64,000 bases of DNA from Nereocystis luetkeana. Lineage: Eukaryota > Sar > Phaeophyceae > Laminariales > Laminariaceae. Positions 1-64,000 of this stretch are shown piece by piece. The notes under the pieces are model-generated. The model was not told where the DNA came from and made no database searches. It saw only the letters and a list, made by a program, of their open reading frames with translations. The stretch covers positions 310,001-374,000 of the forward strand of contig JARUPZ010000009.1 of assembly GCA_031213475.1 (NCBI GenBank). Reading direction: 5' to 3'. Numbering within the stretch: position 1 is the stretch's first letter; the number at the start of each line of letters is the position of its first letter. The position numbers and the translations under genes are program-made.

Positions 1-847
1 ATATACTGACATTGAACCAAACCTTCACAATAGCAAACATCGAGATCGTATTGAGTACGATCTGTTTCTATTCACAGTAGGGGTCCCCCTGTAAGACGGT
101 GGTGTGTCAAAGCAATATGACCGCCTTGTTCATTCCAAGTTATGAGTGCGATTCTCCAGTCGCGCCAAGCGGCCTTAACCGCCTTATATACTACGGGCAT
201 CGCCTTGCCCAGATTGCCTCACGGGGGACCCCGTACTGTTCTATTGTATCGGTATCGTATCGAGCTGTACTATTATCTTTCGATGTCCAACAGCCTTGTT
301 GGGTAGACCTGTGACCTGGCCGAACTTGGTGGCTAGTCAATAGGACTTGATGGCTAGATAACAGTCGGTGGCAATATACAGTACCGCACACAAGCCCAAG
401 ATTGCATTGCTCAACAGAAAACACACTTGCAAACCACAAACGCACTGCGAGCGTTTTCCTATGAGTACTCAGCGAAATGACCCATGACGAAAAAAAACGA
501 CAGAACTCCGCAAAATCCCGCAATGAACTAACTGTAATACCGCGATTACCTAACCCACGAATAGCTACCAGTAGCCGGCGACTTTGTCTTGTACCACAGA
601 GTAGGGCATACCGTAACACCGGTGTGATAGCATGACACATCACTAACACAAATTTCGGAGCCGATCTTCTCGACAATCCGGGCAGTGCAAACGCCGACCG
701 AAGTGCCTGTCTACGGAAAGGCCTCGACGAATCGTTCCTGAAGCCACAATTTTCGTGGTGTGCCTCCCTACACCCGTACTTTGGGACCGCACCCCCGATA
801 AGGGAACAAAACACTTGGGGATATTCCAGTCCGATTTGGGTGTATGC
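1..847. other. Unassigned sequence, no supportable gene
   Basis: I see no coding exon, RNA gene or recognised repeat here. The open frames are short, overlap on both strands and show no family motif. Short words such as gatcgtattgag recall the ATCG-rich tandem repeat near 4.5-4.8 kb, but no full copy is present. Confidence 0.5.
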
Positions 848-1063
848 ACACTGCGGTTCTGAAAGGGTGAAGGCGTGTTTTGGAGGAAGAGGTGGGTGTA
901 AACTGCGGTTCTAGAAGGGTCAAGGCACGTTTCGGAGGAATAAGTGTACTTCGTGTGTACACTGCGGTTCTAAAAGGCTCAAAACATGTTTTCGAGGGAT
1001 AGGTGTACTTAGTATGTACACTGCGGTTCTAAAAGGGTTGTTTTGGAGGAAACCGACTCCAGC
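848..1063. repeat. 59-bp tandem repeat built from a MITE-B end
   Basis: About 3.7 direct units start at 848, 901, 960 and 1019. Each opens with ACTGCGGTTCTAAAAGG, which is the terminal sequence of MITE-B, followed by a GTTTTGGAGGA-like stretch and GTGTACTTAGTGTGTA. A partial MITE-B end therefore seems to have been captured and amplified in tandem. No gene is evident. Confidence 0.75.
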
Positions 1064-1589
1064 ATTCATCCTTAAGGGTGTACTACCTCACCACCCGCGC
1101 GACAGCCCATTAATAGGAGTCTCATACCGTAATCAACCAGCTCACAACCAAAAACCATACCAGGGTATGAGCTCCTTTGGGAACTCGAGAGAGCAACCGA
1201 AACAAATGTCGTAAGTCGGGTTGTATCAATATTTGGAGTTGTACCAGGTACGAGTGAGCGGCCAGCAACACAGGCAAAGCCATTATGCTGCCTGCGCATC
1301 TGTCGTACGACTCCTGGCATCAAATGTTTTGTCACCCCACAAATCACGCAGTGGCCTGTTGGTGTTGCTGTTGGTGTTGGTGTTGCTGGAATCGAACCCC
1401 TTTGTCATCCATGTTTCCCTTGCAACTCCCAAGACAGCTGTAAGCAATCTCCCCGTCAAGCCGAACGTCCTCAGACAGACATGCCCGAATAAAACGATGC
1501 TGTTCTAGTGAGGGATTGATAGTGTTTCGTCACGCGACCGTCAGGCATGTTTTTTCCCGACGGGGATACAACTTTTGGCTTCGATCAAC

Positions 1590-1760
1590 GGCGGTCACCA
1601 CCCCGGCCCGAAACTCCAACTCCAACTCTAACTCCAACCCTAACACTAGCCAGAGAGAGGCCTGCTTGGTTGGTGTGCCAGCTGGTCGTTGTGCTTGGAA
1701 AAACTCTATTTGCCGTTCGGGCACATTCTCTCGCCTGAACGGGCAGATCTAAGCCAAGCC
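1590..1760 (+). repeat. R5 dispersed repeat with telomere-like core
   Basis: This block is the reverse complement of a related block near 28425-28590. Both carry a degenerate run of AACTCC, AACTCT and AACCCTAAC-like hexamers, then a shared segment containing AGGCCTGCTTGGTTG and GGTTCGGGCACAT. The hexamer run resembles interstitial CCCTAA-type repeat, but it is short and imperfect. No coding role is apparent. Confidence 0.65.
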
Positions 1761-2786
1761 GTCCCAAAAATAATTCATACCACTCTGTCCTTACACATAG
1801 GGACCTTTTTGACTCAATTTTAGTACACAAAACGTCACCATATTTAGTTACACAGTTGTGTTAATAGTGCTTTGGCAGCATTGGGCGTCTTGGGTCATGA
1901 TCATGACGGGAGAACATATTTATCGGGACCAACTATATGGTGTGCAAACGAACAGGGATATACCTGGTATGCTTTCTCGACCCCTCGTGTTTCCGACTAC
2001 CAGACACAATATACTATATGCCCTATAATATATGCCATATAATATACATAGCCCGCCGGAAAATAATCCAGTAAACTATTAAAATCTGAACCAATCATCA
2101 CCGGTTTCCGAGATTTTCAGATCATGTTTCCAACGTTTTGTTAGGCTTTCTGAAGACACTGAAATCCCCCCCAAAAAAACACCAAAAATTCAGCCTGCCG
2201 ACGACCGCCGAAGTCAGCATACATGCGGTATGACACTTCTAGGTTATTGCACTATCACCCTAGTGACAAGATATCTCACCCCTCTCGAACGAACTTCCAA
2301 GCTGGTTTTGTCAGCAAGGGGGGGGTGTAAACGCCTTCCAGGTAACATACTCCTACTCGAGGGTATATTTCCAGAGTCACCATTTTTTTTCGTGTGCGCC
2401 CTAGGCCCTCAAGGCTATTTGGGAGAAATATCGAAAAATCGGCTCGGAAATTCCTATTAGGGGGTGGGCTATCTTGCGTAATACCACTCCGCGCTCATAT
2501 TAAGGAACGTATGTGCATTAATATGAAGACCGCAGCGGTCTTCATATTCACGGCCAGAGTGGTGTCCCGTATATAGTAGCACTCCTCTGACGCACCACAA
2601 GCATATAATACGTGCATACCGGCGCTCGGTTTCGCGGCTCGCGGTAGCCGTTGTGGCTTGTGGGCAGCCCGTTCGTGACCTCAGGTTCGGGCACACGCCT
2701 TGGAAGGCTGGGGCTCACCGGAGGTCGATTTCAAGCAGGTCGCACAGCTCAACAGGCCGCACGGTCTGACACGTAGGTAACAAAAA
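1761..2786. other. Unassigned, with a perfect hairpin at 2520-2548
   Basis: No gene is supportable. The notable item is a perfect inverted repeat: arms 2520-2533 and 2535-2548 (AATATGAAGACCGC and its complement) around one base. A TA-rich run (ATATGCC/TATAAT) lies near 2015-2055. Confidence 0.5.
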
Positions 2787-2910
2787 GCTGAGCTCTTCTC
2801 GCGATAAAAGCGCAGGAGCGAACGGTAGTACGGAGGGAGGAGAAGTGCCTTATATCTATGTGACCCAGTGGCCGACGGTTTATCTCAGTTACGATATGGA
2901 GGGAGCTAGA
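2787..2910 (+). repeat. SINE-A fragment (diverged, body only)
   Basis: The stretch matches the SINE-A body in sense orientation: CTCTTCTCGCGATAAAA, then a GGAGGGAGGAGAAG segment, TATGTGACCC, and CTCAGTTACGA. The tRNA-like head and the A-tail are missing. The copy is clearly diverged from those at 31.4 and 51.9 kb. Confidence 0.6.
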
Positions 2911-3376
2911 TAAATAGCGCCAACATAATCAACGGGATGGTAACTAAAAAACAGAATAAAATCAAATGAAATGGTCTTGGGCGAAAGTTTTTTTTCACTC
3001 AGATCTCCAAGCAGGATCAAAAAAACACAAAAAGCTGAAAAAATAATAAAAACGAAGAATAATGGCAAATTGCCACCTTTGCTGGCCCTCGATACCCAAG
3101 AGGGACAAAAAAAATAACGAAAACAAAAAAATCATGAGCCTTTTTTCCCGTGTCGCCGGAAGCGAAAACCAGAGCTTGGGTTCGCAAAGTCAAACGTCGG
3201 TCAGACTCGACGATCAGAGAAATGCTGAATCAAACCACCCTATACGTGAACGAAAAAGAAAGCACGTATGTATGCACCGAGTGGAAGCACGGGCACCTCG
3301 GACGAATATCGAAAAGCCGTTTCTTCTCGGCAAATGGGAGAGTGCATCTGCCAAGCAATACAACAGTCTGTTGTAT

Positions 3377-3479
3377 CACGGGGGACCATAGTTAATAGGA
3401 CCAAATATTGCTAGTAAAAATGGTTAAATATATATGTTTTTATGTATACCATAGGTCCTATTAACTATGGTCCCCCGTA
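3377..3479. mobile_element. MITE-A copy
   Basis: About 100 bp. Both ends read CGGGGGACCATAGTTAATAGG as inverted repeats around an AT-rich centre with TAAAAATGGTTAAATATAT. It is non-coding and presumably moved by a transposase encoded elsewhere. TA dinucleotides flank the family's other copies, pointing to a TA target site. Confidence 0.85.
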
Positions 3480-3674
3480 AAGAGTAAGAAACCTTATCAA
3501 CGGGCTCCTTCGAAAGCCGCCGTTTTCGCCCTTCTGGGCGCGGAGAAAATGACCCCGAAAAATCGTCCGACGAGGTGTGCTATCTTACGTACGAAGTGCT
3601 GTGTCATTGTGTGATACGGTGTCACCACGGGTTTTTCAGGGTGTCGTCGAAAGTACCATAAAACAGAGCTGTTT

Positions 3675-3860
3675 TCGGGCTGGGTCAAATTCGGGCTGGG
3701 TCAAATCTCGCGGGTCAGGTCGGGCCGGGTCGGGTCGGGTATATAGCGGTGACCAGACCCGACCCGTGAAAACTTGAAAACCTCTGGCGACCCGACCCGA
3801 CCCGATCCCCCAGCCCGACCCCTGGTATTTCGAAACGTTCTCGACCCGAACCGATACTGC
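3675..3860. repeat. GGGTC minisatellite in inverted arrangement
   Basis: A run of GGGTC/CGGGTC units faces a run of GACCC units across a short spacer containing TATATAGCGG. The flanks carry GAAAACTTGAAAACC-like words seen in the larger arrays at 16.3 and 17.4 kb. The inverted layout should form a foldback. Confidence 0.8.
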
Positions 3861-4202
3861 GAGTTGGGGTCATGATCGGTGAAGAGCGCTGGCAAAAAAA
3901 AAAAAAAAAAAAACTACGAGTTGAGCTATCGAGCCGGGAGGGCAACATACCTGGTAGACAACAACAAAAATAACCCATCTCGAACGACACATTTCTACAG
4001 TAAAATTACAACACCTTGGGAGAGATAACCGATTCCCACTCCATAATGTAGTACAGGTTTCAAGGCGGACCTAATTCAAGTATTGTACCAGGTACCAGGT
4101 ATGATTTCGATCATTCTGTCGAGGGGGGGGCGCCTATATCTACAGTATACAGTATATATAGCGCATGTGTGCTGGGTTGGATATATTACTACCGTATTTA
4201 AT

Positions 4203-4300
4203 ATGCAGACACTGCACAGCCTCTCACAGCGACAGCCGATGGGCAATCTCTAGAGGGTCTACTGTTGTAAATCATGATATATCCGAGGTGAGAAATAGTT
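4203..4300 (-). repeat. R2 dispersed repeat fragment
   Basis: It shares TGCACA-CC-CTCACAGCG, a TCATGATATATCCGAGG-like segment and spacing with the larger R2 copy at 4830-5100. R2 is rich in GATC-containing palindromic words. No coding potential is seen. Confidence 0.5.
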
Positions 4301-4511
4301 GTACGGCCACATAACTGATCTCCCCCGTGCGCTTGCGGCTGGGGGTGTGGATGCTGACAGCCGAGGTGGCCGAGATTCTGCCGTGCGGGTGGGTGCGTCA
4401 TGTGGAGCCCGGGCAAGGGTCACCTCGATAAGCTAAGCCAGGTTCCCCATAATTAGCTAGTGCAATGCCTCGGTTCGCGGAAAAGAAAGAATCGCGACGA
4501 ACTCACCCCCT

Positions 4512-4800
4512 TCTGCGCCGACTGGTGTTGGATATCGGATATCGTATCGAATATTTTCGATAATCGGAATACTTTCGATGTTGGTATATCATATCGAACG
4601 TGTTTCGCCCTCCATCCCCCGGCATAGATGTGTGTTGTTGTCCAGATGCTGAATGGCGACGACCCCACTCTACCCTACTACGCCGACTAGTGCTGGATAT
4701 CGGATATCGTATCGCATAGTTTCGATATATCGGAATATCGTTTTTCCGATATATCGTACTATCGAATGTGTTTAGCCCTCCATCCCCCGGCATCCCCGCG
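4512..4800. repeat. 167-bp tandem duplication, ATCG-rich
   Basis: Two units begin at 4512 and 4679. Each holds GGATATCGGATATCGTATCG, degenerate TATCG/TCGATA words, then GCCCTCCATCCCCCGGCAT. The internal ATATCG words are themselves palindromic. Confidence 0.8.
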
Positions 4801-4829
4801 TTTTTCAAGCAGATAATGTACTAAACCTT

Positions 4830-5100
4830 CCACACTCCGGCCAGATCATCGATTCCCACAGCTCAGTTCATGATCTAGCTCCTTTGAGGCGGATCGTTTC
4901 CTGATCTTGTCTGATCTACAGTAGTTCATGTCGCCGGGTGGGACCTGTATAGTCTGCATCATCTAGCACATGATTCCTGCCTATGATCTGTACCAAGCAG
5001 ATCCTGCACAACCCCTCACAGCGGCAGGTAAGGAACAGAATGATCTATCTATCGATATATATAGATCATGATGTGTCCGAGGGGTGAAAACCTCACATGT
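4830..5100 (-). repeat. R2 dispersed repeat copy
   Basis: R2 is marked by GCCGGGTGGGA, TGCATCATCTA, AGATCCTGCACAACC and clusters of GATCTATC/TATAGATCATGA. Related copies lie at 37.4-37.7, 48.0-48.25 and, more diverged, 44.35-44.48 and 55.84-55.98 kb. Dense GATC palindromes suggest local secondary structure. Its class is unknown. Confidence 0.65.
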
Positions 5101-6484
5101 CAAATATCGAAATCGTATAGATTAGTTTGTTTTGCTTATCGGTATCATATCATGCAATATCGAACTCGATTCACCGCCGCACTACCGCCGACGTCCTTGG
5201 CAAGAACGGCTCCGAGAGTACTGAGGTGCCAACAACACCCTGTACCCTAGATCCGTTATTTCGAGGCAGACCTTGAATTTTTACAGTCGACTTCTTCGAG
5301 CCGGGAGCGAAAACTAAAGGAAGCATGCGTGTGTTTTTCGTTGTTCGCCCGATTTTTCGTTATTTAGGATGTCCTCGGAAAAAATTAGACCTTCTGAGGC
5401 CGAACGTATTCGACGAAAGAAAAGACAAAACACCAATCAGTCAAAACAAAATCGGCAAGGGCATATCGAACGCGTGTGCAAAAATTTAGGGTCTAACTCT
5501 TGAAAAACGGCGTGGATGTTTTGAGGCTTGTGCGGAAAATTAGGCCGGCATAATTGACGCCATTGCCTTTTAACTACCTAGTTTCAGTGTGGCATCGATT
5601 TTTGGCGTTAAGCAGGAGTTAATAGTGATCCTACCCAGACAAGAATTCGAATATTTGCGCCAAGCGCTTTCCAGGCAGGCCTTGGAAATCCTGGAACCGG
5701 CTAGTTCAGAAAAAAAAAACGAAAAATATGTTTCTTCCATAAAAACGCCTGGCTACCGTTTGTTGAAGTTTTTGAAGGTCTGTGGCATGGCAGGGACACA
5801 TTCCCGGCGCTAGCGCCAGCCCTCCGTCCTAGTCCCCTAACAAAAAAAATGCAACGTACGTATGTATATGCCACCTACCGTCTTCCGCTGTTGACTATGG
5901 TCAGTATCATATGATACCAGGTACCACATACCACATACCTGGTAGGCGACATTCGGGTAGATTTCGCAAGCGGCATTGATGGCGGCCAAAACGATTGAAC
6001 AAGCTCGTACCCAGAATGATATTCACTTCTGACAGGCCAGAATACAGCAACATAACTACCGCTTCGGCTCTAATCAGAACATACAGCGGGAATTACGATA
6101 TCGGCCTGAATACAGTGCCCGCGTGACCTCCTAACATGAATACACAGCGGGTACTATACTCTCGGACATGATACGTAGAATGCCCGTTTGAAATCATATA
6201 TCAAAGTTAAACCGGGATTTATTTCAGGCCAGAATGCTATTAATAGATACATACGAAATATATACGAGTACATACTCCGTATTTTTCTTCGTTCCGAGTC
6301 TGAGTCTGAGTCTGCGCGCTCTCTTTTTTTTATTATTTCCTCTCCCGGCTAGCCATATTATTCCACTCCAGAGTTATTAATTAGAATATTAGAGTTATTA
6401 GAGCCTGTCTCGCGAGCACGGGATTGACTATGGTGACCAGTGAACCCTTCTGGGGGTCATTAAAACCTGACAAAACGGCAAGGG
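5101..6484. other. Unassigned sequence
   Basis: No gene or full repeat is supportable. Two copies of the TACC(A/T)GGTA word lie at about 5914 and 5936. Short open frames lack splice context and conserved motifs. Confidence 0.45.
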
Positions 6485-6700
6485 CGATGTTATCATGCTG
6501 TTATCATGATCTTGTCAAGATGTCATCAAGATGTCATCAAGATGTCAACATGATGTTATCAAGGCGTTATGATGATGATATCAAGTTGCTATCAAGATGC
6601 TACCGAGATGTTATCAACATGTCATCAAGACGTTATCAAGATGTTATGATGACGTAATCAAGACGTTATCAATGTGCTACGATGATGATGCTATCAAGCG
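6485..6700 (+). repeat. 12-bp minisatellite (ATCAAGATGTTA type)
   Basis: Imperfect direct units of ATCAAGATGTC/ATCAAGATGTT, with ATGATG variants, run across the interval. The apparent peptide of repeated H-Q-D and S-R-R-Y words is a by-product of the repeat. Confidence 0.8.
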
Positions 6701-7409
6701 TCGATAAAGTAACAACCCTCTCCGGACTTCAGGCAAAGTAAAGGGTAAAAATAACGACAAAGAATTCACGATTACAGGAACGGCCACTGCGTGATACTGC
6801 ACTGTAGGGGATGATAGGAAATGATGGTGTCCTATATACCAGGTACTATACTGGAGTTACAGCGCAAGGATTCGCATGATATGATATGGATATGCCATGC
6901 ATAAACACCATCTTACTCGTATTTCTTGTAGTAACTCTCAGAACACCAATGGTATTATTGTTTTAGTCGCTATTCTACGTTCTGCGGTATCTCAAGACCG
7001 TTGAGTCGCACGGGGTCGGGTGCGCTCGTGTATTCAGTGGTATGATATCATGGCATGGTTAGTTTTCCCCACAACGGCAAAGGTGCGAAGGTCGAACATT
7101 CTATTTTCGGAAGGTTCTCTCCGCTGAATACCGAATACCAGATTTTTCCGAAAACACGAACCTTCTGGAGAAATCGAACGCCGGAAAATGATGACACCCA
7201 CTCCTGGGTGCGGACTCAAAGCATTTTTACAGTATCTAGGGGTGCCGACGGCGTTGCTGTGGTACTTTACTGGGTGAAATAATGTCGAAAACAAAGGTCA
7301 CGAATTGGAGAATGGATAAGCCAGGCCAAGCATCCCGGGCTGTAACACTGGGGTAGACAGACGATGTGTCCGAAGCGCAACGGGAGGACATAAATGCACG
7401 ACACGCTAT
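6701..7409. other. Unassigned sequence
   Basis: No supportable gene. Opposed open frames over 7034-7294 carry no recognised motif. One TACCAGGTA word sits at about 6837. Confidence 0.4.
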
Positions 7410-7511
7410 TACGGGGGACCATAGTAAGTAGGACAACATTTGTTGGTAGAAAAAGCGAAATATATAGGTTTTTGTGTGTAACGTAGGTCCTATTTAATAT
7501 GCCCCCCCGTA
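7410..7511. mobile_element. MITE-A copy
   Basis: CGGGGGACCATAGTAAGTAGG at the left mirrors CCTATTTAATATGCCCCCCCG at the right, and TA dinucleotides flank both ends. The centre holds GGTAGAAAAAGCGAAATATAT. This copy shows the uninterrupted AAGTAGGAC site that carries an insertion in the 22.1 kb copy. Confidence 0.85.
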
Positions 7512-9368
7512 ATAGCAGCGTGCCGATAATACTCGTACTATACAGCTGCGCACCCTCCCCCTAGGAGACTGACCGGACATATCCCACTTGTCGCTTTTCT
7601 GTTGGTCGCTTGTTATGTTGGGGCTGTTTTCAACAATACGTACAGAATTAGGTAGGTTTAATCCACACAAACAAGTTTTTGGAAATTTGGACTTGGTTTT
7701 TTGCCAAAGTTCATTTCGGATATTTCCGTACTCTTTCGTTGGCAACTTTAGGGGATTTTTTATCTGCCACTCCAGCTATTTGGACTTGCTACTTCGAGAC
7801 TTGAAATAACCCACTTTTCCAAAAAGTTTCCGTGTGGCCACGTTTTGTATGTGTCGTCATACGCGGCCCTTGAAAGGAAAAGCGTGCGGCGAGCAGTACG
7901 AGTGTAATCACGCTGCTAGGCGTAACAGCTCCCTTGCGATACAGCCTACTCCAGCAGGCCGAGCTGTTCGACGCGGGTTCATGATTCGTGTGAACGACAC
8001 GATGCAGTAATCGATACTTTTTTTCGCGGCCTGTTGTCTCTATGCTATACAGAATCAAGTTAAGCAAGTCCCGAACAGGTTAACGTGAAAACAACCACAT
8101 CGACAGCAATGCACCAATGGCACGGGCACTGTTACTTACAAACCATGGACTGCAGCACATAAGCGCAGTCCACACGGTATTACGGCTTGCGCTTCGCGCC
8201 CTCGGCCTCTGGTAGTAGATATACTGTAATGTCCTGCGGAGGGCTCATTATACATACTCGTGCACCAAGTGGGAGCAGGATATAAAATGGGATGAGGTTT
8301 AGGTGGGATTAGGGTAGAGGTGTTGACCAATACAAAACGAACTTGAAGTCTATTGGGGACCCCGTTTCACCCCCCTATACCCGACTAAAACACTTACAAT
8401 AGCATAATAGCGACTGGACTGCACTTACAGGAACTGCTGCAGCCCAAAAGGTTGTCAATACCTGGTAGTAAATAGTCGCGCCGTCCGCCCAACAACACAC
8501 CACCATCAGATTCCTTAAGCCGGGTTGACCCGCAGCCTTGACTTGGTCTATTAATAGAAGCTTAACCACCCTCATAGCAGTATAGTATATGCGCGCTCCT
8601 TGTCAGGGCAAAAACAATTCAAATTAAAGTCGGACAGGTGTTATTATACCATTGTGGCCGAAAATATAAGGAACGTTGGGGTATAAATATAAAGCCCCAA
8701 GGATTATTGTATTTTCGGCCAGCGCGGTCAGTGTCTATGGACAGCGCCGTGCTAAAACGGATGAAGCACTACCTCTGTGGCCTCTACCTGGCACACAAGC
8801 TTGGGGTAAGCCTCTGACAGGAGTACCAGAACGGAAAATATACTCCCGGCAGAGGACAAAGTGGTACCTGGTACCTTCTCTCTTGCCAGATCCAAAACAC
8901 GTCAGAAGGACCTACATAAGTAGTACTGTACGTACCGTACATCACTTGAGGCAACACGCCCGTTGGGACGGAACTCCAGACAGCTTTTCCCCACATCAAG
9001 GAAAGCACACACAAGCGCAACCAAACGCTACCACACCACCACATCACCACACCCATGGCATTGGAAAGGCCTCGTGGAGACAATTCCGTGACAGGTATCG
9101 CGCGGGGTTTGCGCCTTCGCTGTTGTCGCTTTGAAACCAATCCGAGGGGGGGGGGGGTGTTATCGCTAGCGTGCTTCTTTCTACGAGGGGTACACTTCTC
9201 CTGGGTACGGTACTATGTATATACCCTGGTACCTTATAGAGTAAAGTGCGTTGAGTTCGCAACGGGGTGGGTGCGATCGTTTTTTCAGCGCTCGTTTTTT
9301 TTCCGGAGGGGGGAGGTTGCCAATACAAAACAAGGGCTTTACATAACCCTTCGACTAGGGCTTTACTC
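7512..9368. other. Unassigned sequence
   Basis: Several 60-150 residue frames exist on both strands, the longest at 8676-9134 (+). None has a recognisable domain, and frames of similar size overlap them on the opposite strand. TACCTGGTA words lie at about 8459 and 8866. Nothing else is supportable. Confidence 0.4.
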
Positions 9369-9464
9369 AACCCTTTGAGGACCGCAGTCCCATGTTGGGG
9401 ACAAATCACTTAAATTCTAAGTAGTTTGTCCCCCAAACGGGACTGCAGCCCTAAACAAGGGTTA
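9369..9464. mobile_element. MITE-B copy
   Basis: Palindromic element: AACCCTTTGAGGACCGCAGT at the left mirrors GACTGCAGCCCTAAACAAGG at the right, with a TTAAATTCTAAGTAGTTTGT centre. Family copies at 13.9, 33.1, 33.4 and 61.0 kb have TTAA on both sides, the hallmark of piggyBac-type insertion. Confidence 0.8.
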
Positions 9465-9593
9465 GGTCTTTTGAGATAGATTTAGTCGAGAGAGAGCCTT
9501 CCGAAAATAGGATGTTCGAGCTAACTGAGCACCCTTCACCGTTGTCAAGGAAAACTATCCATATCAATATCGCTGAAAAACGATCACCCCCCC

Positions 9594-9633
9594 CTGCGAG
9601 CACCTGTGAGCACCTGTGAGCACCTGTGAGCAC
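9594..9633. repeat. 10-bp tandem repeat GAGCACCTGT
   Basis: Four consecutive GAGCACCTGT units, the last ending in GAGCACAC. Confidence 0.85.
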
Positions 9634-10336
9634 ACAACGTCTTCCACGGCAACCAAGTGTACTTTAAAGTTGGCGTGAGTAACCATAAACAAACGAGAGT
9701 AGGGGAAAACCAGGGCCGCACAAGAAAACCTACGCCGTGATACAGTACCTCCGTTCCCCTCGCTGCCTCGGCAAGGAATGCTGCGAGGCATGCCCTATCA
9801 GGCTAATAGCGAGTGGGGTAAGTCTTTCTGGCGGGTGTAAGGCCTGACTCACCCTCAAGGAGTGATATCTTCTTGCTGCTGCCTGTGGCCGCGAGGCTCA
9901 GGCGGCAGTAGAGTTGGGTCGTACGTGGTGCGTCAGGCACGGAGACCTATGATTCGCGCGTCTTTTTTAGGCAGCTGCGGCAGAGCAGCAATGCTCAATC
10001 GGGGTGTCCGTACGCGGAGGCAGGCGCCACCACAGGCCACACTGCGGCACAGTATATTGCGCCGGTAGGAGGCTGGATTCGACGACGAGGGAGGAGGGAG
10101 ACTGAGCGTCGACGTGCGGGGAAGAGACGGATTGACCTCCCCCTGCGCGAGAATTTTTATTTCCCAGATCAGAACCGCAAGTGCGAGGAGCATTTAGTTT
10201 TTCAGGATGACGGAGAAAGGAAATCGACTGGAAGGGAATGGCAACGAGTGCACGCGCAAAGGAGCGGGTGGATTGGGCCAAGGCGATGAGGCGGCCATGA
10301 AGAGCGGCAGGAAGACGGTGAACGGAGACCCATGGT

Positions 10337-11003
10337 CTGCGCGCACACCATAATCACGAGAGAAGCGGTCATACTTTGTTTTTTCCTGGTATTGTTTTTC
10401 ACGAGGCAGAATAGTATCTACCGGTACTTGTTATTAACGTCGTCACTGGTCTTTGTAGTTTAACGAGTTGTATACCCTTCATGGGGAATAACCTACGCAA
10501 TTATCAGGGACGTGGTATCATAACTGTGCTGCACCTTTTTGTGTCAGACAATCCAGGAAGAGATAGCGATCGTTGATATTCGTGTGGTAGTAAGGTTCGA
10601 TTGCTCAGTTTTCACTGCATATCCACGAGTCTTCACTCTGACAGCACTCCAGATAGCAGGCAGGTGTGTTCTTCTTTCGTTTTCACGACTACCGTGCGTT
10701 TCGTACGGTGCAGGCAGCACTTCAGACAGCATCCGCTGTAGTCAGCAGCCACGAGTTGGTTAGTGGTGGGAACGGGGGTACTCTATGTTACAGTTGAGAG
10801 GATATACCCGTGGCCATGTTAGTTCAGTTTGCACATTTGTTTTAGCTCGTGTGCGCTTTCTTCGTCTCGTGTATTTTGAGCCAGCCGAATTTTCGTTTTT
10901 TTTCGTTTTTCGGATCTTCCTAGGGCTCCAGCACCTTTTGTGTGACCACGGACTCCTTCGTCAGAGAGTTAATGTGAGAACAACAACAACAACAACAACA
11001 ACA
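10337..11003 (+). repeat. R4 repeat, copy 1 (ends in CAA repeat)
   Basis: About 667 bp, closely matching 14451-15116, from CTGCGCGCACAC to a terminal (CAA)n run. A partial copy lies at about 50694-51066 and the 3' end alone at 53664-53745. A 74-residue frame is open in both long copies, but it has no ATG and is broken in the 50.7 kb copy, so I do not call it coding. A simple-repeat 3' tail is typical of retroposed sequences; the class is unknown. Confidence 0.75.
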
Positions 11004-11017
11004 GTCGTGGACCCTCT

Positions 11018-11061
11018 ATAGTGCCGGTTGAGCACGCTATAGTGCCGGTTGAGCACGCTAT
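11018..11061 (+). repeat. 21-bp tandem duplication
   Basis: Two direct copies of TAGTGCCGGTTGAGCACGC follow directly on the end of R4 copy 1. Confidence 0.85.
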
Positions 11062-12196
11062 GAATATAGTGTTGGTAAAATCACTTGGCACATCAAATGG
11101 GATAACCCGTGTGGCGGTGTGCGGAGTGGAGCCGGTTGCCGTTATGGTGCCGGGATTATTGGCAGGCGTAGGGGGTCCGTTACTGCTGCAGTACGCCAAG
11201 ATGCCACAGACCACCAGTTCGACTATTAACAGCAAGGTACAGGAGCGTGTTACGATAAGAAAACAGGGATGCGTTTTGCCGGTCTCGGTTCTCCCCAACA
11301 ATTCGCAAAAAGTCGATGCGAACATTCTGAGGAAAACTGCGGTTCTCCAGCGTTACGTAACAGTCGCTGCAGTAGGTAAACACGCCTCTGTGTACATGTT
11401 GGAAACCTCCCTTTCTAAAGTATTCTCGTGAGGGGGTGATAGCGATCTCTCCCCGGCCACTAGTTTCAGCTGTACCGGTTCTTGAGTGCGGTTCTCACCA
11501 TAGTTCCCTATGCGGTGTGATGTCGGTTGTTCCTTATGCGGTGTGATGTCGGTTGGTTCAACGTCAAATTTGCGGGAACATGCTTCCCTGCAGAAGAGAG
11601 GGGATCGGGGAAACAAGTCGTGTAGGAGCACGGCACACCAGAGCTAATACAGTACACAGGACCGGTTGAACTAGACTACGTACACTTATTAATGCTACTT
11701 CGAGGATACTACCACTCTGTCGACCTATAACAACCGTTCGCACGAACTATTATAACATACACACGTCTTGTATTTGGAACAGAGTGGTATACCAGCTACG
11801 ATGTATACCAGCTACTACAGCAGTACTACTAAAAGTGCGGTGTACAGCAGTACCTGCCCACTCAAACGAAAGAAACTCACAAGAAAATCAGCTTGAAAAA
11901 TAGAAAAAAATCAAGAATGGCCTCAGCCTAATCAGTGGCTAAGCTTCAAGAACGTCAACTTCTTCCTATGGCTGGCTTGGGCCCAAGGCACCATTCATTG
12001 TGCTACTCTAGGTAAAACGTCTTCTCGGGAATCGAAAAAAGAAAGCGCTACAAAGAAAGTGTAAACTCGCGCGCGACCAAAATAAGAAAGTTAGCTTGAG
12101 CCCGATTTCATTTTTGTTTGTGAGGGGGCCGGTATGGTACAGGGGACTACTAAAGCACGAACCCATTTTACTCTCACCTGTACTCCTGTACTACTA
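11062..12196. other. Unassigned; TACAGCAGTA-rich stretch near 11.8 kb
   Basis: No gene is supportable. Frames at 11021-11431 (+) and 10969-11325 (-) overlap without motifs. TACAGCAGTA words occur at about 11816 and 11842. Confidence 0.4.
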
Positions 12197-12470
12197 CTTT
12201 TTTTTTTTCTTTTTTTTTTTTATCATCCCATTCATTATCTTCGCACATCTTCTTCTCTCTCCTTCCAACTCGTAACTCAGATCCGGGGTCACATAGCAGG
12301 CTCTTCTACTCCCTTCCCGCTACGGTACGTGCCTTCCTTTTTATCGCGAGAAGATTTCAGCATTTTCTTCCCTCGTCGACTCGCATCGAATTGTGCCTAC
12401 CCACGCTGCAAGGCGCTCTCAACAATTGAATCCTTTTTTTTTTTTTTTTTTGCAAATAAAGTCAAAGTCC
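12197..12470 (-). mobile_element. SINE-A copy, 5'-truncated
   Basis: Read on the minus strand, the element runs from AAAGTCAAAGTC-like sequence through the body (GATTCAATTGTTGAGAGCGCC, TCTCGCGATAAAA, GACCCCGGATCTGAGTTACG) to an A-tail seen as poly-T at 12199-12222. The tRNA-like head is absent. A CTA microsatellite begins almost exactly where the head should start. Confidence 0.85.
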
Positions 12471-12478
12471 GAACTACA

Positions 12479-12650
<172 letters not shown>

Positions 12651-12699
12651 TATCAATACTACTGTATAATAGTACGTACCTGGTATAGTGGGAGTCCTG

Positions 12700-12846
12700 A
12701 GAGCGCGTAGCGTGGATAGGCGCAAGTCGACAAGAATCGATAAGAAAAAAGGCTGAAGTCTTCCAGCCATAAAACTGAAGGCAAGAGCCGTACTATGCGG
12801 GGAGCGGACAGGAGAGACTGACTGCTATGTGACCTGTACCTGAGTC
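12700..12846 (+). repeat. SINE-A fragment (diverged)
   Basis: Sense-strand SINE-A body: TGAGAGCGCGTAGCG, CAAGTCGACAAGAATCGA, AGGCTGAAGTCTTC, then TGCTATGTGACC. It lacks head and tail and lies just beyond the CTA array, in opposite orientation to the copy at 12.2 kb. Confidence 0.65.
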
Positions 12847-13868
12847 AAGACTACTGGTATCAATATAAGGATATGATGTATGAAGGAGAGAGAGAGAACG
12901 CGAGGGCGAAAACACTCAATGATAAGGAAACACGTTAAAAAATAGTATACGTGATATATAGTAATAGAGTAGAGTAATCATAATCCAGGACGGACCCCCA
13001 AAAGCATGTATCCCCCTACAACAGAGTATTAACAGGAGTATGTTCACACACCGTATTTGGTTCTCATTACTACTACATATTACTATTACTACAGGACTAT
13101 TAATACCTGGTGTATGTTTCCCCGTAACATTTTTAATACATACTGGTATATACGTACCAGGTACGTACCTGATACTATTAATATTACCAGTACCTACTAT
13201 TAATATTAATACGAGTTCGAGTACCAGGCCACCAGTTACACCAGTTTTAGCAGTTAGGGGATATCGTACTACAGCAGTTGTCAATATACCTGGTACACAC
13301 TATCACTCCCCACAATACTCCGGGAGGTAGGGTACTGCTGTGGCGTAACGCGTAATGTTCTCTGAGGTACTGCTGCTGGTACTGGGAATACTGACGTAGT
13401 ATACCTGGCAGATATTGCTGCTATCTATATACGAGGTGCTCTGACGACATTTGAACCTTTGATAACTTTGACATCAACCTTTACTACTAGGACTATTGCT
13501 GCTACTACTGCTGTTGTACTGCTGCTGTACTGCTGTTGTACGGTTTACCGTTGGGCCGACACGCTTGATCCGTTACTCCTGCTTGTGCGGTGTATATAGA
13601 ACGCTGCTGCTGCTGCTGGTGCTGTTTGAACAAACAGTACGTGATCTACAGCTGTACCAGTACGAGTACAGCTGGTACACCAAGTAAGTCGTACCAGGTA
13701 TGTTACTGCGGACACGCTTTTACGCAAATACTAAATACGTGTACAATATGCACTCCTACCTTATTAATAGTCAGCTGCGATGAATTCCATTTTAGCCGTA
13801 CAGCAGTATATACAGACAGAGGACGGCCAGCGCATCGAGCACATCACACAGCTTACAGAGTACGGGTA
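12847..13868. other. Simple-sequence-like region rich in TAC, CTG and TATTAATA words
   Basis: No gene is supportable. The interval is dense with TACTACTG, GCTGCTG, TATTAATA, TACC(A/T)GGTA (about 13157, 13290, 13690) and TACTGCTGTA words. It looks like cryptically simple sequence rather than coding DNA. Confidence 0.5.
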
Positions 13869-13964
13869 TTAACCCTCTTAGGACCCCAGTCCCGTTTTGG
13901 GGACAAACTACTTATAATCAGAGTAAATTGTCCCCACATGGGAGTGCAGTGCTACAGGGGTTAA
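13869..13964. mobile_element. MITE-B copy with TTAA on both sides
   Basis: TTAACCCTCTTAGGACCCCA at the left mirrors GTGCTACAGGGGTTAA at the right. The TTAA duplication and CCC termini fit a piggyBac-type MITE. Confidence 0.85.
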
Positions 13965-14357
13965 TATTCAGTATTAATAGTATTTTCGTAGATATCATAC
14001 CTGTAGAATCTCGTACTATAATACTATTAAGACTGCTGTGAAGGTGTTACCTACTGAACTACAGCAGTGTAGGGGTAGAACATCGATCGATACGACGCAC
14101 TGCTGAATGGGATAGTATAATAATGATAGTGTTTGGTGGGACGCATAAGAAACAAAGGGTAATAGAATAAATATTTATTTTCCGAATTCGGGGAGACGAA
14201 ATACATCATCTATTAAGTTTCAGACGCTGAACTATCTACTGGTGCTCAAAGGCAGCACAAGTGTACTGCCCGTATACTTACCCTGGCAGTAGATACTGCG
14301 CGAGTACCTGATCTACAAAACTCGTACTCGTACGTATACGTCGCGTGAAATATTATT

Positions 14358-14450
14358 TACCGGGTAAATAGGACCCACGGCAAGTCAAAAAACTACCAGG
14401 TATATGTTTCGCCATTTTTACCAACAATAGTTGGTCCTACTTACCGTGAC
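14358..14450. mobile_element. MITE-A copy, degenerate, with TACCAGGTA inserted
   Basis: It keeps GTAAATAGGACCCACGG at the left and ATAGTTGGTCCTACTTACCG at the right, but the outermost CGGGGG is damaged. At 14394-14402 the usual ACCTATATATTTCGC reads ACTACCAGGTATATGTTTCG, a clean 7-bp gain at a TA. R4 copy 2 starts at the next base. Confidence 0.75.
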
Positions 14451-15116
14451 CTGCGCGCACACTATCATCACGAGAGAAGCAGTCATACTTTGTTTTTCCT
14501 GGTATTGTTTTCCACGAGGCAGAATAGTATCTACTTGTTATTAAGGTCACTGGTCTTTGTAGTTTAACGAGATGTATACCCTTCATGGGGAATAACCCAC
14601 GCAATTATCAGGGACGTGGTATCATAACTGTTGTGCTGCACCTTTTTTGTGTCAGACAGCCCAGGAAGAGATGGCGATCGTTGATATTCGTGTGGTAGTA
14701 AGGTTCGATTGCTCAGTTTTCACTGCATATCCGCGAGTCTTCACTCTGACAGCACTCCAGATAGCAGGCAGGTGTGTTTCTCTTTCGTTTTCACGACTAC
14801 CGTGCGTTTCGTACGGTGCAGGCAGCACTCCAGACAGCAGCCGCTGTAGTCAGCAGCCACAACTTGGTTAGTGGCGGGAACGGGGATACTCTGTTATGTT
14901 ACAGTTGAGAGGATATACCCGCGGCCATGTTAGTTCAGTTTGCACATTGGTTTTATCTTGTGTGCGCTTTCTTCGTCTCGTGTATTTTTAGCCAGCCGAA
15001 TTTCGTTTTTTTTTGTGGTTTTTCGGATCTTCCTAGGGCTCCAGCACCTTCGTGTGACCACGGACTCCTTCGTCAGAGAGTAAATGTGAAAACAACAGCA
15101 ACAACAACAACAACAA
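14451..15116 (+). repeat. R4 repeat, copy 2
   Basis: Near-identical partner of 10337-11003, ending in the same (CAA)n run. MITE-A sequence sits on both sides: a degenerate copy ends at 14450 and a MITE-A right end (CTATGGTCCCCCGTAA) starts at 15117. Confidence 0.8.
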
Positions 15117-15132
15117 CTATGGTCCCCCGTAA
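15117..15132. mobile_element. MITE-A right end only
   Basis: CTATGGTCCCCCGTAA is the exact right terminus of MITE-A, joined directly to the (CAA)n tail of R4 copy 2. The left half of this copy is missing. Confidence 0.7.
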
Positions 15133-16182
15133 TAGCATTATGGCGTTTGCGAAGTTCATAATACCTGGTATGGTTTCGTTCGGGCTATTTCTATTCTCCC
15201 GATCCCAAAACATCACCAACTTCCCAAAATCAGGACTTAAAAAATGACTGGTACTTGGAGGACAACTACTCTGACGACCGAGTACTGCTGTAACATATTG
15301 TAAAACGAACTACCAGGTACAGCAGTACTTGCAGATATCTCACTCCCTGAGCGAGCTCGGTTGGTGCATCCCTGGTCTCTCAGAGCTCCCACTTGGGAAT
15401 CGCCTCCTTTTATTACTTGCCGGACGTTTCCAGCTGTTCTTGGTTTTCTCCATTTCTTTTGGCGCTTTCGTTGTTTTCCCCGTTTTTTCGTTTTGCTTCG
15501 TGTACGTGCGTGTACTCGGAGCACGGCACCGCGGGCGAACCCGGCGCTGTCGCGGGTGTCAGCGGGGGGGTTGCAAGGAGCGCGGCCGCCGTTTTCGTGG
15601 CTAGGCGTTGCGTGTGCCTCGGGGCAGGAGGCATGCATGCATGACTGGGTTCTGTCTGGCCTCCATTTGAGATGTTGGATAGAATACGTACGAGCCCATA
15701 AGGGTTGTTCGGGATTGCAGGATAAGATTCAAGCGGAGCTTATTCTTGCGACCGGGCTGAAGTTCAAAGAGAGAGCGACGCAGTGTGAGCACCAACATTG
15801 TCGAGCTGGCGATGACGGCCACGGCGAGCACCGGGCTTCACGCGAGGCGGGCGACGGGGCTCACTGTGGCAGAGAGGGAGGAAATCTTTACCCGGACCGA
15901 ATCGGTGGCGAGGTGGTCGCGAGAGGGGCGGGCGGCGTACGACGCTGAGAGAGAAGCTCTGCTGTTCGGTTTTTTTCTTTTTTAGCCGGTGCAAGGTGTT
16001 CCAATCAGACACAAAATTATCAAGAGGACGGGAATTTGTTTTTCTATCTGTATTTTTCGCTTCCATGTTCATTGTTTTTGTAGTGCTGCTGTGCCGTGCT
16101 GTGCTTTCTCTTTCGTACATGCAGCAAACATATCAAAAGAAGATAATAAGCTGGGGTATGTACGTACATACGTACGGCATGT
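15133..16182. other. Unassigned; GC-rich overlapping open frames
   Basis: Several frames overlap at 15361-15985 on both strands. In one plus frame there is W-I-E-Y-V-R-A-H-K-G-C-S-G-L-Q-D-K, and in another a charged stretch T-V-A-E-R-E-E-I-F-T. They could be exon remnants, but no splice model, start or family match supports a gene. Confidence 0.35.
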
Positions 16183-16222
16183 GAGCGAGCGTAGCGGGCG
16201 GAACCGCCCGCGACGCGAAGCG
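16183..16222. repeat. GC-rich hairpin (GAGCGAGCGTAGCGGGCGG)
   Basis: GCGGGCGG pairs perfectly with CCGCCCGC across AA, with further partial pairing outside. A near copy at 17844-17890 lies on the far side of the GGGTC arrays. Confidence 0.7.
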
Positions 16223-16259
16223 CATGTGGCGTCCGAGCTGTTTTTTCCAGGGCTTTTTG

Positions 16260-16610
16260 CGGGTCATGACCCGACCCGCGGGTCGGCTCAACGGGGTTTC
16301 AAAATGTCGCGGGTTGGGTTGTGTCGAGTCATTTTTTTTCAAAATGTCGCGGGTCGGGTCAAATAATAAACAAATCTCACGGGTCGGGTCGGGTCGGGTC
16401 GGGTCGGGTCGGGTCGGGTCGGGTCGGGTCGGGTCGGGTCGGGTCGGGTCAAGAGGTTTTGAAATCTCGCGGGTCGGGTCGGGTCGGGTCAGGAGGTGTT
16501 CAAAATGTCACGGGTCGGGTCGGGCCATGACTCGTGAGATACGGGTCATTCGTGGGTCAGGTCATCATGACCCGCGATTTTTTTCCGGCTAACCCGCACG
16601 CCCGACCCGC
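16260..16610 (+). repeat. GGGTC satellite array
   Basis: Runs of GGGTC, including an uninterrupted run of about 14 units near 16380-16450, are spaced by a higher-order word GGTTTTGAAATCTCGCG or TTTCAAAATGTCGCG. The same two-level structure recurs at 17390-17715 and 63.4 kb. The G-rich strand could form quadruplexes. Apparent G-S-G-R-V repeat peptides are artefacts. Confidence 0.9.
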
Positions 16611-17389
16611 GGGTCTTGTCCACGGATCAGTATTTTTGCTAATGTGTGCAGCTACCTGCCGGAATGCCGCCTTTGTGACCCGCGGGTCCGGCATTGTACA
16701 ACAAAAAATACTCGCTGTTTCCCGCCCAAAAGCTTTCGTGCCGATACGTGGACCTCCGAGAGCATGCATATAATAGCGAGTAGAATAATCACACGCGAAT
16801 CCTGGGTCGGATGAAGCCGTACAGTAATATATTATTGTGTTCATGAATGTTCACGTCCATCCATTTCCACAAAAAAAAACGGCCACAATCTCATGCAGGG
16901 TGCAACAATGAAGACAAAACATGACAGACAGCAGTGTAGGAATCCCGCGCTCGTCGCGGCAGCAGCAACAGCAGCAGCAGCAGTAGCAGCAGCAGGCCCC
17001 GGATCCTCGCGGATCGTGGCCCCCGCTGTCAGATCCACCGCTTTAGTGCTTGCTGCTGGAGCCTGCACAGCTAGGTCGCTCGCCGGGGCGCCAGCAGAAG
17101 CCATAGGGTCAGAGCTATAGGGTCGACCCAGGGGCCGGGAGGTATCCGTCCGGCAGCGCGCGGGTGTGTGCCTTTCTCTATGTCATCACCTTTATGGTCA
17201 TCCTGGTCTTTTTCGAAGCGCACACCACACAACGCTCCAAAAAAAATACAAAAAATGAAGAAAAAAAACGAACATAAACGTACGACATTTTCGGAAAAGT
17301 ACAAGGGACCAAGGACCATCCAACCGACCATAGTACCGACGTTTATATATTTGGATGAGCTTTCGTCGTTGACCCGTAAGATATGTCAT
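16611..17389. other. Unassigned; GCA-rich stretch at 16.95-17.1 kb
   Basis: A GCAGCAGCA microsatellite-like run gives alanine- or serine-rich frames on both strands. No gene is supportable. Confidence 0.4.
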
Positions 17390-17715
17390 GGGTCCAGTTG
17401 ACCCGACCCGCATGAAACCCGTGTATCACTGGTCAATCGCAAGGTGGCGGGTCCGGTTGGGTCAGGAAGTGTTAAATCGCGGGTCGGGTCGGGTCGGGTC
17501 AAACGGTTTTGAAATCTCACGGGCCGGGCCGGGTCGGGTCAAGAGGTTTTTAAATCTCGCGGGTCGGGTCGGTTGGGGTCAAGAGGATTTCAAAATCTCG
17601 CGGGTCGGGTCGGGTCAGGTCAACACACCTCAACATTTTCGGGGGTCGGGTCCGGTCAGCTGAGCCGACCCGACCCGACCCGTGAGGTTTGACCCGACCC
17701 GCGAAAAGCCCTGGT
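17390..17715 (+). repeat. GGGTC satellite array, second block
   Basis: Three to four higher-order units of CGGGTC runs plus CAAGAGGTTTTGAAATCTCG. The right end flips into GACCC orientation near 17660-17705, giving a foldback. Confidence 0.9.
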
Positions 17716-17843
17716 TTTTTCCGGAAGCATGGCGGCGGGGCTCTTGGCATTATCAAGTCGACAGTTTGGAACACAATCATAAAAAACTAGATTCAATCAT
17801 GGACCTCTGTCCGCTTCGAATACTTTGATGTACTTGTCCTTCC

Positions 17844-17890
17844 TGAGCGAGCGTAGCGGGTGGCGTAGGCCGCCCGCGGAGCGAAACGCC
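17844..17890. repeat. GC-rich hairpin, second copy
   Basis: GAGCGAGCGTAGCGGGTGGCG followed by GCCGCCCGCGGAGCGAAACG repeats the hairpin at 16183-16222. The two bracket the GGGTC blocks. Confidence 0.65.
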
Positions 17891-19070
17891 TTGTACAACC
17901 GTAGTACGTTATGCTACTACTCTACTTGAGAGGGCATAAGGGTAAACAGCAGTACAATCAACTCGCATACGCACTGGTATACATACCCTAAGCTACATAC
18001 TCCAAGTACATATGCATACCCGCCGAATACTCAGGGTGACAGTAATAGTCACGAAGCAGCAGACAACAAGAAGCAGAAGCACTACTCATACGGAAAGCAC
18101 TTGTATTACTGTTACAGGTGCCGTCTGTTTGGTTTGATTTGATTTGATACCAGCTGACCAGGTACAAGAAGAGCAATGCATGGCGTTACATTACTCCTAC
18201 GCAGAATCGATTTGCGGACTCAGTCATATATACCGACACACATAGATCTAAAAGGTGCGAGTACGCATTATTAATAATAATAATACCTGGTGCTACAGCG
18301 TTGGATGAAACAGGGTAGCAACAGCAGTACGAGGTACGTGTATTGAAAAGTCTACCTCAGGCCCAGGTGTAGAGACCAAAAGTATGCCAGATGCCAGGTG
18401 CCGTCTCATCAGGAGTCGGGGGCGTATTAATTATGCGGAGCATGTGCGGTACCAGGTATACCAGGTACCAGGTATCGTATCAGGTAACTCGGGTACGCCC
18501 CGCGCCCCGCCCCAAAACCTCAGTACGAGTAGCCCGGGCTGCCGAAGCTGAAATCGTGGTCGTCACAATTTGTTAGACGTTTTTTCCCTGCGAAGCTCTG
18601 AAGTAGTTGGTAGGCTTCGTGGTCAGTTGTTGTGGCCTCTTGCCATCACATGCAGAAAACAAGCCCCCGCGACTTTCAGATGGGGAGGGTACATATTAAT
18701 GTTGAAGTAATGACAGGTCTATTAATACCTACAAGCCACAACAGCAGCAGTCGCGTTTGTTTGCACAAGGGGCGGGGTGCTGTCTATTTGTACGTAGCGC
18801 ACAACGCACTTCATGCAGCACAGGCCACTGTCCGTCAAGGGGCAGTGACACTCAGAGTACGATGCACGCTGTTTGCAATGGCTTAGGTCGACCAGAGCAG
18901 TCGACTTGACACACTACTATTTTACAGAGATACTCAGGACGGCAGCAGCGGCAGCAGCAGCGCGAACAGAGGTTCGCTTCACACAGTCACAAGGCAACAC
19001 AAACAATACAGCAAAAAGAGAGAGACGAGCCAACACTAAAACGTTGATACAATGGAAAAAAAGTGCTCAC
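17891..19070. other. Unassigned; clustered TACCAGGTA words
   Basis: Three TACC(A/T)GGTA words lie within 18450-18480, with GTACGAG and TATTAATA words around them. On the minus strand near 18880-18740 there is a short cysteine-rich frame (C-H-C-P-L-T-D-S-G-L-C-C-M-K-C) after a CAG. I cannot tie it to a gene. Confidence 0.35.
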
Positions 19071-19269
19071 CCCGAGGTCTTCGCAGGAGTCTTGGCGGAC
19101 TTGGAAGACCGACGCATCGTGCCTCCCTTGGCCTTTGCCGTCGTGCAAGTGGCTTCGGGGTCAGCGGAGACTGACCCGACGTGCACAACTGTGTGCTTGT
19201 CGCGACGCACAAGCTTCCACAGACAGTTCGAGGCAGATAGGTCGACGTAGACTGCAGGCACGAAGCGGC
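19071..19269 (-). CDS. Possible internal exon of an unknown gene
   Basis: On the minus strand a 66-codon frame is bounded by an acceptor-like TTTTACATCAACAG and a donor-like GTGAGC. It reads R-F-V-P-A-V-Y-V-D-L-S-A-S-N-C-L-W-K-L, then a basic S/K/T-rich end. There is no start codon inside and I do not recognise the protein. The base composition is more balanced than the neighbours. It could equally be chance; neighbouring exons were not identified. Confidence 0.22.
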
Positions 19270-19518
19270 CTGTTGATGTAAAACCCAGCTAACTCGACTT
19301 CGAGCGCCTTTTGTTCGCCTCTGCTATGTCAGTTTCCCGCGATGGTGTCCGGTTTCCCTGTGCAATATAGGAGGATCCGTCCTATCGAGGCAATCAGTTA
19401 TCTGTTATGGCCAAGCGCCCTGTGTGCAATGCTGCTGTTCTCTGTGCGCTGTCGCTCTGGCACGGGCGTGCAGCCCGCGGCCCGCCTTTCGGTTGACAGG
19501 AAATAATAAGATACGGTG

Positions 19519-19575
19519 ATTGGTCAGATCCGCCGTGTCTTTTCGCTTACATAGTATTTCATTGGTATAAAAACC
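19519..19575 (+). promoter_or_regulatory. TATA/CCAAT-like promoter region
   Basis: GATTGG at 19519 and CATTGG at about 19559 (inverted CCAAT) are followed by GTATAAAAACCC at about 19565, an arrangement usual for a plus-strand Pol II promoter. Downstream frames to 20070 are open but unrecognised, so the transcript is unknown. An old LTR could also carry such elements. Confidence 0.35.
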
Positions 19576-22097
19576 CGTTACACCGGGCCAATTGCGGAAT
19601 CTGAAATGGTTTTGTCTCCTGTTTTGTTGTGGTTGCCTTTGCCTTGTTGTTGTTGTTGTTACGTCTTTTACGTACCTTCAGTCACCAACAGATCCGTGCC
19701 TGGCGAGGCTCGGGATCAAGTCAAGCGACTTCGGCGACCGACAGCAAGAGAACAGCTCTAGCCGAGTATCCCAGTCGCTTCCATCCGCTTCCACCGGCTG
19801 GTGCCCGCCTTCTGTCGAGGTCGGCCGAACGCACAACAGGGATTGCAGGAAAATCAAAACATAAGCTACAACCCGACACACCAAACGCCAATCGCAACAG
19901 CACAGGGCCGTTTGGAGAGAGGGTGTTGTTGGGCAATTCAGGTAGCAAACAAAGTTTGGGCTCAGTAATCCTTTGGGTTAGCAGGCATACAGCCTGGGTA
20001 CCCGTGAAGCACGGGAGCGACCACGCGCCAACGGGACACTCGAACGCCCCCCCGGGGCAACGGAGCTAGGAGGGCGGAAGCTGGTTTTGCGTCGGCCTTG
20101 CCAGAAGGAAAGGAGAGGAAAAGGAGGAAGCAGTGAGAAAACAAAGGACTTCGGATCGGATTTTGTTCACAACGCCAGCCTCGGCGGAGACTAGGTGGAG
20201 GTGCCGCCGGAAGCGTGGAGCGGTGAGCACGTTGACAGAAGACTTCCCCCCGTATGTGCGTTGCCGCGCGCCCCCGTCGCGATCCGCCCCCGGAGAGCAA
20301 CATGCGCGCGCGGGCGACTCGAGCGTTTGTTGTTGCAATATTAATATTTGTTTTCGAGAGACAATCGACGGACTCCTTTGGTCCCAATGTGAGACGCTGC
20401 GCAACCCACTCAAAGAGAGGATAGAGGCCTCTGCTGAAACGTCCTTAGAAGTCTCCAAGACGCACGGTCTCAAGTAGGGAGCTGCTTGCGCGCTTGCCCC
20501 GTTGGATTGCAGCAGTAGTCTGTGCAACAGCAAGAGCGCCCTCGATGCACCCTATCTCTCGCGAACCGAGGCTTGTTCCGAGCTGCTCGAAGTTCCCCCT
20601 TCTCCTTCTCTCTTTTTTTCGTTTTTGTTTTTGACCGTGTTTGGTTTTCGTTTGTCATTCAGCCAGACGAGAAAAGCCAAAATCAATCAGTAAGCGTTGC
20701 TCGAGTTTGGATTTGCACACTATTGCCCAGTGAAAACATTACTGGGAAAAAAATGTTTCTTGAAAACCTGATGGAGGGAGCTTTTCGTGCTTTTTGGTGC
20801 TTTTATTTTTCCTTCTCGTATAATTTCCATGACTTGTGGGCAATTCCTTGTGTTTTTGTGTTTTCGTTTGTTCCCGTGTTGTTCTTCATTCTTCCATTCT
20901 TATATTTTTTGTACTACCATTTTTGCATTCTGCTGTATCCCCCCCCGCCATGCATGCCTTTTGATGTGTTACGAGCTCTTTCTTTATCCGTTTCTTGTGT
21001 GTCATGCCTTGCTCTTTCTCGCTGGATCAGCGATCTGGCTGGATTTGAGCTCTCGCTGGTTATTCCTGATTTTTGTTTTCCGATTTTATTTTTATTTTTT
21101 TATAAGAAACGGTGGTTTATTTATGGTGTGCCAAATGTGAATTGTGAACCAGCTGCCGCGAGAATAGATGGACAGCAGTGCCTTTCTTATATTGTCACAC
21201 CTGCTTGAAGTCGTAGACGAATGTCGTATTGATTCTGATGAGTCTTTGGCCATTTTGCATTTTGGCCAGTACCCGAGCAATCTGCGACAACTTTCACGTC
21301 ATACGTACAGCATACTGCAAATTGTTTCTTGAAATGGACAAAGTGAGAAATTCCATTAAATAATAATAAAATTAATACCGGGATACGATAGCATCACAGA
21401 AATGAACAATGGACGCCTACTGGTACTCAGAGTAGCTCAAATCTCAGAGTAGCTCAAACTTCTTTCTCTTATTAATAACACGACACGAGCCTGTCAGAAT
21501 AAAGATTTTCCCACCCTGCTCCCACTGGTAGGGAGGGCACCCTGCTCCTGATCCCATCCGAACCTGACTGAGCCTTCTGACCCTGGCTAGAATATTTCGT
21601 CACCGGCAAGACCCACCAAAATAGAATTAGCCACCGACTTGACCCAAGAGGCCCCCGGTCCCCCGCTACTTTAGTCCGCCACAATGGTATCGGGGTTTCC
21701 ATTAGGCAAAACGGCTGCGGCCGAAACGCAACAACACTAAAAGTAACATGTTGGAGGCCGACCTGTAGTTTTCTCCCTCAGACTCGTATCTGCAAGGAGT
21801 TGCGGCCCCTATAACCAGGTAGTCTATACAACAACTGCTGTAGTGCGTATAGCGTTGTCGTGTGGGTGTACATATCAAGCGTGGCCCCTGCTTTTACTGC
21901 TGTAGTTGCAACTGGTTGTTCCCGTCGCCTGGAAGGACGAGCGACAGAGAAACCTGGTATGGATGTTACACAAGTAGCATACTGGGCGAGCGTAGAGAAA
22001 TCTGGGGTTGTTTATGTGCCTAACCATGGGCTGAAAGACCTACAGTTACCATATTACCCTGTACCAGTATGGGCTTTACGTCGTCGTTTATCGTATT
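19576..22097. other. Unassigned; T-rich region with no recognised gene
   Basis: A 146-residue frame (19629-20069, +) follows the promoter-like motif but has no recognisable domain. A 228-residue plus frame at 20522-21208 is Phe/Leu-rich because the strand is T-rich; I do not accept it as a membrane protein. Opposite-strand frames at 19962-20533 are equally unsupported. Confidence 0.4.
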
Positions 22098-22212
22098 CCG
22101 GGGGGACTATAGTAAGTACCAGGTAGGACCTACGGTATACACAAAAAAAAACCATATATTTATATTTTTTTACGAACAATATTTCGTCCTATTTACTATC
22201 AGGTCCCCCTTA
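22098..22212. mobile_element. MITE-A copy with TACCAGGTA inserted in its terminal repeat
   Basis: The left end CGGGGGGACTATAGTAAG continues as TACCAGGTAGGACC, where sister copies have TAGGACC. The right end is CCTATTTACTATCAGGTCCCC. The insertion at 22117-22125 is exactly TA to TA-CCAGG-TA. Confidence 0.8.
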
Positions 22213-25200
22213 ATATTAATACCTGGTACCTGGTAGGTGTTTTCGTCATGATACGAATCCTGCTGTACTTTGGGCTCATAGTATTATCCATGTATACACG
22301 AAAATGTGCCGGCAGCTCTGCGGGCCAGGAAACTGGACCCGACCAGGATTCTTGCCGCAGCGACGCGGTGGCCATCACCCCTCCCCCCCGTAATAGTGAC
22401 GGGGGCGCCTAAGGGGCAGGCACCAGCGGACAATTTGCACGTACCAGGTATCTGTTTTACCACCTGACACCTGACACCCTGTTCGCATTTGGTACTTTGA
22501 CCCCGAAGTGGGTCCATCCCATTTGGTACGTTTCTCCCACTTGGTGGTGTAAAAAGGTCATGAGCCGTCCGCAGGAGCCGCCCGAGGCCTACTGGGCACG
22601 CAGCCTGATCCTATTTTTTACCATGTAGGTCATACAAATCTACAGCAACTCCTGCCGTCCATACAACATACGAGCGTACAGCAGTATTGGATTTACGTGC
22701 AAATCTGAATAGCCTTGCACGTGCATGCAATTTCTCCGCCTATGCGGTCGCGGGCGCGCTGACTGATCCCACGTCATTTTCCCTGTTTTTGCATATGAAG
22801 ACAAGAACCAGCCGTCCTCTGCGGGTCAGACCCACCTCGTCATAAATAGCAGAGGCCCTCAGATGCTCTCATCAGTAGGAAGTAAAGTAAGGTATTTTCG
22901 GGGGGACATGCTGCCAGTATGTCCGGGTTCGATGCTGCTTAGACTACGACTACTCGCAGTTCTTGAGGATTCAATCCTGTGAGTACTCTGACGTCGTACT
23001 CTGTACCAGTATACCATATGCTTGGAAGTATTTCGGGCGTTTGTATCGCGGATACTGCTTGTTGTACTCGAGGTTCTGTACTTTGCCTGTACCGCCCGTG
23101 CTGGTATTGCTAGGATTTCGGCCGTCATTACTGCAAGATTCTCAGCAGTATCAGCAGTCATGGTGTGATCGCGCAGGAGTATACACGGGCAGTATCATCA
23201 TGACGCGCGTTCGCTTTTGGGAAAATCGAAGAGACTCCTCAACTGTGATGCGATCGAAGCGGTTATCGATACTCGTCTTTGCGAGCATACTACGGAAGTA
23301 GTAGATGGTACCAGGTATACTATACGAGGAGACCGGTCGTTTAGAACCTTAGTGCCAGAACTTCAGAGGGAAAGCGTGGCGAAACTAAACTGAACTACTC
23401 TTGTAACGGACGATTCATCGGTGGCTAGTGTTCACTACGACCCAAACCGAAACAGGTAGAGACGAAGTGACGCGAAGTGAAACTGCATAGCCATCTCGAC
23501 CCCACTAGGACTACGGTTCGGTTTCCACTCAAATTCTAAGCAGTTTACACCCGAAACGGAATTGCGGTTCTAAAAAGCTTGACGTTCGAGCCACAAGGCA
23601 GCATATAGATGTTGCATACAAAGATGAGTGTTTTGGACGCGTCGAGCAGGGGAGGAAGGGACGATATCAAAGCGCTCTTTCGACGACGTTTGCGGGTTAT
23701 TCTTGGAAGCAGGGTGATGTCGTCGACAACGATCGGATGGTTAGGGGGGGGGGAAAGGCATCTGCGGGGGGAGGGGGGGAGGGGAGGGAATGGGAGGGGG
23801 AGGGAAGACACCAAAACGCTCTTCCATGCTTTTTTATCGTAGCAGGGGTGCACGTATCACGAAAATCCGAGACCCCACCCTCCCTCCAAATCCCCAATAT
23901 TATTTTCGGGAATCACAAAGGGGGGAGGGGGGGACGTACTAATTTGTTGCTCGACTTGTTCATTTGACCACTGGCAGGGGGGTGTACTGAAGTCAAGTAA
24001 AACAGAGCTTTAAAAATATTCGGTTTTCGTGAATCCGTCCAGTACTCCCATTTCAGTGGTTTGTTTTTCATTACGGCCTTTGCAGGAGTGGGGTATCGTC
24101 GTCTGTTTATTGTGTATGGCCCATTGTCGTGCGCCCCTCCGCCAAGGCCTCTTTTGCCCTTATCGTCGTGCTTTGAAGGACGCCTAGATTAAGAAACAGG
24201 AAAACTGCTGGATGCCGTGTTTCGTATGTGATAATAGGTGCGTTCTAGACTAACTTCAGTATCACAACTTCCGAATTTCCTATTCCTGCGTCAAGGAGTC
24301 TTTTATCCTTGTCGTTCAGTACAGGACGCCTCTAGAACGACAAATCCCGATTTCCCTTTCTTTGTTTACATTTTAACCTGCCTTTCTTGCATCTCGTTTT
24401 CTTCTTATTAATAGGTGCCCTATAGTATTATACTATAGCAGTGTTTGTGTCGTCGGTTGCGGTCAGTTCAGGGGGCAAACCGGGTCCATTATAGCTTCTT
24501 TCCACCGCTGGCGACAACCAATTGCACCCCAGGTGTGCAAAGAAAAGGTTGCACACCCCCGCCCTGTTCCAGCTTGGCACCCTCATCCTCACCTCGACCT
24601 GATGTCACCCGGACCTGAGCCCTCTAAATTGTGCCTGGTTACGTGCTACGCTGCAATACAGGCGAGGGCAGCGCAGTGCTCACTGCAGATAGTACGCTCT
24701 GAAACGATGCAGGAAAGGCCTGTCCCCGTATTCGACGCCCAAAGAGACTCGCTACACCAGTATGTACACGCACATCATTTGTACCTTCCCATAAAAAAAC
24801 AAGTTGTTGGGTTTTATGAAAGCTGCGTACTTTTAGTAGACTATGATGTACCTGATACCAGGTACTGCTGTATAGTCGTACGAGTACGTGTAAGTAGTTT
24901 CTGCAGGGTTGACGTGACAAGATACCTTCGACTGTACGGTAAAAATCGGTGAATTCGCACAGGGCAGGGGTGCGATGGTGCCATCGTCTTTCACGGCTCG
25001 ATTTATCCAGGATGGGAAGGTTGCCACCACGTTCGGGATGCTCGAAATCTCATCGCAGGGGCTCCTGACATACGGTTGTTTTTGAGGCACTTATATCCCA
25101 GGTTTGCGAACGTGGGAGAGTGTGGTGGAGTCGGTTTTTAGAGGCTTCACTCCACAGAAGTGATTGGTGTCAGTGTTTTTAGTCTTGGTTTCTATACGCA

Positions 25201-25964
25201 CATCATACTGGTACTGCACATGAGAACGTATAGTCATCAAGAGGGGGGCATTCGTTTATGTTCCGCGCCGTGCGCCACACTAATGTTCGACATCGTCGCT
25301 CGAGCTGGGTGCATCCTCGACCTCGTGAAAACTCTTTGCAGCAGTCGACAACACGTGACAGTGTTAAAAAAAAGTCACCATTACAGCATCGCCCACTTCA
25401 AGCAGCCTGGGCTACTGATCAAGCAGCCTGGGCTGGTGGTGAATGGGGTGGGTGGGGGGTGGTGAGTGACTATCTTGTTGCTTGCCTTACTCAATGAACA
25501 TCGACAAATCATCCCTTGCGAGACGGAGCACCGTTCCTACTCCTATTAGACACTTCCTCCCAACATTGGGCGAGGGGGGGATGATGCGAGTTGCAACAAT
25601 TTCAACGCAAGGCGATATGTATATGAGACGCAGATTCGAGTACGAACCTCTCCATCAGCAGTTGTGATGAAACCGCACCCAATAACCGCTGCCCAAAGCA
25701 AGTTCCGGTAGGGGATTGATCGCTATCATCTCCTTGCAAGAATACTGTACGTACAAAGGAGACATTTTCAACGTACTTATGGGGGGGGTTCTATTGAGAG
25801 GTTGTTACCTAACCATCAAGAACCGCATTTCTTCCCGAGAACCTTGTCTGGAGTTAACCGCTACAACGTGCAGCACGACTCGACGAAATTCAAGAGGGAC
25901 AGCTAAGGATGAACTCTGATCGCCATATTAATGAAAGCGCGCATCGAAGCAGGAGGGGGGAAGG
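22213..25964. other. Unassigned sequence
   Basis: No gene is supportable. A degenerate MITE-B lies at about 23500-23580 (GGACTACGGTTCGG facing ATTGCGGTTCTAAAA). G-rich runs occur near 23740-23810 and 23920. TACC(A/T)GGTA words lie near 22209, 22441, 23308 and 24857. Opposed frames at 23545-23967 reflect the G/C-rich run. Confidence 0.4.
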
Positions 25965-26230
25965 GGGTGCTCATGCCATGCATGGCCGTAGTCGTGTGAC
26001 CATATGACCATAGACCCTCGCATCCGTACAATGCCGAGACCGAGCACGTCGGGTTTTCACGGACCAGGCAGACATTGATGGCACCAAGCGCGAAGCACCG
26101 CGATGTGCTGGACGAGCCGCGTGAAGTGTGACCTGCATCCGACCAAGAAGTTGTTGTGAGGCGGGCTTTCTTGAATACGATGACGGCGTCGAATTTATTG
26201 ATTTGTTTTCTGGTGTGGCCACTGCACCAA
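25965..26230 (+). repeat. R3 dispersed repeat copy
   Basis: R3 runs from CCATGCATGGCCGTAGTCG through ACAATGCCGAGACCGAGCAC, CAGGCAGACATTGATGGC, CGCGAAGCACCG to GAGGCGGGCTTTCTTG. Other copies: 49047-49312 and 57153-57424 (both opposite strand), 62720-62990 (same strand), plus fragments at 29548-29600, 30408-30475 and 48955-49010. A shared reading frame exists on the minus strand of this orientation. Confidence 0.8.
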
Positions 26231-26236
26231 AGAAGT

Positions 26237-26370
26237 CGGGGGGTGGGGGGGGGTGGGGGGGTGGGGGGGGGTGGGAGGGTTGGGGGGTGGGGGGGGGTGG
26301 GAGGGTGGGGGGGTGGGGGGGTGGGGGGGGGGTGGGGGGGTGGGGTGGGGGGGGGGGGGGGGGGGGGGTG
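26237..26370 (+). repeat. G-rich (GGGGGGGT) minisatellite
   Basis: About 130 bp of G-runs of 3 to 20 separated by single T or A bases, directly following R3. It has strong potential for multiple G-quadruplexes. Open frames across it (poly-Gly/Val, poly-Pro) are artefacts. Confidence 0.95.
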
Positions 26371-26589
26371 AAGTGCTTGCTATGTGACGATACTGAGGAG
26401 ATCTGGGTTTCGAAAGGGAGGAAGCGGGAGAAAAATCAGGGCAAAGAAAATATTTGGGATGGAGCAAATTGAATCAAGTGTGGAACTCCCCGTGTTTTTA
26501 CGTATTAATAGCTACCTGGTATGGCGCCCAGAAAGCGTGGAAATAAGGTGCTGACTTCACAAACCCCAGGCAACAATCAATGATTGTAC

Positions 26590-27400
26590 CCGGTGTCGAG
26601 GTTTCCACGCCGCAGGGGTGGTATCGCTCCGGGGGTCGCCGCTTTCGTCCCCGATTCGTAGGGATTTTAAAGACGGGGAGACTTACTGATCTGTTAGAGT
26701 TGTAGGTATAGGGAATAATTTCAGACCTGGGGATGTGACCGTATCCTCCCGAGTGTCTGTACCGTACGAGACGGAATCATCTTGAGGGATCGGCACTACC
26801 GTCCCCGATTCGTTGTAATTGTAGATGCATGGCAGATTTTTTTTCCAGATCCGCAAAAGCGACCGTGTCCTCACGGGGTGCCGCCTGCTCCACAAAAAAC
26901 CCAGCCAGTGGTCAACCCAGAGTTGGGGTTCCCACACCGCGTGTGCGAGGGAGTATCGTTCTGCGGGGTCGCCGCTTTCGTTCTCGACTCGTTGGAGTTG
27001 TACGTGGATAGTTTGAAGACTTTCTGACCCAGGGATGTGACCGTATCCTCTCCGGGTGCCGCCGAGCCATCTGCTCAGCGAAACCAGCTTGGGGTGAACC
27101 CGGAATTGAGGTTTCCACACCGTTCGTGCGGGGCGGTTTGGTTCCCAGGGGTTTCGCAGCCTTCATTCCCGATTCGTCGATTTTGTGGATTGTAATGCTT
27201 CCTGATCCGGGGATGGACCGTTTCCTCCCTGGTCGCGTGTGCTGAACGAAACTAGCCCATGGTCACCCCGAAGTTGGGGTTGATCCACGGAATCACCGTT
27301 GTCGTTCGTGATTCGTTGAAGCTGCGGATGCGCGAGACGTCGTGTGACCCGGGGGTGATACCGCATCCTCCCCGGTTGCAGCGGAACCACGTTGTCGCCC
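26590..27400 (+). repeat. Degenerate tandem array, about 180-bp unit
   Basis: Landmarks recur in order: GTGACCGTATCCTCC (26728, 26861 variant, 27039, 27220, 27360) and TTCGTTCCCGATTCGTTG (about 26650, 26805, 26984, 27170, 27310). Spacing of about 180 bp shortens to 130-155 bp where units carry deletions. Overlapping frames on both strands are by-products. Confidence 0.75.
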
Positions 27401-27763
27401 AAAACTTTGCTGTCCTGCAGACCCGCGACGTAGCCACGTCGCCGGGAGGGGACGATCGCGCCGTGTGCCTGGCGCCCTTCCGATGGGTGAGGGCGGACGA
27501 GGGTACCTCCTGGACCAACACGGCGACGTTTGATATTGCCCCATGGAGATGGAGTTGGTGTGATCGAGGCTTGGGGAGTTGAGAGAGAAACATTGACGAC
27601 GAAAGTGGCGGTTACAGAAACGGCTAGACCACTGCATGGTGTGGGGGGTGATAAAGGCTGGTCTCCGAGTTACAACACCAGGAGTCGCAAAAGTCACTGG
27701 CCCGACATGATTGACCCGAAAACCAGGAATCCCCCCCCATGTCTACACACCATGTTCTGTTCT
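27401..27763. other. Unassigned; GC-rich flank of the tandem array
   Basis: A plus frame ending at 27582 is unrecognised and overlaps minus frames of equal length. No gene call. Confidence 0.35.
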
Positions 27764-27853
27764 GTTTTAGAACCGCAGTCCCGTTTTGGGACATGTGACC
27801 TCTAGTTCAAGTTGGGTTGCCCCCAAAACGGGGCTGCGGTTCTAAGAGGTTTA
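27764..27853. mobile_element. MITE-B copy
   Basis: TTTTAGAACCGCAGTCCCGT at the left mirrors AACGGGGCTGCGGTTCTAAG at the right. The outer TTAA sites are worn. Confidence 0.75.
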
Positions 27854-28424
27854 AGGCAATCCGTAATAAGTGTTGGTCGGAATCTGACCGAAGGCAAATA
27901 GCTCCATCGTTTGTCATTTTCGGGGCACGGGTTCTCTATTAATAGTGCTTGATCTGGGTACGTAGGGTTTTATCTCAATATCTTGAAATAGGTGTGTGCA
28001 TCGGATCGGATGCGAAGATGTGGATCGTTTGTGCGCATGTATCGAAGGCATGTACTTTATTTGGACCATGTAGCTTACGATTGTGGTTATCGTAGGCGCA
28101 AGGAGACCTTCCAACGGTTTATTTAAACACATGATAATATCTCAGCATCCGTATCTCATTATCTAGGTATAAATATCCAAATCTCACCATCTGTGTTCCG
28201 ACTGAGGAAGAAGAGGAGAAAGAACGGCAAATATATTCAATGAGATGAAAAAAAAACTTCGTCTCATGAACCATATTTGGAATAAAGGGGCTGTACGAGT
28301 AAATTGTTTTGGATTTTTAGTCGAAACAAAAGATCCTATGACCATTGTGGCTGGTATATACATGGAACGGGTCACTTGGTAAACGATGGGCGGGGGGGTT
28401 GTTGTGCTCGGTCTCGCGTAGATA

Positions 28425-28590
28425 TGCCAGTTTAGACGAAAATACTCAGATGTGCCCGAACCGCCAAAAGAGTCTTTCCGAACACACCGACCAGCTCGCA
28501 CAGCAACCAAGCAGGCCTATGGCTAGGGTTGGGATTAGAGTTAGAGTTCCGGGTCGGGGTAGTGGCCGCCCGCGGTAAGCTGGAGCCAAA
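28425..28590 (-). repeat. R5 dispersed repeat, second copy
   Basis: Reverse complement of 1590-1760. It contains GGCTAGGGTTGGGATTAGAG, the inverse of the telomere-like run at 1.6 kb, but with fewer hexamers, so the hexamer tract varies in length between copies. Confidence 0.65.
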
Positions 28591-29547
28591 AATATCATCA
28601 CCGTAGGGGGAAGGAAAGTTTCAGGTTCGCGACGAAACCCCTGCGTCATCAGAACAACACCATTTTCCCGGGCACGTCTGAGGCTGGATCATATGCCACA
28701 TATTATATTGGGTAATTGTCTTCATCTGCAGGGAGGTTTCAGGGTATTTGGTCCCATATTTTATCAAAACTGATCAGAAGTGCGTCTAACGGGGCCTGTG
28801 TATTGAGAAAAATGTTCCTTCTCGATTTTATCGATGATCGTCTTTGACCAAATAGACTGTTGCTGCGACTTTATTCTACCACGTGATAACATTTCAGAAG
28901 GTGATTGAAATCGCTTTTGCACGAGACATCGGAGGCATTGTACCATTTTGTATGGGTTAGTAGACTGGGCTCTTGACGGGTCACGACGCTACGTGCTTAG
29001 GTACGCTTGTACACAGCTGGGCTCCAGCACTTGTGCATCGGCCAGCACTCATGCATGCAGCTGCTTTACGTCAGCAGAACAACTTTGGGGACGAATAGGA
29101 GGAGACTACAGCGGGTTCAAAACAATCTAACGTTTTTTTTTCCCACTACGACCGCCGCAAGAAGCTCATGCTCCGTGAGAGCGAGAGCTCCTTGCTGCTC
29201 CAGCAACTAGGAGATCCCTTACCCAGCTCCCCAGGGGGTTCCTCATTCCGTTCCCCTTCGAGGAGCTGGTGGTGAAGGTTGATCGCCCAACCCGGCGTTA
29301 ATCGCTGGTTCGTGTCGTGGAGTCCAAAATCTCCGTTGTGTGCTGTTTTATTTTATTCGCCTATGAAATCAAACCAAAATCACGACAACATGGCACATCG
29401 AATAACGATGTGGTGGGATTTGTTGCTGGTCAAGTATCCGATTTGCTTCCGTTTTCAATCACAAAAAATAATACCTGGTACTGTATAATATCCAGCTTGA
29501 GGGAGTTCGCTTTACACGGCAAGTTTCCGCCTGCTGGGTGTACTCAT
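28591..29547. other. Unassigned sequence
   Basis: No gene is supportable. A plus frame at about 29105-29275, with D-R-R-K-K-L-M-L-R-E-S-E-S-S-L-L-L, follows a T9-CCC tract and resembles a terminal exon, but nothing else supports it. Confidence 0.35.
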
Positions 29548-29933
29548 ATAATGCATGGCCGTTGTCGTACGACGATAGACCCCCGCACCACTACCTTAGA
29601 TGTCAGGAAAACTCACTTTTACCCCTTGACGGACGGGGTCATGCCTTGACGGACGTGCCTTGACGGCAAAACCCGGGGACACGGAGTAAAAATCCCCGGT
29701 TTTTCAATCGCCTGGCCGAAGTATCGAAAAGGTCTATTTCCTATTTTCCTTGTTTTTTGTCCGGCAATTTTTCAATCATATAATGCCGCTTCGTGCAGCA
29801 TGGCGCGCGGGCGCGCGCTATATATAACAGGTTACGAATAGCACCGTATGCATGTACGCATCGAAACAAGTACTATTTATTGTTTTTACCTTTTTTGTTT
29901 TTAGTCATCACTTTTACTTTCCAGCCTAACTCC

Positions 29934-30212
29934 TGGGAGGTTCTACCCTCAGCGATCTTCTGGGCAAGCGGTGGTCACAGGTGTCGTCGATTCTCCCCCC
30001 TATAAGTGCCTTTTTTTTGTCGCGCATAGGCTTCAGCATTCCCACCGCTCGCCGATTTTCATCGAATGTAGCTAGCTCACGCTCTCGCGCTTTCCGCCAA
30101 TCATTCTTTTTATGCAAGAAAAAGTCCCTACGAGCATGCACTCGGTGAGACTTGAACCCAGGAAATTGATCTTGATGGGCACACGGACCACCTACCAAGC
30201 CACCGGGGACGC
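29934..30212 (-). mobile_element. SINE-B copy
   Basis: On the minus strand the head is tRNA-like: an A-box-like GTGGCTTGGTAGGTGG and a B-box-like GGGTTCAAGTCTCACC with normal spacing. The body carries AGCGCGAGAGCGTGAGCT and ACATTCGATGAAAATCGGCG. It matches 54657-54983 on the plus strand. This is a SINE, not a functional tRNA gene: the acceptor arm is not closed. Confidence 0.8.
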
Positions 30213-30966
30213 CGGTACTATGAAGAGTAATATCTCGCAGTACGATTTCTCACAAAAGAGACGAAACAAAAATGGGTTTCCGCACAGGTATTAAGGCGTT
30301 GTTCTAGCGGGGACAGGGCCCAATCCGTCTAGACAGATGGAAAGGTCTTGACGGATTTGTTAACTGATTGCTTGACGATTGCCCATCTCCTGACATTTTT
30401 TACCCCTACAATGCCGGGACGGAGCACGTCGGGTTCCACCGACCAGGGAGATATTGCACCGTAGATTCTGGTCATTTTAGTTTCGATTGGAAACGGAGGG
30501 TCTTATCTGCTGGTCCGAACCCATCTGGATGTGATAGATTAACAGGCCTCTAAAAAACAGTGCAAAGGCGAACGAGACTAGCGTTTGCAATGTTGTTTTG
30601 CGAGGATGGTTGGAGGCGGATAGTAATATTTTGATGAGGCTCATGGTTCCTTAGCATTGTTGAGATCGCAGGCGTTTTTTCGTGATGGAGGTTAGTTTCC
30701 AGGTCGTGGTCAGTTGGGTGGGCACATATTCAAGATACACCAATGGTGCAATATACCCATTTTTATGTCACCCCGTGATCAGCCGATTTACGTTGTATTA
30801 TCCCCGGCCTGGGTTTATGTTGTACTTACAGTACATACATACCTGGTATATACTGGAAAAATTACCGTGAACTATTCCCAAGTAGTTGTGTTTTCTCGGG
30901 ACAAACCGGTTCATGCAGTACCTAGCTGGTGCTATCTACCATATGGCCTTGAACGGGATGATCTTC

Positions 30967-31069
30967 AACCCTTTCAAAACCGCAGTCCCGTTTTGGGTAC
31001 ATGTAGTTGGAATTTGAGTGGTCTGTCCCCAAACGGGCCGAAACGGGACTCCAGTTCTACAAGGGTTAA
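30967..31069. mobile_element. MITE-B copy
   Basis: CAACCCTTTCAAAACCGCAG mirrors GACTCCAGTTCTACAAGGG, ending in TTAA. It carries a small internal duplication of CGGGCCGAAACGGG. Confidence 0.8.
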
Positions 31070-31299
31070 GTGGGTTTACCACTCCTGTACCGGGTATACC
31101 CATACCGTTCTCTGGGGTAACCCGGGTACACACACAGGTATGGCCTACTGTAAACATACCCAATACTAGAGGGGTGCATGGAACAGCGTGAAACAAGTGT
31201 GATAAGATGATCGGGCAACACTCGACCTGAGACGAACTTCCGAACGGGTTTTCTCCGTGACGAGAAAATCACACGCCACGACATGAGAATGCTGCCTTG

Positions 31300-31428
31300 G
31301 TGTGTTCTTCACATTAAACCGCTCTTCCTACCCGTCGACATCCAGCACAACCAGTGTCCGTGCCAATTCTTCAATCCTATTATTAGAAGAGACGCAAGTT
31401 CTGTGGTCACAAAGCTATGCCACAGAGA

Positions 31429-31430
<2 letters not shown>
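31300..31430 (+). repeat. R1 repeat, left part (split by SINE-A)
   Basis: R1 starts with GTGTTCTTCACATTAAACCG and continues CCCGTCGACATCCAGCACAA, CCAGTGTCCGTGCC, GATTCTTCAATCCTATTA, AGAAGAGACGCAAGTTCTG, TGGTCACAAAGCTATGCC. It stops at CCACAGAGATA, where SINE-A has inserted. The rest resumes at about 31808. Confidence 0.85.
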
Positions 31431-31479
<49 letters not shown>

Positions 31480-31803
31480 CATCCCATTCATTATCTTCGC
31501 ACATCTTCTTCTCTCTCTCCTTCCAACTCGTAACTCAGATCCGGGGTCACATAGCAGGCTCTTCTCCCCCCTTCCCGCTACGGTACGTGCCTTCATTTTT
31601 TATCGCGAGAAGATTTCAGCCTTTTCTTCCCTCGTCGACTCGCATCGAATTGTGCCTACCCACGCTGCAAGGCGCTCTCAACAATTGAATCCCTTTTTTT
31701 TTATTTTTGCAAATAAAGTCAAAGTCCGACCCTCCTGGGGCTCGAACCCAGGACTCAAACAAGTAGAATTCGAGGTTAACCACTTGAACCACCGGGGCGA
31801 CCG
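31431..31803 (-). mobile_element. SINE-A, full-length copy
   Basis: On the minus strand the 5' head is tRNA-derived: A-box-like TGGTTCAAGTGGTT and B-box-like TGGGTTCGAGCCC, an internal Pol III promoter. The body carries AATTGTTGAGAGCGCCTTGC, TCTCGCGATAAAA and GACCCCGGATCTGAGTTACG. The A-tail is the poly-T at 31432-31479. It sits inside R1. It needs reverse transcriptase from a LINE elsewhere; none is visible here. Confidence 0.92.
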
Positions 31804-31807
31804 ACTA

Positions 31808-31925
31808 CGTTGCCACGTACCTGGTATGCAGTAAGCACCGCAGTGGGCGGAGCCATGCCATGTCATCATACTATTTAATAGATACGACAGGCACGACACA
31901 CACATTCTATGAAGTAGAGAAACGA
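31808..31925 (+). repeat. R1 repeat, right part
   Basis: Continuation of the split R1: CACGTACCTGGTATGCAGTA, ATGCCATGTCATCATACT, ATACGACAGGCACGACAC, ACATTCTATGAAG. A TACCTGGTA word lies inside, at the place where the 33.7 kb copy has TACCAGGTACCAGGGTA. Confidence 0.8.
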
Positions 31926-32354
31926 GAGGAAACAATCAAAGCGGAAACAAAAACAAAGTAGACAAATCGAAAGAGAAATACAAAAAAAATGAAAGCAAGG
32001 ACTATTAATAGAAGAAACAATCTGTCGTGCCCCCCCCCGCAGGCGAGGTGGCCAACACTTGAAAAAGAACGAGCTGGAAGAACAGAAAAAAAATAACAAA
32101 AACACCACTGCTTGTAAACAGAGTGAAACAAAGAACCAGGGAAAAATAACAGGCAGACCAAAGCGCAAAGCACACTCCAGGTGGCGGCAGCAGTTTGTGG
32201 CACGACTAATAGCCAGGACCTGTCCTGTAGAAGATTCTAAGAACTTAGAGGAGTGCTTTTGGAGACTGGTTGTCGCGTTCGCCGTGGGAGCAAGAGGGAA
32301 GTTTACCAGTTATTCGATACTATGGTTGAGGGTCACCTGTGTACAACACGAACG

Positions 32355-32442
32355 AATGTGTCTGTTTCTTCACATTACGTTATTTCTACCCGTCGACACC
32401 CAGGACAACCAGTGTCCGTGCCGATTCTTCAATCCTAATCAA
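32355..32442 (+). repeat. R1 fragment
   Basis: TTCTTCACATTACGTTATTT, CTACCCGTCGACACCCAGGA and CAGTGTCCGTGCCGATTC match the R1 left part; the remainder is lost. Confidence 0.75.
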
Positions 32443-32473
32443 AGGTGTGAGTAGACAGCACCTTCAACCCTTA

Positions 32474-32567
32474 AACCTTTTAAAACCGCAGTCCCGTTTT
32501 GGGGACAAACCACTCAAGTTTTGAGTAGTTTGTCCCCAAAACAGGACTGCGGTTCAAAAGGGGTTAA
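32474..32567. mobile_element. MITE-B copy
   Basis: CTTTTAAAACCGCAGTCCCG mirrors ACAGGACTGCGGTTCAAAAG, ending GGGGTTAA. The centre is CACTCAAGTTTTGAGTAG, so it is nearly a perfect palindrome. Confidence 0.85.
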
Positions 32568-32689
32568 CAGATAACAACTTTGCCGTGGCATGCCTTGACT
32601 GACACCAAACTACAAAGGCGTAATCTCAAACACTCCCGCCCTTGACGCCGCATGATTTGCTTTGCTTGGCATATCTCCTGGCATTTTTT

Positions 32690-32910
32690 ATCTTGACACG
32701 TAAAGAGATACAAGTTCTCTGGTCACAAAACTACGCCACAGAGATGCACATTGTTATACATTGTGTGTGTGCTCTTCACATTAATTCGTTCTTTCTACCC
32801 GCCAGCACAACCAGTGAGCAGAGTAAACAATGCACTGCCATGTCATCATACGAGGTTCTGGATACGACAGGCATGGCGTACACATTACAGTACTCGTAAA
32901 TGAAAGAGAG
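32690..32910 (+). repeat. R1 copy, rearranged
   Basis: AGAGATACAAGTTCTCTGGT, CAAAACTACGCCACAGAGAT, then CTTCACATTAATTCGTTCTT, GACAATGC-like and ATACGACAGGCATGGCGTAC words occur in an order showing internal rearrangement relative to 33.5 kb. Confidence 0.7.
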
Positions 32911-33059
32911 ATAATAAAAGAAGCAAACAAAAAAAGAGAAAACAGGAAGCGCCGAAAATGTAACGAACCCTGACCCTAAGGCAGTCAGGCTCGTACAACC
33001 ATTGTTTAACAACACAGCACATACTATCATAATAGTAGTATTTTCATTTATTTATTTAT

Positions 33060-33388
33060 TTTTTTGCTCATCCCATTCATTAACCCTTCTAGAACTCCAG
33101 TCCCGTTTGGGGGACACACCAGTCAAATTCCAAGTCATTTGCCCCCAATTGTCCCCAAAACGAGACTACGGTCCTAAAAGGGTTAACTTCGCACATCTTT
33201 CTTCTCTCTCTCCTTCCAACTCGTAACTCAGATCCGGGGTCACATATCAGACTCTTCTTCCCCCTTCCCGCTACGGTTCGTGCCTTCATTTTTATCGCGA
33301 GAAGATTTCAGCCTTTTCTTCCCTCGTCGACTCGCATCGAATTGTGCCTACCCACGCTGCAAGGCGCTCTCAACAATTAAATCCTTTT
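33060..33388 (-). mobile_element. SINE-A copy split by MITE-B
   Basis: Body and tail of SINE-A in minus orientation. CATCCCATTCAT is separated from CTTCGCACATC by a MITE-B at 33080-33186; in intact copies these are joined by TAT. The tRNA head is missing, the 5' end being lost after ATTAAATCC at about 33387. Confidence 0.88.
33080..33186. mobile_element. MITE-B nested in SINE-A, TTAA both sides
   Basis: TTAACCCTTCTAGAACTCCAG mirrors ACGGTCCTAAAAGGGTTAA. The host SINE gives the empty site: CATTCATTATCTTCG becomes CATTCA-TTAA ... TTAA-CTTCG. This is direct support for TTAA target duplication, as in piggyBac-type transposition. Confidence 0.9.
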
Positions 33389-33440
33389 TAGTATGGATAG
33401 TGCTGGTATCCGCCAGCCAACAATGCCGGCATGTGTGTGC

Positions 33441-33537
33441 TTAACCCTTTGAGAACCGCAGTCCCGTTCTGGGGGCAAACCAGTCAAAATTCAAGTAGTT
33501 TTGTCCCCAAACGGGACCGCGGTTCTAAAGGGGTTAA
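33441..33537. mobile_element. MITE-B nested in R1, TTAA both sides
   Basis: TTAACCCTTTGAGAACCGCAG mirrors GCGGTTCTAAAGGGGTTAA. It interrupts R1 at GTGTGTGC / CATTAAACCG, where unoccupied copies read GTGCTCTTCACATTAAA. It is a second insertion into a known empty-site context. Confidence 0.88.
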
Positions 33538-33790
33538 CATTAAACCGTTCTTTCTTCCCGTCGGCATTCAGCACAACCAGTGTCCGTGCCGATTCTTTAA
33601 TCCTAAAGAGAAACCCGTTATGTGGTCACTAAACTATTTATACGCCACAGAGATATTAATGGTACTGTACGTTGTTACGTACCAGGTACCAGGGTATGCA
33701 GTAAGCAGAGCGGCAGTAGACAATGCAATGCCATGTCATCATGCTGAACATGAAAGGCACGATATACACATTCTATGAACGAAAGAAAAC
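33538..33790 (+). repeat. R1 copy, most complete
   Basis: From CATTAAACCGTTCTTTCTTC to ATACACATTCTATGAACG, including CCACAGAGATATTAATGG, TACGTACCAGGTACCAGG and GACAATGCAATGCCATGTCA. It gives the uninterrupted join across which SINE-A inserted in the 31.3 kb copy. Confidence 0.8.
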
Positions 33791-33881
33791 AAAATGGCGG
33801 CGACCGGAACAACTTCGCACACTGCCACACGGGTTATACGCCCTCGCCCGTTTAGTGGACTGCCATGGTAAGTACTTACAT

Positions 33882-33926
33882 TTTGACTGGTTCGTCCCCT
33901 AAACAGGACTCCGATACTGAAGGGTT
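33882..33926. mobile_element. MITE-B half copy
   Basis: Only the right side survives: GTTCGTCCCCTAAACAGGAC, TCCGATACTGAAGGGTTA. Confidence 0.55.
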
Positions 33927-34010
33927 ACTCCCATCTGCTGTGCCACGTGCCAAGAGATTCCACCGGCAACATTAAAGTCTGAACGCGCCTTATATTTCCG
34001 ACCAGAGTGG

Positions 34011-34115
34011 ACGAGGGACCATATAGTAAATAGGACCTACCATACACACCAAAACCTATATATCTCTTGTATTTTTATTAACAATATTTGGGCCTGTTTA
34101 CTATGGTCCCCGGTA
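34011..34115. mobile_element. MITE-A copy
   Basis: GAGGGACCATATAGTAAATA at the left carries one extra TA relative to sisters; the right end is TTTACTATGGTCCCCGG. A second, weaker palindrome (GTCAGAACCCACGGTAAG facing GGTTCTGATTACTGTG) follows at 34122-34195. Confidence 0.8.
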
Positions 34116-34207
34116 ATAGTAGTCAGAACCCACGGTAAGCCCAAAAAGCCAGATATCCCCCTATGTTCACACAACATATTGGTTCTGATTACTGTGCTCC
34201 CTTGTAA

Positions 34208-34425
34208 CATTAACAGAGTTAAAGCCTTGAGTTCGAATCCCACCGTGATGAGATTTGGACTTTTTTTTTAGCGACAAACGAAAGGTAGTCAAGTGCTGAG
34301 AGCGCTTAACTTGGGTGTGGGTGGGCACAATTAGACGCGAGTTTGATTAGGAACGCAAGGGCTGAAATTCTTCTCGCGATAAAAAACGAGGCACACACCG
34401 CAGTGGGGAGTGGGGGGGGGGTAGC
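34208..34425 (+). mobile_element. SINE-A relative with a different head
   Basis: CCTTGAGTTCGAATCCCACC is a tRNA-type B-box region. It is followed by a SINE-A-like body (AAGTGCTGAGAGCGCTTAAC, GTGGGCACAATTAGACGCGA, TTCTTCTCGCGATAAAA). The 5' half of the head is missing. It may be a separate subfamily. Confidence 0.65.
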
Positions 34426-35277
34426 GTACTCATTTGTTGCTTGCCTTTATCGTTTCACCATTGGCCACGCAGCCCTCTCGAGACGGAGCACCGTTCCTAC
34501 TCCTATTAGAGACGCCTACAGCATGTGGGCGCTCATTTGGTCGTTTCCATGTATTACATGGAAACCTGTTGCTAATCGTAGCCCCTCCCTGTTTCGCCGC
34601 CTGTGGCCACCATCTACCCCGTAGGATAGCGATCGTTTTCTCGCTGCTATCTAGTGTACCAAAACTCCTCCCGTGTCACATCCGTCTATTTCCCTCAGCT
34701 CTCCTAGCAACATCCCGTTCCTCCTTGTACATTTCGTATTATCCTACTATGTAGGTTCCACTCTCTGTTGCTTCGCCACACGGTCATATCTGTGCATCTA
34801 CTTCCTCCTCTTCCCGACTACTGGTATACCTCTTTCTTCTTTCTGGCAGTAACAGGTCACCTACACGAAACTGCTGTGTCTGCGTTTTCGCGAAGTCTAT
34901 TGGGCGGTGCAAATACGTTTTTGTTCCCATCCCTTCGCTTAATCCCCCGTAAACCTAAGGGTTTCTCCGATTTCACCTTGTTTCTCAGCGCTAGCCTTCC
35001 CCTTCTTTCTATCCTTTCTTCTACCGTACTTCTGCGTTGTACCTCTCAAACTTCTCTGCGGACATCGTCTCTTTTGGGTTTGCTCATATATCATTCCATA
35101 CTTTCTCAACTACGATTTCCCACCTTATTCCAGCTCGCCCTGTTGGTATTTTCTCCCATACAGCTCTATCAACTATGGCTGGCTCTTTTTTGGCTTGTTC
35201 CTCACTTTATTAATGTTGCCATTTCGAATTTATCATGCATCTGTTTGTCTTGAGTGGGGGCGTTCCCAGTCCTTCTC
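34426..35277. other. Unassigned; C/T-rich frames
   Basis: Plus-strand frames at 34434-34754 and 34768-35253 are Leu/Ser/Phe-rich because the strand is pyrimidine-rich. No motif or codon signal supports a protein. Confidence 0.4.
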
Positions 35278-35374
35278 TTAAGCCTTTTAGGACCCCAGTC
35301 CCGTTTTGGGGACAACTCACTTGGAATTAGACTGGTTTGTCCCCAAAATCGGAACTGCGGTACTAAAAGGGCTA
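35278..35374. mobile_element. MITE-B copy
   Basis: TTAAGCCTTTTAGGACCCCA mirrors AACTGCGGTACTAAAAGGG. The right TTAA has mutated to CTAA. Confidence 0.85.
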
Positions 35375-35887
35375 ACACTGTTAGGGCTGGGACTGGACGA
35401 CGAAAAGTGCCCAAAAAATGGCGCATCTATTCGACGAAAACCGCCAAAAAATCCGAAAAAAGATTGAAGATGAAAAATGTACCGCCACCATATTTACTTG
35501 GCTTTAGACTGCATTATTGGTTGACCCGCAATGACAAATTGCTCGACATAGGAGACGAGTTGGATCTTGGGATTCAACAGACACGTGTAACCAGTGTAAA
35601 CGGAGGGGAAGGCACATCATTCAGAATTTTCCATTAGATTTTTACGTCTAATTGGCCGGAAATGTGCGGGAAAACTCGTGTTTTATGCTTATATTCGTCT
35701 CTTGCTCTATGGGGAAGAAGTACTGCAATTGAGTATGAAAACAATACGTGCCCTCCTCTTCGCCGAGACTTGGCGGAGACAACAAATCAATCCGTGCTTG
35801 AATCCAGTAAATAGCCGACGAGAAATTCGCGATCAAACTTGGCCCTATTGAGTCATTCTGGCAGTGATCGCGAAATATCAATCAGCC

Positions 35888-36472
35888 ATGGGAAACTCAA
35901 AAAAACCTGAGGGCACCGGACGAAAAGGGAAAAAAAAGAAAATTGTCCAGAAGAACCAAGAGGCTTATCTGGCGCGTACCGGGACTACAGTCGCAGACGC
36001 GGGCGTGGCTGCACGCCGGGCGCTTGCCATCCAGCGCGGATGTCTCGAGGCCGCCGAGGGCATCCGTAACCGGGCCTTGAAGCAGCGCGACGAGAGTCGG
36101 GCCGAGACCGCTGAGGCAAAGTCTTCACTGCAAGCTGTCTCCCATCAGTTGTTCGAGCAGAAGGGCAAACTCAACCTGGAGCAGGACCTCAGGCACGAGT
36201 CGGACGCAGCCTTGGCCCATGAAGAAGGGGTTCGTCAACCCCGCAGTCACGGCGAGGTGCAAGATGTGCAACACACAGCCGATCCGATGGGCGAAGATGG
36301 GGGTATCCTCTCTAGCAGCAGAAGCTCCAGCAGCAGAAGCTCCAGCAGCAGCAGCAGCAGCAGCAGAGAGGTCAGCACCTCCGCCTTCGAGCGTGTCCGA
36401 CACGGGATGCATTGGTCTGCTGTCAGCCATCGTGCCGGAGGGCCTACCAGACGATGTGGCCCACTCACTTAA
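35888..36472 (+). CDS. Candidate coiled-coil protein, possibly frameshifted
   Basis: A 194-residue frame from the ATG at 35888. Residues 1-25 are strongly basic (G-R-K-G-K-K-K-K-I-V-Q-K). Residues 30-110 are Ala/Arg/Glu-rich with no proline and look like one long helix or coiled coil. From about 135 the frame enters an AGC repeat giving poly-Ser. In the +2 frame from 36219 there is F-V-N-P-A-V-T-A-R-C-K-M-C-N-T-Q-P-I-R-W, a more protein-like CxxC segment, so a frameshift near 36215 is possible. A related decayed block lies at 61610-62280. The function is unknown; it may belong to an unrecognised mobile element family. Confidence 0.35.
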   Translation: MGNSKKPEGTGRKGKKKKIVQKNQEAYLARTGTTVADAGVAARRALAIQRGCLEAAEGIRNRALKQRDESRAETAEAKSSLQAVSHQLFEQKGKLNLEQDLRHESDAALAHEEGVRQPRSHGEVQDVQHTADPMGEDGGILSSSRSSSSRSSSSSSSSSREVSTSAFERVRHGMHWSAVSHRAGGPTRRCGPLT

Positions 36473-37394
36473 GCTGGCCGCTGTGTACGCTTCTGCGCGT
36501 GGTGTGGTGCAGCAGCACCTCGAGCAGCAACACGCAGCAGCAGCAGCAGCAGCACAAACTTTTTTTCACACTCAGCACCTGGCCACGCTTCTACTTTTTT
36601 GCGACACAGCAGCAGCAGCGGCACAGCTTTTTCTTTACGAATAGATTTTTGTTGATGACGTGGGTCCTTTCCCCCCATCGCTGATTGGTTGATTTTCTAA
36701 AGATTTTTTTCCCCAGAGAACGACATGGGACATTTTTTTTCCAAATTCTACGTCTAAAAAAATTATAGTCCCACACCTAACTGTATTACGAGTCGTACTT
36801 GAGCATTTTTTTATTTTTTAGCTGCTGCCATCTGTACTGCTGTTTCCAACTGTTATACGAACGAAGTCCGCATTCGCTTCCCATGCTTCTCCCGCATATT
36901 CTAGCTTTGGTACTATTAATATCACGTTCATCAGGATACATGTCTCAATCCTAGTGTCAAGGTGCGTGCACCATGTTTTCTACGCGTGCTTCACCTCTTC
37001 TTCTTACTTTTGCGTTGCGTGCAAGGGCGGTCTTTTGAGATCTCTAGGCCAAGGTACATAGACTGGTCTGCGATGGGCAATTCATCTTCTCCCCACTTCC
37101 AACTGAAATTTTCCGGGTTCACCTCGTCTGCGTTACATACAACTACCAGGTACTGCGCACTTCTGGGCGTTCGCCGTCATCCTATGTTGTATTATACTCT
37201 ATTATTATATTTTTAATAAGGTCGCACTCGAGTGGGGAGGCGGGGGGGGGAAGCCTTTCTCTGTGACCCAATGGTTGATCTGAGTTGCGACCATTTATAT
37301 ACAGGGGCGGGAGAGAAAAGCGGGACGAAGGTAATAAATAGGATTGGCAAATATACAGAAAAAAATGGAAGATTAGGGGCATTGTCGGACAGAT
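36473..37394. other. Unassigned; CAG repeats, SINE-A tail-like segment
   Basis: CAG repeats lie at 36533-36556 and 36608-36620. A SINE-A-like tail (TCTGTGACCCAATGG, TGATCTGAGTTGCGACC) is at about 37228-37340. No gene is supportable. Confidence 0.4.
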
Positions 37395-37665
37395 CTACCG
37401 CCGTAGATGATCTCGGTCCTTTCCTCCATTCTGAGGTGCTGTGCAGGATCATCTGTCTAACACCGGTCGAGCCAGGCAACATGTCCTGCTGTAGATGATG
37501 CAGATATGATGCAGATCATCGCACAGCTCCCACCCGGCCATATGAGCTGCAGTAGTAGGTCGATCGTACAGATCAGGGGTATCTCTTCCGTGAACAATCC
37601 AGCTCATGCAGTGGGAATCGGTTATATTCCCTGAAAAAGCTGCCACCTCGTGCTGTGGGAATCGA
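37395..37665 (+). repeat. R2 dispersed repeat copy
   Basis: CATGTCCTGCTGTAGATGAT, TCGCACAGCTCCCACCCGGC and a CAGATCAGGGGTATCTCT segment match 48000-48250 in the same orientation. Confidence 0.7.
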
Positions 37666-38079
37666 TGCGGTCTGTCGGAGGTTTGGCTTATTAATAGCGT
37701 CCTTCAATCGTAGTGACGAATAGTGGTGTCATCGGGGCCCCTGCAGGGTTTGGTTTCGGTGGGTGGGTGCCCGCTTCAAGAGCAACCATCCATCCGGTTC
37801 AATCCTTTTAGCACTGCAGTCCCATATCTAGGGCGACTTCATCAGGCATAGGTCCGGGTGGCATTAGGTGGTTGTGGTAATAGGGTGTTAATATTTCGAG
37901 AAGGGTTCTTCGAAAAAGAGGCCGCATGCCGTGATTGCGGGCGCACTGCGGTTAATCTTGCCGCAATATATGCTCTGACCATGTTCCGTCACTGCGCCGA
38001 GATGCTCAAATGCGCCGCATTGCGTTATCGCGCCGGGCTACCTAGTTGTGTTTCATGCCCTTCTACCTGCGTCCAGTGT

Positions 38080-38240
38080 TGTGAACGGAAAACCGAAACT
38101 CGTTTTTTTCGGTCGGTTTTTTGTCGGTTTTTCCAACCGAAAACCGACTTTTCTTTGTCGGTTTTTCGGTTGCAAAAATAAACCAAAACCGGAAAACCGA
38201 CTCGGTTTTTCTCGGTCGGTTTATTCCCCCTGTCGCCTAC
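38080..38240 (+). repeat. GGTTTTTC / CCGAAAA simple repeat block
   Basis: Dense CGGTTTTTCGG and AACCGAAAA words start after CCAGTGTTGTGAACGG. An inverted partner at 39005-39152 ends with the complement, TTCACAACACTG. Together they form a spaced inverted pair. Confidence 0.7.
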
Positions 38241-38723
38241 CACAATAAAGCCTTCATATCTGTTTGGAAACCCCTTTATAATTTTTAATTTTTGGATACA
38301 TGCGCCACACGCGACACAGCCAGCACACAGCCCATAGCCAGCACGCAGCCCACATCTCGCAACAGCATAGCAGCACGTATAGCAGCACGGCACACAGAAG
38401 CACAGCAGTGGCAGCAGGCAGCAGTTGTCGCACAGGGCACAGGGCATTGTGCGCTGCGAGACTGCGAGAGATAAATCATGTCGAATGCAGACGGCAGTGC
38501 TGACTTCTTCGTTTGCTGCACTGCTGTCGCACTGCGACAGTCGCCCTCTGCCTACGATAATGCTTCTTCGTCTTCACAGCCCTCCCTTGAGCAGCGTAGA
38601 TTTCCTCATGGCTCATGGCGTTAGCTGTATGCTGCAAGTTGTGTCTTCACAATCCTACCAAAAGGTTTTTATTGCAGCAACCAACTGATGTATCTGTAAT
38701 TATTTTTTGCTGCAGAATATTAT
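38241..38723. other. Unassigned; CAGCA-rich
   Basis: CAGCACG and CACAGCA words dominate 38310-38420. No gene is supportable. Confidence 0.4.
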
Positions 38724-38826
38724 TACGGGGGACCATCGTTAATAGCACCTATGGCACACATAAAAACCTATATATTTAGCCATTATTACTAACAGTATTT
38801 GGTCCTATTAACTATGGTCCCCCGTA
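38724..38826. mobile_element. MITE-A copy
   Basis: TA-flanked: CGGGGGACCATCGTTAATAG at the left mirrors CTATTAACTATGGTCCCCCG at the right. The centre reads AACCTATATATTTAGCC, the uninterrupted form of the site that holds an insertion in the 14.4 kb copy. Confidence 0.9.
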
Positions 38827-39004
38827 GTAGCACGTCTGACGGGCCTCGTCTCCCGCTGAGTCACGTGCCGGTATAATAGCTTATGTCGGCCTGTACCGTC
38901 TGGCGCAGCAGACGCAGGTACTGCAGGAGGGCCATTTGACCCCATACGATCATATGTCACATTCTGCCAACACATGCACATCGAACCTTCCGAAACACTG
39001 ACCC

Positions 39005-39152
39005 TTTATTTGGGTGTGACGAGAAACCGACCGAGAAACCTTCGGTTTCGGTTTCGGTTTTGTTCGGTTTCAACCGACCGAAACCGAACGACGTTTTGGG
39101 GAAAAACCGAAAAACCGACCGAGCCACTTTTCACTTTCGATTCACAACACTG
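39005..39152 (-). repeat. CCGAAAA simple repeat block, inverted partner
   Basis: CGAGAAACCGACCGAGAAAC, GGTTTCGGTTTCGGTTTTG and GGGAAAAACCGAAAAACCGA, ending TTCACAACACTG. Confidence 0.7.
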
Positions 39153-39769
39153 CTTGCGTCCCGCTCCCCAAGAGGGCGTCGGCTGTCGGCTGTCGACCGA
39201 AGTTACGTGATTTACCGATTATCCCGCAAGTGCTGTTAACTTCTGTAGGATTGCAGGAGTATACGATTATACGAAACAAAAAGAGAATAACTACTTTCAA
39301 TACCAGACCACTCCTTCCTAAGGCGAGAATCAGAAACAAAAGAGAAGGCTGAGATTTCCGGACGGATTTTTGAAAAGTACCTCGTACCTGGTACCTGGTA
39401 TTGATTACGTTTACTTTTTTTTTTAGTATAACCCCTCCGGCCAATTCTTGAAACTTGAAAACAAAACTGGTGTGTAGTGCATACCCCCCCCCGACTTTGC
39501 ACTTCCGGTGCATCCCCTGCTTCCCAGCGGCCCACGCTGGTTCGGTGCGCGAGGCTGTATTGGTCATCTATTAATAGTATAGCGTAGTATAGTGTGGTAT
39601 CGGCACGTGTTACCTTTGAAGAGCCCAAGCCGTTCACCCCCACCTACCAACTACGCCGGGACCCAGGACCTCTGCAACCAAAGACCCTGACGCTGGGCGA
39701 TGCGGCCCCAGCTGTACGAGTAAGGTGTGCAATGGCGTGACTTTCACGGCTACCACTTTCTTCTCTTCT
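39153..39769. other. Unassigned sequence
   Basis: No gene is supportable. A doubled TACCTGGTACCTGGTA word is at about 39386. Confidence 0.4.
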
Positions 39770-39927
39770 TCTTGACACTTTTTTTCATTGTCCACCTCAT
39801 TTATTATATTCACCCTTTCTATTTCTCCTTCCTAGTCGTAACTCAGATCCGGGGTCACGCAGCAGCATAGCAGGCTCTCCTCCCACTACGGTTCATGCCT
39901 TCATTTTTCATCTGTACAGAAATATTG
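39770..39927 (-). repeat. SINE-A fragment (diverged)
   Basis: TCGTAACTCAGATCCGGGGT, CATAGCAGGCTCTCCTCCC and ACGGTTCATGCCTTCATTT match the SINE-A 3' half. An AGCAGC insertion and the loss of head and tail mark it as old. Confidence 0.7.
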
Positions 39928-41219
39928 AAGACGTTTTGCATGTTTGAAAATAATACACACGCAAGCGCTTGGAGTTGGAGTTATTAATTGGCTGGTGACT
40001 ATCTGACTTAGTTGGTTAATCGGCCGGCGCTATTTGGCTTCGTTGAACACCCGAAAATCTTTGTAAAATAAAGCCAACGGCCTTCGTGCTATCTCCACCG
40101 ACATCGCCCACGAAGGTGGGTTTTGGTGCGCCATGAGTTGCAGTGGACCTCACAGCTCTGCCTCTCTCTGAGCAAGTCGTCTCTCGTGGAAATGCGCACC
40201 CTGTAGTAGATAAGCCTTCCATCCTTCGGGAATTCCAAATAGTCGGAATGTTGACACAATGCTACGAATACAACTTAACTATAATGTTCAGCCAACTACT
40301 ACCTAGCTCGCTACTTTCAGCCATGTAGCTTGTACAGCTCTCGGTCTTTGTGTTCGGGACAGGGTGTTCGCTATTTGTCGCGAAGCTGGCCAACGAACTG
40401 ATTTATCCACGCGACTCAGCCTGCGTATGATGTTTTTCAATGATGCAAGATTGGCTAGGTCAAAGGTTATCCTTATTCAGAAGCCCAGGAGACTACTTCC
40501 CTAACGAATCGCGTCGACGGCAGGACATTGGTCGTAGTGGTCCTGCGGTCGAATCTCACGTCCACCATGAATACGCTTTTTGAGAAGAAAAACCAGCGAA
40601 TTTACTCATGTCGAGAAATGTGATAAAAACTCTCTTCCTGGGTCCCCACCAGAGATTTCTGAGAAGTTTAGACGACAGTAGGCGCGCATGGCCCCATACG
40701 AAGGCCAAGGACCACGCTGGTCTCTACGGGGGGGGGGTGGTACAAAGCTTACCTTGGGTAGGTAAGAGACTTAGGCCTACCTTTCGTGTAGGGGCCCTTT
40801 CCTACTCGGCGTGACTCCGACTGTGTCCCGGTGGTGTGTGCTTGTGACGATGCTTGAAGGTTGTAGTTCTGTGTATTTCGTTGCTTGCTTGCAACGCCGG
40901 GATGTCTTCAGAACGGAGGGGCAGGATAATCCTCGTGCAGGCAGGCGATAGCGCCGGCCAGGTATGACGAAGGGGGATTCTGCCTCGAATCATAATGCCG
41001 CAGCAGGGGAGGGGGCAAGGAAGCCCAGAAAGTCGGGCGGTTGGCGCGGGTGCTACTTTTTCTGTATGACCTGACCAACTGTGAGCTCGTCGGCGGTTTA
41101 TAGTGGGCCAACTCCAAGCTCTGCCTCTAATAGGTGACAGAAAAGGACCCAGGAAACATATATGTGTATTTACCGTACAGCACGCACTGTAACAGATCCC
41201 TTCGGACATTTTACCTGGT
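39928..41219. other. Unassigned sequence
   Basis: No gene is supportable. A tRNA B-box-like GGTCGAATCTC lies at about 40550 without a foldable tRNA around it. A minus frame at 40802-41209 has no motif. Confidence 0.4.
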
Positions 41220-43940
41220 ACCTCATTTGTTTGAGGTGCTTCTGGAGAGAAGGCCAGCAGCGGGAGCGGTAGCGGCAGCTCCCCGTAAGCCTTTTTGGAG
41301 CTTTTAGGTCAACCGTGAGCTTGACACATCCACTCGGCCTTCGCTGGGTACTACAGTAGATGGAACCGGCCCGCGGGCCGAGCCCGGTGGGTCGGGTCCA
41401 CCTGGGGCACAGAGAAGGTGAAGCGGATATCCCATCTTGACGGGTTACTTTCGAATTCCCAAAGCGTGAACGGGGGGCTGCCGCTCCCGCCGCTCCCGCC
41501 GCCTGCCGTGTCAGACACCTTCCGTCCGGAAAGCGGGCCGGTTCCAGTTGCTACGATCGCTGCTATGCTGCGGGAGCCCCCCGCTCGCCATCGGGAGCTT
41601 TCAAACATCCCGCACGAGTAACGCCCCCACTCGGTCCCGCCTGGCGGGCCGGTTTCACCTACTACTAGTAGCCAGCGAAGGCTTAGTGGATGCATCATTT
41701 TCGCGTTACTTGGAAGCCCCCAACGGGCGTACGAGGGGCTGCCGCTCCTGATCTTGCTGCTGCTGCCGCCGCTGCTTCCGCAGCCTCCCATCTTGGATAT
41801 TTTCTGTCGGGAAAGGCTGGACCCAGCGGGCGGGTTGCAAGTACTACGACCGCTCCTACGCTGCAGGAGAGCCCCCCGTATGCCATTGGGAGCTTGCAAA
41901 TATCCCGCGCGAAGGTCGCTTCCACTCGGCTTTCACTGGGGGCTGCAGTAGGTGAAACTGGCCGGCCGGGCGGATGTTACTCGCGATTACTTTATATCTC
42001 CTAAAGGGCGTACGGGAGGCTGCTACTGCTGCTACTGTTGCTGCTACTGCTACCGCCGCCGCCGTCACTGTCACCTCTTCCGCCACCTCCCATCTAGGGC
42101 TTCTGCTATTGGGCAAGGTTGGGGCTAGCGAGCCGGTTCCACCTACTACCACCGCTGCTACGCTGAGCAAGCAGCGCCCATTGTAGGTGGACAGGTCACG
42201 CTGCACGCAGCCTTTCCGGACAGAACGTGTCGGAGAAGGGAGGAAGCGGAAGAGTCGGCGGCGGCGGCAGCAGCAGGAGGAGCGGCAGCGGGAGTGTCCA
42301 GCGGGCGGGTTCCGCGTACTACACAGCGAGGTACCTCGTGGGTGCGTCGCTCGTCCAGGTTGAATGACAGCGCCCTAATGGCGACGGCAGGCTGTCGCGC
42401 CTGCTGCCGCTCCGGCTCCTGCTGCTGCTGCTGCCCCCTCGCCGTCGCCCCTTCCGCCACCTTCTGACTCGGACATGTTCTGTTGCGCAAGGTTTGGCCC
42501 ATCGGGCCGGTTCCACCTACTAAAGCCGCTGATACGCTGAGTGAGTAGCGGCCGTAGCAGGTGAACCGGTCCCCCTGCGCGCAACCTTACCAGACAGCAC
42601 GTGTCCGAAGGGGTGAGGCGCAAGAGGCAGTGGCGGCGGCAGCAGTAGTGGCGGTGGGAGGGTCCAGCGGGCTGGTTCCAGCTACTACCCGGCGAGGGCC
42701 TGATGTATGCGCCGTTCGCGTGGGTTTCGTGGAAGCGCCCAAAAGTCGACGGGGGTCTGCCGCCCGTCCTCCTGCTGCTCCTGCGGCTGCTGCCGTGGCC
42801 GGTCCGGCTCCTGCTGTCGCTCTTGCTGCCACCGCCGCCGCAGCCTCTTCTGCCGCCCCTTCAGTCTCGGACGTGTCCTTGTGCAGAAAGAATGAGAGCA
42901 GCGGGCCGGTTCCAGCTGCAACGACCAATTATTGAACCGGCCTGCTGGGTCCTACCTTGCCGAACAAGACACGTCCAAGCCTGGAGGTGGCGGAAGAGGT
43001 GGCGGCGGCAGAAGCTTGGACGGCAACAGCAACAACAGCCTGTTTTGCTACCTCCCGTCTCGCACGTTCCCTGTGCGGAAAGGTTGGACCCAGCAGGCCG
43101 AATGGGCCCAGCGGGCTTGTTCCGCTCACATCGACTCAAGCGTTGAACCTGCCGTCTGGGCCCGACTTAGCGTGCCTGTTCCACACGCTGTAGTGCCCAG
43201 CGAAGGCCGGGTGGATGCGTCGTTTGCGTGGATTACGTGAAAGCCCTCAAATGGCGTACTGGGGGCTGCCGCTGCCGCTCCTGCTCCTGCTGACACAGCC
43301 GCCTTAGCCGCCTTGTCTGTCACTTCTCATGCCCATCGTGTCCTGTCCAGAACGAATGGGACCAGCGGGCCGGTTCTACCCTTTGCAAGTAAAGGTTTGA
43401 GCCGGCCCGCTGGGCCCAACCTTTCCGTATAGTAGACGTTCGACACTGGAGGTGGTGGAAGAGGCGGCAGCGTCGGCGACGGTAGCGGTGGCAGCGGCGG
43501 AAGCAGCAGGTTACCACTTGCATATGCTACGAAGCCGTTTGATTGGTCAACTGCTTTTTTTTCGGCATGTTTCATTTGTCAACATACGCGCACACGCAGA
43601 TTTTTCACCCTGCTCCCATTTTGGCGCCCTAGTCGCACGCCGACCTAACCCAACCCGGACCTGAGCCCTCCAATGTGATCCTGGGGATACTGGTAGCCGC
43701 CGGCAGCGTCCACCAAGGCACCTTGATGTGACGCCGACACAAAGCGAGGGCCAGTTACATTGTACGGCAAAGCGAGGGCCGGCGCCATACAGGCAGCAAA
43801 CTTTGTTTTTACCCCGAATAAGTGGCAGCCTACCTTAGCAGCAGCTGCGGCGGGAGCACCCACCCGCCTCTTGAAGCACCTCCCGTCTTGTCCGTGTCCT
43901 GTCCGGGAAGGTTGAGCCCGACGGGCCGTTTCCACCCTTG
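41220..43940. repeat. GC-rich array of inverted modules
   Basis: A module with GGAAAGGTTGGACCCAGCGG and GCCGGTTCCACCTACTAC recurs in both orientations about every 100-250 bp (for example 41537, 41645, 41826, 42129, 42300, 42503, 42669, 42900, 43108, 43365, 43917; inverted at 41363, 41954, 42560, 42934, 43397). CTG/CCG/GCN-rich spacers lie between. Another word, GGATGCGTCGTTTGCGTGG, recurs near 42715 and 43212. Many overlapping Ala/Gly/Pro-rich frames on both strands result from this and I call none a gene. It may be stacked palindromic elements. Confidence 0.75.
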
Positions 43941-45487
43941 CTGCAACTAAACGATGTGGAGAGAGACATGCCCGCTAAGAGACAACGTGCCCTAGCGTGT
44001 TAAACCACCGTTCATACCTGGTAACACATACCAGGTATGTGATATCACACCCGCTAGGACTTATTTCGAAGCTGGTTTTCCCGATGAGCGATGGGGAAGG
44101 TGCATACACCAAGCGATACATCTTTGGAGAAGTTTCGTTAGCGTCTTTCCAGGGCCACCAATTTTGTAGTTTAGGAATGTGTTGAGGGAGGGTGTTATCT
44201 TACGTATTACGAGGGCAGGTTCGGAGATAGTAGTTTAAAACCTCCCGGTATTAGGTTGGTGTCCGTCAAGACAAATTAAGGCTGCCAAGAGGTGAAGGAC
44301 TGAGTGTTTCAGACGGAAACCTAGTGGCTTGGCGTCCGCCTAACCTGCGTCATGTAGGACATGTTCGCTGGGTTGGATCTGTACTAAACATACTTCGAAG
44401 TATAAACAGATCCCGCCCGTCTCATTACGGCAGGTTGGGGTACATAGATGATCTAGAGCATACACCTGCGGGTAGATCGTGATATGTCCAACGTGTGAAG
44501 AGCTTGGGCGTTTGCTCGAGGACACTTACCTTTTTAAGTCTCTTTCGTATTGACAGTAAGTGTCGCGATGTCTGGCGTTTTTTCACGTCGTGCAAGTTTA
44601 TATATTTTTTTCACTCAGATACTCAGATGCAGGTACGATGCGGTAAGGTAAGTAGGAATAATATGGAAATGCATACAGCACCGGCGTACTTGTCGTATAC
44701 AGCTGCCCTCTACCACACATACGTCGTACGAGTATATGATGCTGACATTGCGCTTTTGAGCTGGAAGCCAAGCTCGCGAGAATACGCGACAAATCTGAGA
44801 AAAAACAAACGATCGCATGCCAAGGTGCCTACGTGCTTACCTTTGGGCCATAGCGGAGGCCTTCCTCGTCTTCCTTGTCCATGAGCTCGTGGAAGGTCTC
44901 ACGCTCGGCACGCGTTTTTTTCGCGGGGTGACAGTGATCCTTGATTTTCGGGATCACCGTGACGACGCGAATGGCATGCGCGTCGAGCCTAAGAGATGCC
45001 ATGAGTCAATGGAGCTGGAGGAGGAGGAAGCCCTCCCCTGCATGTCGAGAGGCAAGCGCCGAGGCATGCGACCCAGTGTTCTCTGCAAACTTGTTGCGCC
45101 CATGATGAAAAGTTGCGGGTGCAGAGGCTTTCTACGATAGAGGTTCACCACAAATGTTCTGAGGCTCCTCACTTCAGGAGCTTCGCACCTCACCCTAAAA
45201 CTGACTGTAGCAAAAATTGAATTGCATCGCGGCGAATAATCCCCTGGCCCGAGTCTACAAAACGTTTTTTTTTTTCGAAGTGAAGATTGACATCCCGACG
45301 ATATGGGATCAAGGAACCCCGTCTTCCAAAAAAAAAACGGAAATGTGCTACCTGTATCGTAGAAGGGGTCTGCATTGGGCAAACGAAAAGGGGGGGGACA
45401 CGTGCTGTCGCGGCGACTACAACCTCGAAGTAGGCAGTCCATATGGTTGGTGCATTGTGCTGGCTTTGTTTGTTGAATGGTACTTAC
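43941..45487. other. Unassigned, with a diverged R2 fragment at 44350-44480
   Basis: No gene is certain. If the exon-like frame at 45488-45888 is real, its intron and next exon would lie here on the minus strand; TTTTTGCTACAG at about 45210 is an acceptor-like site, followed by a frame continuing to about 44955. Two TACC(A/T)GGTA words lie at 44018 and 44030. Confidence 0.35.
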
Positions 45488-45888
45488 CACTCTGACCGGG
45501 GTCGAAACGTACGAGGCCCCCGAGATAGGTTGGCTTATATGCGGGGGTTCCCAGAATATTGTCTAGAACCAGAGCCCAAGCTGGTGTCTTGGGCCACAGG
45601 CTGGGAGTAAGTCTGTCCCCTGAGACGGCATGCAAATCTGCAAAGGTCGTTATCTGTCCTCCCCGTACCAGTCTTTTCAGCCCCTCCAGTACGCTCCCTG
45701 GGGTTGGTTCCATGGCTGGTGACTTATTGATTGGCGGAGTCCCGAGGACTGTACTCTGATGAGGCCACTTCTTATGTAGTCGGAAACTAGGATTGAAATA
45801 ACCGGTTTCCGATTGGAGACAAAAACAGGCACTCTTTTGCAGCTGAAAAAGCGCCTTTTGAGTAAAAAATAAAAACGATTATGGTTTC
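45488..45888 (-). CDS. Exon-like open frame, unknown protein
   Basis: On the minus strand an uninterrupted frame of about 130 codons runs from just after a TAA near 45888 to a consensus donor GTAAGTACC at 45487. The part after the ATG at about 45713 is protein-like: E-G-L-K-R-L-V-R-G-G-Q-I-T-T-F-A-D-L, then P-S-L-W-P-K-T-P-A-W-A-L-V-L-D. The first part overlaps the left 52-bp terminal repeat of the neighbouring element. The family is not recognised; it could be a transposon-derived or retroelement-derived exon. Confidence 0.3.
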
Positions 45889-46636
45889 CAAGTGGACCAG
45901 ACGACCAGACAGTCGAAAAAACTGAGATTTCCGATCCAACTCGTCAGTCGGATTCGTGCATCGGAAATGTTAGAAAGTCCAGCCGCATACTCGTACGAGT
46001 ATCACACACCCACACAACAACACGACATAATATGATACGAGACAACCCCACACCGCAACATCGGCGACGCTGGCTTGGCTGCTGTCAACTCCGCTGCTGC
46101 TCGGCTCGAGTCAGCGTAATAAATCCTCATCTATGTCCGTCAGCAGCACGTGACAGCACGCGATGGCCGCAGTGTGGGGTATCGATGGTGACCTTTTGCC
46201 AACTGCTGCGCTGGCTATAGCTTTGGCAACTGTCGAAGAAACCCAGCGTCTTGATGGCCTCGAGGGCGAGATGGAGGAGAACGCCCCGCGTGTGAAGCTC
46301 ACACGCTGCTCGAGGAAGAAGCGAGACATCAGCATGTAGATGTGGTTGGGCGCAGCTGCTGGAAGAGGAAGACCTCTCCGACCCCACGGGCATTACGGCG
46401 AAACAGTTTGGAACCGACTTCCGTCTACCCTACCCTTTTTTCTCGGTGCTACAGCAGTGGTCAAGCTACACTCACTCACTTACATCAAGCGTCTTCTGTG
46501 TCCAGAAAAAACACAGAAACTGTATATTCGATCCGAAGGACGATAAGAGGGGCAGCTATTCGCAATCCAGTCGGAAAAATAACCGATCGGAAACCTGTTT
46601 TTTCAATCCTAGAGTCCGACTGCATAAGAAGTGGCC
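45762..46636. mobile_element. Non-autonomous element with 52-bp terminal inverted repeats
   Basis: AGGCCACTTCTTATG at 45762 begins a 52-bp terminal repeat ending GGTTTCCGAT at 45813. Its reverse complement occupies 46585-46636 with about five mismatches. The 770-bp interior has unrecognised frames only. No clear target duplication is visible beside AGGCC, so the true ends may lie slightly further out. Confidence 0.6.
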
Positions 46637-47149
46637 TGTCGACCTTTGCAAGTCCAGAAAAAGGTGGAAAGCTGTAACTCGCCAGTATTTCGCGACTAGT
46701 GACTCACTAATCGGTAGGTGCCGTTAGCCAACTAGTGGACCTCAGCTGGCAAACCGGCTGGCGGAGCCAGCTGATGCCCTGCCATCTGGTCGGCTTATGC
46801 CAGACGAGCAAAACGAGCCAAATCAGCCCTCCCGGGCGCGGTGGCCCGCAAAAAAAACTGTCCCGCATCGTCGTGTAGTCCCTCATACAAGTATGGAAAC
46901 CCATTGGGTCGGGTAGTCAGCACTGCTGCGAAACGTCTTGATATGAATTATGTTGCCGACTCACAGCTCTAATTAAATCGCTACCGCCTTTCTGCTGTCA
47001 TACAAATCCCAGTGTTATAAATACTATTAGTACATTTCACCCCCGCCTTAGGGTTGTTTTAACTCGTCCCCTGCTTCCAACAGAAATTGAATTCTGCTAG
47101 GTTCGTCAGAATCCGAGTCCGAGTCATCGGGACACAGTCGTTGGCTCGA
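46637..47149. other. Unassigned sequence
   Basis: No gene is supportable. AGCCAGCTG-type hairpins occur at 46730-46790. Confidence 0.4.
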
Positions 47150-47890
47150 GTCCCAAGTACTTTTGAAGTACTGAGTCCCCAGGGTACCAGCAGCTGGTAT
47201 GACTGAGTACTCGCGAGGGTGCCGCAGGTTATATTTGAGTGCTCGCGGATCCTCAGAATGCCAGAAGCTGAAATGATTGAGTCCTCGCGAGTCCCTAGGG
47301 TTTCAGGAGCTGAAATGACTAATTTGTCGCGAGTCCCCAGGGTAACAGAAGCTGAAATGGCGTGGGTCCTTAAGAGTCCCTAGGGTAACAGAAGCTGAAA
47401 TGACGGAGTCTTCGAGTCCTCAGGGTACTGCTGAAGGCTGAAATGACTGAGTCCTCGCGGGTACCGAGCGAAAGGGTCAAACAAGGAAAAAAACACCTTT
47501 TTGTGTGTATTTTGTTCTCACCCTATAAAAAAAAACTGGTAAAGGCTGGCAGAATACCAATACCAATCAGTGGGGCTTAGCCCTTGGGTCAGTCCTTGGC
47601 TCACGAGCCCGAGCTTTTTTTTGTTGAAGTCTTGAATCCCCGAGGTACTGAATGCTGAAATGACTGAGACCTCGTGAGCCCCCGAGGTACTGGATGCTGA
47701 AATGACTGAGCCCTCGCGAGTCCCTAGGGTACTGCTGAAGGCTGAATGTTTTAGGTCTCGCGAGTCCCTCGGGTACCATTGGCTGAAATGAAGGAGTCCT
47801 CGCGAGTCCCGGGGGTACTGGAAGCTGAAATTGTCCCCGATGTTCCGTAGTGTACTGGAAGCTGAAATGTCTGGTACTCGGAGGTACTGG
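47150..47890. repeat. Minisatellite, about 45-bp unit
   Basis: Units of GCTGAAATGACTGAGTCC, TCGCGAGTCCCTAGGGTACTG recur over 47150-47470 and 47635-47890, with a unique segment of about 160 bp between them. Both blocks carry the same two half-words in the same order on the plus strand. Confidence 0.85.
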
Positions 47891-47984
47891 TACTCTATCG
47901 ACCTTGGGAGCTCTGGCAATGTCCGGGTGTTGTGCTGCACGCTCTTCCCAGAAGGTTGCCCATGTCGGACAGATCATGATATAT

Positions 47985-48250
47985 CTATCTACACATGAGT
48001 CGTCTAGATCATCTACAGATAGATCATCTACAGATAAACCATCCAGTTCCTGACTTGCCGTTGGAAGGGGTTGTGCAGGATCTGTATCGTACAGGCTAAG
48101 CCAGGGAACATGCCCTACTGTAGATGATGCAGATAATCACTCAGCTCCCACCCGGCGACATGGGCTAGGGTAGATCGTGTATATCAGGGGTCTATCTATC
48201 TGCCCTGAAAGATCTAACTCATCAAGTGGCCATCGATGATCTTTAGATGA
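47985..48250 (+). repeat. R2 dispersed repeat copy
   Basis: GATCATCTACAGATA is doubled; GGGGTTGTGCAGGATCTG, AACATGCCCTACTGTAGATG and CTCCCACCCGGCGACATG follow as at 37.4 kb. Confidence 0.7.
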
Positions 48251-48954
48251 TCTGTACGATGTGTATATGTTTCACTATAGTAAACAGGCGGCCCATTGGC
48301 CGATCCCATCGGCAGCAGTATCCCTAGGCCAATCAAATCCCACGTCTTAGGCTGAAGGTTCGTTCTAGAGAATCGGAGCGGCGCGGGGATGCGCAGCAGC
48401 ACGTCATTGGCCTGTTCCGGCCATGGCGCCAGTATCAGGGATGGTTTCCATCAAATCCGGAAACGATCCCCCGATTGGCCGATTCGAATGTTCCAGGATG
48501 GCACGGGATGTTTTTTTTTGCGCATGTGGTGATGGTGTCCCTGAGGGCTGGGATTCCAAGGTGCGCACGACGTATTCGATGCGGGGATGGACACTCTTTG
48601 GTCCCTTTGTTTGGGGTTTCCAAGAGTCCAATGGGCGTCTTTTTTTGGGGGTGGGCGGGTTGTGTCGCCTGTGTTGGGTTTCCGTTATTTTGGTTGTCGT
48701 TTTTTTCGGGTATGGGTAGTTTGTGTTCTCTGTTCGGGGCTTCCGTTCGCTCGGTGTGCGGTTTTTGTTCATGGTTGAAGTAGTAGCCTCCCCTCGCTAC
48801 CGGTGTTTTTGCAATTCTTGAAATCGCACCGAACCCCCTACCACCCGATCGCTATTTTCGATGATAGGAGAGTGAGCTAGCAGGTGAGCGATGATTCGTT
48901 CACCCATGTTTCTGTATTGATCCAATTTCGTCCCCCTCCGTCCCGATATCGAAG
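48251..48954. other. Unassigned sequence
   Basis: Overlapping frames (48404-48772 minus, 48423-48783 plus) are complementary and show no motif. No gene is supportable. Confidence 0.4.
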
Positions 48955-49046
48955 GGATAAATGGGTCTATGGTCATACGACTACGGCCATGCATGACAAT
49001 GAGTGCATGCTCCCCCCCCCGCCTCCAAGAGGCAGGTTCATAATAC

Positions 49047-49312
49047 TCCCATTGCTGTCTCTGGAATTGCCTACACCGGAAATTAAATTAACTCATTGAA
49101 GCTGTCATCTATATGCAAGTCCGCCTCACAAGCGGTTCTCAGTAGGATGCAGCTCACCCTTCATGCCACTCGCCGGACACCTCACGGCGCTTCGCGCTTG
49201 GTGCAAGCAATGTCTGCCTGGTCGGTGAAAACCCGACATGCTCCCTCCCGGCATTGTAGGGATACGATGGTCTATGGTCATACGACTACGGCCATGCATG
49301 AGATCGAGTACA
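49047..49312 (-). repeat. R3 dispersed repeat copy
   Basis: Inverted relative to 25.97 kb. In this orientation the plus strand carries a frame (I-C-K-S-A-S-Q-A-V-L-S-R-M-Q-L-T-L-H-A) that is also open in the 57.2 kb copy. A truncated extra end of R3 lies at 48955-49010. Confidence 0.85.
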
Positions 49313-49474
49313 TCTCTCCTATCGAGTACACCCCCCCCCCCCCCCTCCCTGTTATTGGATGTGTAAAACGGCGGCAGGGTGGGTTGAGCTGGTTGGTGCG
49401 TTCAATGTTGTGTTCCTATCTTGCACCCCTCCCTTCCGATTTCTTTTTCAAGGTTCCTCTTGGTTCTGGTTGCT

Positions 49475-49581
49475 TTCACCCTTTTAGAACCGCAGTGCCA
49501 TTGTGGGGACAAGCCAGTCAAATTCCAAGTAGTTTGTTCCCAATTGTCCCCGAAACGAGACTGCAGTCCTAAAAGGGTTAA
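49475..49581. mobile_element. MITE-B copy
   Basis: TTCACCCTTTTAGAACCGCAG mirrors CTGCAGTCCTAAAAGGGTTAA. Confidence 0.85.
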
Positions 49582-49917
49582 GTCCTTGTTTTCTCTTTCC
49601 GGCCCGTTGGGTTTTTATACTCGGTACGTCGGCACCTCATTCGCTTACCTTTAGTATCAATAGTTTGCAGTTGTTTTGGTTTTGCCTCTATTGACAGTCT
49701 GCGACGACCAGGTACTGTGTACCAGGTATATATATACCGCGAATATGAAGAAGTTGAGTTTTTTTTTTTTGGCTTCCTGTGGCCACATAGTTTGTTCTGG
49801 TACCAGGTAGCTCTCTGTTACAGGGGAACATAGTAAGTGGTCAGGATCAAATATGCTTTTTTAGCATTAATACTACTGCTGTAGTCTTAAAAATAGTGGT
49901 GCATATATTGGTTTGTG

Positions 49918-50345
49918 TCTCTGTTGTGTGTTCTTCACATTAAACCGTTCTTTCCACCCATCCACATCCAGCACAACCAACCAGTGTCCGTGCCGATTCT
50001 TCAATCCTATTAATAGAAGAGACACAAGTTCTGTGGTCACAACACTCAAACACTCAAAACTACGCTGCAGCAGACATACTACAGAGTACAAAGTGCGTTG
50101 GTAGTTGGTACCCAACACATATCTGTGGCGTAGCTTTGTGACCACAGAACTTGTATCTCTTCTAGAATTGAAGAATCGACACGGACACTGGTTGTTCTGA
50201 ATGCCGACGGGTAGAAATATCGGTTTAATGTGAAGAACACACACACACATATACGGCAAGCAGAGTAGACAATGCAAGACCATGTCATCCTACTGGATGT
50301 GACAGGCACGACATACTCACTCTATTAAATATAGAAAACAACGTA
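49918..50345. repeat. R1 foldback (two copies, opposite orientation)
   Basis: A plus R1 copy occupies about 49925-50060 and a minus copy about 50105-50245, separated by roughly 45 bp. The arms share GTCACAA...CTTGTATCTCTTCTAG, GATTCTTCAATC and CATTAAACCG words. An R1 right part in plus orientation follows to about 50340. Confidence 0.85.
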
Positions 50346-50410
50346 TGAAAGAAACAAACCAGAGAACAAGGACAACATGGGACAACATGGTGGGTTCTGA
50401 TTACTATCAT

Positions 50411-50514
50411 TACGGGGGACAGTATTTAATAAGACCAAAATTGTGTTAGTAAAAATGGTTAAATATGTAGGTTTTTATGTATACCATAGGTCCTATTAAC
50501 TATGGTCCCCGGTA
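50411..50514. mobile_element. MITE-A copy
   Basis: TA-flanked; CGGGGGACAGTATTTAATAA at the left, CTATTAACTATGGTCCCCGG at the right. Confidence 0.88.
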
Positions 50515-50693
50515 ATAATACGATCCCAGAGTCTGGACGTGGTGTACTGATTGAGCCGAGCATTTGCCTGATGCGTGAACCAAAGGTGGTCTCATTTGTC
50601 CACTTCGGCCGTCGACGTAAAGTCACCAACTGAGGGTTTATTTTCGGGGTCGCCCAAAGTAAAAACGCCATCATATCGTGGAATGACTCCCGG

Positions 50694-51066
50694 CAAATAT
50701 CAGGGACGTGGCATGATGGCTATGCTGCACCTTGTCGGACAGTCCGGGAAGACGTGACTATCGTAGACGTTCGTGTTATGGTGGTTTATGGTTTGTTTGC
50801 TCTTTCTTCACTCCGTGTCCTTAGGGTGTCACGCTGACAGCACCCCAGACAGCAAGCGGGATCCTCTCTGTATTCACGACTACCGTGCGTTTCGTACGTA
50901 CGGTGCAGGGCGCACTGCGAACAGCAACCGATGTAGTCAGTAGCCACGAGTTTATAGTTGTGGGAACGGGGAGACCTCTGGGCTGTTGTTGAGGGAATAC
51001 TCGCGCCAATGTTAATCCAGTAGGCACATTGATTCCATTTAATGTGTGCGCCTCCTTTATCTCTTG
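50694..51066 (+). repeat. R4 repeat, partial diverged copy
   Basis: ATCAGGGACGTGGCATGATG, CAGACAGCAAGCGGG, CACGACTACCGTGCGTTTCG and TAGTCAGTAGCCACGAGTT match the centre of R4. In-frame stops break the frame that is open in copies 1 and 2. Confidence 0.75.
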
Positions 51067-51858
51067 TGTTTGTAGGTTGAAAGCGTCGTGCTTCCCAGCC
51101 GAATATACATGTATTTATAAAATGATAAAGCAACAGCTGGGAGATCAAGGACCTCGTCGAAACTCATCTTTGCAAGCTGCGGTGTGTGGTATTCCGATCG
51201 CGCATATTACGGGGGGGTTTTTGTCCTATGCAGGACCTACAGCAGTAGTCCGTATATGAGGAAGACAAGATCTTTTGTTGTGGCGTTCAAGGAGTGGGTG
51301 TGTCTATATTTGGGAAACAGAGATAAAAAATTCAAAACAAATTATCAGAGGTTGCACGTAGCTTGCCAGGAGGGAGAAATCCCCCCCCCCTCGGGTGTGC
51401 GTTTCATACCCTGGTACCTGTCATCTTTGTTTTATAAGGGCAAATGCCAAAATCAGTGACACCTGATCCGTTTGACCCAAAATCAGGTAGATATTAAAAC
51501 CAAGTGAAAAACGCGCGCCACGAGCGGTGTTGTGTCCATGAAGGTCGGGTTAAAATTAAGCGTCCCTCATGGCCTCCAAAATCTAAATCGTTTAGTTTTG
51601 TTCAGAGTGTAAATACCACGGGCTTCACTTCGACCTGCAGAGAGTCGCTATTAATTGGCTTCGTCTCGTTTGTTTTGCCACGGCGGGGGCTGCCAACAAG
51701 AGTATTTACTCTGGCGCCTCCTCCCCGTTGGCAGCTCTAAATCTTCTAGACCGTCCTCGCGGAACCGCCTGCTCGGCACGAAATTATCTTGCCGTACCAA
51801 ACCTGAGACCACCTCGACGCGGGGTGGTGCAGAGTGCGGACAACGACCATGGTGCTGT
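51067..51858. other. Unassigned sequence
   Basis: No gene or full repeat is recognised in this stretch. Confidence 0.4.
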
Positions 51859-52213
51859 ATTTTTTTTTTTTTTTTTTTTTGTTTTTTTTTTCCATCCCAT
51901 TCATTATCTTCGCACATCGTCTTCTCTCTCTCCTTCCAACTCGTAACTCAGATCCGGGGCCACATAGCAGGCTCTTCTCCCCCCTTCCCGCTACGGTACG
52001 TGCCTTCATTTTTATCGCGAGAAGATTTCAGCCTTTCCTTCCCTCGTCGACTCGCATCGAATTGTGCCTACCCACGCTGCAAGGCGCTCTCAACAATTGA
52101 ATCCCTTTTTTTTTATTTTTGCAAATAAAGTCAAAGTCCGACCCTCCTAGGGCTCGAACCCAGGACTCAAACAAGTAGAATTCGAGGTTAACCACTTGAA
52201 CCACCGGGGCGAC
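51859..52213 (-). mobile_element. SINE-A, full-length copy
   Basis: Same architecture as the 31.4 kb copy: A-tail as poly-T at 51859-51890, body, then a tRNA-like head (minus strand) with GGGTTCGAGCCC and TGGTTCAAGTGGTT, starting at about 52213. The two copies are nearly identical, implying recent activity. Confidence 0.92.
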
Positions 52214-52443
52214 CGGCTTCTATAAACGGCTGTGACCATACGTAAAAAACAACACACAGCAGGACAGCAGGACACATCACAACTATTTAATAACTGAAGC
52301 ACGTCGCACACAAAGTGAAACCAGCGTACGGATGCATGCATCTATCTGGTACCGGTACTATGTAAATACGTACTTTCACGTGCAACGTACGAGTACAGAG
52401 TTTACACGCTAATAGAGAATGGAGAACACAATTTCAACCGAGG

Positions 52444-52692
52444 GAGGGCAGAAAAAAGGATTCAATTGTTGAGAGCGCCTTGCAGCGTGGGTAGGCACAA
52501 TTCGATGCGAGTCGACGAGGGAAGAAAAGGCTGAAATCTTCTCGCGATAAAAATGAAGGCACGTACCGTAGCGGGAAGGGGGGAGAAGAGCCTGCTATGT
52601 GACCCCGGATCTGAGTTACGAGGTGAAAGGAGAGAAAGAAGAAGATGTGCGAAGATAATGAATGGGAGGAGAAAAAAAAAAGAAAAAAAAAG
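52444..52692 (+). mobile_element. SINE-A copy, 5'-truncated, plus orientation
   Basis: GGATTCAATTGTTGAGAGCG to an A-rich tail at 52670-52692. It lacks the tRNA head. Being inverted relative to the 51.9 kb copy, the pair can form a stem across a 230-bp loop. Confidence 0.88.
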
Positions 52693-53556
52693 ACGCATAC
52701 GGAGAGAAACAAGAGAGTGTACGTATGGTCTCTCTGATTGGTTCAAAGTTGGCCAAAATCAGTTTAAATCTAGACAGAGTAGAAAAACAGGTATTCCTTT
52801 GCCTTTTCGAGCCAAAATCAGTTACAATGTCAGCCTGGCCAATAGCAGGGCTCCTCGGGTGTGTTTTGTACATGTTTTTAGCATGTACCTGGTAGCTGAT
52901 TTTGGCCGAAAAGTAGCCAGGTATACCTGAGTTTGGCAAAAACCCTTTATAAGAATATATCTACAGCAGATACCATCATCACTACTACTGAGCAGTGGTA
53001 AATAATAATGACATGATGTGTCTCTGTTTTAGGTAACAACATTAAAGGGGGCTTATTATCCAGGACGGAGATGAGGAACGTTCTTGAATGATTCCCTAGC
53101 CCGGTCCAAAGGTTGGGCCTCATGGTTTGGACAGTTGACTAACACACAAGCCCACATGTCATCAAAGCCGTTCTTCTAGAAAAACAGATCGGAGGAGTAA
53201 GACTTTATTTGAGACACCGCCCGGCCCACCCCACAAACAAACACTACCGAGTACTGCACCATATATGATCACGAGAGGCACCAGGTACTCCCGAACCTGA
53301 TGCTCAAGTTTTTTTCTTGGATAACCGCCGGTCGAAAAGACCCGAGAGTCCGGTTTTCTTATATTCTCAAAACACACAAGAGAAACCGGACGACACCATG
53401 GGGCTAGTTTCGCCGTCGGGGTGGCAGCACTTAGCACCCGTCGGTGGGTGCTTCCACCATTCTTATCGCACACTCTACGACAAGATGAAAAATGGTCCAA
53501 GAATACACATCCGTGCGTACCTTGTATATATTAATGGTTTTTCGGATTTTCCTAAC
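52693..53556. other. Unassigned sequence
   Basis: The word CCAAAATCAG recurs three times near 52750-52900 (once inverted), beside a TACCTGGTA. No gene is supportable. Confidence 0.4.
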
Positions 53557-53659
53557 ACGGTGGACCATAGTAAATAGGACCAAATCTTGTTGGTAAAAAT
53601 AGCGGAATGTAGTTGTTTTTGTGTGTACCGTACGTCCTATTTAATATAGTCCACCGTTA
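53557..53659. mobile_element. MITE-A copy
   Basis: CGGTGGACCATAGTAAATAG mirrors CCTATTTAATATAGTCCACCG: both ends share the same G-to-T change (GGTGG), so the two ends have evolved together. R4 3' sequence begins five bases further on. Confidence 0.85.
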
Positions 53660-53663
53660 TAGC

Positions 53664-53745
53664 GCTCCAGCACCTTTGTGTGACCAATGACTCCTTCACC
53701 TGAGTTCATTTGGGAAGGACAACAACAACAACAACAACAACAATA
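53664..53745 (+). repeat. R4 repeat, 3' end only
   Basis: GCTCCAGCACCTTTGTGTGA, CCAATGACTCCTTCACC and a (CAA)n tail match the last 80 bp of R4. MITE-A lies immediately upstream. Confidence 0.75.
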
Positions 53746-54521
53746 TTCGTAAGCATCTTCCTGAGACATATTCCAGGATCAAGAGGGGAGTGTAGACGAG
53801 GATAATGATGTTGCAATTGATACCATTTGTGCTGAAACCACATCCACTGAATGGTGGGGATATAGAATGAAACACACGACCGTTTTCTACCCTGTTCCCC
53901 ACTGGTATCGATCTACTGCTGTATCTATAGTTTGCATCATCTAACTGCGCACCTCGATCCCCCACCTCCATTAATAGTAAACATAGGAAACGGGCAGCAC
54001 GCCTCCTATCTCGTAGTATTGATAGACCCTTGGTTTTATTTAACTTCGCACCGCTCCCCCCCCCCCCCCCCGCCTCTACTATACTTGCCCGGTGACTCGT
54101 AACAATATTTTTTCTCTAGCTTTCACAAGCGTTTTCAGTGCCCTTCCTTCTTGCACGGTCGCTGCGCACGTACGGGTAGCTGGTACGAGGAACGAACGCC
54201 TGCTGTGTTCTCCCTTTTCAGCTTCCAACCCCCCCCCCCCTCCCCCCCCCCCCCCCGGCGGGTTTTGAAGTCAACCATTATCCCGAAGGGGAACGTTGTA
54301 CCTCTCTGTTCGTCAGATTTCTGATATTTCGGTGATCGAGCCTAGCTACTTCTTGTTTTTCTCTTACGCCATATCTCTTTCCCCCACCCGTGCTGCACGA
54401 TTAAATATGGCAGCAACAGCAACAGCAGGAAGGTGAGGTGGTTGTTGCCGTACGCGGACGATTGCTGCCTGCTCCTTCAGGGGAAGGGGAGACGGTACGA
54501 TCGGGCTTGCACCCGTAGCTC
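53746..54521. other. Unassigned; long C runs
   Basis: C-runs lie at 54057-54071 and 54229-54256. No gene is supportable. Confidence 0.45.
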
Positions 54522-55175
54522 ATGGTGTCGCAAGAACCCAGGACAAACACCGACAACAACGGGCTTCAACAGCAGTGAGTTTCGTGCCCCCTGCACCCGT
54601 AGTTCGTAACGCCTTTTTCGTCCTGGTCCCAGTGACATTAGTCGCTCGAAGTCATGCTGGCGTCCCCGGTGGCTTGGTAGGTGGTCCGCGTGCCTATCAA
54701 GATCAATTTCGTGGGTTCAAGTCTCACCGAGTGCATGCTCGTAGGGACTTTTTCGTGCATAAAAAATTGATTAGCGGAAAGCGCGAGAGCGTGAGTTAGC
54801 TACATTCGATGAAATCGACGAGCAGTGGGAACGCTGAACCCTATGCGCGACAAAAAATAGAGGCACGTATCGGCGGGGAGAAGGGACGACACCTGTGAGC
54901 ACGGCTTGTCCAGAAGATCGCCAAGGGTAAAACCTCCTACGAGTTAGGCTGGGAAGGAAAAGGGATGATTAAAAAAAAAAAAGAATGGTGTCATGAGTGC
55001 CCAGCATTAACACCGACACCAACGGTCATGACAGCAGTGAGTCCCCTGTTCCCGGTATTTAGTGTAACGCCTTTTGAGTCTTGGTCCCAGTGACGTTGAT
55101 CGCTCGATGTCATGGTTTCACACGAATTGGGACGAACACCCAACACCAACGGGTTTCGACAGGAGTGAGCCCCCT
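54522..55175 (+). repeat. Tandem duplication upstream of the B56 gene, split by SINE-B
   Basis: CATGGTGTC, then ACAAACACCGACAACAACGG, CAACAGCAGTGAGT, CACCCGTAGTTCGTAACGCC and GGTCCCAGTGACATTAGTCG appear at 54522-54655 and again at 54985-55112, with a third partial at 55112-55175. The SINE-B lies between units 1 and 2. Confidence 0.75.
54657..54983 (+). mobile_element. SINE-B copy with A-tail
   Basis: Head: GCGTCCCCGGTGGCTTGGTA (A-box region) and GGGTTCAAGTCTCACCG (B-box region). Body: GAAAGCGCGAGAGCGTGAGT. A-tail at 54971-54982. GTCATG occurs on both sides and may be the target duplication. It matches 29934-30212 (minus). Confidence 0.82.
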
Positions 55176-55604
55176 GTATGCTGTACCCGAGAAACGAAAC
55201 CCCTTACTGACACGGTGTCATTACTCCATTCACCCTCCTCACTCTTCATAACGTATCAAACCATACCATACCATACCATACCATACCATACCATAACATG
55301 TTCATACAGTATCATAACCATTTCATACGTAGACTCGTTTTTTGTAGGTCCTCGATTGCGTCATGAGATAGACCAATCAAATAAATCTCCTTGTTGGCAC
55401 GGCGTCATGATTCCATTCACACTTTTCCTTCTTCAGATCGCGTCAAATCATTATACCATACCATACTGTTCCATTCAATACCGCATGTTATACCATACCA
55501 TACCATACCATACCATTTTCATGCAGTGGTATAACCATTCCGTACGTACTCTCGTTTTTTATAGGGCCTCGATGGCGTCTTCAGAGAGGGGACCAATGAA
55601 AGAA
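55176..55604 (+). repeat. 217-bp tandem duplication covering the B56 first coding exon start
   Basis: TCGTTTTTTGTAGGTCCTCG at 55335 repeats as TCGTTTTTTATAGGGCCTCG at 55552, 217 bp apart. Each unit also has a CCATA pentanucleotide run (55256-55295, 55495-55517). In the upstream copy the start ATG reads ATT and TGA/TAG stops follow, so it is a dead copy of the exon 1 start. A fainter third copy lies near 55190. Confidence 0.8.
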
Positions 55605-55808
55605 ATCCCCTTGTTGAAGGACGTGGGGTTGGCCAAGCGGGAGGCATTGTTTATGCAGAAGGTGGAGCTGTGTACGACGGTGTACCGATTCGAAAACGAA
55701 ATGGCGATGGGGAGCGGGGCGGTCGCGGGGAATAATATTGCGGACACGCGAGGCAAGGAGGTGAAGCGTCAGACGCTGATGGAGCTCTTGGATTTCGTCA
55801 ACACGCAC
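55572..55808 (+). CDS. PPP2R5: PP2A regulatory subunit B56 (B'), coding exon 1
   Basis: PP2A B56 subunits bind the A scaffold/C catalytic core and choose substrates, mostly through LxxIxE motifs. This exon gives 79 residues from an ATG at 55572. I-P-L-L-K-D-V and E-A-L-F-M-Q-K match the family's conserved entry to the HEAT-like domain, and K-E-V-K-R-Q-T-L-M-E-L-L-D-F-V is the next conserved helix. It ends in phase 0 at a GTAAGC donor. An acceptor-like TTTTTTATAG ends at 55564 and the frame stays open upstream, so a further 5' exon is possible. The N-terminus is variable in the family. An R2 fragment follows in the intron. Confidence 0.9.
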
Positions 55809-55839
55809 GTAAGCAGAAAGTGTCACATGCCTCAGACTG

Positions 55840-55985
55840 ATGATGATGCAGATGATTCAAATCATATCGTCCAGCTCACGATCTAAATCGATCTAGAGCA
55901 TGTCGTTCACCTGCAGTTGTGAGAGGTTGCCAGGGATCTGCGTAGTAGTACAGATCCAAACGAGGAAACATGCGCCAGAAGCTTT
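55840..55985. repeat. R2 fragment in B56 intron 1
   Basis: CGATCTAAATCGATCTAGAG, CAGTTGTGAGAGGTTGCCAG and GATCTGCGTAGTAGTACAGATCC resemble R2, starting about 30 bp after the exon 1 donor. Confidence 0.5.
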
Positions 55986-56489
55986 TTCGCTGTACAGAAA
56001 AGAACACACACAAGGAAAGCTGTGAGATCGGAAAATTCCTCAGAATCATCGAACAGCAAGTAGGCAATTTCCCTCTTCGTATGCCCGTTTTTTCTGCCCC
56101 CCCCCCCCATCAATTTTTTCCCCCTGTTGACTCTTCTCCTCTTCCTGTTCGCCCTTGTTGCTGGTCATTTCCGTATTATTGTTGCCCTTTTTCCTCTTGT
56201 TGTTGACCATTTTTCATTTTTTACTTGTTTGCGGTGTCGTTCGACCGAAGAATATAAGCCGTACTGATTGACACACCAATTGCAACACTGGACAACTAAT
56301 TTTTCGGAACCCTCGTGTGCCAGCGCCCCTTATCAGAGTTGCTGCAGTCCCTGTTATTTTTAATAGTCGATGGTGGACACGAGAGGCAGGTGAAAATCCA
56401 GGCGTTAATCTATTGGTTTCGTCATCGCGCAGAGGGGCAAATATGTTGTGTATGACAGTGGGTACCACAAGCTATAGTCCTTTTACTAG

Positions 56490-56540
56490 TTAACGCGTTT
56501 AGGACTGCAGTCCCGTTTTTGAGGACGAACCACTCGAATG
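56490..56540. mobile_element. MITE-B half copy in B56 intron 1
   Basis: TTAACGCGTTTAGGACTGCAG followed by TCCCGTTTTTGAGGAC; the right half is missing. Confidence 0.65.
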
Positions 56541-57152
56541 CACCTGAGATAAGACAATCGGGTGATGCATGTAAGCGGTCCCGAGAAAGTTAACACTTCC
56601 CACTGCGGATGCGAGCCAGAGAAACGACAACTCAGATTCCACCAAAAAACACGAGGCGTTAAATGTAGAACTAGCCAAGTAATAGCTAGTCGGTGACTTA
56701 ACGTGTCGTCAGCCAACTGGCAGCCTATCACCCAACCGTTGTTGCTCATCAGTAAAAAGGTGACTGTCGTACCTACCTGGTAGCCAGTATGCCAGTATAG
56801 ATGATGCAGCACGCGCGTACCTCTTTCCGTGGAACACATCCTCTGACCAGCAACCTCGGCTGCTTGAGTGGTCGATGCTGGCATCGTCCTCCCCCCCCAC
56901 CCCCCTATACTATGTGGGTTGGGTTGACGTCGGTTGGCAACGACGCTGAAGAACATGCTGCTCACTACGTGAGCTAGACAAGCAGGGTACCGCTTTGTTG
57001 AGGGGGGGGGGTTGGCGGTCGGTCTCAGCTGGTTGTCGAGAAGTAGATCGTTTATGCGAGGTAAATAACCTTTACTCCGCACAAGTGGGAATTATCGTAT
57101 CGTGTAGTGTTCATGTTCATGGTGAGGCACCCAAGACACAGTTACATAATAC

Positions 57153-57424
57153 GCGTACTCCCATTGCTGTCTCTGGAAGTAGCTACACCGGAAATCCACG
57201 TAATTCATTAAAGCTGTCGTTCATATGCAAGTCCGCCTCACATGCGGTTCTTAGTAGGATGCAGCTCACCCTTCATGCGAGTCGCCAGACACCTCACGGT
57301 GCTTCGCGCTTGGTGCATGCAATGCCTGCCTGGTCGGTAAAAACCCGACGTGCTCCGTCCCGGCATTGTAGGGATGCGAGGGTCTATGGTCATCCGACTA
57401 TGGCCATGCATGATATTGAGTACA
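57153..57424 (-). repeat. R3 dispersed repeat copy in B56 intron 1
   Basis: CCCATTGCTGTCTCTGGAAG to CGACTATGGCCATGCATGAT, inverted relative to 25.97 kb. It keeps the shared frame (S-R-M-Q-L-T-L-H-A-S-R-Q-T-P-H-G-A-S-R-L) on the plus strand. Confidence 0.85.
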
Positions 57425-57683
57425 CCCCCATGAAGCCCCAAAGGGCTTTTATTGGAGACCGGCGTCTATAGCCATTTCCTTCGTGCGTCTTGTTGGCCGT
57501 ATTTCCCTCTCATTTTTAACGTCCCGTTGTGTTGTGTCGTTGTTCACCTGTCCGCTTTTGGTTTCGACCGTTTCCCACTGGTTGTCGGCCGTTTCCCTCT
57601 TAGCCCGAACGTTCTACCCCTGTTACTGACCACCTCCCTCTTCCTCTTTCTTTGTCATTTTTCTCGTTGTGGTGGATCACCAG

Positions 57684-57833
57684 CCGGGGGAGAAGATGTT
57701 GACGGAGTCGTTGTATCCGTGCATCATGAAGATGGTGTCCGCGAACGTGTGCAGAGCGTTGCCGCCACCGACGGACGACTTCGACCCCGAGGAAGACGAA
57801 CCCGTCTTGGAGATGTCCTGGCCTCATTTACAG
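57684..57833 (+). CDS. PPP2R5: PP2A B56, coding exon 2
   Basis: Exactly 50 codons between GGATCACCAG and GTGAAA, both junctions in phase 0. It encodes [15 protein letters not shown], the acidic signature F-D-P-E-E-D-E-P and S-W-P-H-L-Q. These match the second and third HEAT-like repeats of B56 proteins. No stop or frameshift is present. Confidence 0.93.
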
Positions 57834-58285
57834 GTGAAACGCGTACTATTTCACAAGGCGGAGGCATTTCATCTACACAGATCTATCAGCTGCAGATAGA
57901 TCACATAGATCCTAGACTGCCGTCATGAGATATTGTGCAGAATTTGTATCCAACCTCAACTTGAACATTATTTTCAACTTGAACTTCGTACCAGGTACCA
58001 AGTTGTCCCGGGATGTAAGAATCCTTCATTGTACTGTTGGTAATATGGAATGGAAACGGCTCTTGCGTTTCGCGGCAGAGGGTAGAGTGGTATTCCAACT
58101 TGTGGCCCAAGATTAAGTTACGATGCATGCTCCGGTATGGTGGTGCCTCTAATACTCTCCGAGGCTCGTCGCTCTAGCGGCTCTGTACCCCAAGCGAAAG
58201 ATGGTCTCGAATAATACTTCGAGGCGACTCGGTGAAAAGTGCTATGGTCTACAGTATTTATCGAAAAAGGGTGAAAACACACTGT

Positions 58286-58388
58286 TACGGGGGACCATAT
58301 TAAATAGGACCTACGGTGAATACAAAAATCTATATATTTCGCTAATTTTGCTAACAATATTTGGTCCTATTTACTACGGCCCCCCGTA
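58286..58388. mobile_element. MITE-A copy in B56 intron 2
   Basis: TA on both sides; CGGGGGACCATATTAAATAG mirrors CCTATTTACTACGGCCCCCCG. It shows the uninterrupted ATCTATATATTTCGC form. A TACCAGGTA follows four bases after the right end. Confidence 0.92.
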
Positions 58389-58578
58389 CTACCAGGTAGT
58401 TGTATTACCAGCGATGTTGGGTAATTTTGTGCTGGAGGAGCCCCATTCGACACAAATGTTTTTGTCCTAAAAGGGCCCGTACCTCGATCGTAGCGTAATA
58501 TACAACGTACTAGAAACCCAAACAAACTTAGTATACAGCTTCAACTGCAACTTTCAACTTGAACTTGAACTTGAACGG

Positions 58579-58675
58579 TTGGTGCACGAGTTTCTACCGC
58601 GAATTGTGGTGGAATGAAACGGAAGTGCACGCTTCGGTGGCTAAGATGTACATCGACCACAAAATATCCAACTTG
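58579..58675 (+). pseudogene. Decayed copy of B56 exon 3 (relic a)
   Basis: TTGGTGCACGAGTTTCTACC opens a segment homologous to exon 3 (59249), including GTACATCGACCACAA. The acceptor AG reads GG, the frame is lost at GGAATGAAAC, and the donor is gone. Confidence 0.85.
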
Positions 58676-58817
58676 AGCATAACCAACTCAGATATAAAGA
58701 CAAACATCACCTCCCACCTCCCAACTTGAACTCGAATATTATATCCAACTTAGCGTTAAGCATACTATCCAACTTCAAGTTGACCTGCAACTTGAAGGTG
58801 AAGTCAAACTTGCACGG

Positions 58818-58907
58818 TTGATGTACGAGTTCTTCCTGCGATTTGTGGTACAAACGGCAGTGGACGCTAAGGTGGCGAAGAAATAGGTCCGCCACAACAT
58901 GTCCAAC
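58818..58907 (+). pseudogene. Decayed copy of B56 exon 3 (relic b)
   Basis: TTGATGTACGAGTTCTTCCT through GCTAAGGTGGCGAAGAAATAG. The acceptor AG is GG. The frame holds for about 23 codons and then hits TAG exactly where the functional exon has the TAC of K-K-Y-I-D. Confidence 0.87.
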
Positions 58908-59032
58908 GTGACTTTAATGATAAACTCCCACCTCCCAACTCGAACTCGAACACTGTTTCCAACTTAGGCTCCAACGTAATACCCATCTTGATGTTGAACT
59001 GCAACTTCCAACTTGAAATAAAACTGAAACAG

Positions 59033-59122
59033 TTGGTGTACGAGCTCTTTCTTCGATTTTTGGGGTGCCGACGGCAGTAATCGCCTAGGTGGCCAAGAAG
59101 TAGGGGTCGACCACAGCATATA
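59033..59122 (+). pseudogene. Decayed copy of B56 exon 3 (relic c)
   Basis: It keeps a good acceptor (CTGAAACAG) and L-V-Y-E-L-F-L-R-F, then a 1-base shift leads to TAA at codon 16. The motif AAGTAGGGGTCGACCACA corresponds to K-K-Y-I-D-H in the functional exon. Confidence 0.87.
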
Positions 59123-59248
59123 TTTAACTCGAGCATATCCTACTTGATCTTGAGCACAAACATCACTACTAACGTGGAATCGAACACGATATCCGACCTT
59201 AGCCTCCAACATAGTATCCAACTTTATCTTGAACATGAATTTAAACAG

Positions 59249-59361
59249 TTGGTGTACGAGTTCTTCCTTCGATTTGTGGTGTCGACGGAAGTGAACGCGA
59301 AGGTGGCGAAGAAGTACATCGACCACAAGTTCTGCTTCCAACTTATAGATCTCTTCGACAG
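59249..59361 (+). CDS. PPP2R5: PP2A B56, coding exon 3
   Basis: 37 codons plus AG between TTAAACAG and GTGAGA. It encodes [22 protein letters not shown] and Q-L-I-D-L-F-D; the split codon AG|C gives Ser with exon 4. This is the fourth and only intact member of a tandem set with spacing of about 239, 215 and 216 bp. Confidence 0.94.
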
Positions 59362-59775
59362 GTGAGAACTTCCTTCCTTCAATACCATTCGTACATTTTC
59401 TTTTTGATCTCGGGGTTTGTTCGTTATTGTTTTCTTGGTTAGTTGTTGACTGATTGTTCATCAATTGTGATTATTGATTGTTTAGTATTCCTTTGTTTTT
59501 TGTTGACAGTCGGGCGTTTCAATCACCATCGAAGCCAGGGCAGGTCTGAAGCATGGCGCGCTGCCCCTGCTGCTAAATCTGTTGTCGCTTTTGGTTTTGG
59601 GTTGTTGGGCTTTTATTTGCTGACTGAACATTGTTCACTTTCGACCAGTGATGAGTAGTTACTGATGACTTCTGTGCTGACTGAGCATTGTGCACTTTTC
59701 ATCATTTATTATCGGTTGTTGGTCATTTCTCTGCTGTCCCAGTATTGATCGCTCAATAGTGTTTTTATCTTTCGT

Positions 59776-60060
59776 TCATCGACCGCAAGATCTGCTTCAG
59801 TCCCCTACCGGATACAGAGGTAAAAGACAGTTCTGCGTGGATGCTAATTTTGTTTTCTTTATTAAAATCAAACGCTTTTGATGACTATATACGACGAGGC
59901 GATTGATTTATTGTCGTGAATCAACTCGGGCGTTTTTTACTGTCGACTGAATGTTCGCGTTTGAACCTTAACTGTTGCCGGTTGGTCAGTGGTCATTGAT
60001 TTTATTCTGGTCGTTGCTCGTTGATCGACCACAACTTCTGCGTACAGCTTGCGGGCCACT
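59776..60060 (+). pseudogene. Fragments of B56 exon 3 downstream of the functional exon
   Basis: TTCATCGACCGCAAGATCTG at about 59778 and TTGATCGACCACAACTTCTG at about 60020 resemble the TACATCGACCACAAGTTCTG of exon 3 (Y-I-D-H-K-F). The 60.02 kb piece continues C-V-Q-L-A-G-H-L, echoing Q-L-I-D-L-F. Only these 30-40 bp survive, so homology is likely but not certain. Confidence 0.6.
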
Positions 60061-60435
60061 TGAACGAGGGAGAATGGGTGCTCGTCTATGAAACTGGGGA
60101 TACCAGGTCCCTCTTCTCTGGGTCGTACGACTTCATTATTAATAGTATTACGTCGAGGTATCCTACGCAGCTTGCAAATATGAGTCCCGGAAAAATCCTC
60201 GATCCCACGGCTGTCATTTTTTTCCATCTTGTATTTTCGCGTGTACGCCATCCGGTCGTCTCGGTTGGGTTACTCTTGACATTATTTTCGTTGCCGACCC
60301 CCGAGGGTGTGGTAAAGCCACACAACGCATCTCGGTGCGTTTCCTCGAGGAAACATGAGCAAAGAGATTACCTGCTACAAGGGACTACCGTCCCACAAAA
60401 CCGCCTTCATTTTAATTTTTCTTGGTACCTTTCAG

Positions 60436-60581
60436 CGAGGACCCGCGGGAGCGAGACTACCTCAAGACGATCCTTCACCGAATCTACGGGAAGTTCATGA
60501 ACCATCGGTCACACATTCGGAAAACGATCGGAAACGTCTTCTTCCGATTCGTCTACGAGACGGAGCGTCACAACGGCATCG
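60436..60581 (+). CDS. PPP2R5: PP2A B56, coding exon 4
   Basis: Between CCTTTCAG and GTAAGC. It encodes [19 protein letters not shown], an R-K helix and [13 protein letters not shown]. In human B56-gamma the His-Arg of LHRIYGKF and an Arg nine residues further line the LxxIxE-binding groove (from memory of published structures); all are kept here. The exon ends with one base of a Gly codon completed by exon 5. Confidence 0.95.
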
Positions 60582-60734
60582 GTAAGCAGAAGGCTTTCGC
60601 GTATACGTGTGTACGAAAGTAAGTTTTGTAACGGTTTTTGTAGCGGTCGGTTCATTACCGGCGGTTTTGGTCGTTTTTTGGAATCTGTGTAGCGGATACG
60701 TCATGCCTGTCCTTTGGCCTGCATGCCTGTGTTG

Positions 60735-60845
60735 TATTCTTCACATCAAGCCGCTCTTTTTATCCGTTGAAGTCCGGCACAGCCAACGTCCGTGCCGATT
60801 CTTTAATCCTTCGGAGATACAAGTGCTATGGTCACAAAACTAAGA
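60735..60845 (+). repeat. R1 fragment in B56 intron 4
   Basis: TATTCTTCACATCAAGCCGC, CCGTGCCGATTCTTTAATCC and GTGCTATGGTCACAAAACTA match R1; the right part is missing. Confidence 0.8.
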
Positions 60846-60974
60846 CGCTCTCTGTCTGTCTGGCTGGCTGTCTGGATGCCCATCTGTCTGTCTGTGTGTT
60901 CCCTTCCGATGCGTTGTTGTTGGCTGCACTTCCAGCGCATCTTCCCAGGGATGGTAATATGACGGGGCGTGCTG

Positions 60975-61080
60975 TTAACCCTTTTAGGACTTTTAGAACC
61001 GCAGTCCCGATTTGGGGATAAACCACTCAGTTTCTGAGTAGATTGTCTCCAAAACGGGACTGCGGTCCTAAAAGGATTAA
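60975..61080. mobile_element. MITE-B copy in the last visible B56 intron
   Basis: TTAACCCTTTTAGGACTTTTAG mirrors GACTGCGGTCCTAAAAGG-ATTAA; a 10-bp duplication of TTTTAG(G/A)AC occurs at the left end. Confidence 0.88.
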
Positions 61081-61609
61081 GGTAGTGCGTCACCCATTTA
61101 CCGACTACCAACTAGGGGCATGATGAATATCATGGGGTCTTGACCTGTTTTGTCAAAACCTAAGTGACTCAAAACCTCATACGGGAACAAGCACTATTTT
61201 TTTTTACTCGCATAACTTGAAGTTTGTACGTCTGCACTGGACGAACGTTCGGAAACCACCGCGTTCTCGCTCTATAATACGTCACGAATTGGACGTGCAA
61301 ACCACGTGCAAACTCCTAAAACCCGTACGTATCGCGCTTGATTGTATCAATTGTCTGAGTTCTGGCGACCGCACACGAGCCCCAAAACCACCCAAGTTTG
61401 TGGCGTTTTTTTGCTCATTTTCATGTACATCGACTGCATATTTTCACAAAGAAAATGTTGAAAGCATGAGCACTTCCCTTGGTTTGTGGACTCACTCCAA
61501 CCCAAACCGCACTTCAATTGAGACTCGTGGGTCTAAAGCGCCAGCTATTCTACGATCGACTCAAGCAGTAAATGTGGCTAACAAGCGGAATAGAAAGACG
61601 ATGTAGAAA

Positions 61610-62280
61610 AGGGCGCGCCAGGCAGCGATTAAAAAAAAAACGGTGGAAGCTTTTATCATGCTGGTACGGGCAGCACCATGGCGCAAGCCGGCCTGGATAG
61701 TCGCGCTAAGAGTGCTGGAGAGCGTCGCGACTACGATGAGATAGAGCGACGCCAAAGCCGGGCAGCTCGAGCATGTGATGCCGCCGTTGCTCTTGCCTCT
61801 TGGGGAAGCGGAAAGCCGTCAGGTGGCGGCTAAATTTGCTGAAGAAAAAAGAGCTGCGAGGGGCCAAGAGATTATCCTGCCTCGAGCAGCAGCACCAGCA
61901 GCAGCACCAGCACCAGCAGAATCGACAGAAGAGCGGAAGCGCAGAGAAGGCGCTGAAACTGAAGGTCCGCAGCACGGAGGGCGCTGGAAGCCGAGGGTGG
62001 CGAGGAGGCGGGTGGAGGCGGCGCGAATAGCGAGTCTGGAGGGGGAGATAGATCGCAAACGGACAAGGTGTTGGTAAAGGCTGTCATGCCGGGAGGCGTT
62101 TCTGAGCGGACCATTGAAAACACATTCTCCGTCACTCCGTTAAGGTCGAGATGGAGGACATGCAAATGGCAACCTATGCGGAACGCACATCTGACCCGAG
62201 CCGGAACAGCGGGCCTATCATCCATCCGGCGTTGCTGCCGCTGCTGTTGCCGCTGCTGCTGCTGCTACTCTGTTGATTGC
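61610..62280 (+). pseudogene. Decayed relative of the coiled-coil ORF at 35.9 kb
   Basis: Fragments in three frames line up in order with 35888-36644. They are a basic R-A-R-Q-A-A-I-K-K-K-T-V-E-A-F start, an Ala/Arg-rich helix, E-A-A-R-I-A-S-L-E-G-E-I-D-R-K-R, then S-R-W-R-T-C-K-W-Q-P-M-R-N-A beside a GCTGCTG run. This parallels T-A-R-C-K-M-C-N-T-Q-P-I-R-W-A and the CAG run at 36.3 kb. Frames are broken repeatedly. It is nested in a B56 intron. Confidence 0.35.
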
Positions 62281-62719
62281 TGGAAATGAGCTGGAGATAA
62301 TTTAATTTTGGTAGTGAAAAAATAAGAGTTTTGATGGCCTCTGCTGTCTTTCAGTTTGGCTGTGATTGGTTCAGAGTATAAAAAATAATTTATTGTTCCA
62401 TGTGACAACCATCGTTCTGGGACGTAAAAGGGCCGAAAAAAGTATCTTAGGCACTACCCATACCCTGACAGTACACAATTATTCAGAACCCACAATAATG
62501 AGTACCCCCCCTTATGATTTACTCACTATTTACCTGTCGTCTCCTGAAGAGTACCAATTTATGAAATCATATAATTAATACCTGGTAGCTCAAACAAGAG
62601 TACACGAAAAAAAAAATTACAGGGGTTCACAAAAAACAAAAACGACGCCACTCTATTCATTTTAGAGACCCAGACAGGGGTGTGTGTGAACTCGATAGGA
62701 GAGATGTACTCGATCTCAT

Positions 62720-62990
62720 GGCGGGGTGTACTCGTTACCATGCATGGCCGTAGCCGTATGGCCATAGACCCTCGGGTCCCCACAATGCCGGGACGGAGCA
62801 CTAGGCTTTTTGCCGACAAGGCAGACATTGCTCGCACCAAACGCGAAGCACCATGAGGTGTTGGGCGAGTCGCATGAAGGGTATGCTGCATCCTACTAAG
62901 AGAACCAATTTTGAGGCGGATTTTCTTGCATATGGATGATAGCGTCAATTATTTGGTGTTTTTTCTGGCGTGACCACTTCCAGAGACAGC
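62720..62990 (+). repeat. R3 dispersed repeat copy in the last visible B56 intron
   Basis: CCATGCATGGCCGTAGCCG to TCTGGCGTGACCACTTCC, same orientation as 25.97 kb. The shared minus-strand frame is shifted once near 62810. Confidence 0.82.
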
Positions 62991-63283
62991 CTTGTACAAG
63001 TGATCGGTTAAGAATCAACCGGGTAGATGGGTCGCATGAAAAAAATCCGAGTCCACCCTTCTTTGCACGCTTGTGGCGCTGAGTGGGGTGTGTCTGATTT
63101 TTGTTTTTGTGTTTTTCTGCGCTTGTGTGCTTCGAACATAAGGCTTCCAATTATGAGGTTATGGAAACCCTGGAATGATGACCATCGCTCCCCGGGTTGA
63201 CGGTTCTAACGGGTGGGCATCATCAAATGCTGATCGACCGCGGTTCAATCCCTAGGTTGACCGCCCTTGGACTAATAATATTT

Positions 63284-63404
63284 CGGGGGACCATAGTAAA
63301 TAGGACCACATCTTGTTATTTATAGTAAAAATATCGAAATATATACCTAGGTTTTTGTCTGTACCGTAGGTCCTACTCTGGAGTATTTGATATGGTCCCC
63401 CGTA
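63284..63404. mobile_element. MITE-A copy carrying three TA-bounded insertions
   Basis: CGGGGGACCATAGTAAATAG and TATGGTCCCCCG frame an element longer than its sisters. Extra bases occur at 63317-63324 (TA-TTTA-TA), 63344-63349 (TA-CC-TA) and 63374-63385 (TA-CTCTGGAG-TA); sister copies have a single TA at each place. Confidence 0.85.
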
Positions 63405-63449
63405 ACATTATAATAAGGCCAAACATAAGGTTGTTAACCGACCTTGACT

Positions 63450-63545
63450 CGGGTCAGGACGTCTTCAAAGTCTCACGGGCCGGGTCGGGTCGGGTCAAGT
63501 GTCTCGACCCAATCCGACCCTATAACCGACCCGCGAGATTCGACG
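63450..63545. repeat. GGGTC satellite, small inverted block
   Basis: CACGGGCCGGGTCGGGTCGG faces TCGACCCAATCCGACCC and GACCCGCGAGATTCG across a short spacer; it uses the same words as the 16-18 kb arrays. Confidence 0.8.
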
Positions 63546-63624
63546 CTACTCTTGAATAACCCTGGATTGGTGATTTTTTATATACCTCAGCTACTAGTAC
63601 TGTAGAGGTTACTGCTACCTCTGC

Positions 63625-63790
63625 CTTTTGTTTTCAGTTTGTTTTGTGTTCATCCTATTTATTCTCCGCGCCCTTGTTCTTGCTCCTTCCTATTGCTGGT
63701 CGTAACTCCGCGGTCACATGGCGGGATGTTCTAACCCCACCCCTCTCTCCCCATCATCAATCTCGCATTCGACATTTTCGTAGCCGTATC
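63625..63790 (-). repeat. SINE-A fragment (diverged) just before B56 exon 5
   Basis: TCATCCTATTTATTCTCC, GGTCGTAACTCCGCGGTCAC and GGCGGGATGTTCTAACCCC follow the SINE-A tail half. Its pyrimidine-rich strand lies upstream of the exon 5 acceptor. Confidence 0.55.
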
Positions 63791-63905
63791 TTGTCTGTAC
63801 ATTAAGAGTATTACATGCTACAGTAGGTTCTTCTCCCCCACCCCACCCTCATCTATCAGGTTTCCACCACCACCATTTTCATTTTCGTGCCTTGTCTGCG
63901 TTCAG

Positions 63906-64000
63906 GGGAGTTGCTGGAGATATTGGGATCGATCATCAACGGGTTCGCCATTCCCCTAAAGAAGGAGCACCTCCTCTTCCTCCAAAAGGCGCTCATCCCG
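63906..64000 (+). CDS. PPP2R5: PP2A B56, coding exon 5 (runs off the window)
   Basis: After TGCGTTCAG the exon completes a Gly codon and encodes [13 protein letters not shown], then P-L-K-K-E-H and L-F-L-Q-K-A-L-I-P at the window end. The I-L-G-S-I-I segment forms the hydrophobic pocket for the Ile of LxxIxE motifs in known B56 structures (from memory). With about 247 residues seen and a usual length of 450-550, roughly half the protein lies to the right. Confidence 0.95.

Follow-up and report, generated by a model that had tools for sequence, protein, structure and literature searches.

TACC(A/T)GGTA in Nereocystis luetkeana: an over-represented palindrome gained at TA dinucleotides and probably left by transposon excision

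The palindrome TACC(A/T)GGTA is highly over-represented in this genome and, at sites that can be aligned to repeat copies, it represents a 7-bp gain at TA (TA to TA-CCWGG-TA). We interpret it, with a probability of about 0.8, as the repair scar of an excised cut-and-paste transposon that targeted TA, and this footprint reading is supported by analogy with sister scars of the same genome.

Abundance of the palindrome and its gain at TA

Exact word counts in the window (the whole 64-kb stretch that was analysed) gave 23 TACCAGGTA and 21 TACCTGGTA, a total of 44 (Table 1), in comparison to at least 35 noted by eye in the initial annotation, whose claim of over-representation was real. The comparison with a Markov background that it had proposed gave 108 observed occurrences versus 2.7 expected (order-3 model, 264 kb, simple repeats masked), and genome-wide (465 Mb) the word was found 182,395 times versus 1,744 for the reversed word, the former count being slightly inflated by some redundant contigs in the assembly. 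CCWGG occurred 782 times in 333 kb and its commonest context was TA on both sides (139), with 20 for the runner-up context. As the word is palindromic, its overall balance of A and T centres is trivial by strand symmetry and carries information only for copies in a fixed orientation, such as those of the repeat hot site described below. All but two of the example coordinates listed earlier lay no more than 10 bp from a site; of these two, 49708 is a half word only, with a full word at 49720, while 22209 is really a tandem pair at 22220/22227. Sites at 1242, 3948, 4093, 39392, 49801 and 58390 were missing from those examples.

Table 1. Putative scar sites and two MITE-A copies in the 64-kb window
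Feature	Position	Strand	Basis
TACCAGGTA scar	1242..1250	.	exact word
TACCTGGTA scar	1961..1969	.	exact word
TACCTGGTA scar	3948..3956	.	exact word
tandem scar TACCAGGTACCAGGTA, 7-bp step	4086..4101	.	word count and flank analysis
TACCAGGTA scar	5915..5923	.	exact word
TACCTGGTA scar	5936..5944	.	exact word
TACCAGGTA scar	6837..6845	.	exact word
MITE-A copy, TA dinucleotide at both ends	7409..7512	+	
TACCTGGTA scar	8459..8467	.	exact word
TACCTGGTA scar	8865..8873	.	exact word
TACCGGTA scar (+6)	10419..10426	.	repeat copy at about 14453 empty
TACCTGGTA scar	12677..12685	.	exact word
TACCAGGTA scar	13155..13163	.	exact word
TACCTGGTA scar	13287..13295	.	exact word
TACCAGGTA scar	13692..13700	.	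exact word
TACCAGGTA scar within MITE-A copy	14394..14402	.	clean 7-bp gap in 3 alignments
TACCTGGTA scar	15162..15170	.	exact word
TACCAGGTA scar, then CAGCAGTA	15311..15319	.	exact word
three scars: TACCAGGTA, then tandem TACCAGGTACCAGGTA	18450..18474	.	exact word
TACCAGGTA scar within MITE-A copy	22117..22125	.	clean 7-bp gap in 7 alignments
mixed tandem TATTAATACCTGGTACCTGGTA	22214..22235	.	
TACCAGGTA scar	22442..22450	.	exact word
TACCAGGTA scar	23309..23317	.	exact word
TACCAGGTA scar	24856..24864	.	exact word
TACCTGGTA scar	26513..26521	.	exact word
TACCTGGTA scar	29472..29480	.	exact word
TACCTGGTA scar	30840..30848	.	exact word
TACCTGGTA scar at R1-repeat hot site (CACGTA-TGCAG)	31818..31826	.	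clean gap in 4 alignments
TATTAATA scar	32003..32010	.	clean gap in L026, L023, L011
hot site: TACCAGGTA and variant TACCAGGGTA (+1)	33680..33696	.	
TACCAGGTA scar	37144..37152	.	exact word
MITE-A copy starting TA-TTACGGGGGACC; putative donor type for TATTAATA scar	38723..38827	+	
tandem scar TACCTGGTACCTGGTA	39385..39400	.	exact word
TACCTGGTA scar	41212..41220	.	exact word
TACCTGGTA and TACCAGGTA, spacing 14 bp	44015..44037	.	exact word
TACCAGGTA scar	49720..49728	.	exact word
TACCAGGTA scar	49801..49809	.	exact word
TATTAATA scar	50008..50015	.	clean 6-bp gap in 8 alignments
TACCTGGTA scar	52886..52894	.	exact word
TACCTGGTA scar	56774..56782	.	exact word
TACCAGGTA scar	57989..57997	.	exact word
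TACCAGGTA scar adjoining end of MITE-A copy	58390..58398	.	
TACCTGGTA scar	62579..62587	.	exact word

Alignment to repeat copies showed an exact clean 7-bp gap at 7 of 17 alignable TACC(A/T)GGTA sites (29 of 67 alignments), the other 107 of 124 sites having no aligned copy. Other TA-N5-TA words gave such a gap at 10 of 277 sites (31 of 2,383 alignments). The site L024:7063, for instance, was filled in one copy and empty in five diverged ones (L011, two in L023, L021 and L026). Both MITE-A examples given in the initial annotation (14394 and 22117) showed the clean gap against other MITE-A copies, which for 22117 were those at 3476, 7514, 53655 and 58289 and in L010, L013 and L015. These empty paralogous sites indicate insertion at TA rather than ancestry of the word, as had been suggested, and the arrangement is that of a footprint, with bases inserted between a duplicated TA and a single TA at the empty site.

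The R1 hot site, tandems and target preference

A single homologous TA of the dispersed repeat R1 was filled in 634 copies genome-wide (left flank matched) and empty in 361 (both flanks matched, a longer and stricter pattern). The first 100 listed of the filled copies, read in one orientation, had 50 A and 50 T centres by a hand count done twice, a split not expected from one inherited insertion; equal resolution of a central mismatch is what a footprint would give. No TTAA scars occurred at this TA. Half-sites numbered 44 versus the 634 full words and 37 of them were A-centred. One unusual half-site has a 20-base start whose exact sequence occurs at just four places, with one orientation throughout.

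Tandems of the form TACCWGGTACCWGGTA occurred 15,917 times genome-wide versus 2 for the control; with random TAs as targets roughly 1,340 would be expected, an excess of about 12-fold. Among the 59 plus-strand tandems that head the listing, 19 had mixed centres, so slippage alone is insufficient to make them. Same-centre tandems made up 40 of these 59, more than half (P=0.004), and the order in the mixed ones was uneven (14 A-then-T versus 5 T-then-A); both this excess and this order are left unexplained by the scar model. The word also shows its own target preference: scar flanks outside tandems carried TA at -7 in 24% (background 7.7%) and T at -1 in 7% (background 20%).

Sister palindromes, resident elements and alternative readings

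Further TA-x-TA palindromes, with x being TTAA, C(A/T)G or CCGG, behaved alike. Clean gaps were found at 3 of 9 alignable sites for TATTAATA, 5 of 16 for TACWGTA and 6 of 6 for TACCGGTA, in comparison to 10 of 234 for other TA-N4-TA and 4 of 195 for other TA-N3-TA words, and genome-wide counts for CTATTAATAG were 22,282 versus 267. Enrichment was 2.4-fold for TACWGTA, 4.2-fold for TACCGGTA and 4.1-fold for TACGAGTA; since the last of these showed a clean gap in 0 of 21 alignments, enrichment alone proves nothing for the other two. The TTAA scar of MITE-A and the other members of this series were not part of the initial annotation.

The first three bases of resident TA-flanked transposons predict these sister scars (TTA for TTAA, CAG for C(A/T)G and CCG for CCGG). 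The terminal bases of MITE-A (TA-TTACGGGGG; also given as TA-TTAC) and its target flanks match the TATTAATA scar, and 20 MITE-A flanks scored +0.79 bits on the TATTAATA target matrix in comparison to a mean of -0.82 and a maximum of 0.37 for 5,000 random TA sets. Two DDE_1 families start TA-CAGTGGGG and TA-CCGTAATC, as predicted by the C(A/T)G and CCGG scars, and a DDE transposase gene was present within TA-flanked elements with terminal repeats in both the CAG- and CCG-ended families. One such element (L029) was bounded by TA-CAGTGGGG...CCCCACTG-TA, another (TA-CCGTAATCATGCG in L039) had one copy nested in another, each TA-flanked on both sides, and in L031 an HTH_Tnp_Tc5 domain was present in addition to DDE_1. 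Flanks of four TA-CCGTAATC ends showed no significant fit to the CCGG or CCWGG target matrices (P 0.16 and 0.23), and fitted those of TTAA and CWG better (P 0.013 and 0.015). We take these residents to be members of the pogo/Fot/Tigger group, which they resemble in their DDE_1 domain, TA flanks and terminal repeats (CAGTGGGG or CCGTAATCATGCG), and the donor of CC(A/T)GG likely belonged to the same pogo-like group. None of the DDE_1 copies read began with CCAG or CCTG.

A scan of 333 kb for TA-bounded families recovered MITE-A as a positive control and revealed no resident element with CC(A/T)G ends, the result of one grouping covering the 40 groups listed out of 101. The PF13358 profile (DDE_3, classic Tc1) gave 0 matches among 30 candidates scored and PF01359 (Transposase_1, mariner) 0 among 3, its control also matching nowhere, and the 14 of 44 hot-site half-sites that were read shared no common terminal repeat. 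The Tc1/mariner family with CCAGG...CCTGG termini that had been anticipated was thus seen neither in 333 kb nor in these half-sites, and the Tc1/mariner-type footprint reading keeps its insertion at TA and the sister scars with matching residents but lacks an element with CC(A/T)GG ends. This outcome agrees with a donor-less process, whereby a domesticated transposase or programmed repair activity opens TA and seals it with CCWGG, carrying no element. We consider such micro-insertion unlikely, as the sister scars have resident elements with matching ends, a palindrome with a mismatched centre is expected from annealed identical transposon ends, and the half-site search covered 14 of 44.

Copying, in which several repeat families contain the word and carried it along as they spread, would account for the sites that are within repeats and for the one filled in 634 copies. 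It is highly improbable in view of the 39 of 44 window sites across which no copy from a 282-kb sample could be aligned (38 at a looser cut), the presence of both centres at the oriented hot site, the lone filled copies among empty paralogues and the number of tandems. Slightly less credible still is a functional palindrome, protein-binding or splice-related, that is kept by selection: the word is perfect except at its centre, is very common and places CCAG-GTA on one strand of every copy, but repeat copies differ by insertion, tandem runs and a flank preference exist, and a series of unrelated palindromes shares its behaviour. That the word is ancestral and TA the deleted state has in its favour the excess of filled over exact empty hot-site copies, the latter counted with the stricter pattern, but it can be practically dismissed, as L024:7063 and 22117 (one filled versus seven clean-gap copies) oppose it and deletion leaves the unrelated flanks unexplained.

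Proposed mechanism and significance

Under the excision-scar reading, the terminal repeats of the donor would start with CCAG(G) or CCTG(G), and its excision would leave 4- or 5-nt overhangs. Overhangs of two identical ends would anneal via C:G pairs, and the central A:A (or T:T) mismatch would be repaired to A as often as to T, yielding CCAGG or CCTGG between two TAs. A 3-nt overhang, which fits the sister scars, gives no CCWGG by perfect annealing, and a 4- or 5-nt stagger must therefore be assumed. The footprint of Minos is 4 nt (CGAG), so a 4-nt stagger would have a precedent. As the resulting TA-N5-TA fits the preferred target, new insertions would adjoin old scars and 7-bp tandem runs would grow.

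A more tentative proposal, to which we give somewhat less than even odds, is that the scar is self-reinforcing: TA-CCWGG-TA may recreate its own target spacing, each departure leaving a better landing site, such that scars build up, 7 bp at a time, into the hundreds of thousands, the element itself being rare, lost or never present (an enzyme inserting CCWGG alone). If true, this would imply an excision stagger of 4-5 nt, larger than the 2-3 nt that PMC3878927 reports for TA-targeting elements, as well as a steady supply of 7-bp frameshifts and ready-made CCAG-GTA junctions.

Sleeping Beauty and Frog Prince (Tc1/mariner, a superfamily with overhangs of 2 or 3 nt) leave a C(A/T)GTA footprint with a duplicated TA and an A/T-ambiguous palindrome centre (PMC3878927), and Sleeping Beauty-type footprints are TACAGTA/TACTGTA (PMC3432063). 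The present word shares both features and TACWGTA of this genome equals that footprint letter for letter, whereas the main scar here has five bases, CC(A/T)GG, in 182,395 copies. In the brown alga Ectocarpus, many short non-autonomous Mariner-Tc1 elements are driven by autonomous ones (PMC12477816), and MITE-A appears likewise to be non-autonomous and driven by an autonomous element; the main text of that paper uses neither "footprint" nor "excision". The kind of scar is already known; unusual features are its scale, its length and its growth in 7-bp tandems.

Laboratory work usually deals with a few excision footprints at a time; this genome keeps about 180,000 scars of one type and tens of thousands of others. 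On the excision-scar reading they would form a natural archive of how excisions were repaired, which targets were chosen and how mismatches were resolved, from which past transposition could be counted even when no donor survives. The reading also predicts strain polymorphisms at TA sites. For this lineage, insertions of 7 bp at TA amount to a large class of mutations with a site bias, which bears on alignments, reading frames and possibly the birth of splice sites.

A seven-base gain at TA dinucleotides

The window covers positions 310001-374000 of contig C9. The word TACC(A/T)GGTA (TACCWGGTA) was found 44 times in the window by exact word count, with 23 A-centred and 21 T-centred copies on the plus strand. 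Its over-representation, claimed in the initial annotation, was confirmed by an order-3 Markov model (108 observed against 2.7 expected) in a 264 kb sample comprising the window and 20 stretches of 10 kb, with simple repeats masked. Across the assembly searched (465,085,209 bases in 1,987 contigs, of which the 20 sampled first measure 10-22 Mb each) the word occurred 182,395 times, or once per 2.55 kb, in comparison to 1,744 occurrences of its reversed letters ATGGWCCAT, and these genome-wide counts are slightly high because some contigs are redundant, as at locus L038, which repeats part of contig C2. The 8,197 bases retrieved from contig C809 (L038) were identical to part of C2 (L037), and the same DDE_1 score recurred in the redundant contigs C872, C1099 and C1378.

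A total of 124 word sites were aligned against a 282 kb sample, of which about 1.2 kb is common to loci L007 and L008, and comparison with a paralogous copy was possible at 17 of them (67 alignments), leaving 107 with no aligned copy. An exact seven-base gap beside a single TA was present at 7 of the 17 alignable sites (29 of 67 alignments) in comparison to 10 of 277 sites (31 of 2,383 alignments) for other TA-N5-TA words under the same treatment, and the control rates are if anything too high because some control words with clean gaps resemble decayed or variant scars. One control word of this appearance is TATTATTA at window position 31378. The cleanest example, TTCTA[CCAGGTA]CTTCC at L024:7063, was empty in five other copies, and the two insertions previously proposed at 14394 and 22117 within MITE-A, an abundant short TA-flanked element, were also borne out. 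Our alignments demonstrate, at the alignable sites, that the word is a gain of seven bases, CCWGGTA, at a single TA.

Target preference, tandems and the R1 hot site

The word also has a target preference, as its flanks (tandems excluded) carried TA at -7 in 24% of cases against 7.7% in the background and avoided T at -1. The filled site is itself TA-N5-TA, which agrees with the spacing of the preferred TA at -7. The tandem TACCWGGTACCWGGTA occurred 15,917 times genome-wide (control, 2); chance alone would give roughly 1,340, a difference of about 12-fold. A manual tally of the first 59 listed tandems on the plus strand gave 40 with equal centres (23 AA, 17 TT) and 19 with mixed centres (14 A-then-T against 5 T-then-A), a departure of equal versus mixed centres from 1:1 (P=0.004) that would be explained if about two thirds of tandems arose by independent re-insertion and the remainder by duplication.

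In the dispersed repeat R1, the sequence GTTGCCACGTA led into CCWGGTA at 634 places genome-wide, and the empty form TGCAGTAAG was found at 361 places by a pattern that is longer and stricter than the filled one. The centre base is informative at this hot site because the repeat fixes orientation, and the first 100 filled places listed had 50 A and 50 T centres by hand count. Recurrent insertion at one site is strongly suggested, although two founder copies of R1, one per centre letter, could also be the source of mixed centres. A single inherited insertion would have given one letter, in contrast to the two that are present. At L037, the hot-site TA carries CCTGG on one arm and CCGG on the other arm of a single element, where CCGG could have arisen secondarily from CCWGG, and a search for the TTAA word at the R1 hot-site TA returned none.

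Proposed sister scars and resident TA-flanked elements

Clean gaps were likewise obtained for other TA-bounded palindromes, in small numbers of sites of which some may sit in copies of one repeat: TATTAATA at 3 of 9 and TACCGGTA at 6 of 6 alignable sites (10 of 234 for other TA-N4-TA words), and TACWGTA at 5 of 16 (4 of 195 for other TA-N3-TA words). Against the Markov expectation, with palindromes halved, TATTAATA was strongly over-represented (60 sites, 5.8 expected) and TACCGGTA modestly so (15, 3.6 expected); TACWGTA was also modestly over-represented (96, 39.7 expected). Genome-wide, CTATTAATAG occurred 22,282 times against 267 for its reversed letters. The flanks of TATTAATA showed a preference for TAC in front, and CCGG flanks scored like those of CCWGG (0.05 bits; 5,000 random sets, mean -0.89, maximum 0.11).

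Other words were rejected as scars. TACCAGTA was enriched yet gave clean gaps in 0 of 8 alignments, TACGAGTA equalled TACCGGTA in enrichment yet gave 0 of 21, TAGGWCCTA gave 0 of 337, and TACGTA (7 of 56 alignments, 2 of 23 sites) may represent simple tandem duplication. A +1 variant, TACC(A/T)GGGTA, occurred 11 times in the sample (window 33687-33696, 1158-1167 and nine more), always A-centred and followed by T in 10 of 11 cases, and 5 of the 6 +1 variants read at the R1 hot site had an A centre. The pair TACAGCAGTA and TACTGCTGTA was present at 25 sample sites (e.g. L028:2345), about 20 times the expectation, with one clean +8 empty site, and the sample contained one mixed form TACAGCTGTA and no TACTGCAGTA. 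One strand of each scar reads CCAG/GTA, a candidate ready-made splice junction.

Locations of resident elements in the window and at sampled loci
Feature	Location	Boundary or ends	Remarks
MITE-A	window 7409-7512 and 38723-38827	TA followed by TTACGGGGGACCATAG	
Nested DDE_1 elements, pogo-like	L039 617-7591	TA followed by CCGTAATCATGCG	inverted copy of own family inside, TA both sides of each
Second abundant short element	window 9366, 13868, 32470, 33440, 60983 and many loci	TTAACCCTTTTAGAACCGCAGTCCCG, inverted ends	presumably piggyBac-like, by appearance
Element in T-runs	window 16247-17714	CCAGGGCTTTT; CCAGGGCTTTTTGCGG	surrounds CGGGT arrays; loci L017 and L028 have the empty site

The MITE-A boundary, TA followed by TTACGGGGGACC, was established by an empty site for the copy at L027:1486, and its exact 18-base end occurred 26,369 times genome-wide. 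Twenty TA-preceded MITE-A flanks scored +0.79 bits on the TATTAATA target matrix, above all of 5,000 random sets (mean -0.82, highest 0.37), but did not fit the CCWGG matrix (-0.98 bits). By annealing arithmetic two 3-nt TTA overhangs pairing through TA give TTAA. TATTAATA is apparently the scar that MITE-A itself leaves. Element copies and TATTAATA scars are both present in very large numbers.

A search for DDE_1 (PF03184) identified 28 places, several with identical scores; a total of 8 loci were covered with 1.5 kb per side, and longer stretches were covered at 4 of the 28 places, two of them identical. Terminal-repeat pairs beside DDE_1 genes were CAG-ended at L029 and L031 and CCG-ended at L039, with none at the other retrieved DDE_1 loci. 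L029 and L031 share the boundary TA followed by CAGTGGGGGGCCC, and L029, whose other end is CCCCACTG followed by TA, looks like an internally deleted copy. Annealing arithmetic gives a C(A/T)G scar from CAG ends and a CCGG scar from CCG ends, and the terminal bases of the CAG family predict the former. The link from the CCG family to CCGG is likewise drawn from terminal bases, because the flanks of four CCG-element ends gave no significant fit to either the CCWGG or the CCGG target matrix; these flanks were also discarded as support for CCWGG.

A proposed CCWGG donor and origin of the scar

The initial annotation had proposed a TA-targeting element with CC(A/T)GG-type ends, and a scan of 333 kb yielded no TA-bounded family that begins with CCAG or CCTG. 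Extension of 113 half-words (TACCWGG lacking the TA) yielded no continuation that recurred behind different upstream sequences. The R1 hot site had 44 half-words against 634 whole words, and 14 of the 44, picked rather than random, shared no common terminus; they comprised six +1 G variants and two each of TA to CA changes, altered tandems, small changes or deletions, and unrelated sequence. Profile searches with PF13358 and PF01359 gave no match, the latter with a control that matched nowhere. Among candidate donors, the giant element of L037 was rejected as its long inverted arms end elsewhere, and the end TACCTGGCGATCC was present at four places only, all in the same orientation. The element in T-runs was rejected as a TA element, as it has an overlap of about 9 bp in TTTTTTCC and does not sit at TA.

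Excision footprints are already known. That of Sleeping Beauty is given as C(A/T)GTA in a passage of PMC3878927, and a passage of PMC3770610 describes non-canonical footprints after Hsmar2 excision, so that scar uniformity is not to be assumed. The terms 'footprint' and 'excision' are absent from the main text of an Ectocarpus transposon study (PMC12477816), and the matches listed to the letters of the word were apparently incidental according to titles and the starts of abstracts. Within the titles, abstract starts and passages searched (PMC3878927, PMC12477816, PMC3432063, PMC3770610), no genome-scale word of this kind was met, nor one 7-bp footprint piling up genome-wide with tandem growth.

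For the steps from donor to scar, we infer that C:G pairing between CCAG or CCAGG ends on either side of a gap would leave an A:A mismatch at the centre, which would be resolved to CCAGG or CCTGG. This formation would parallel that of the Sleeping Beauty footprint as outlined in a passage of PMC3878927, with a footprint two bases longer here. The CCWGG donor itself may be rare, extinct or diverged.
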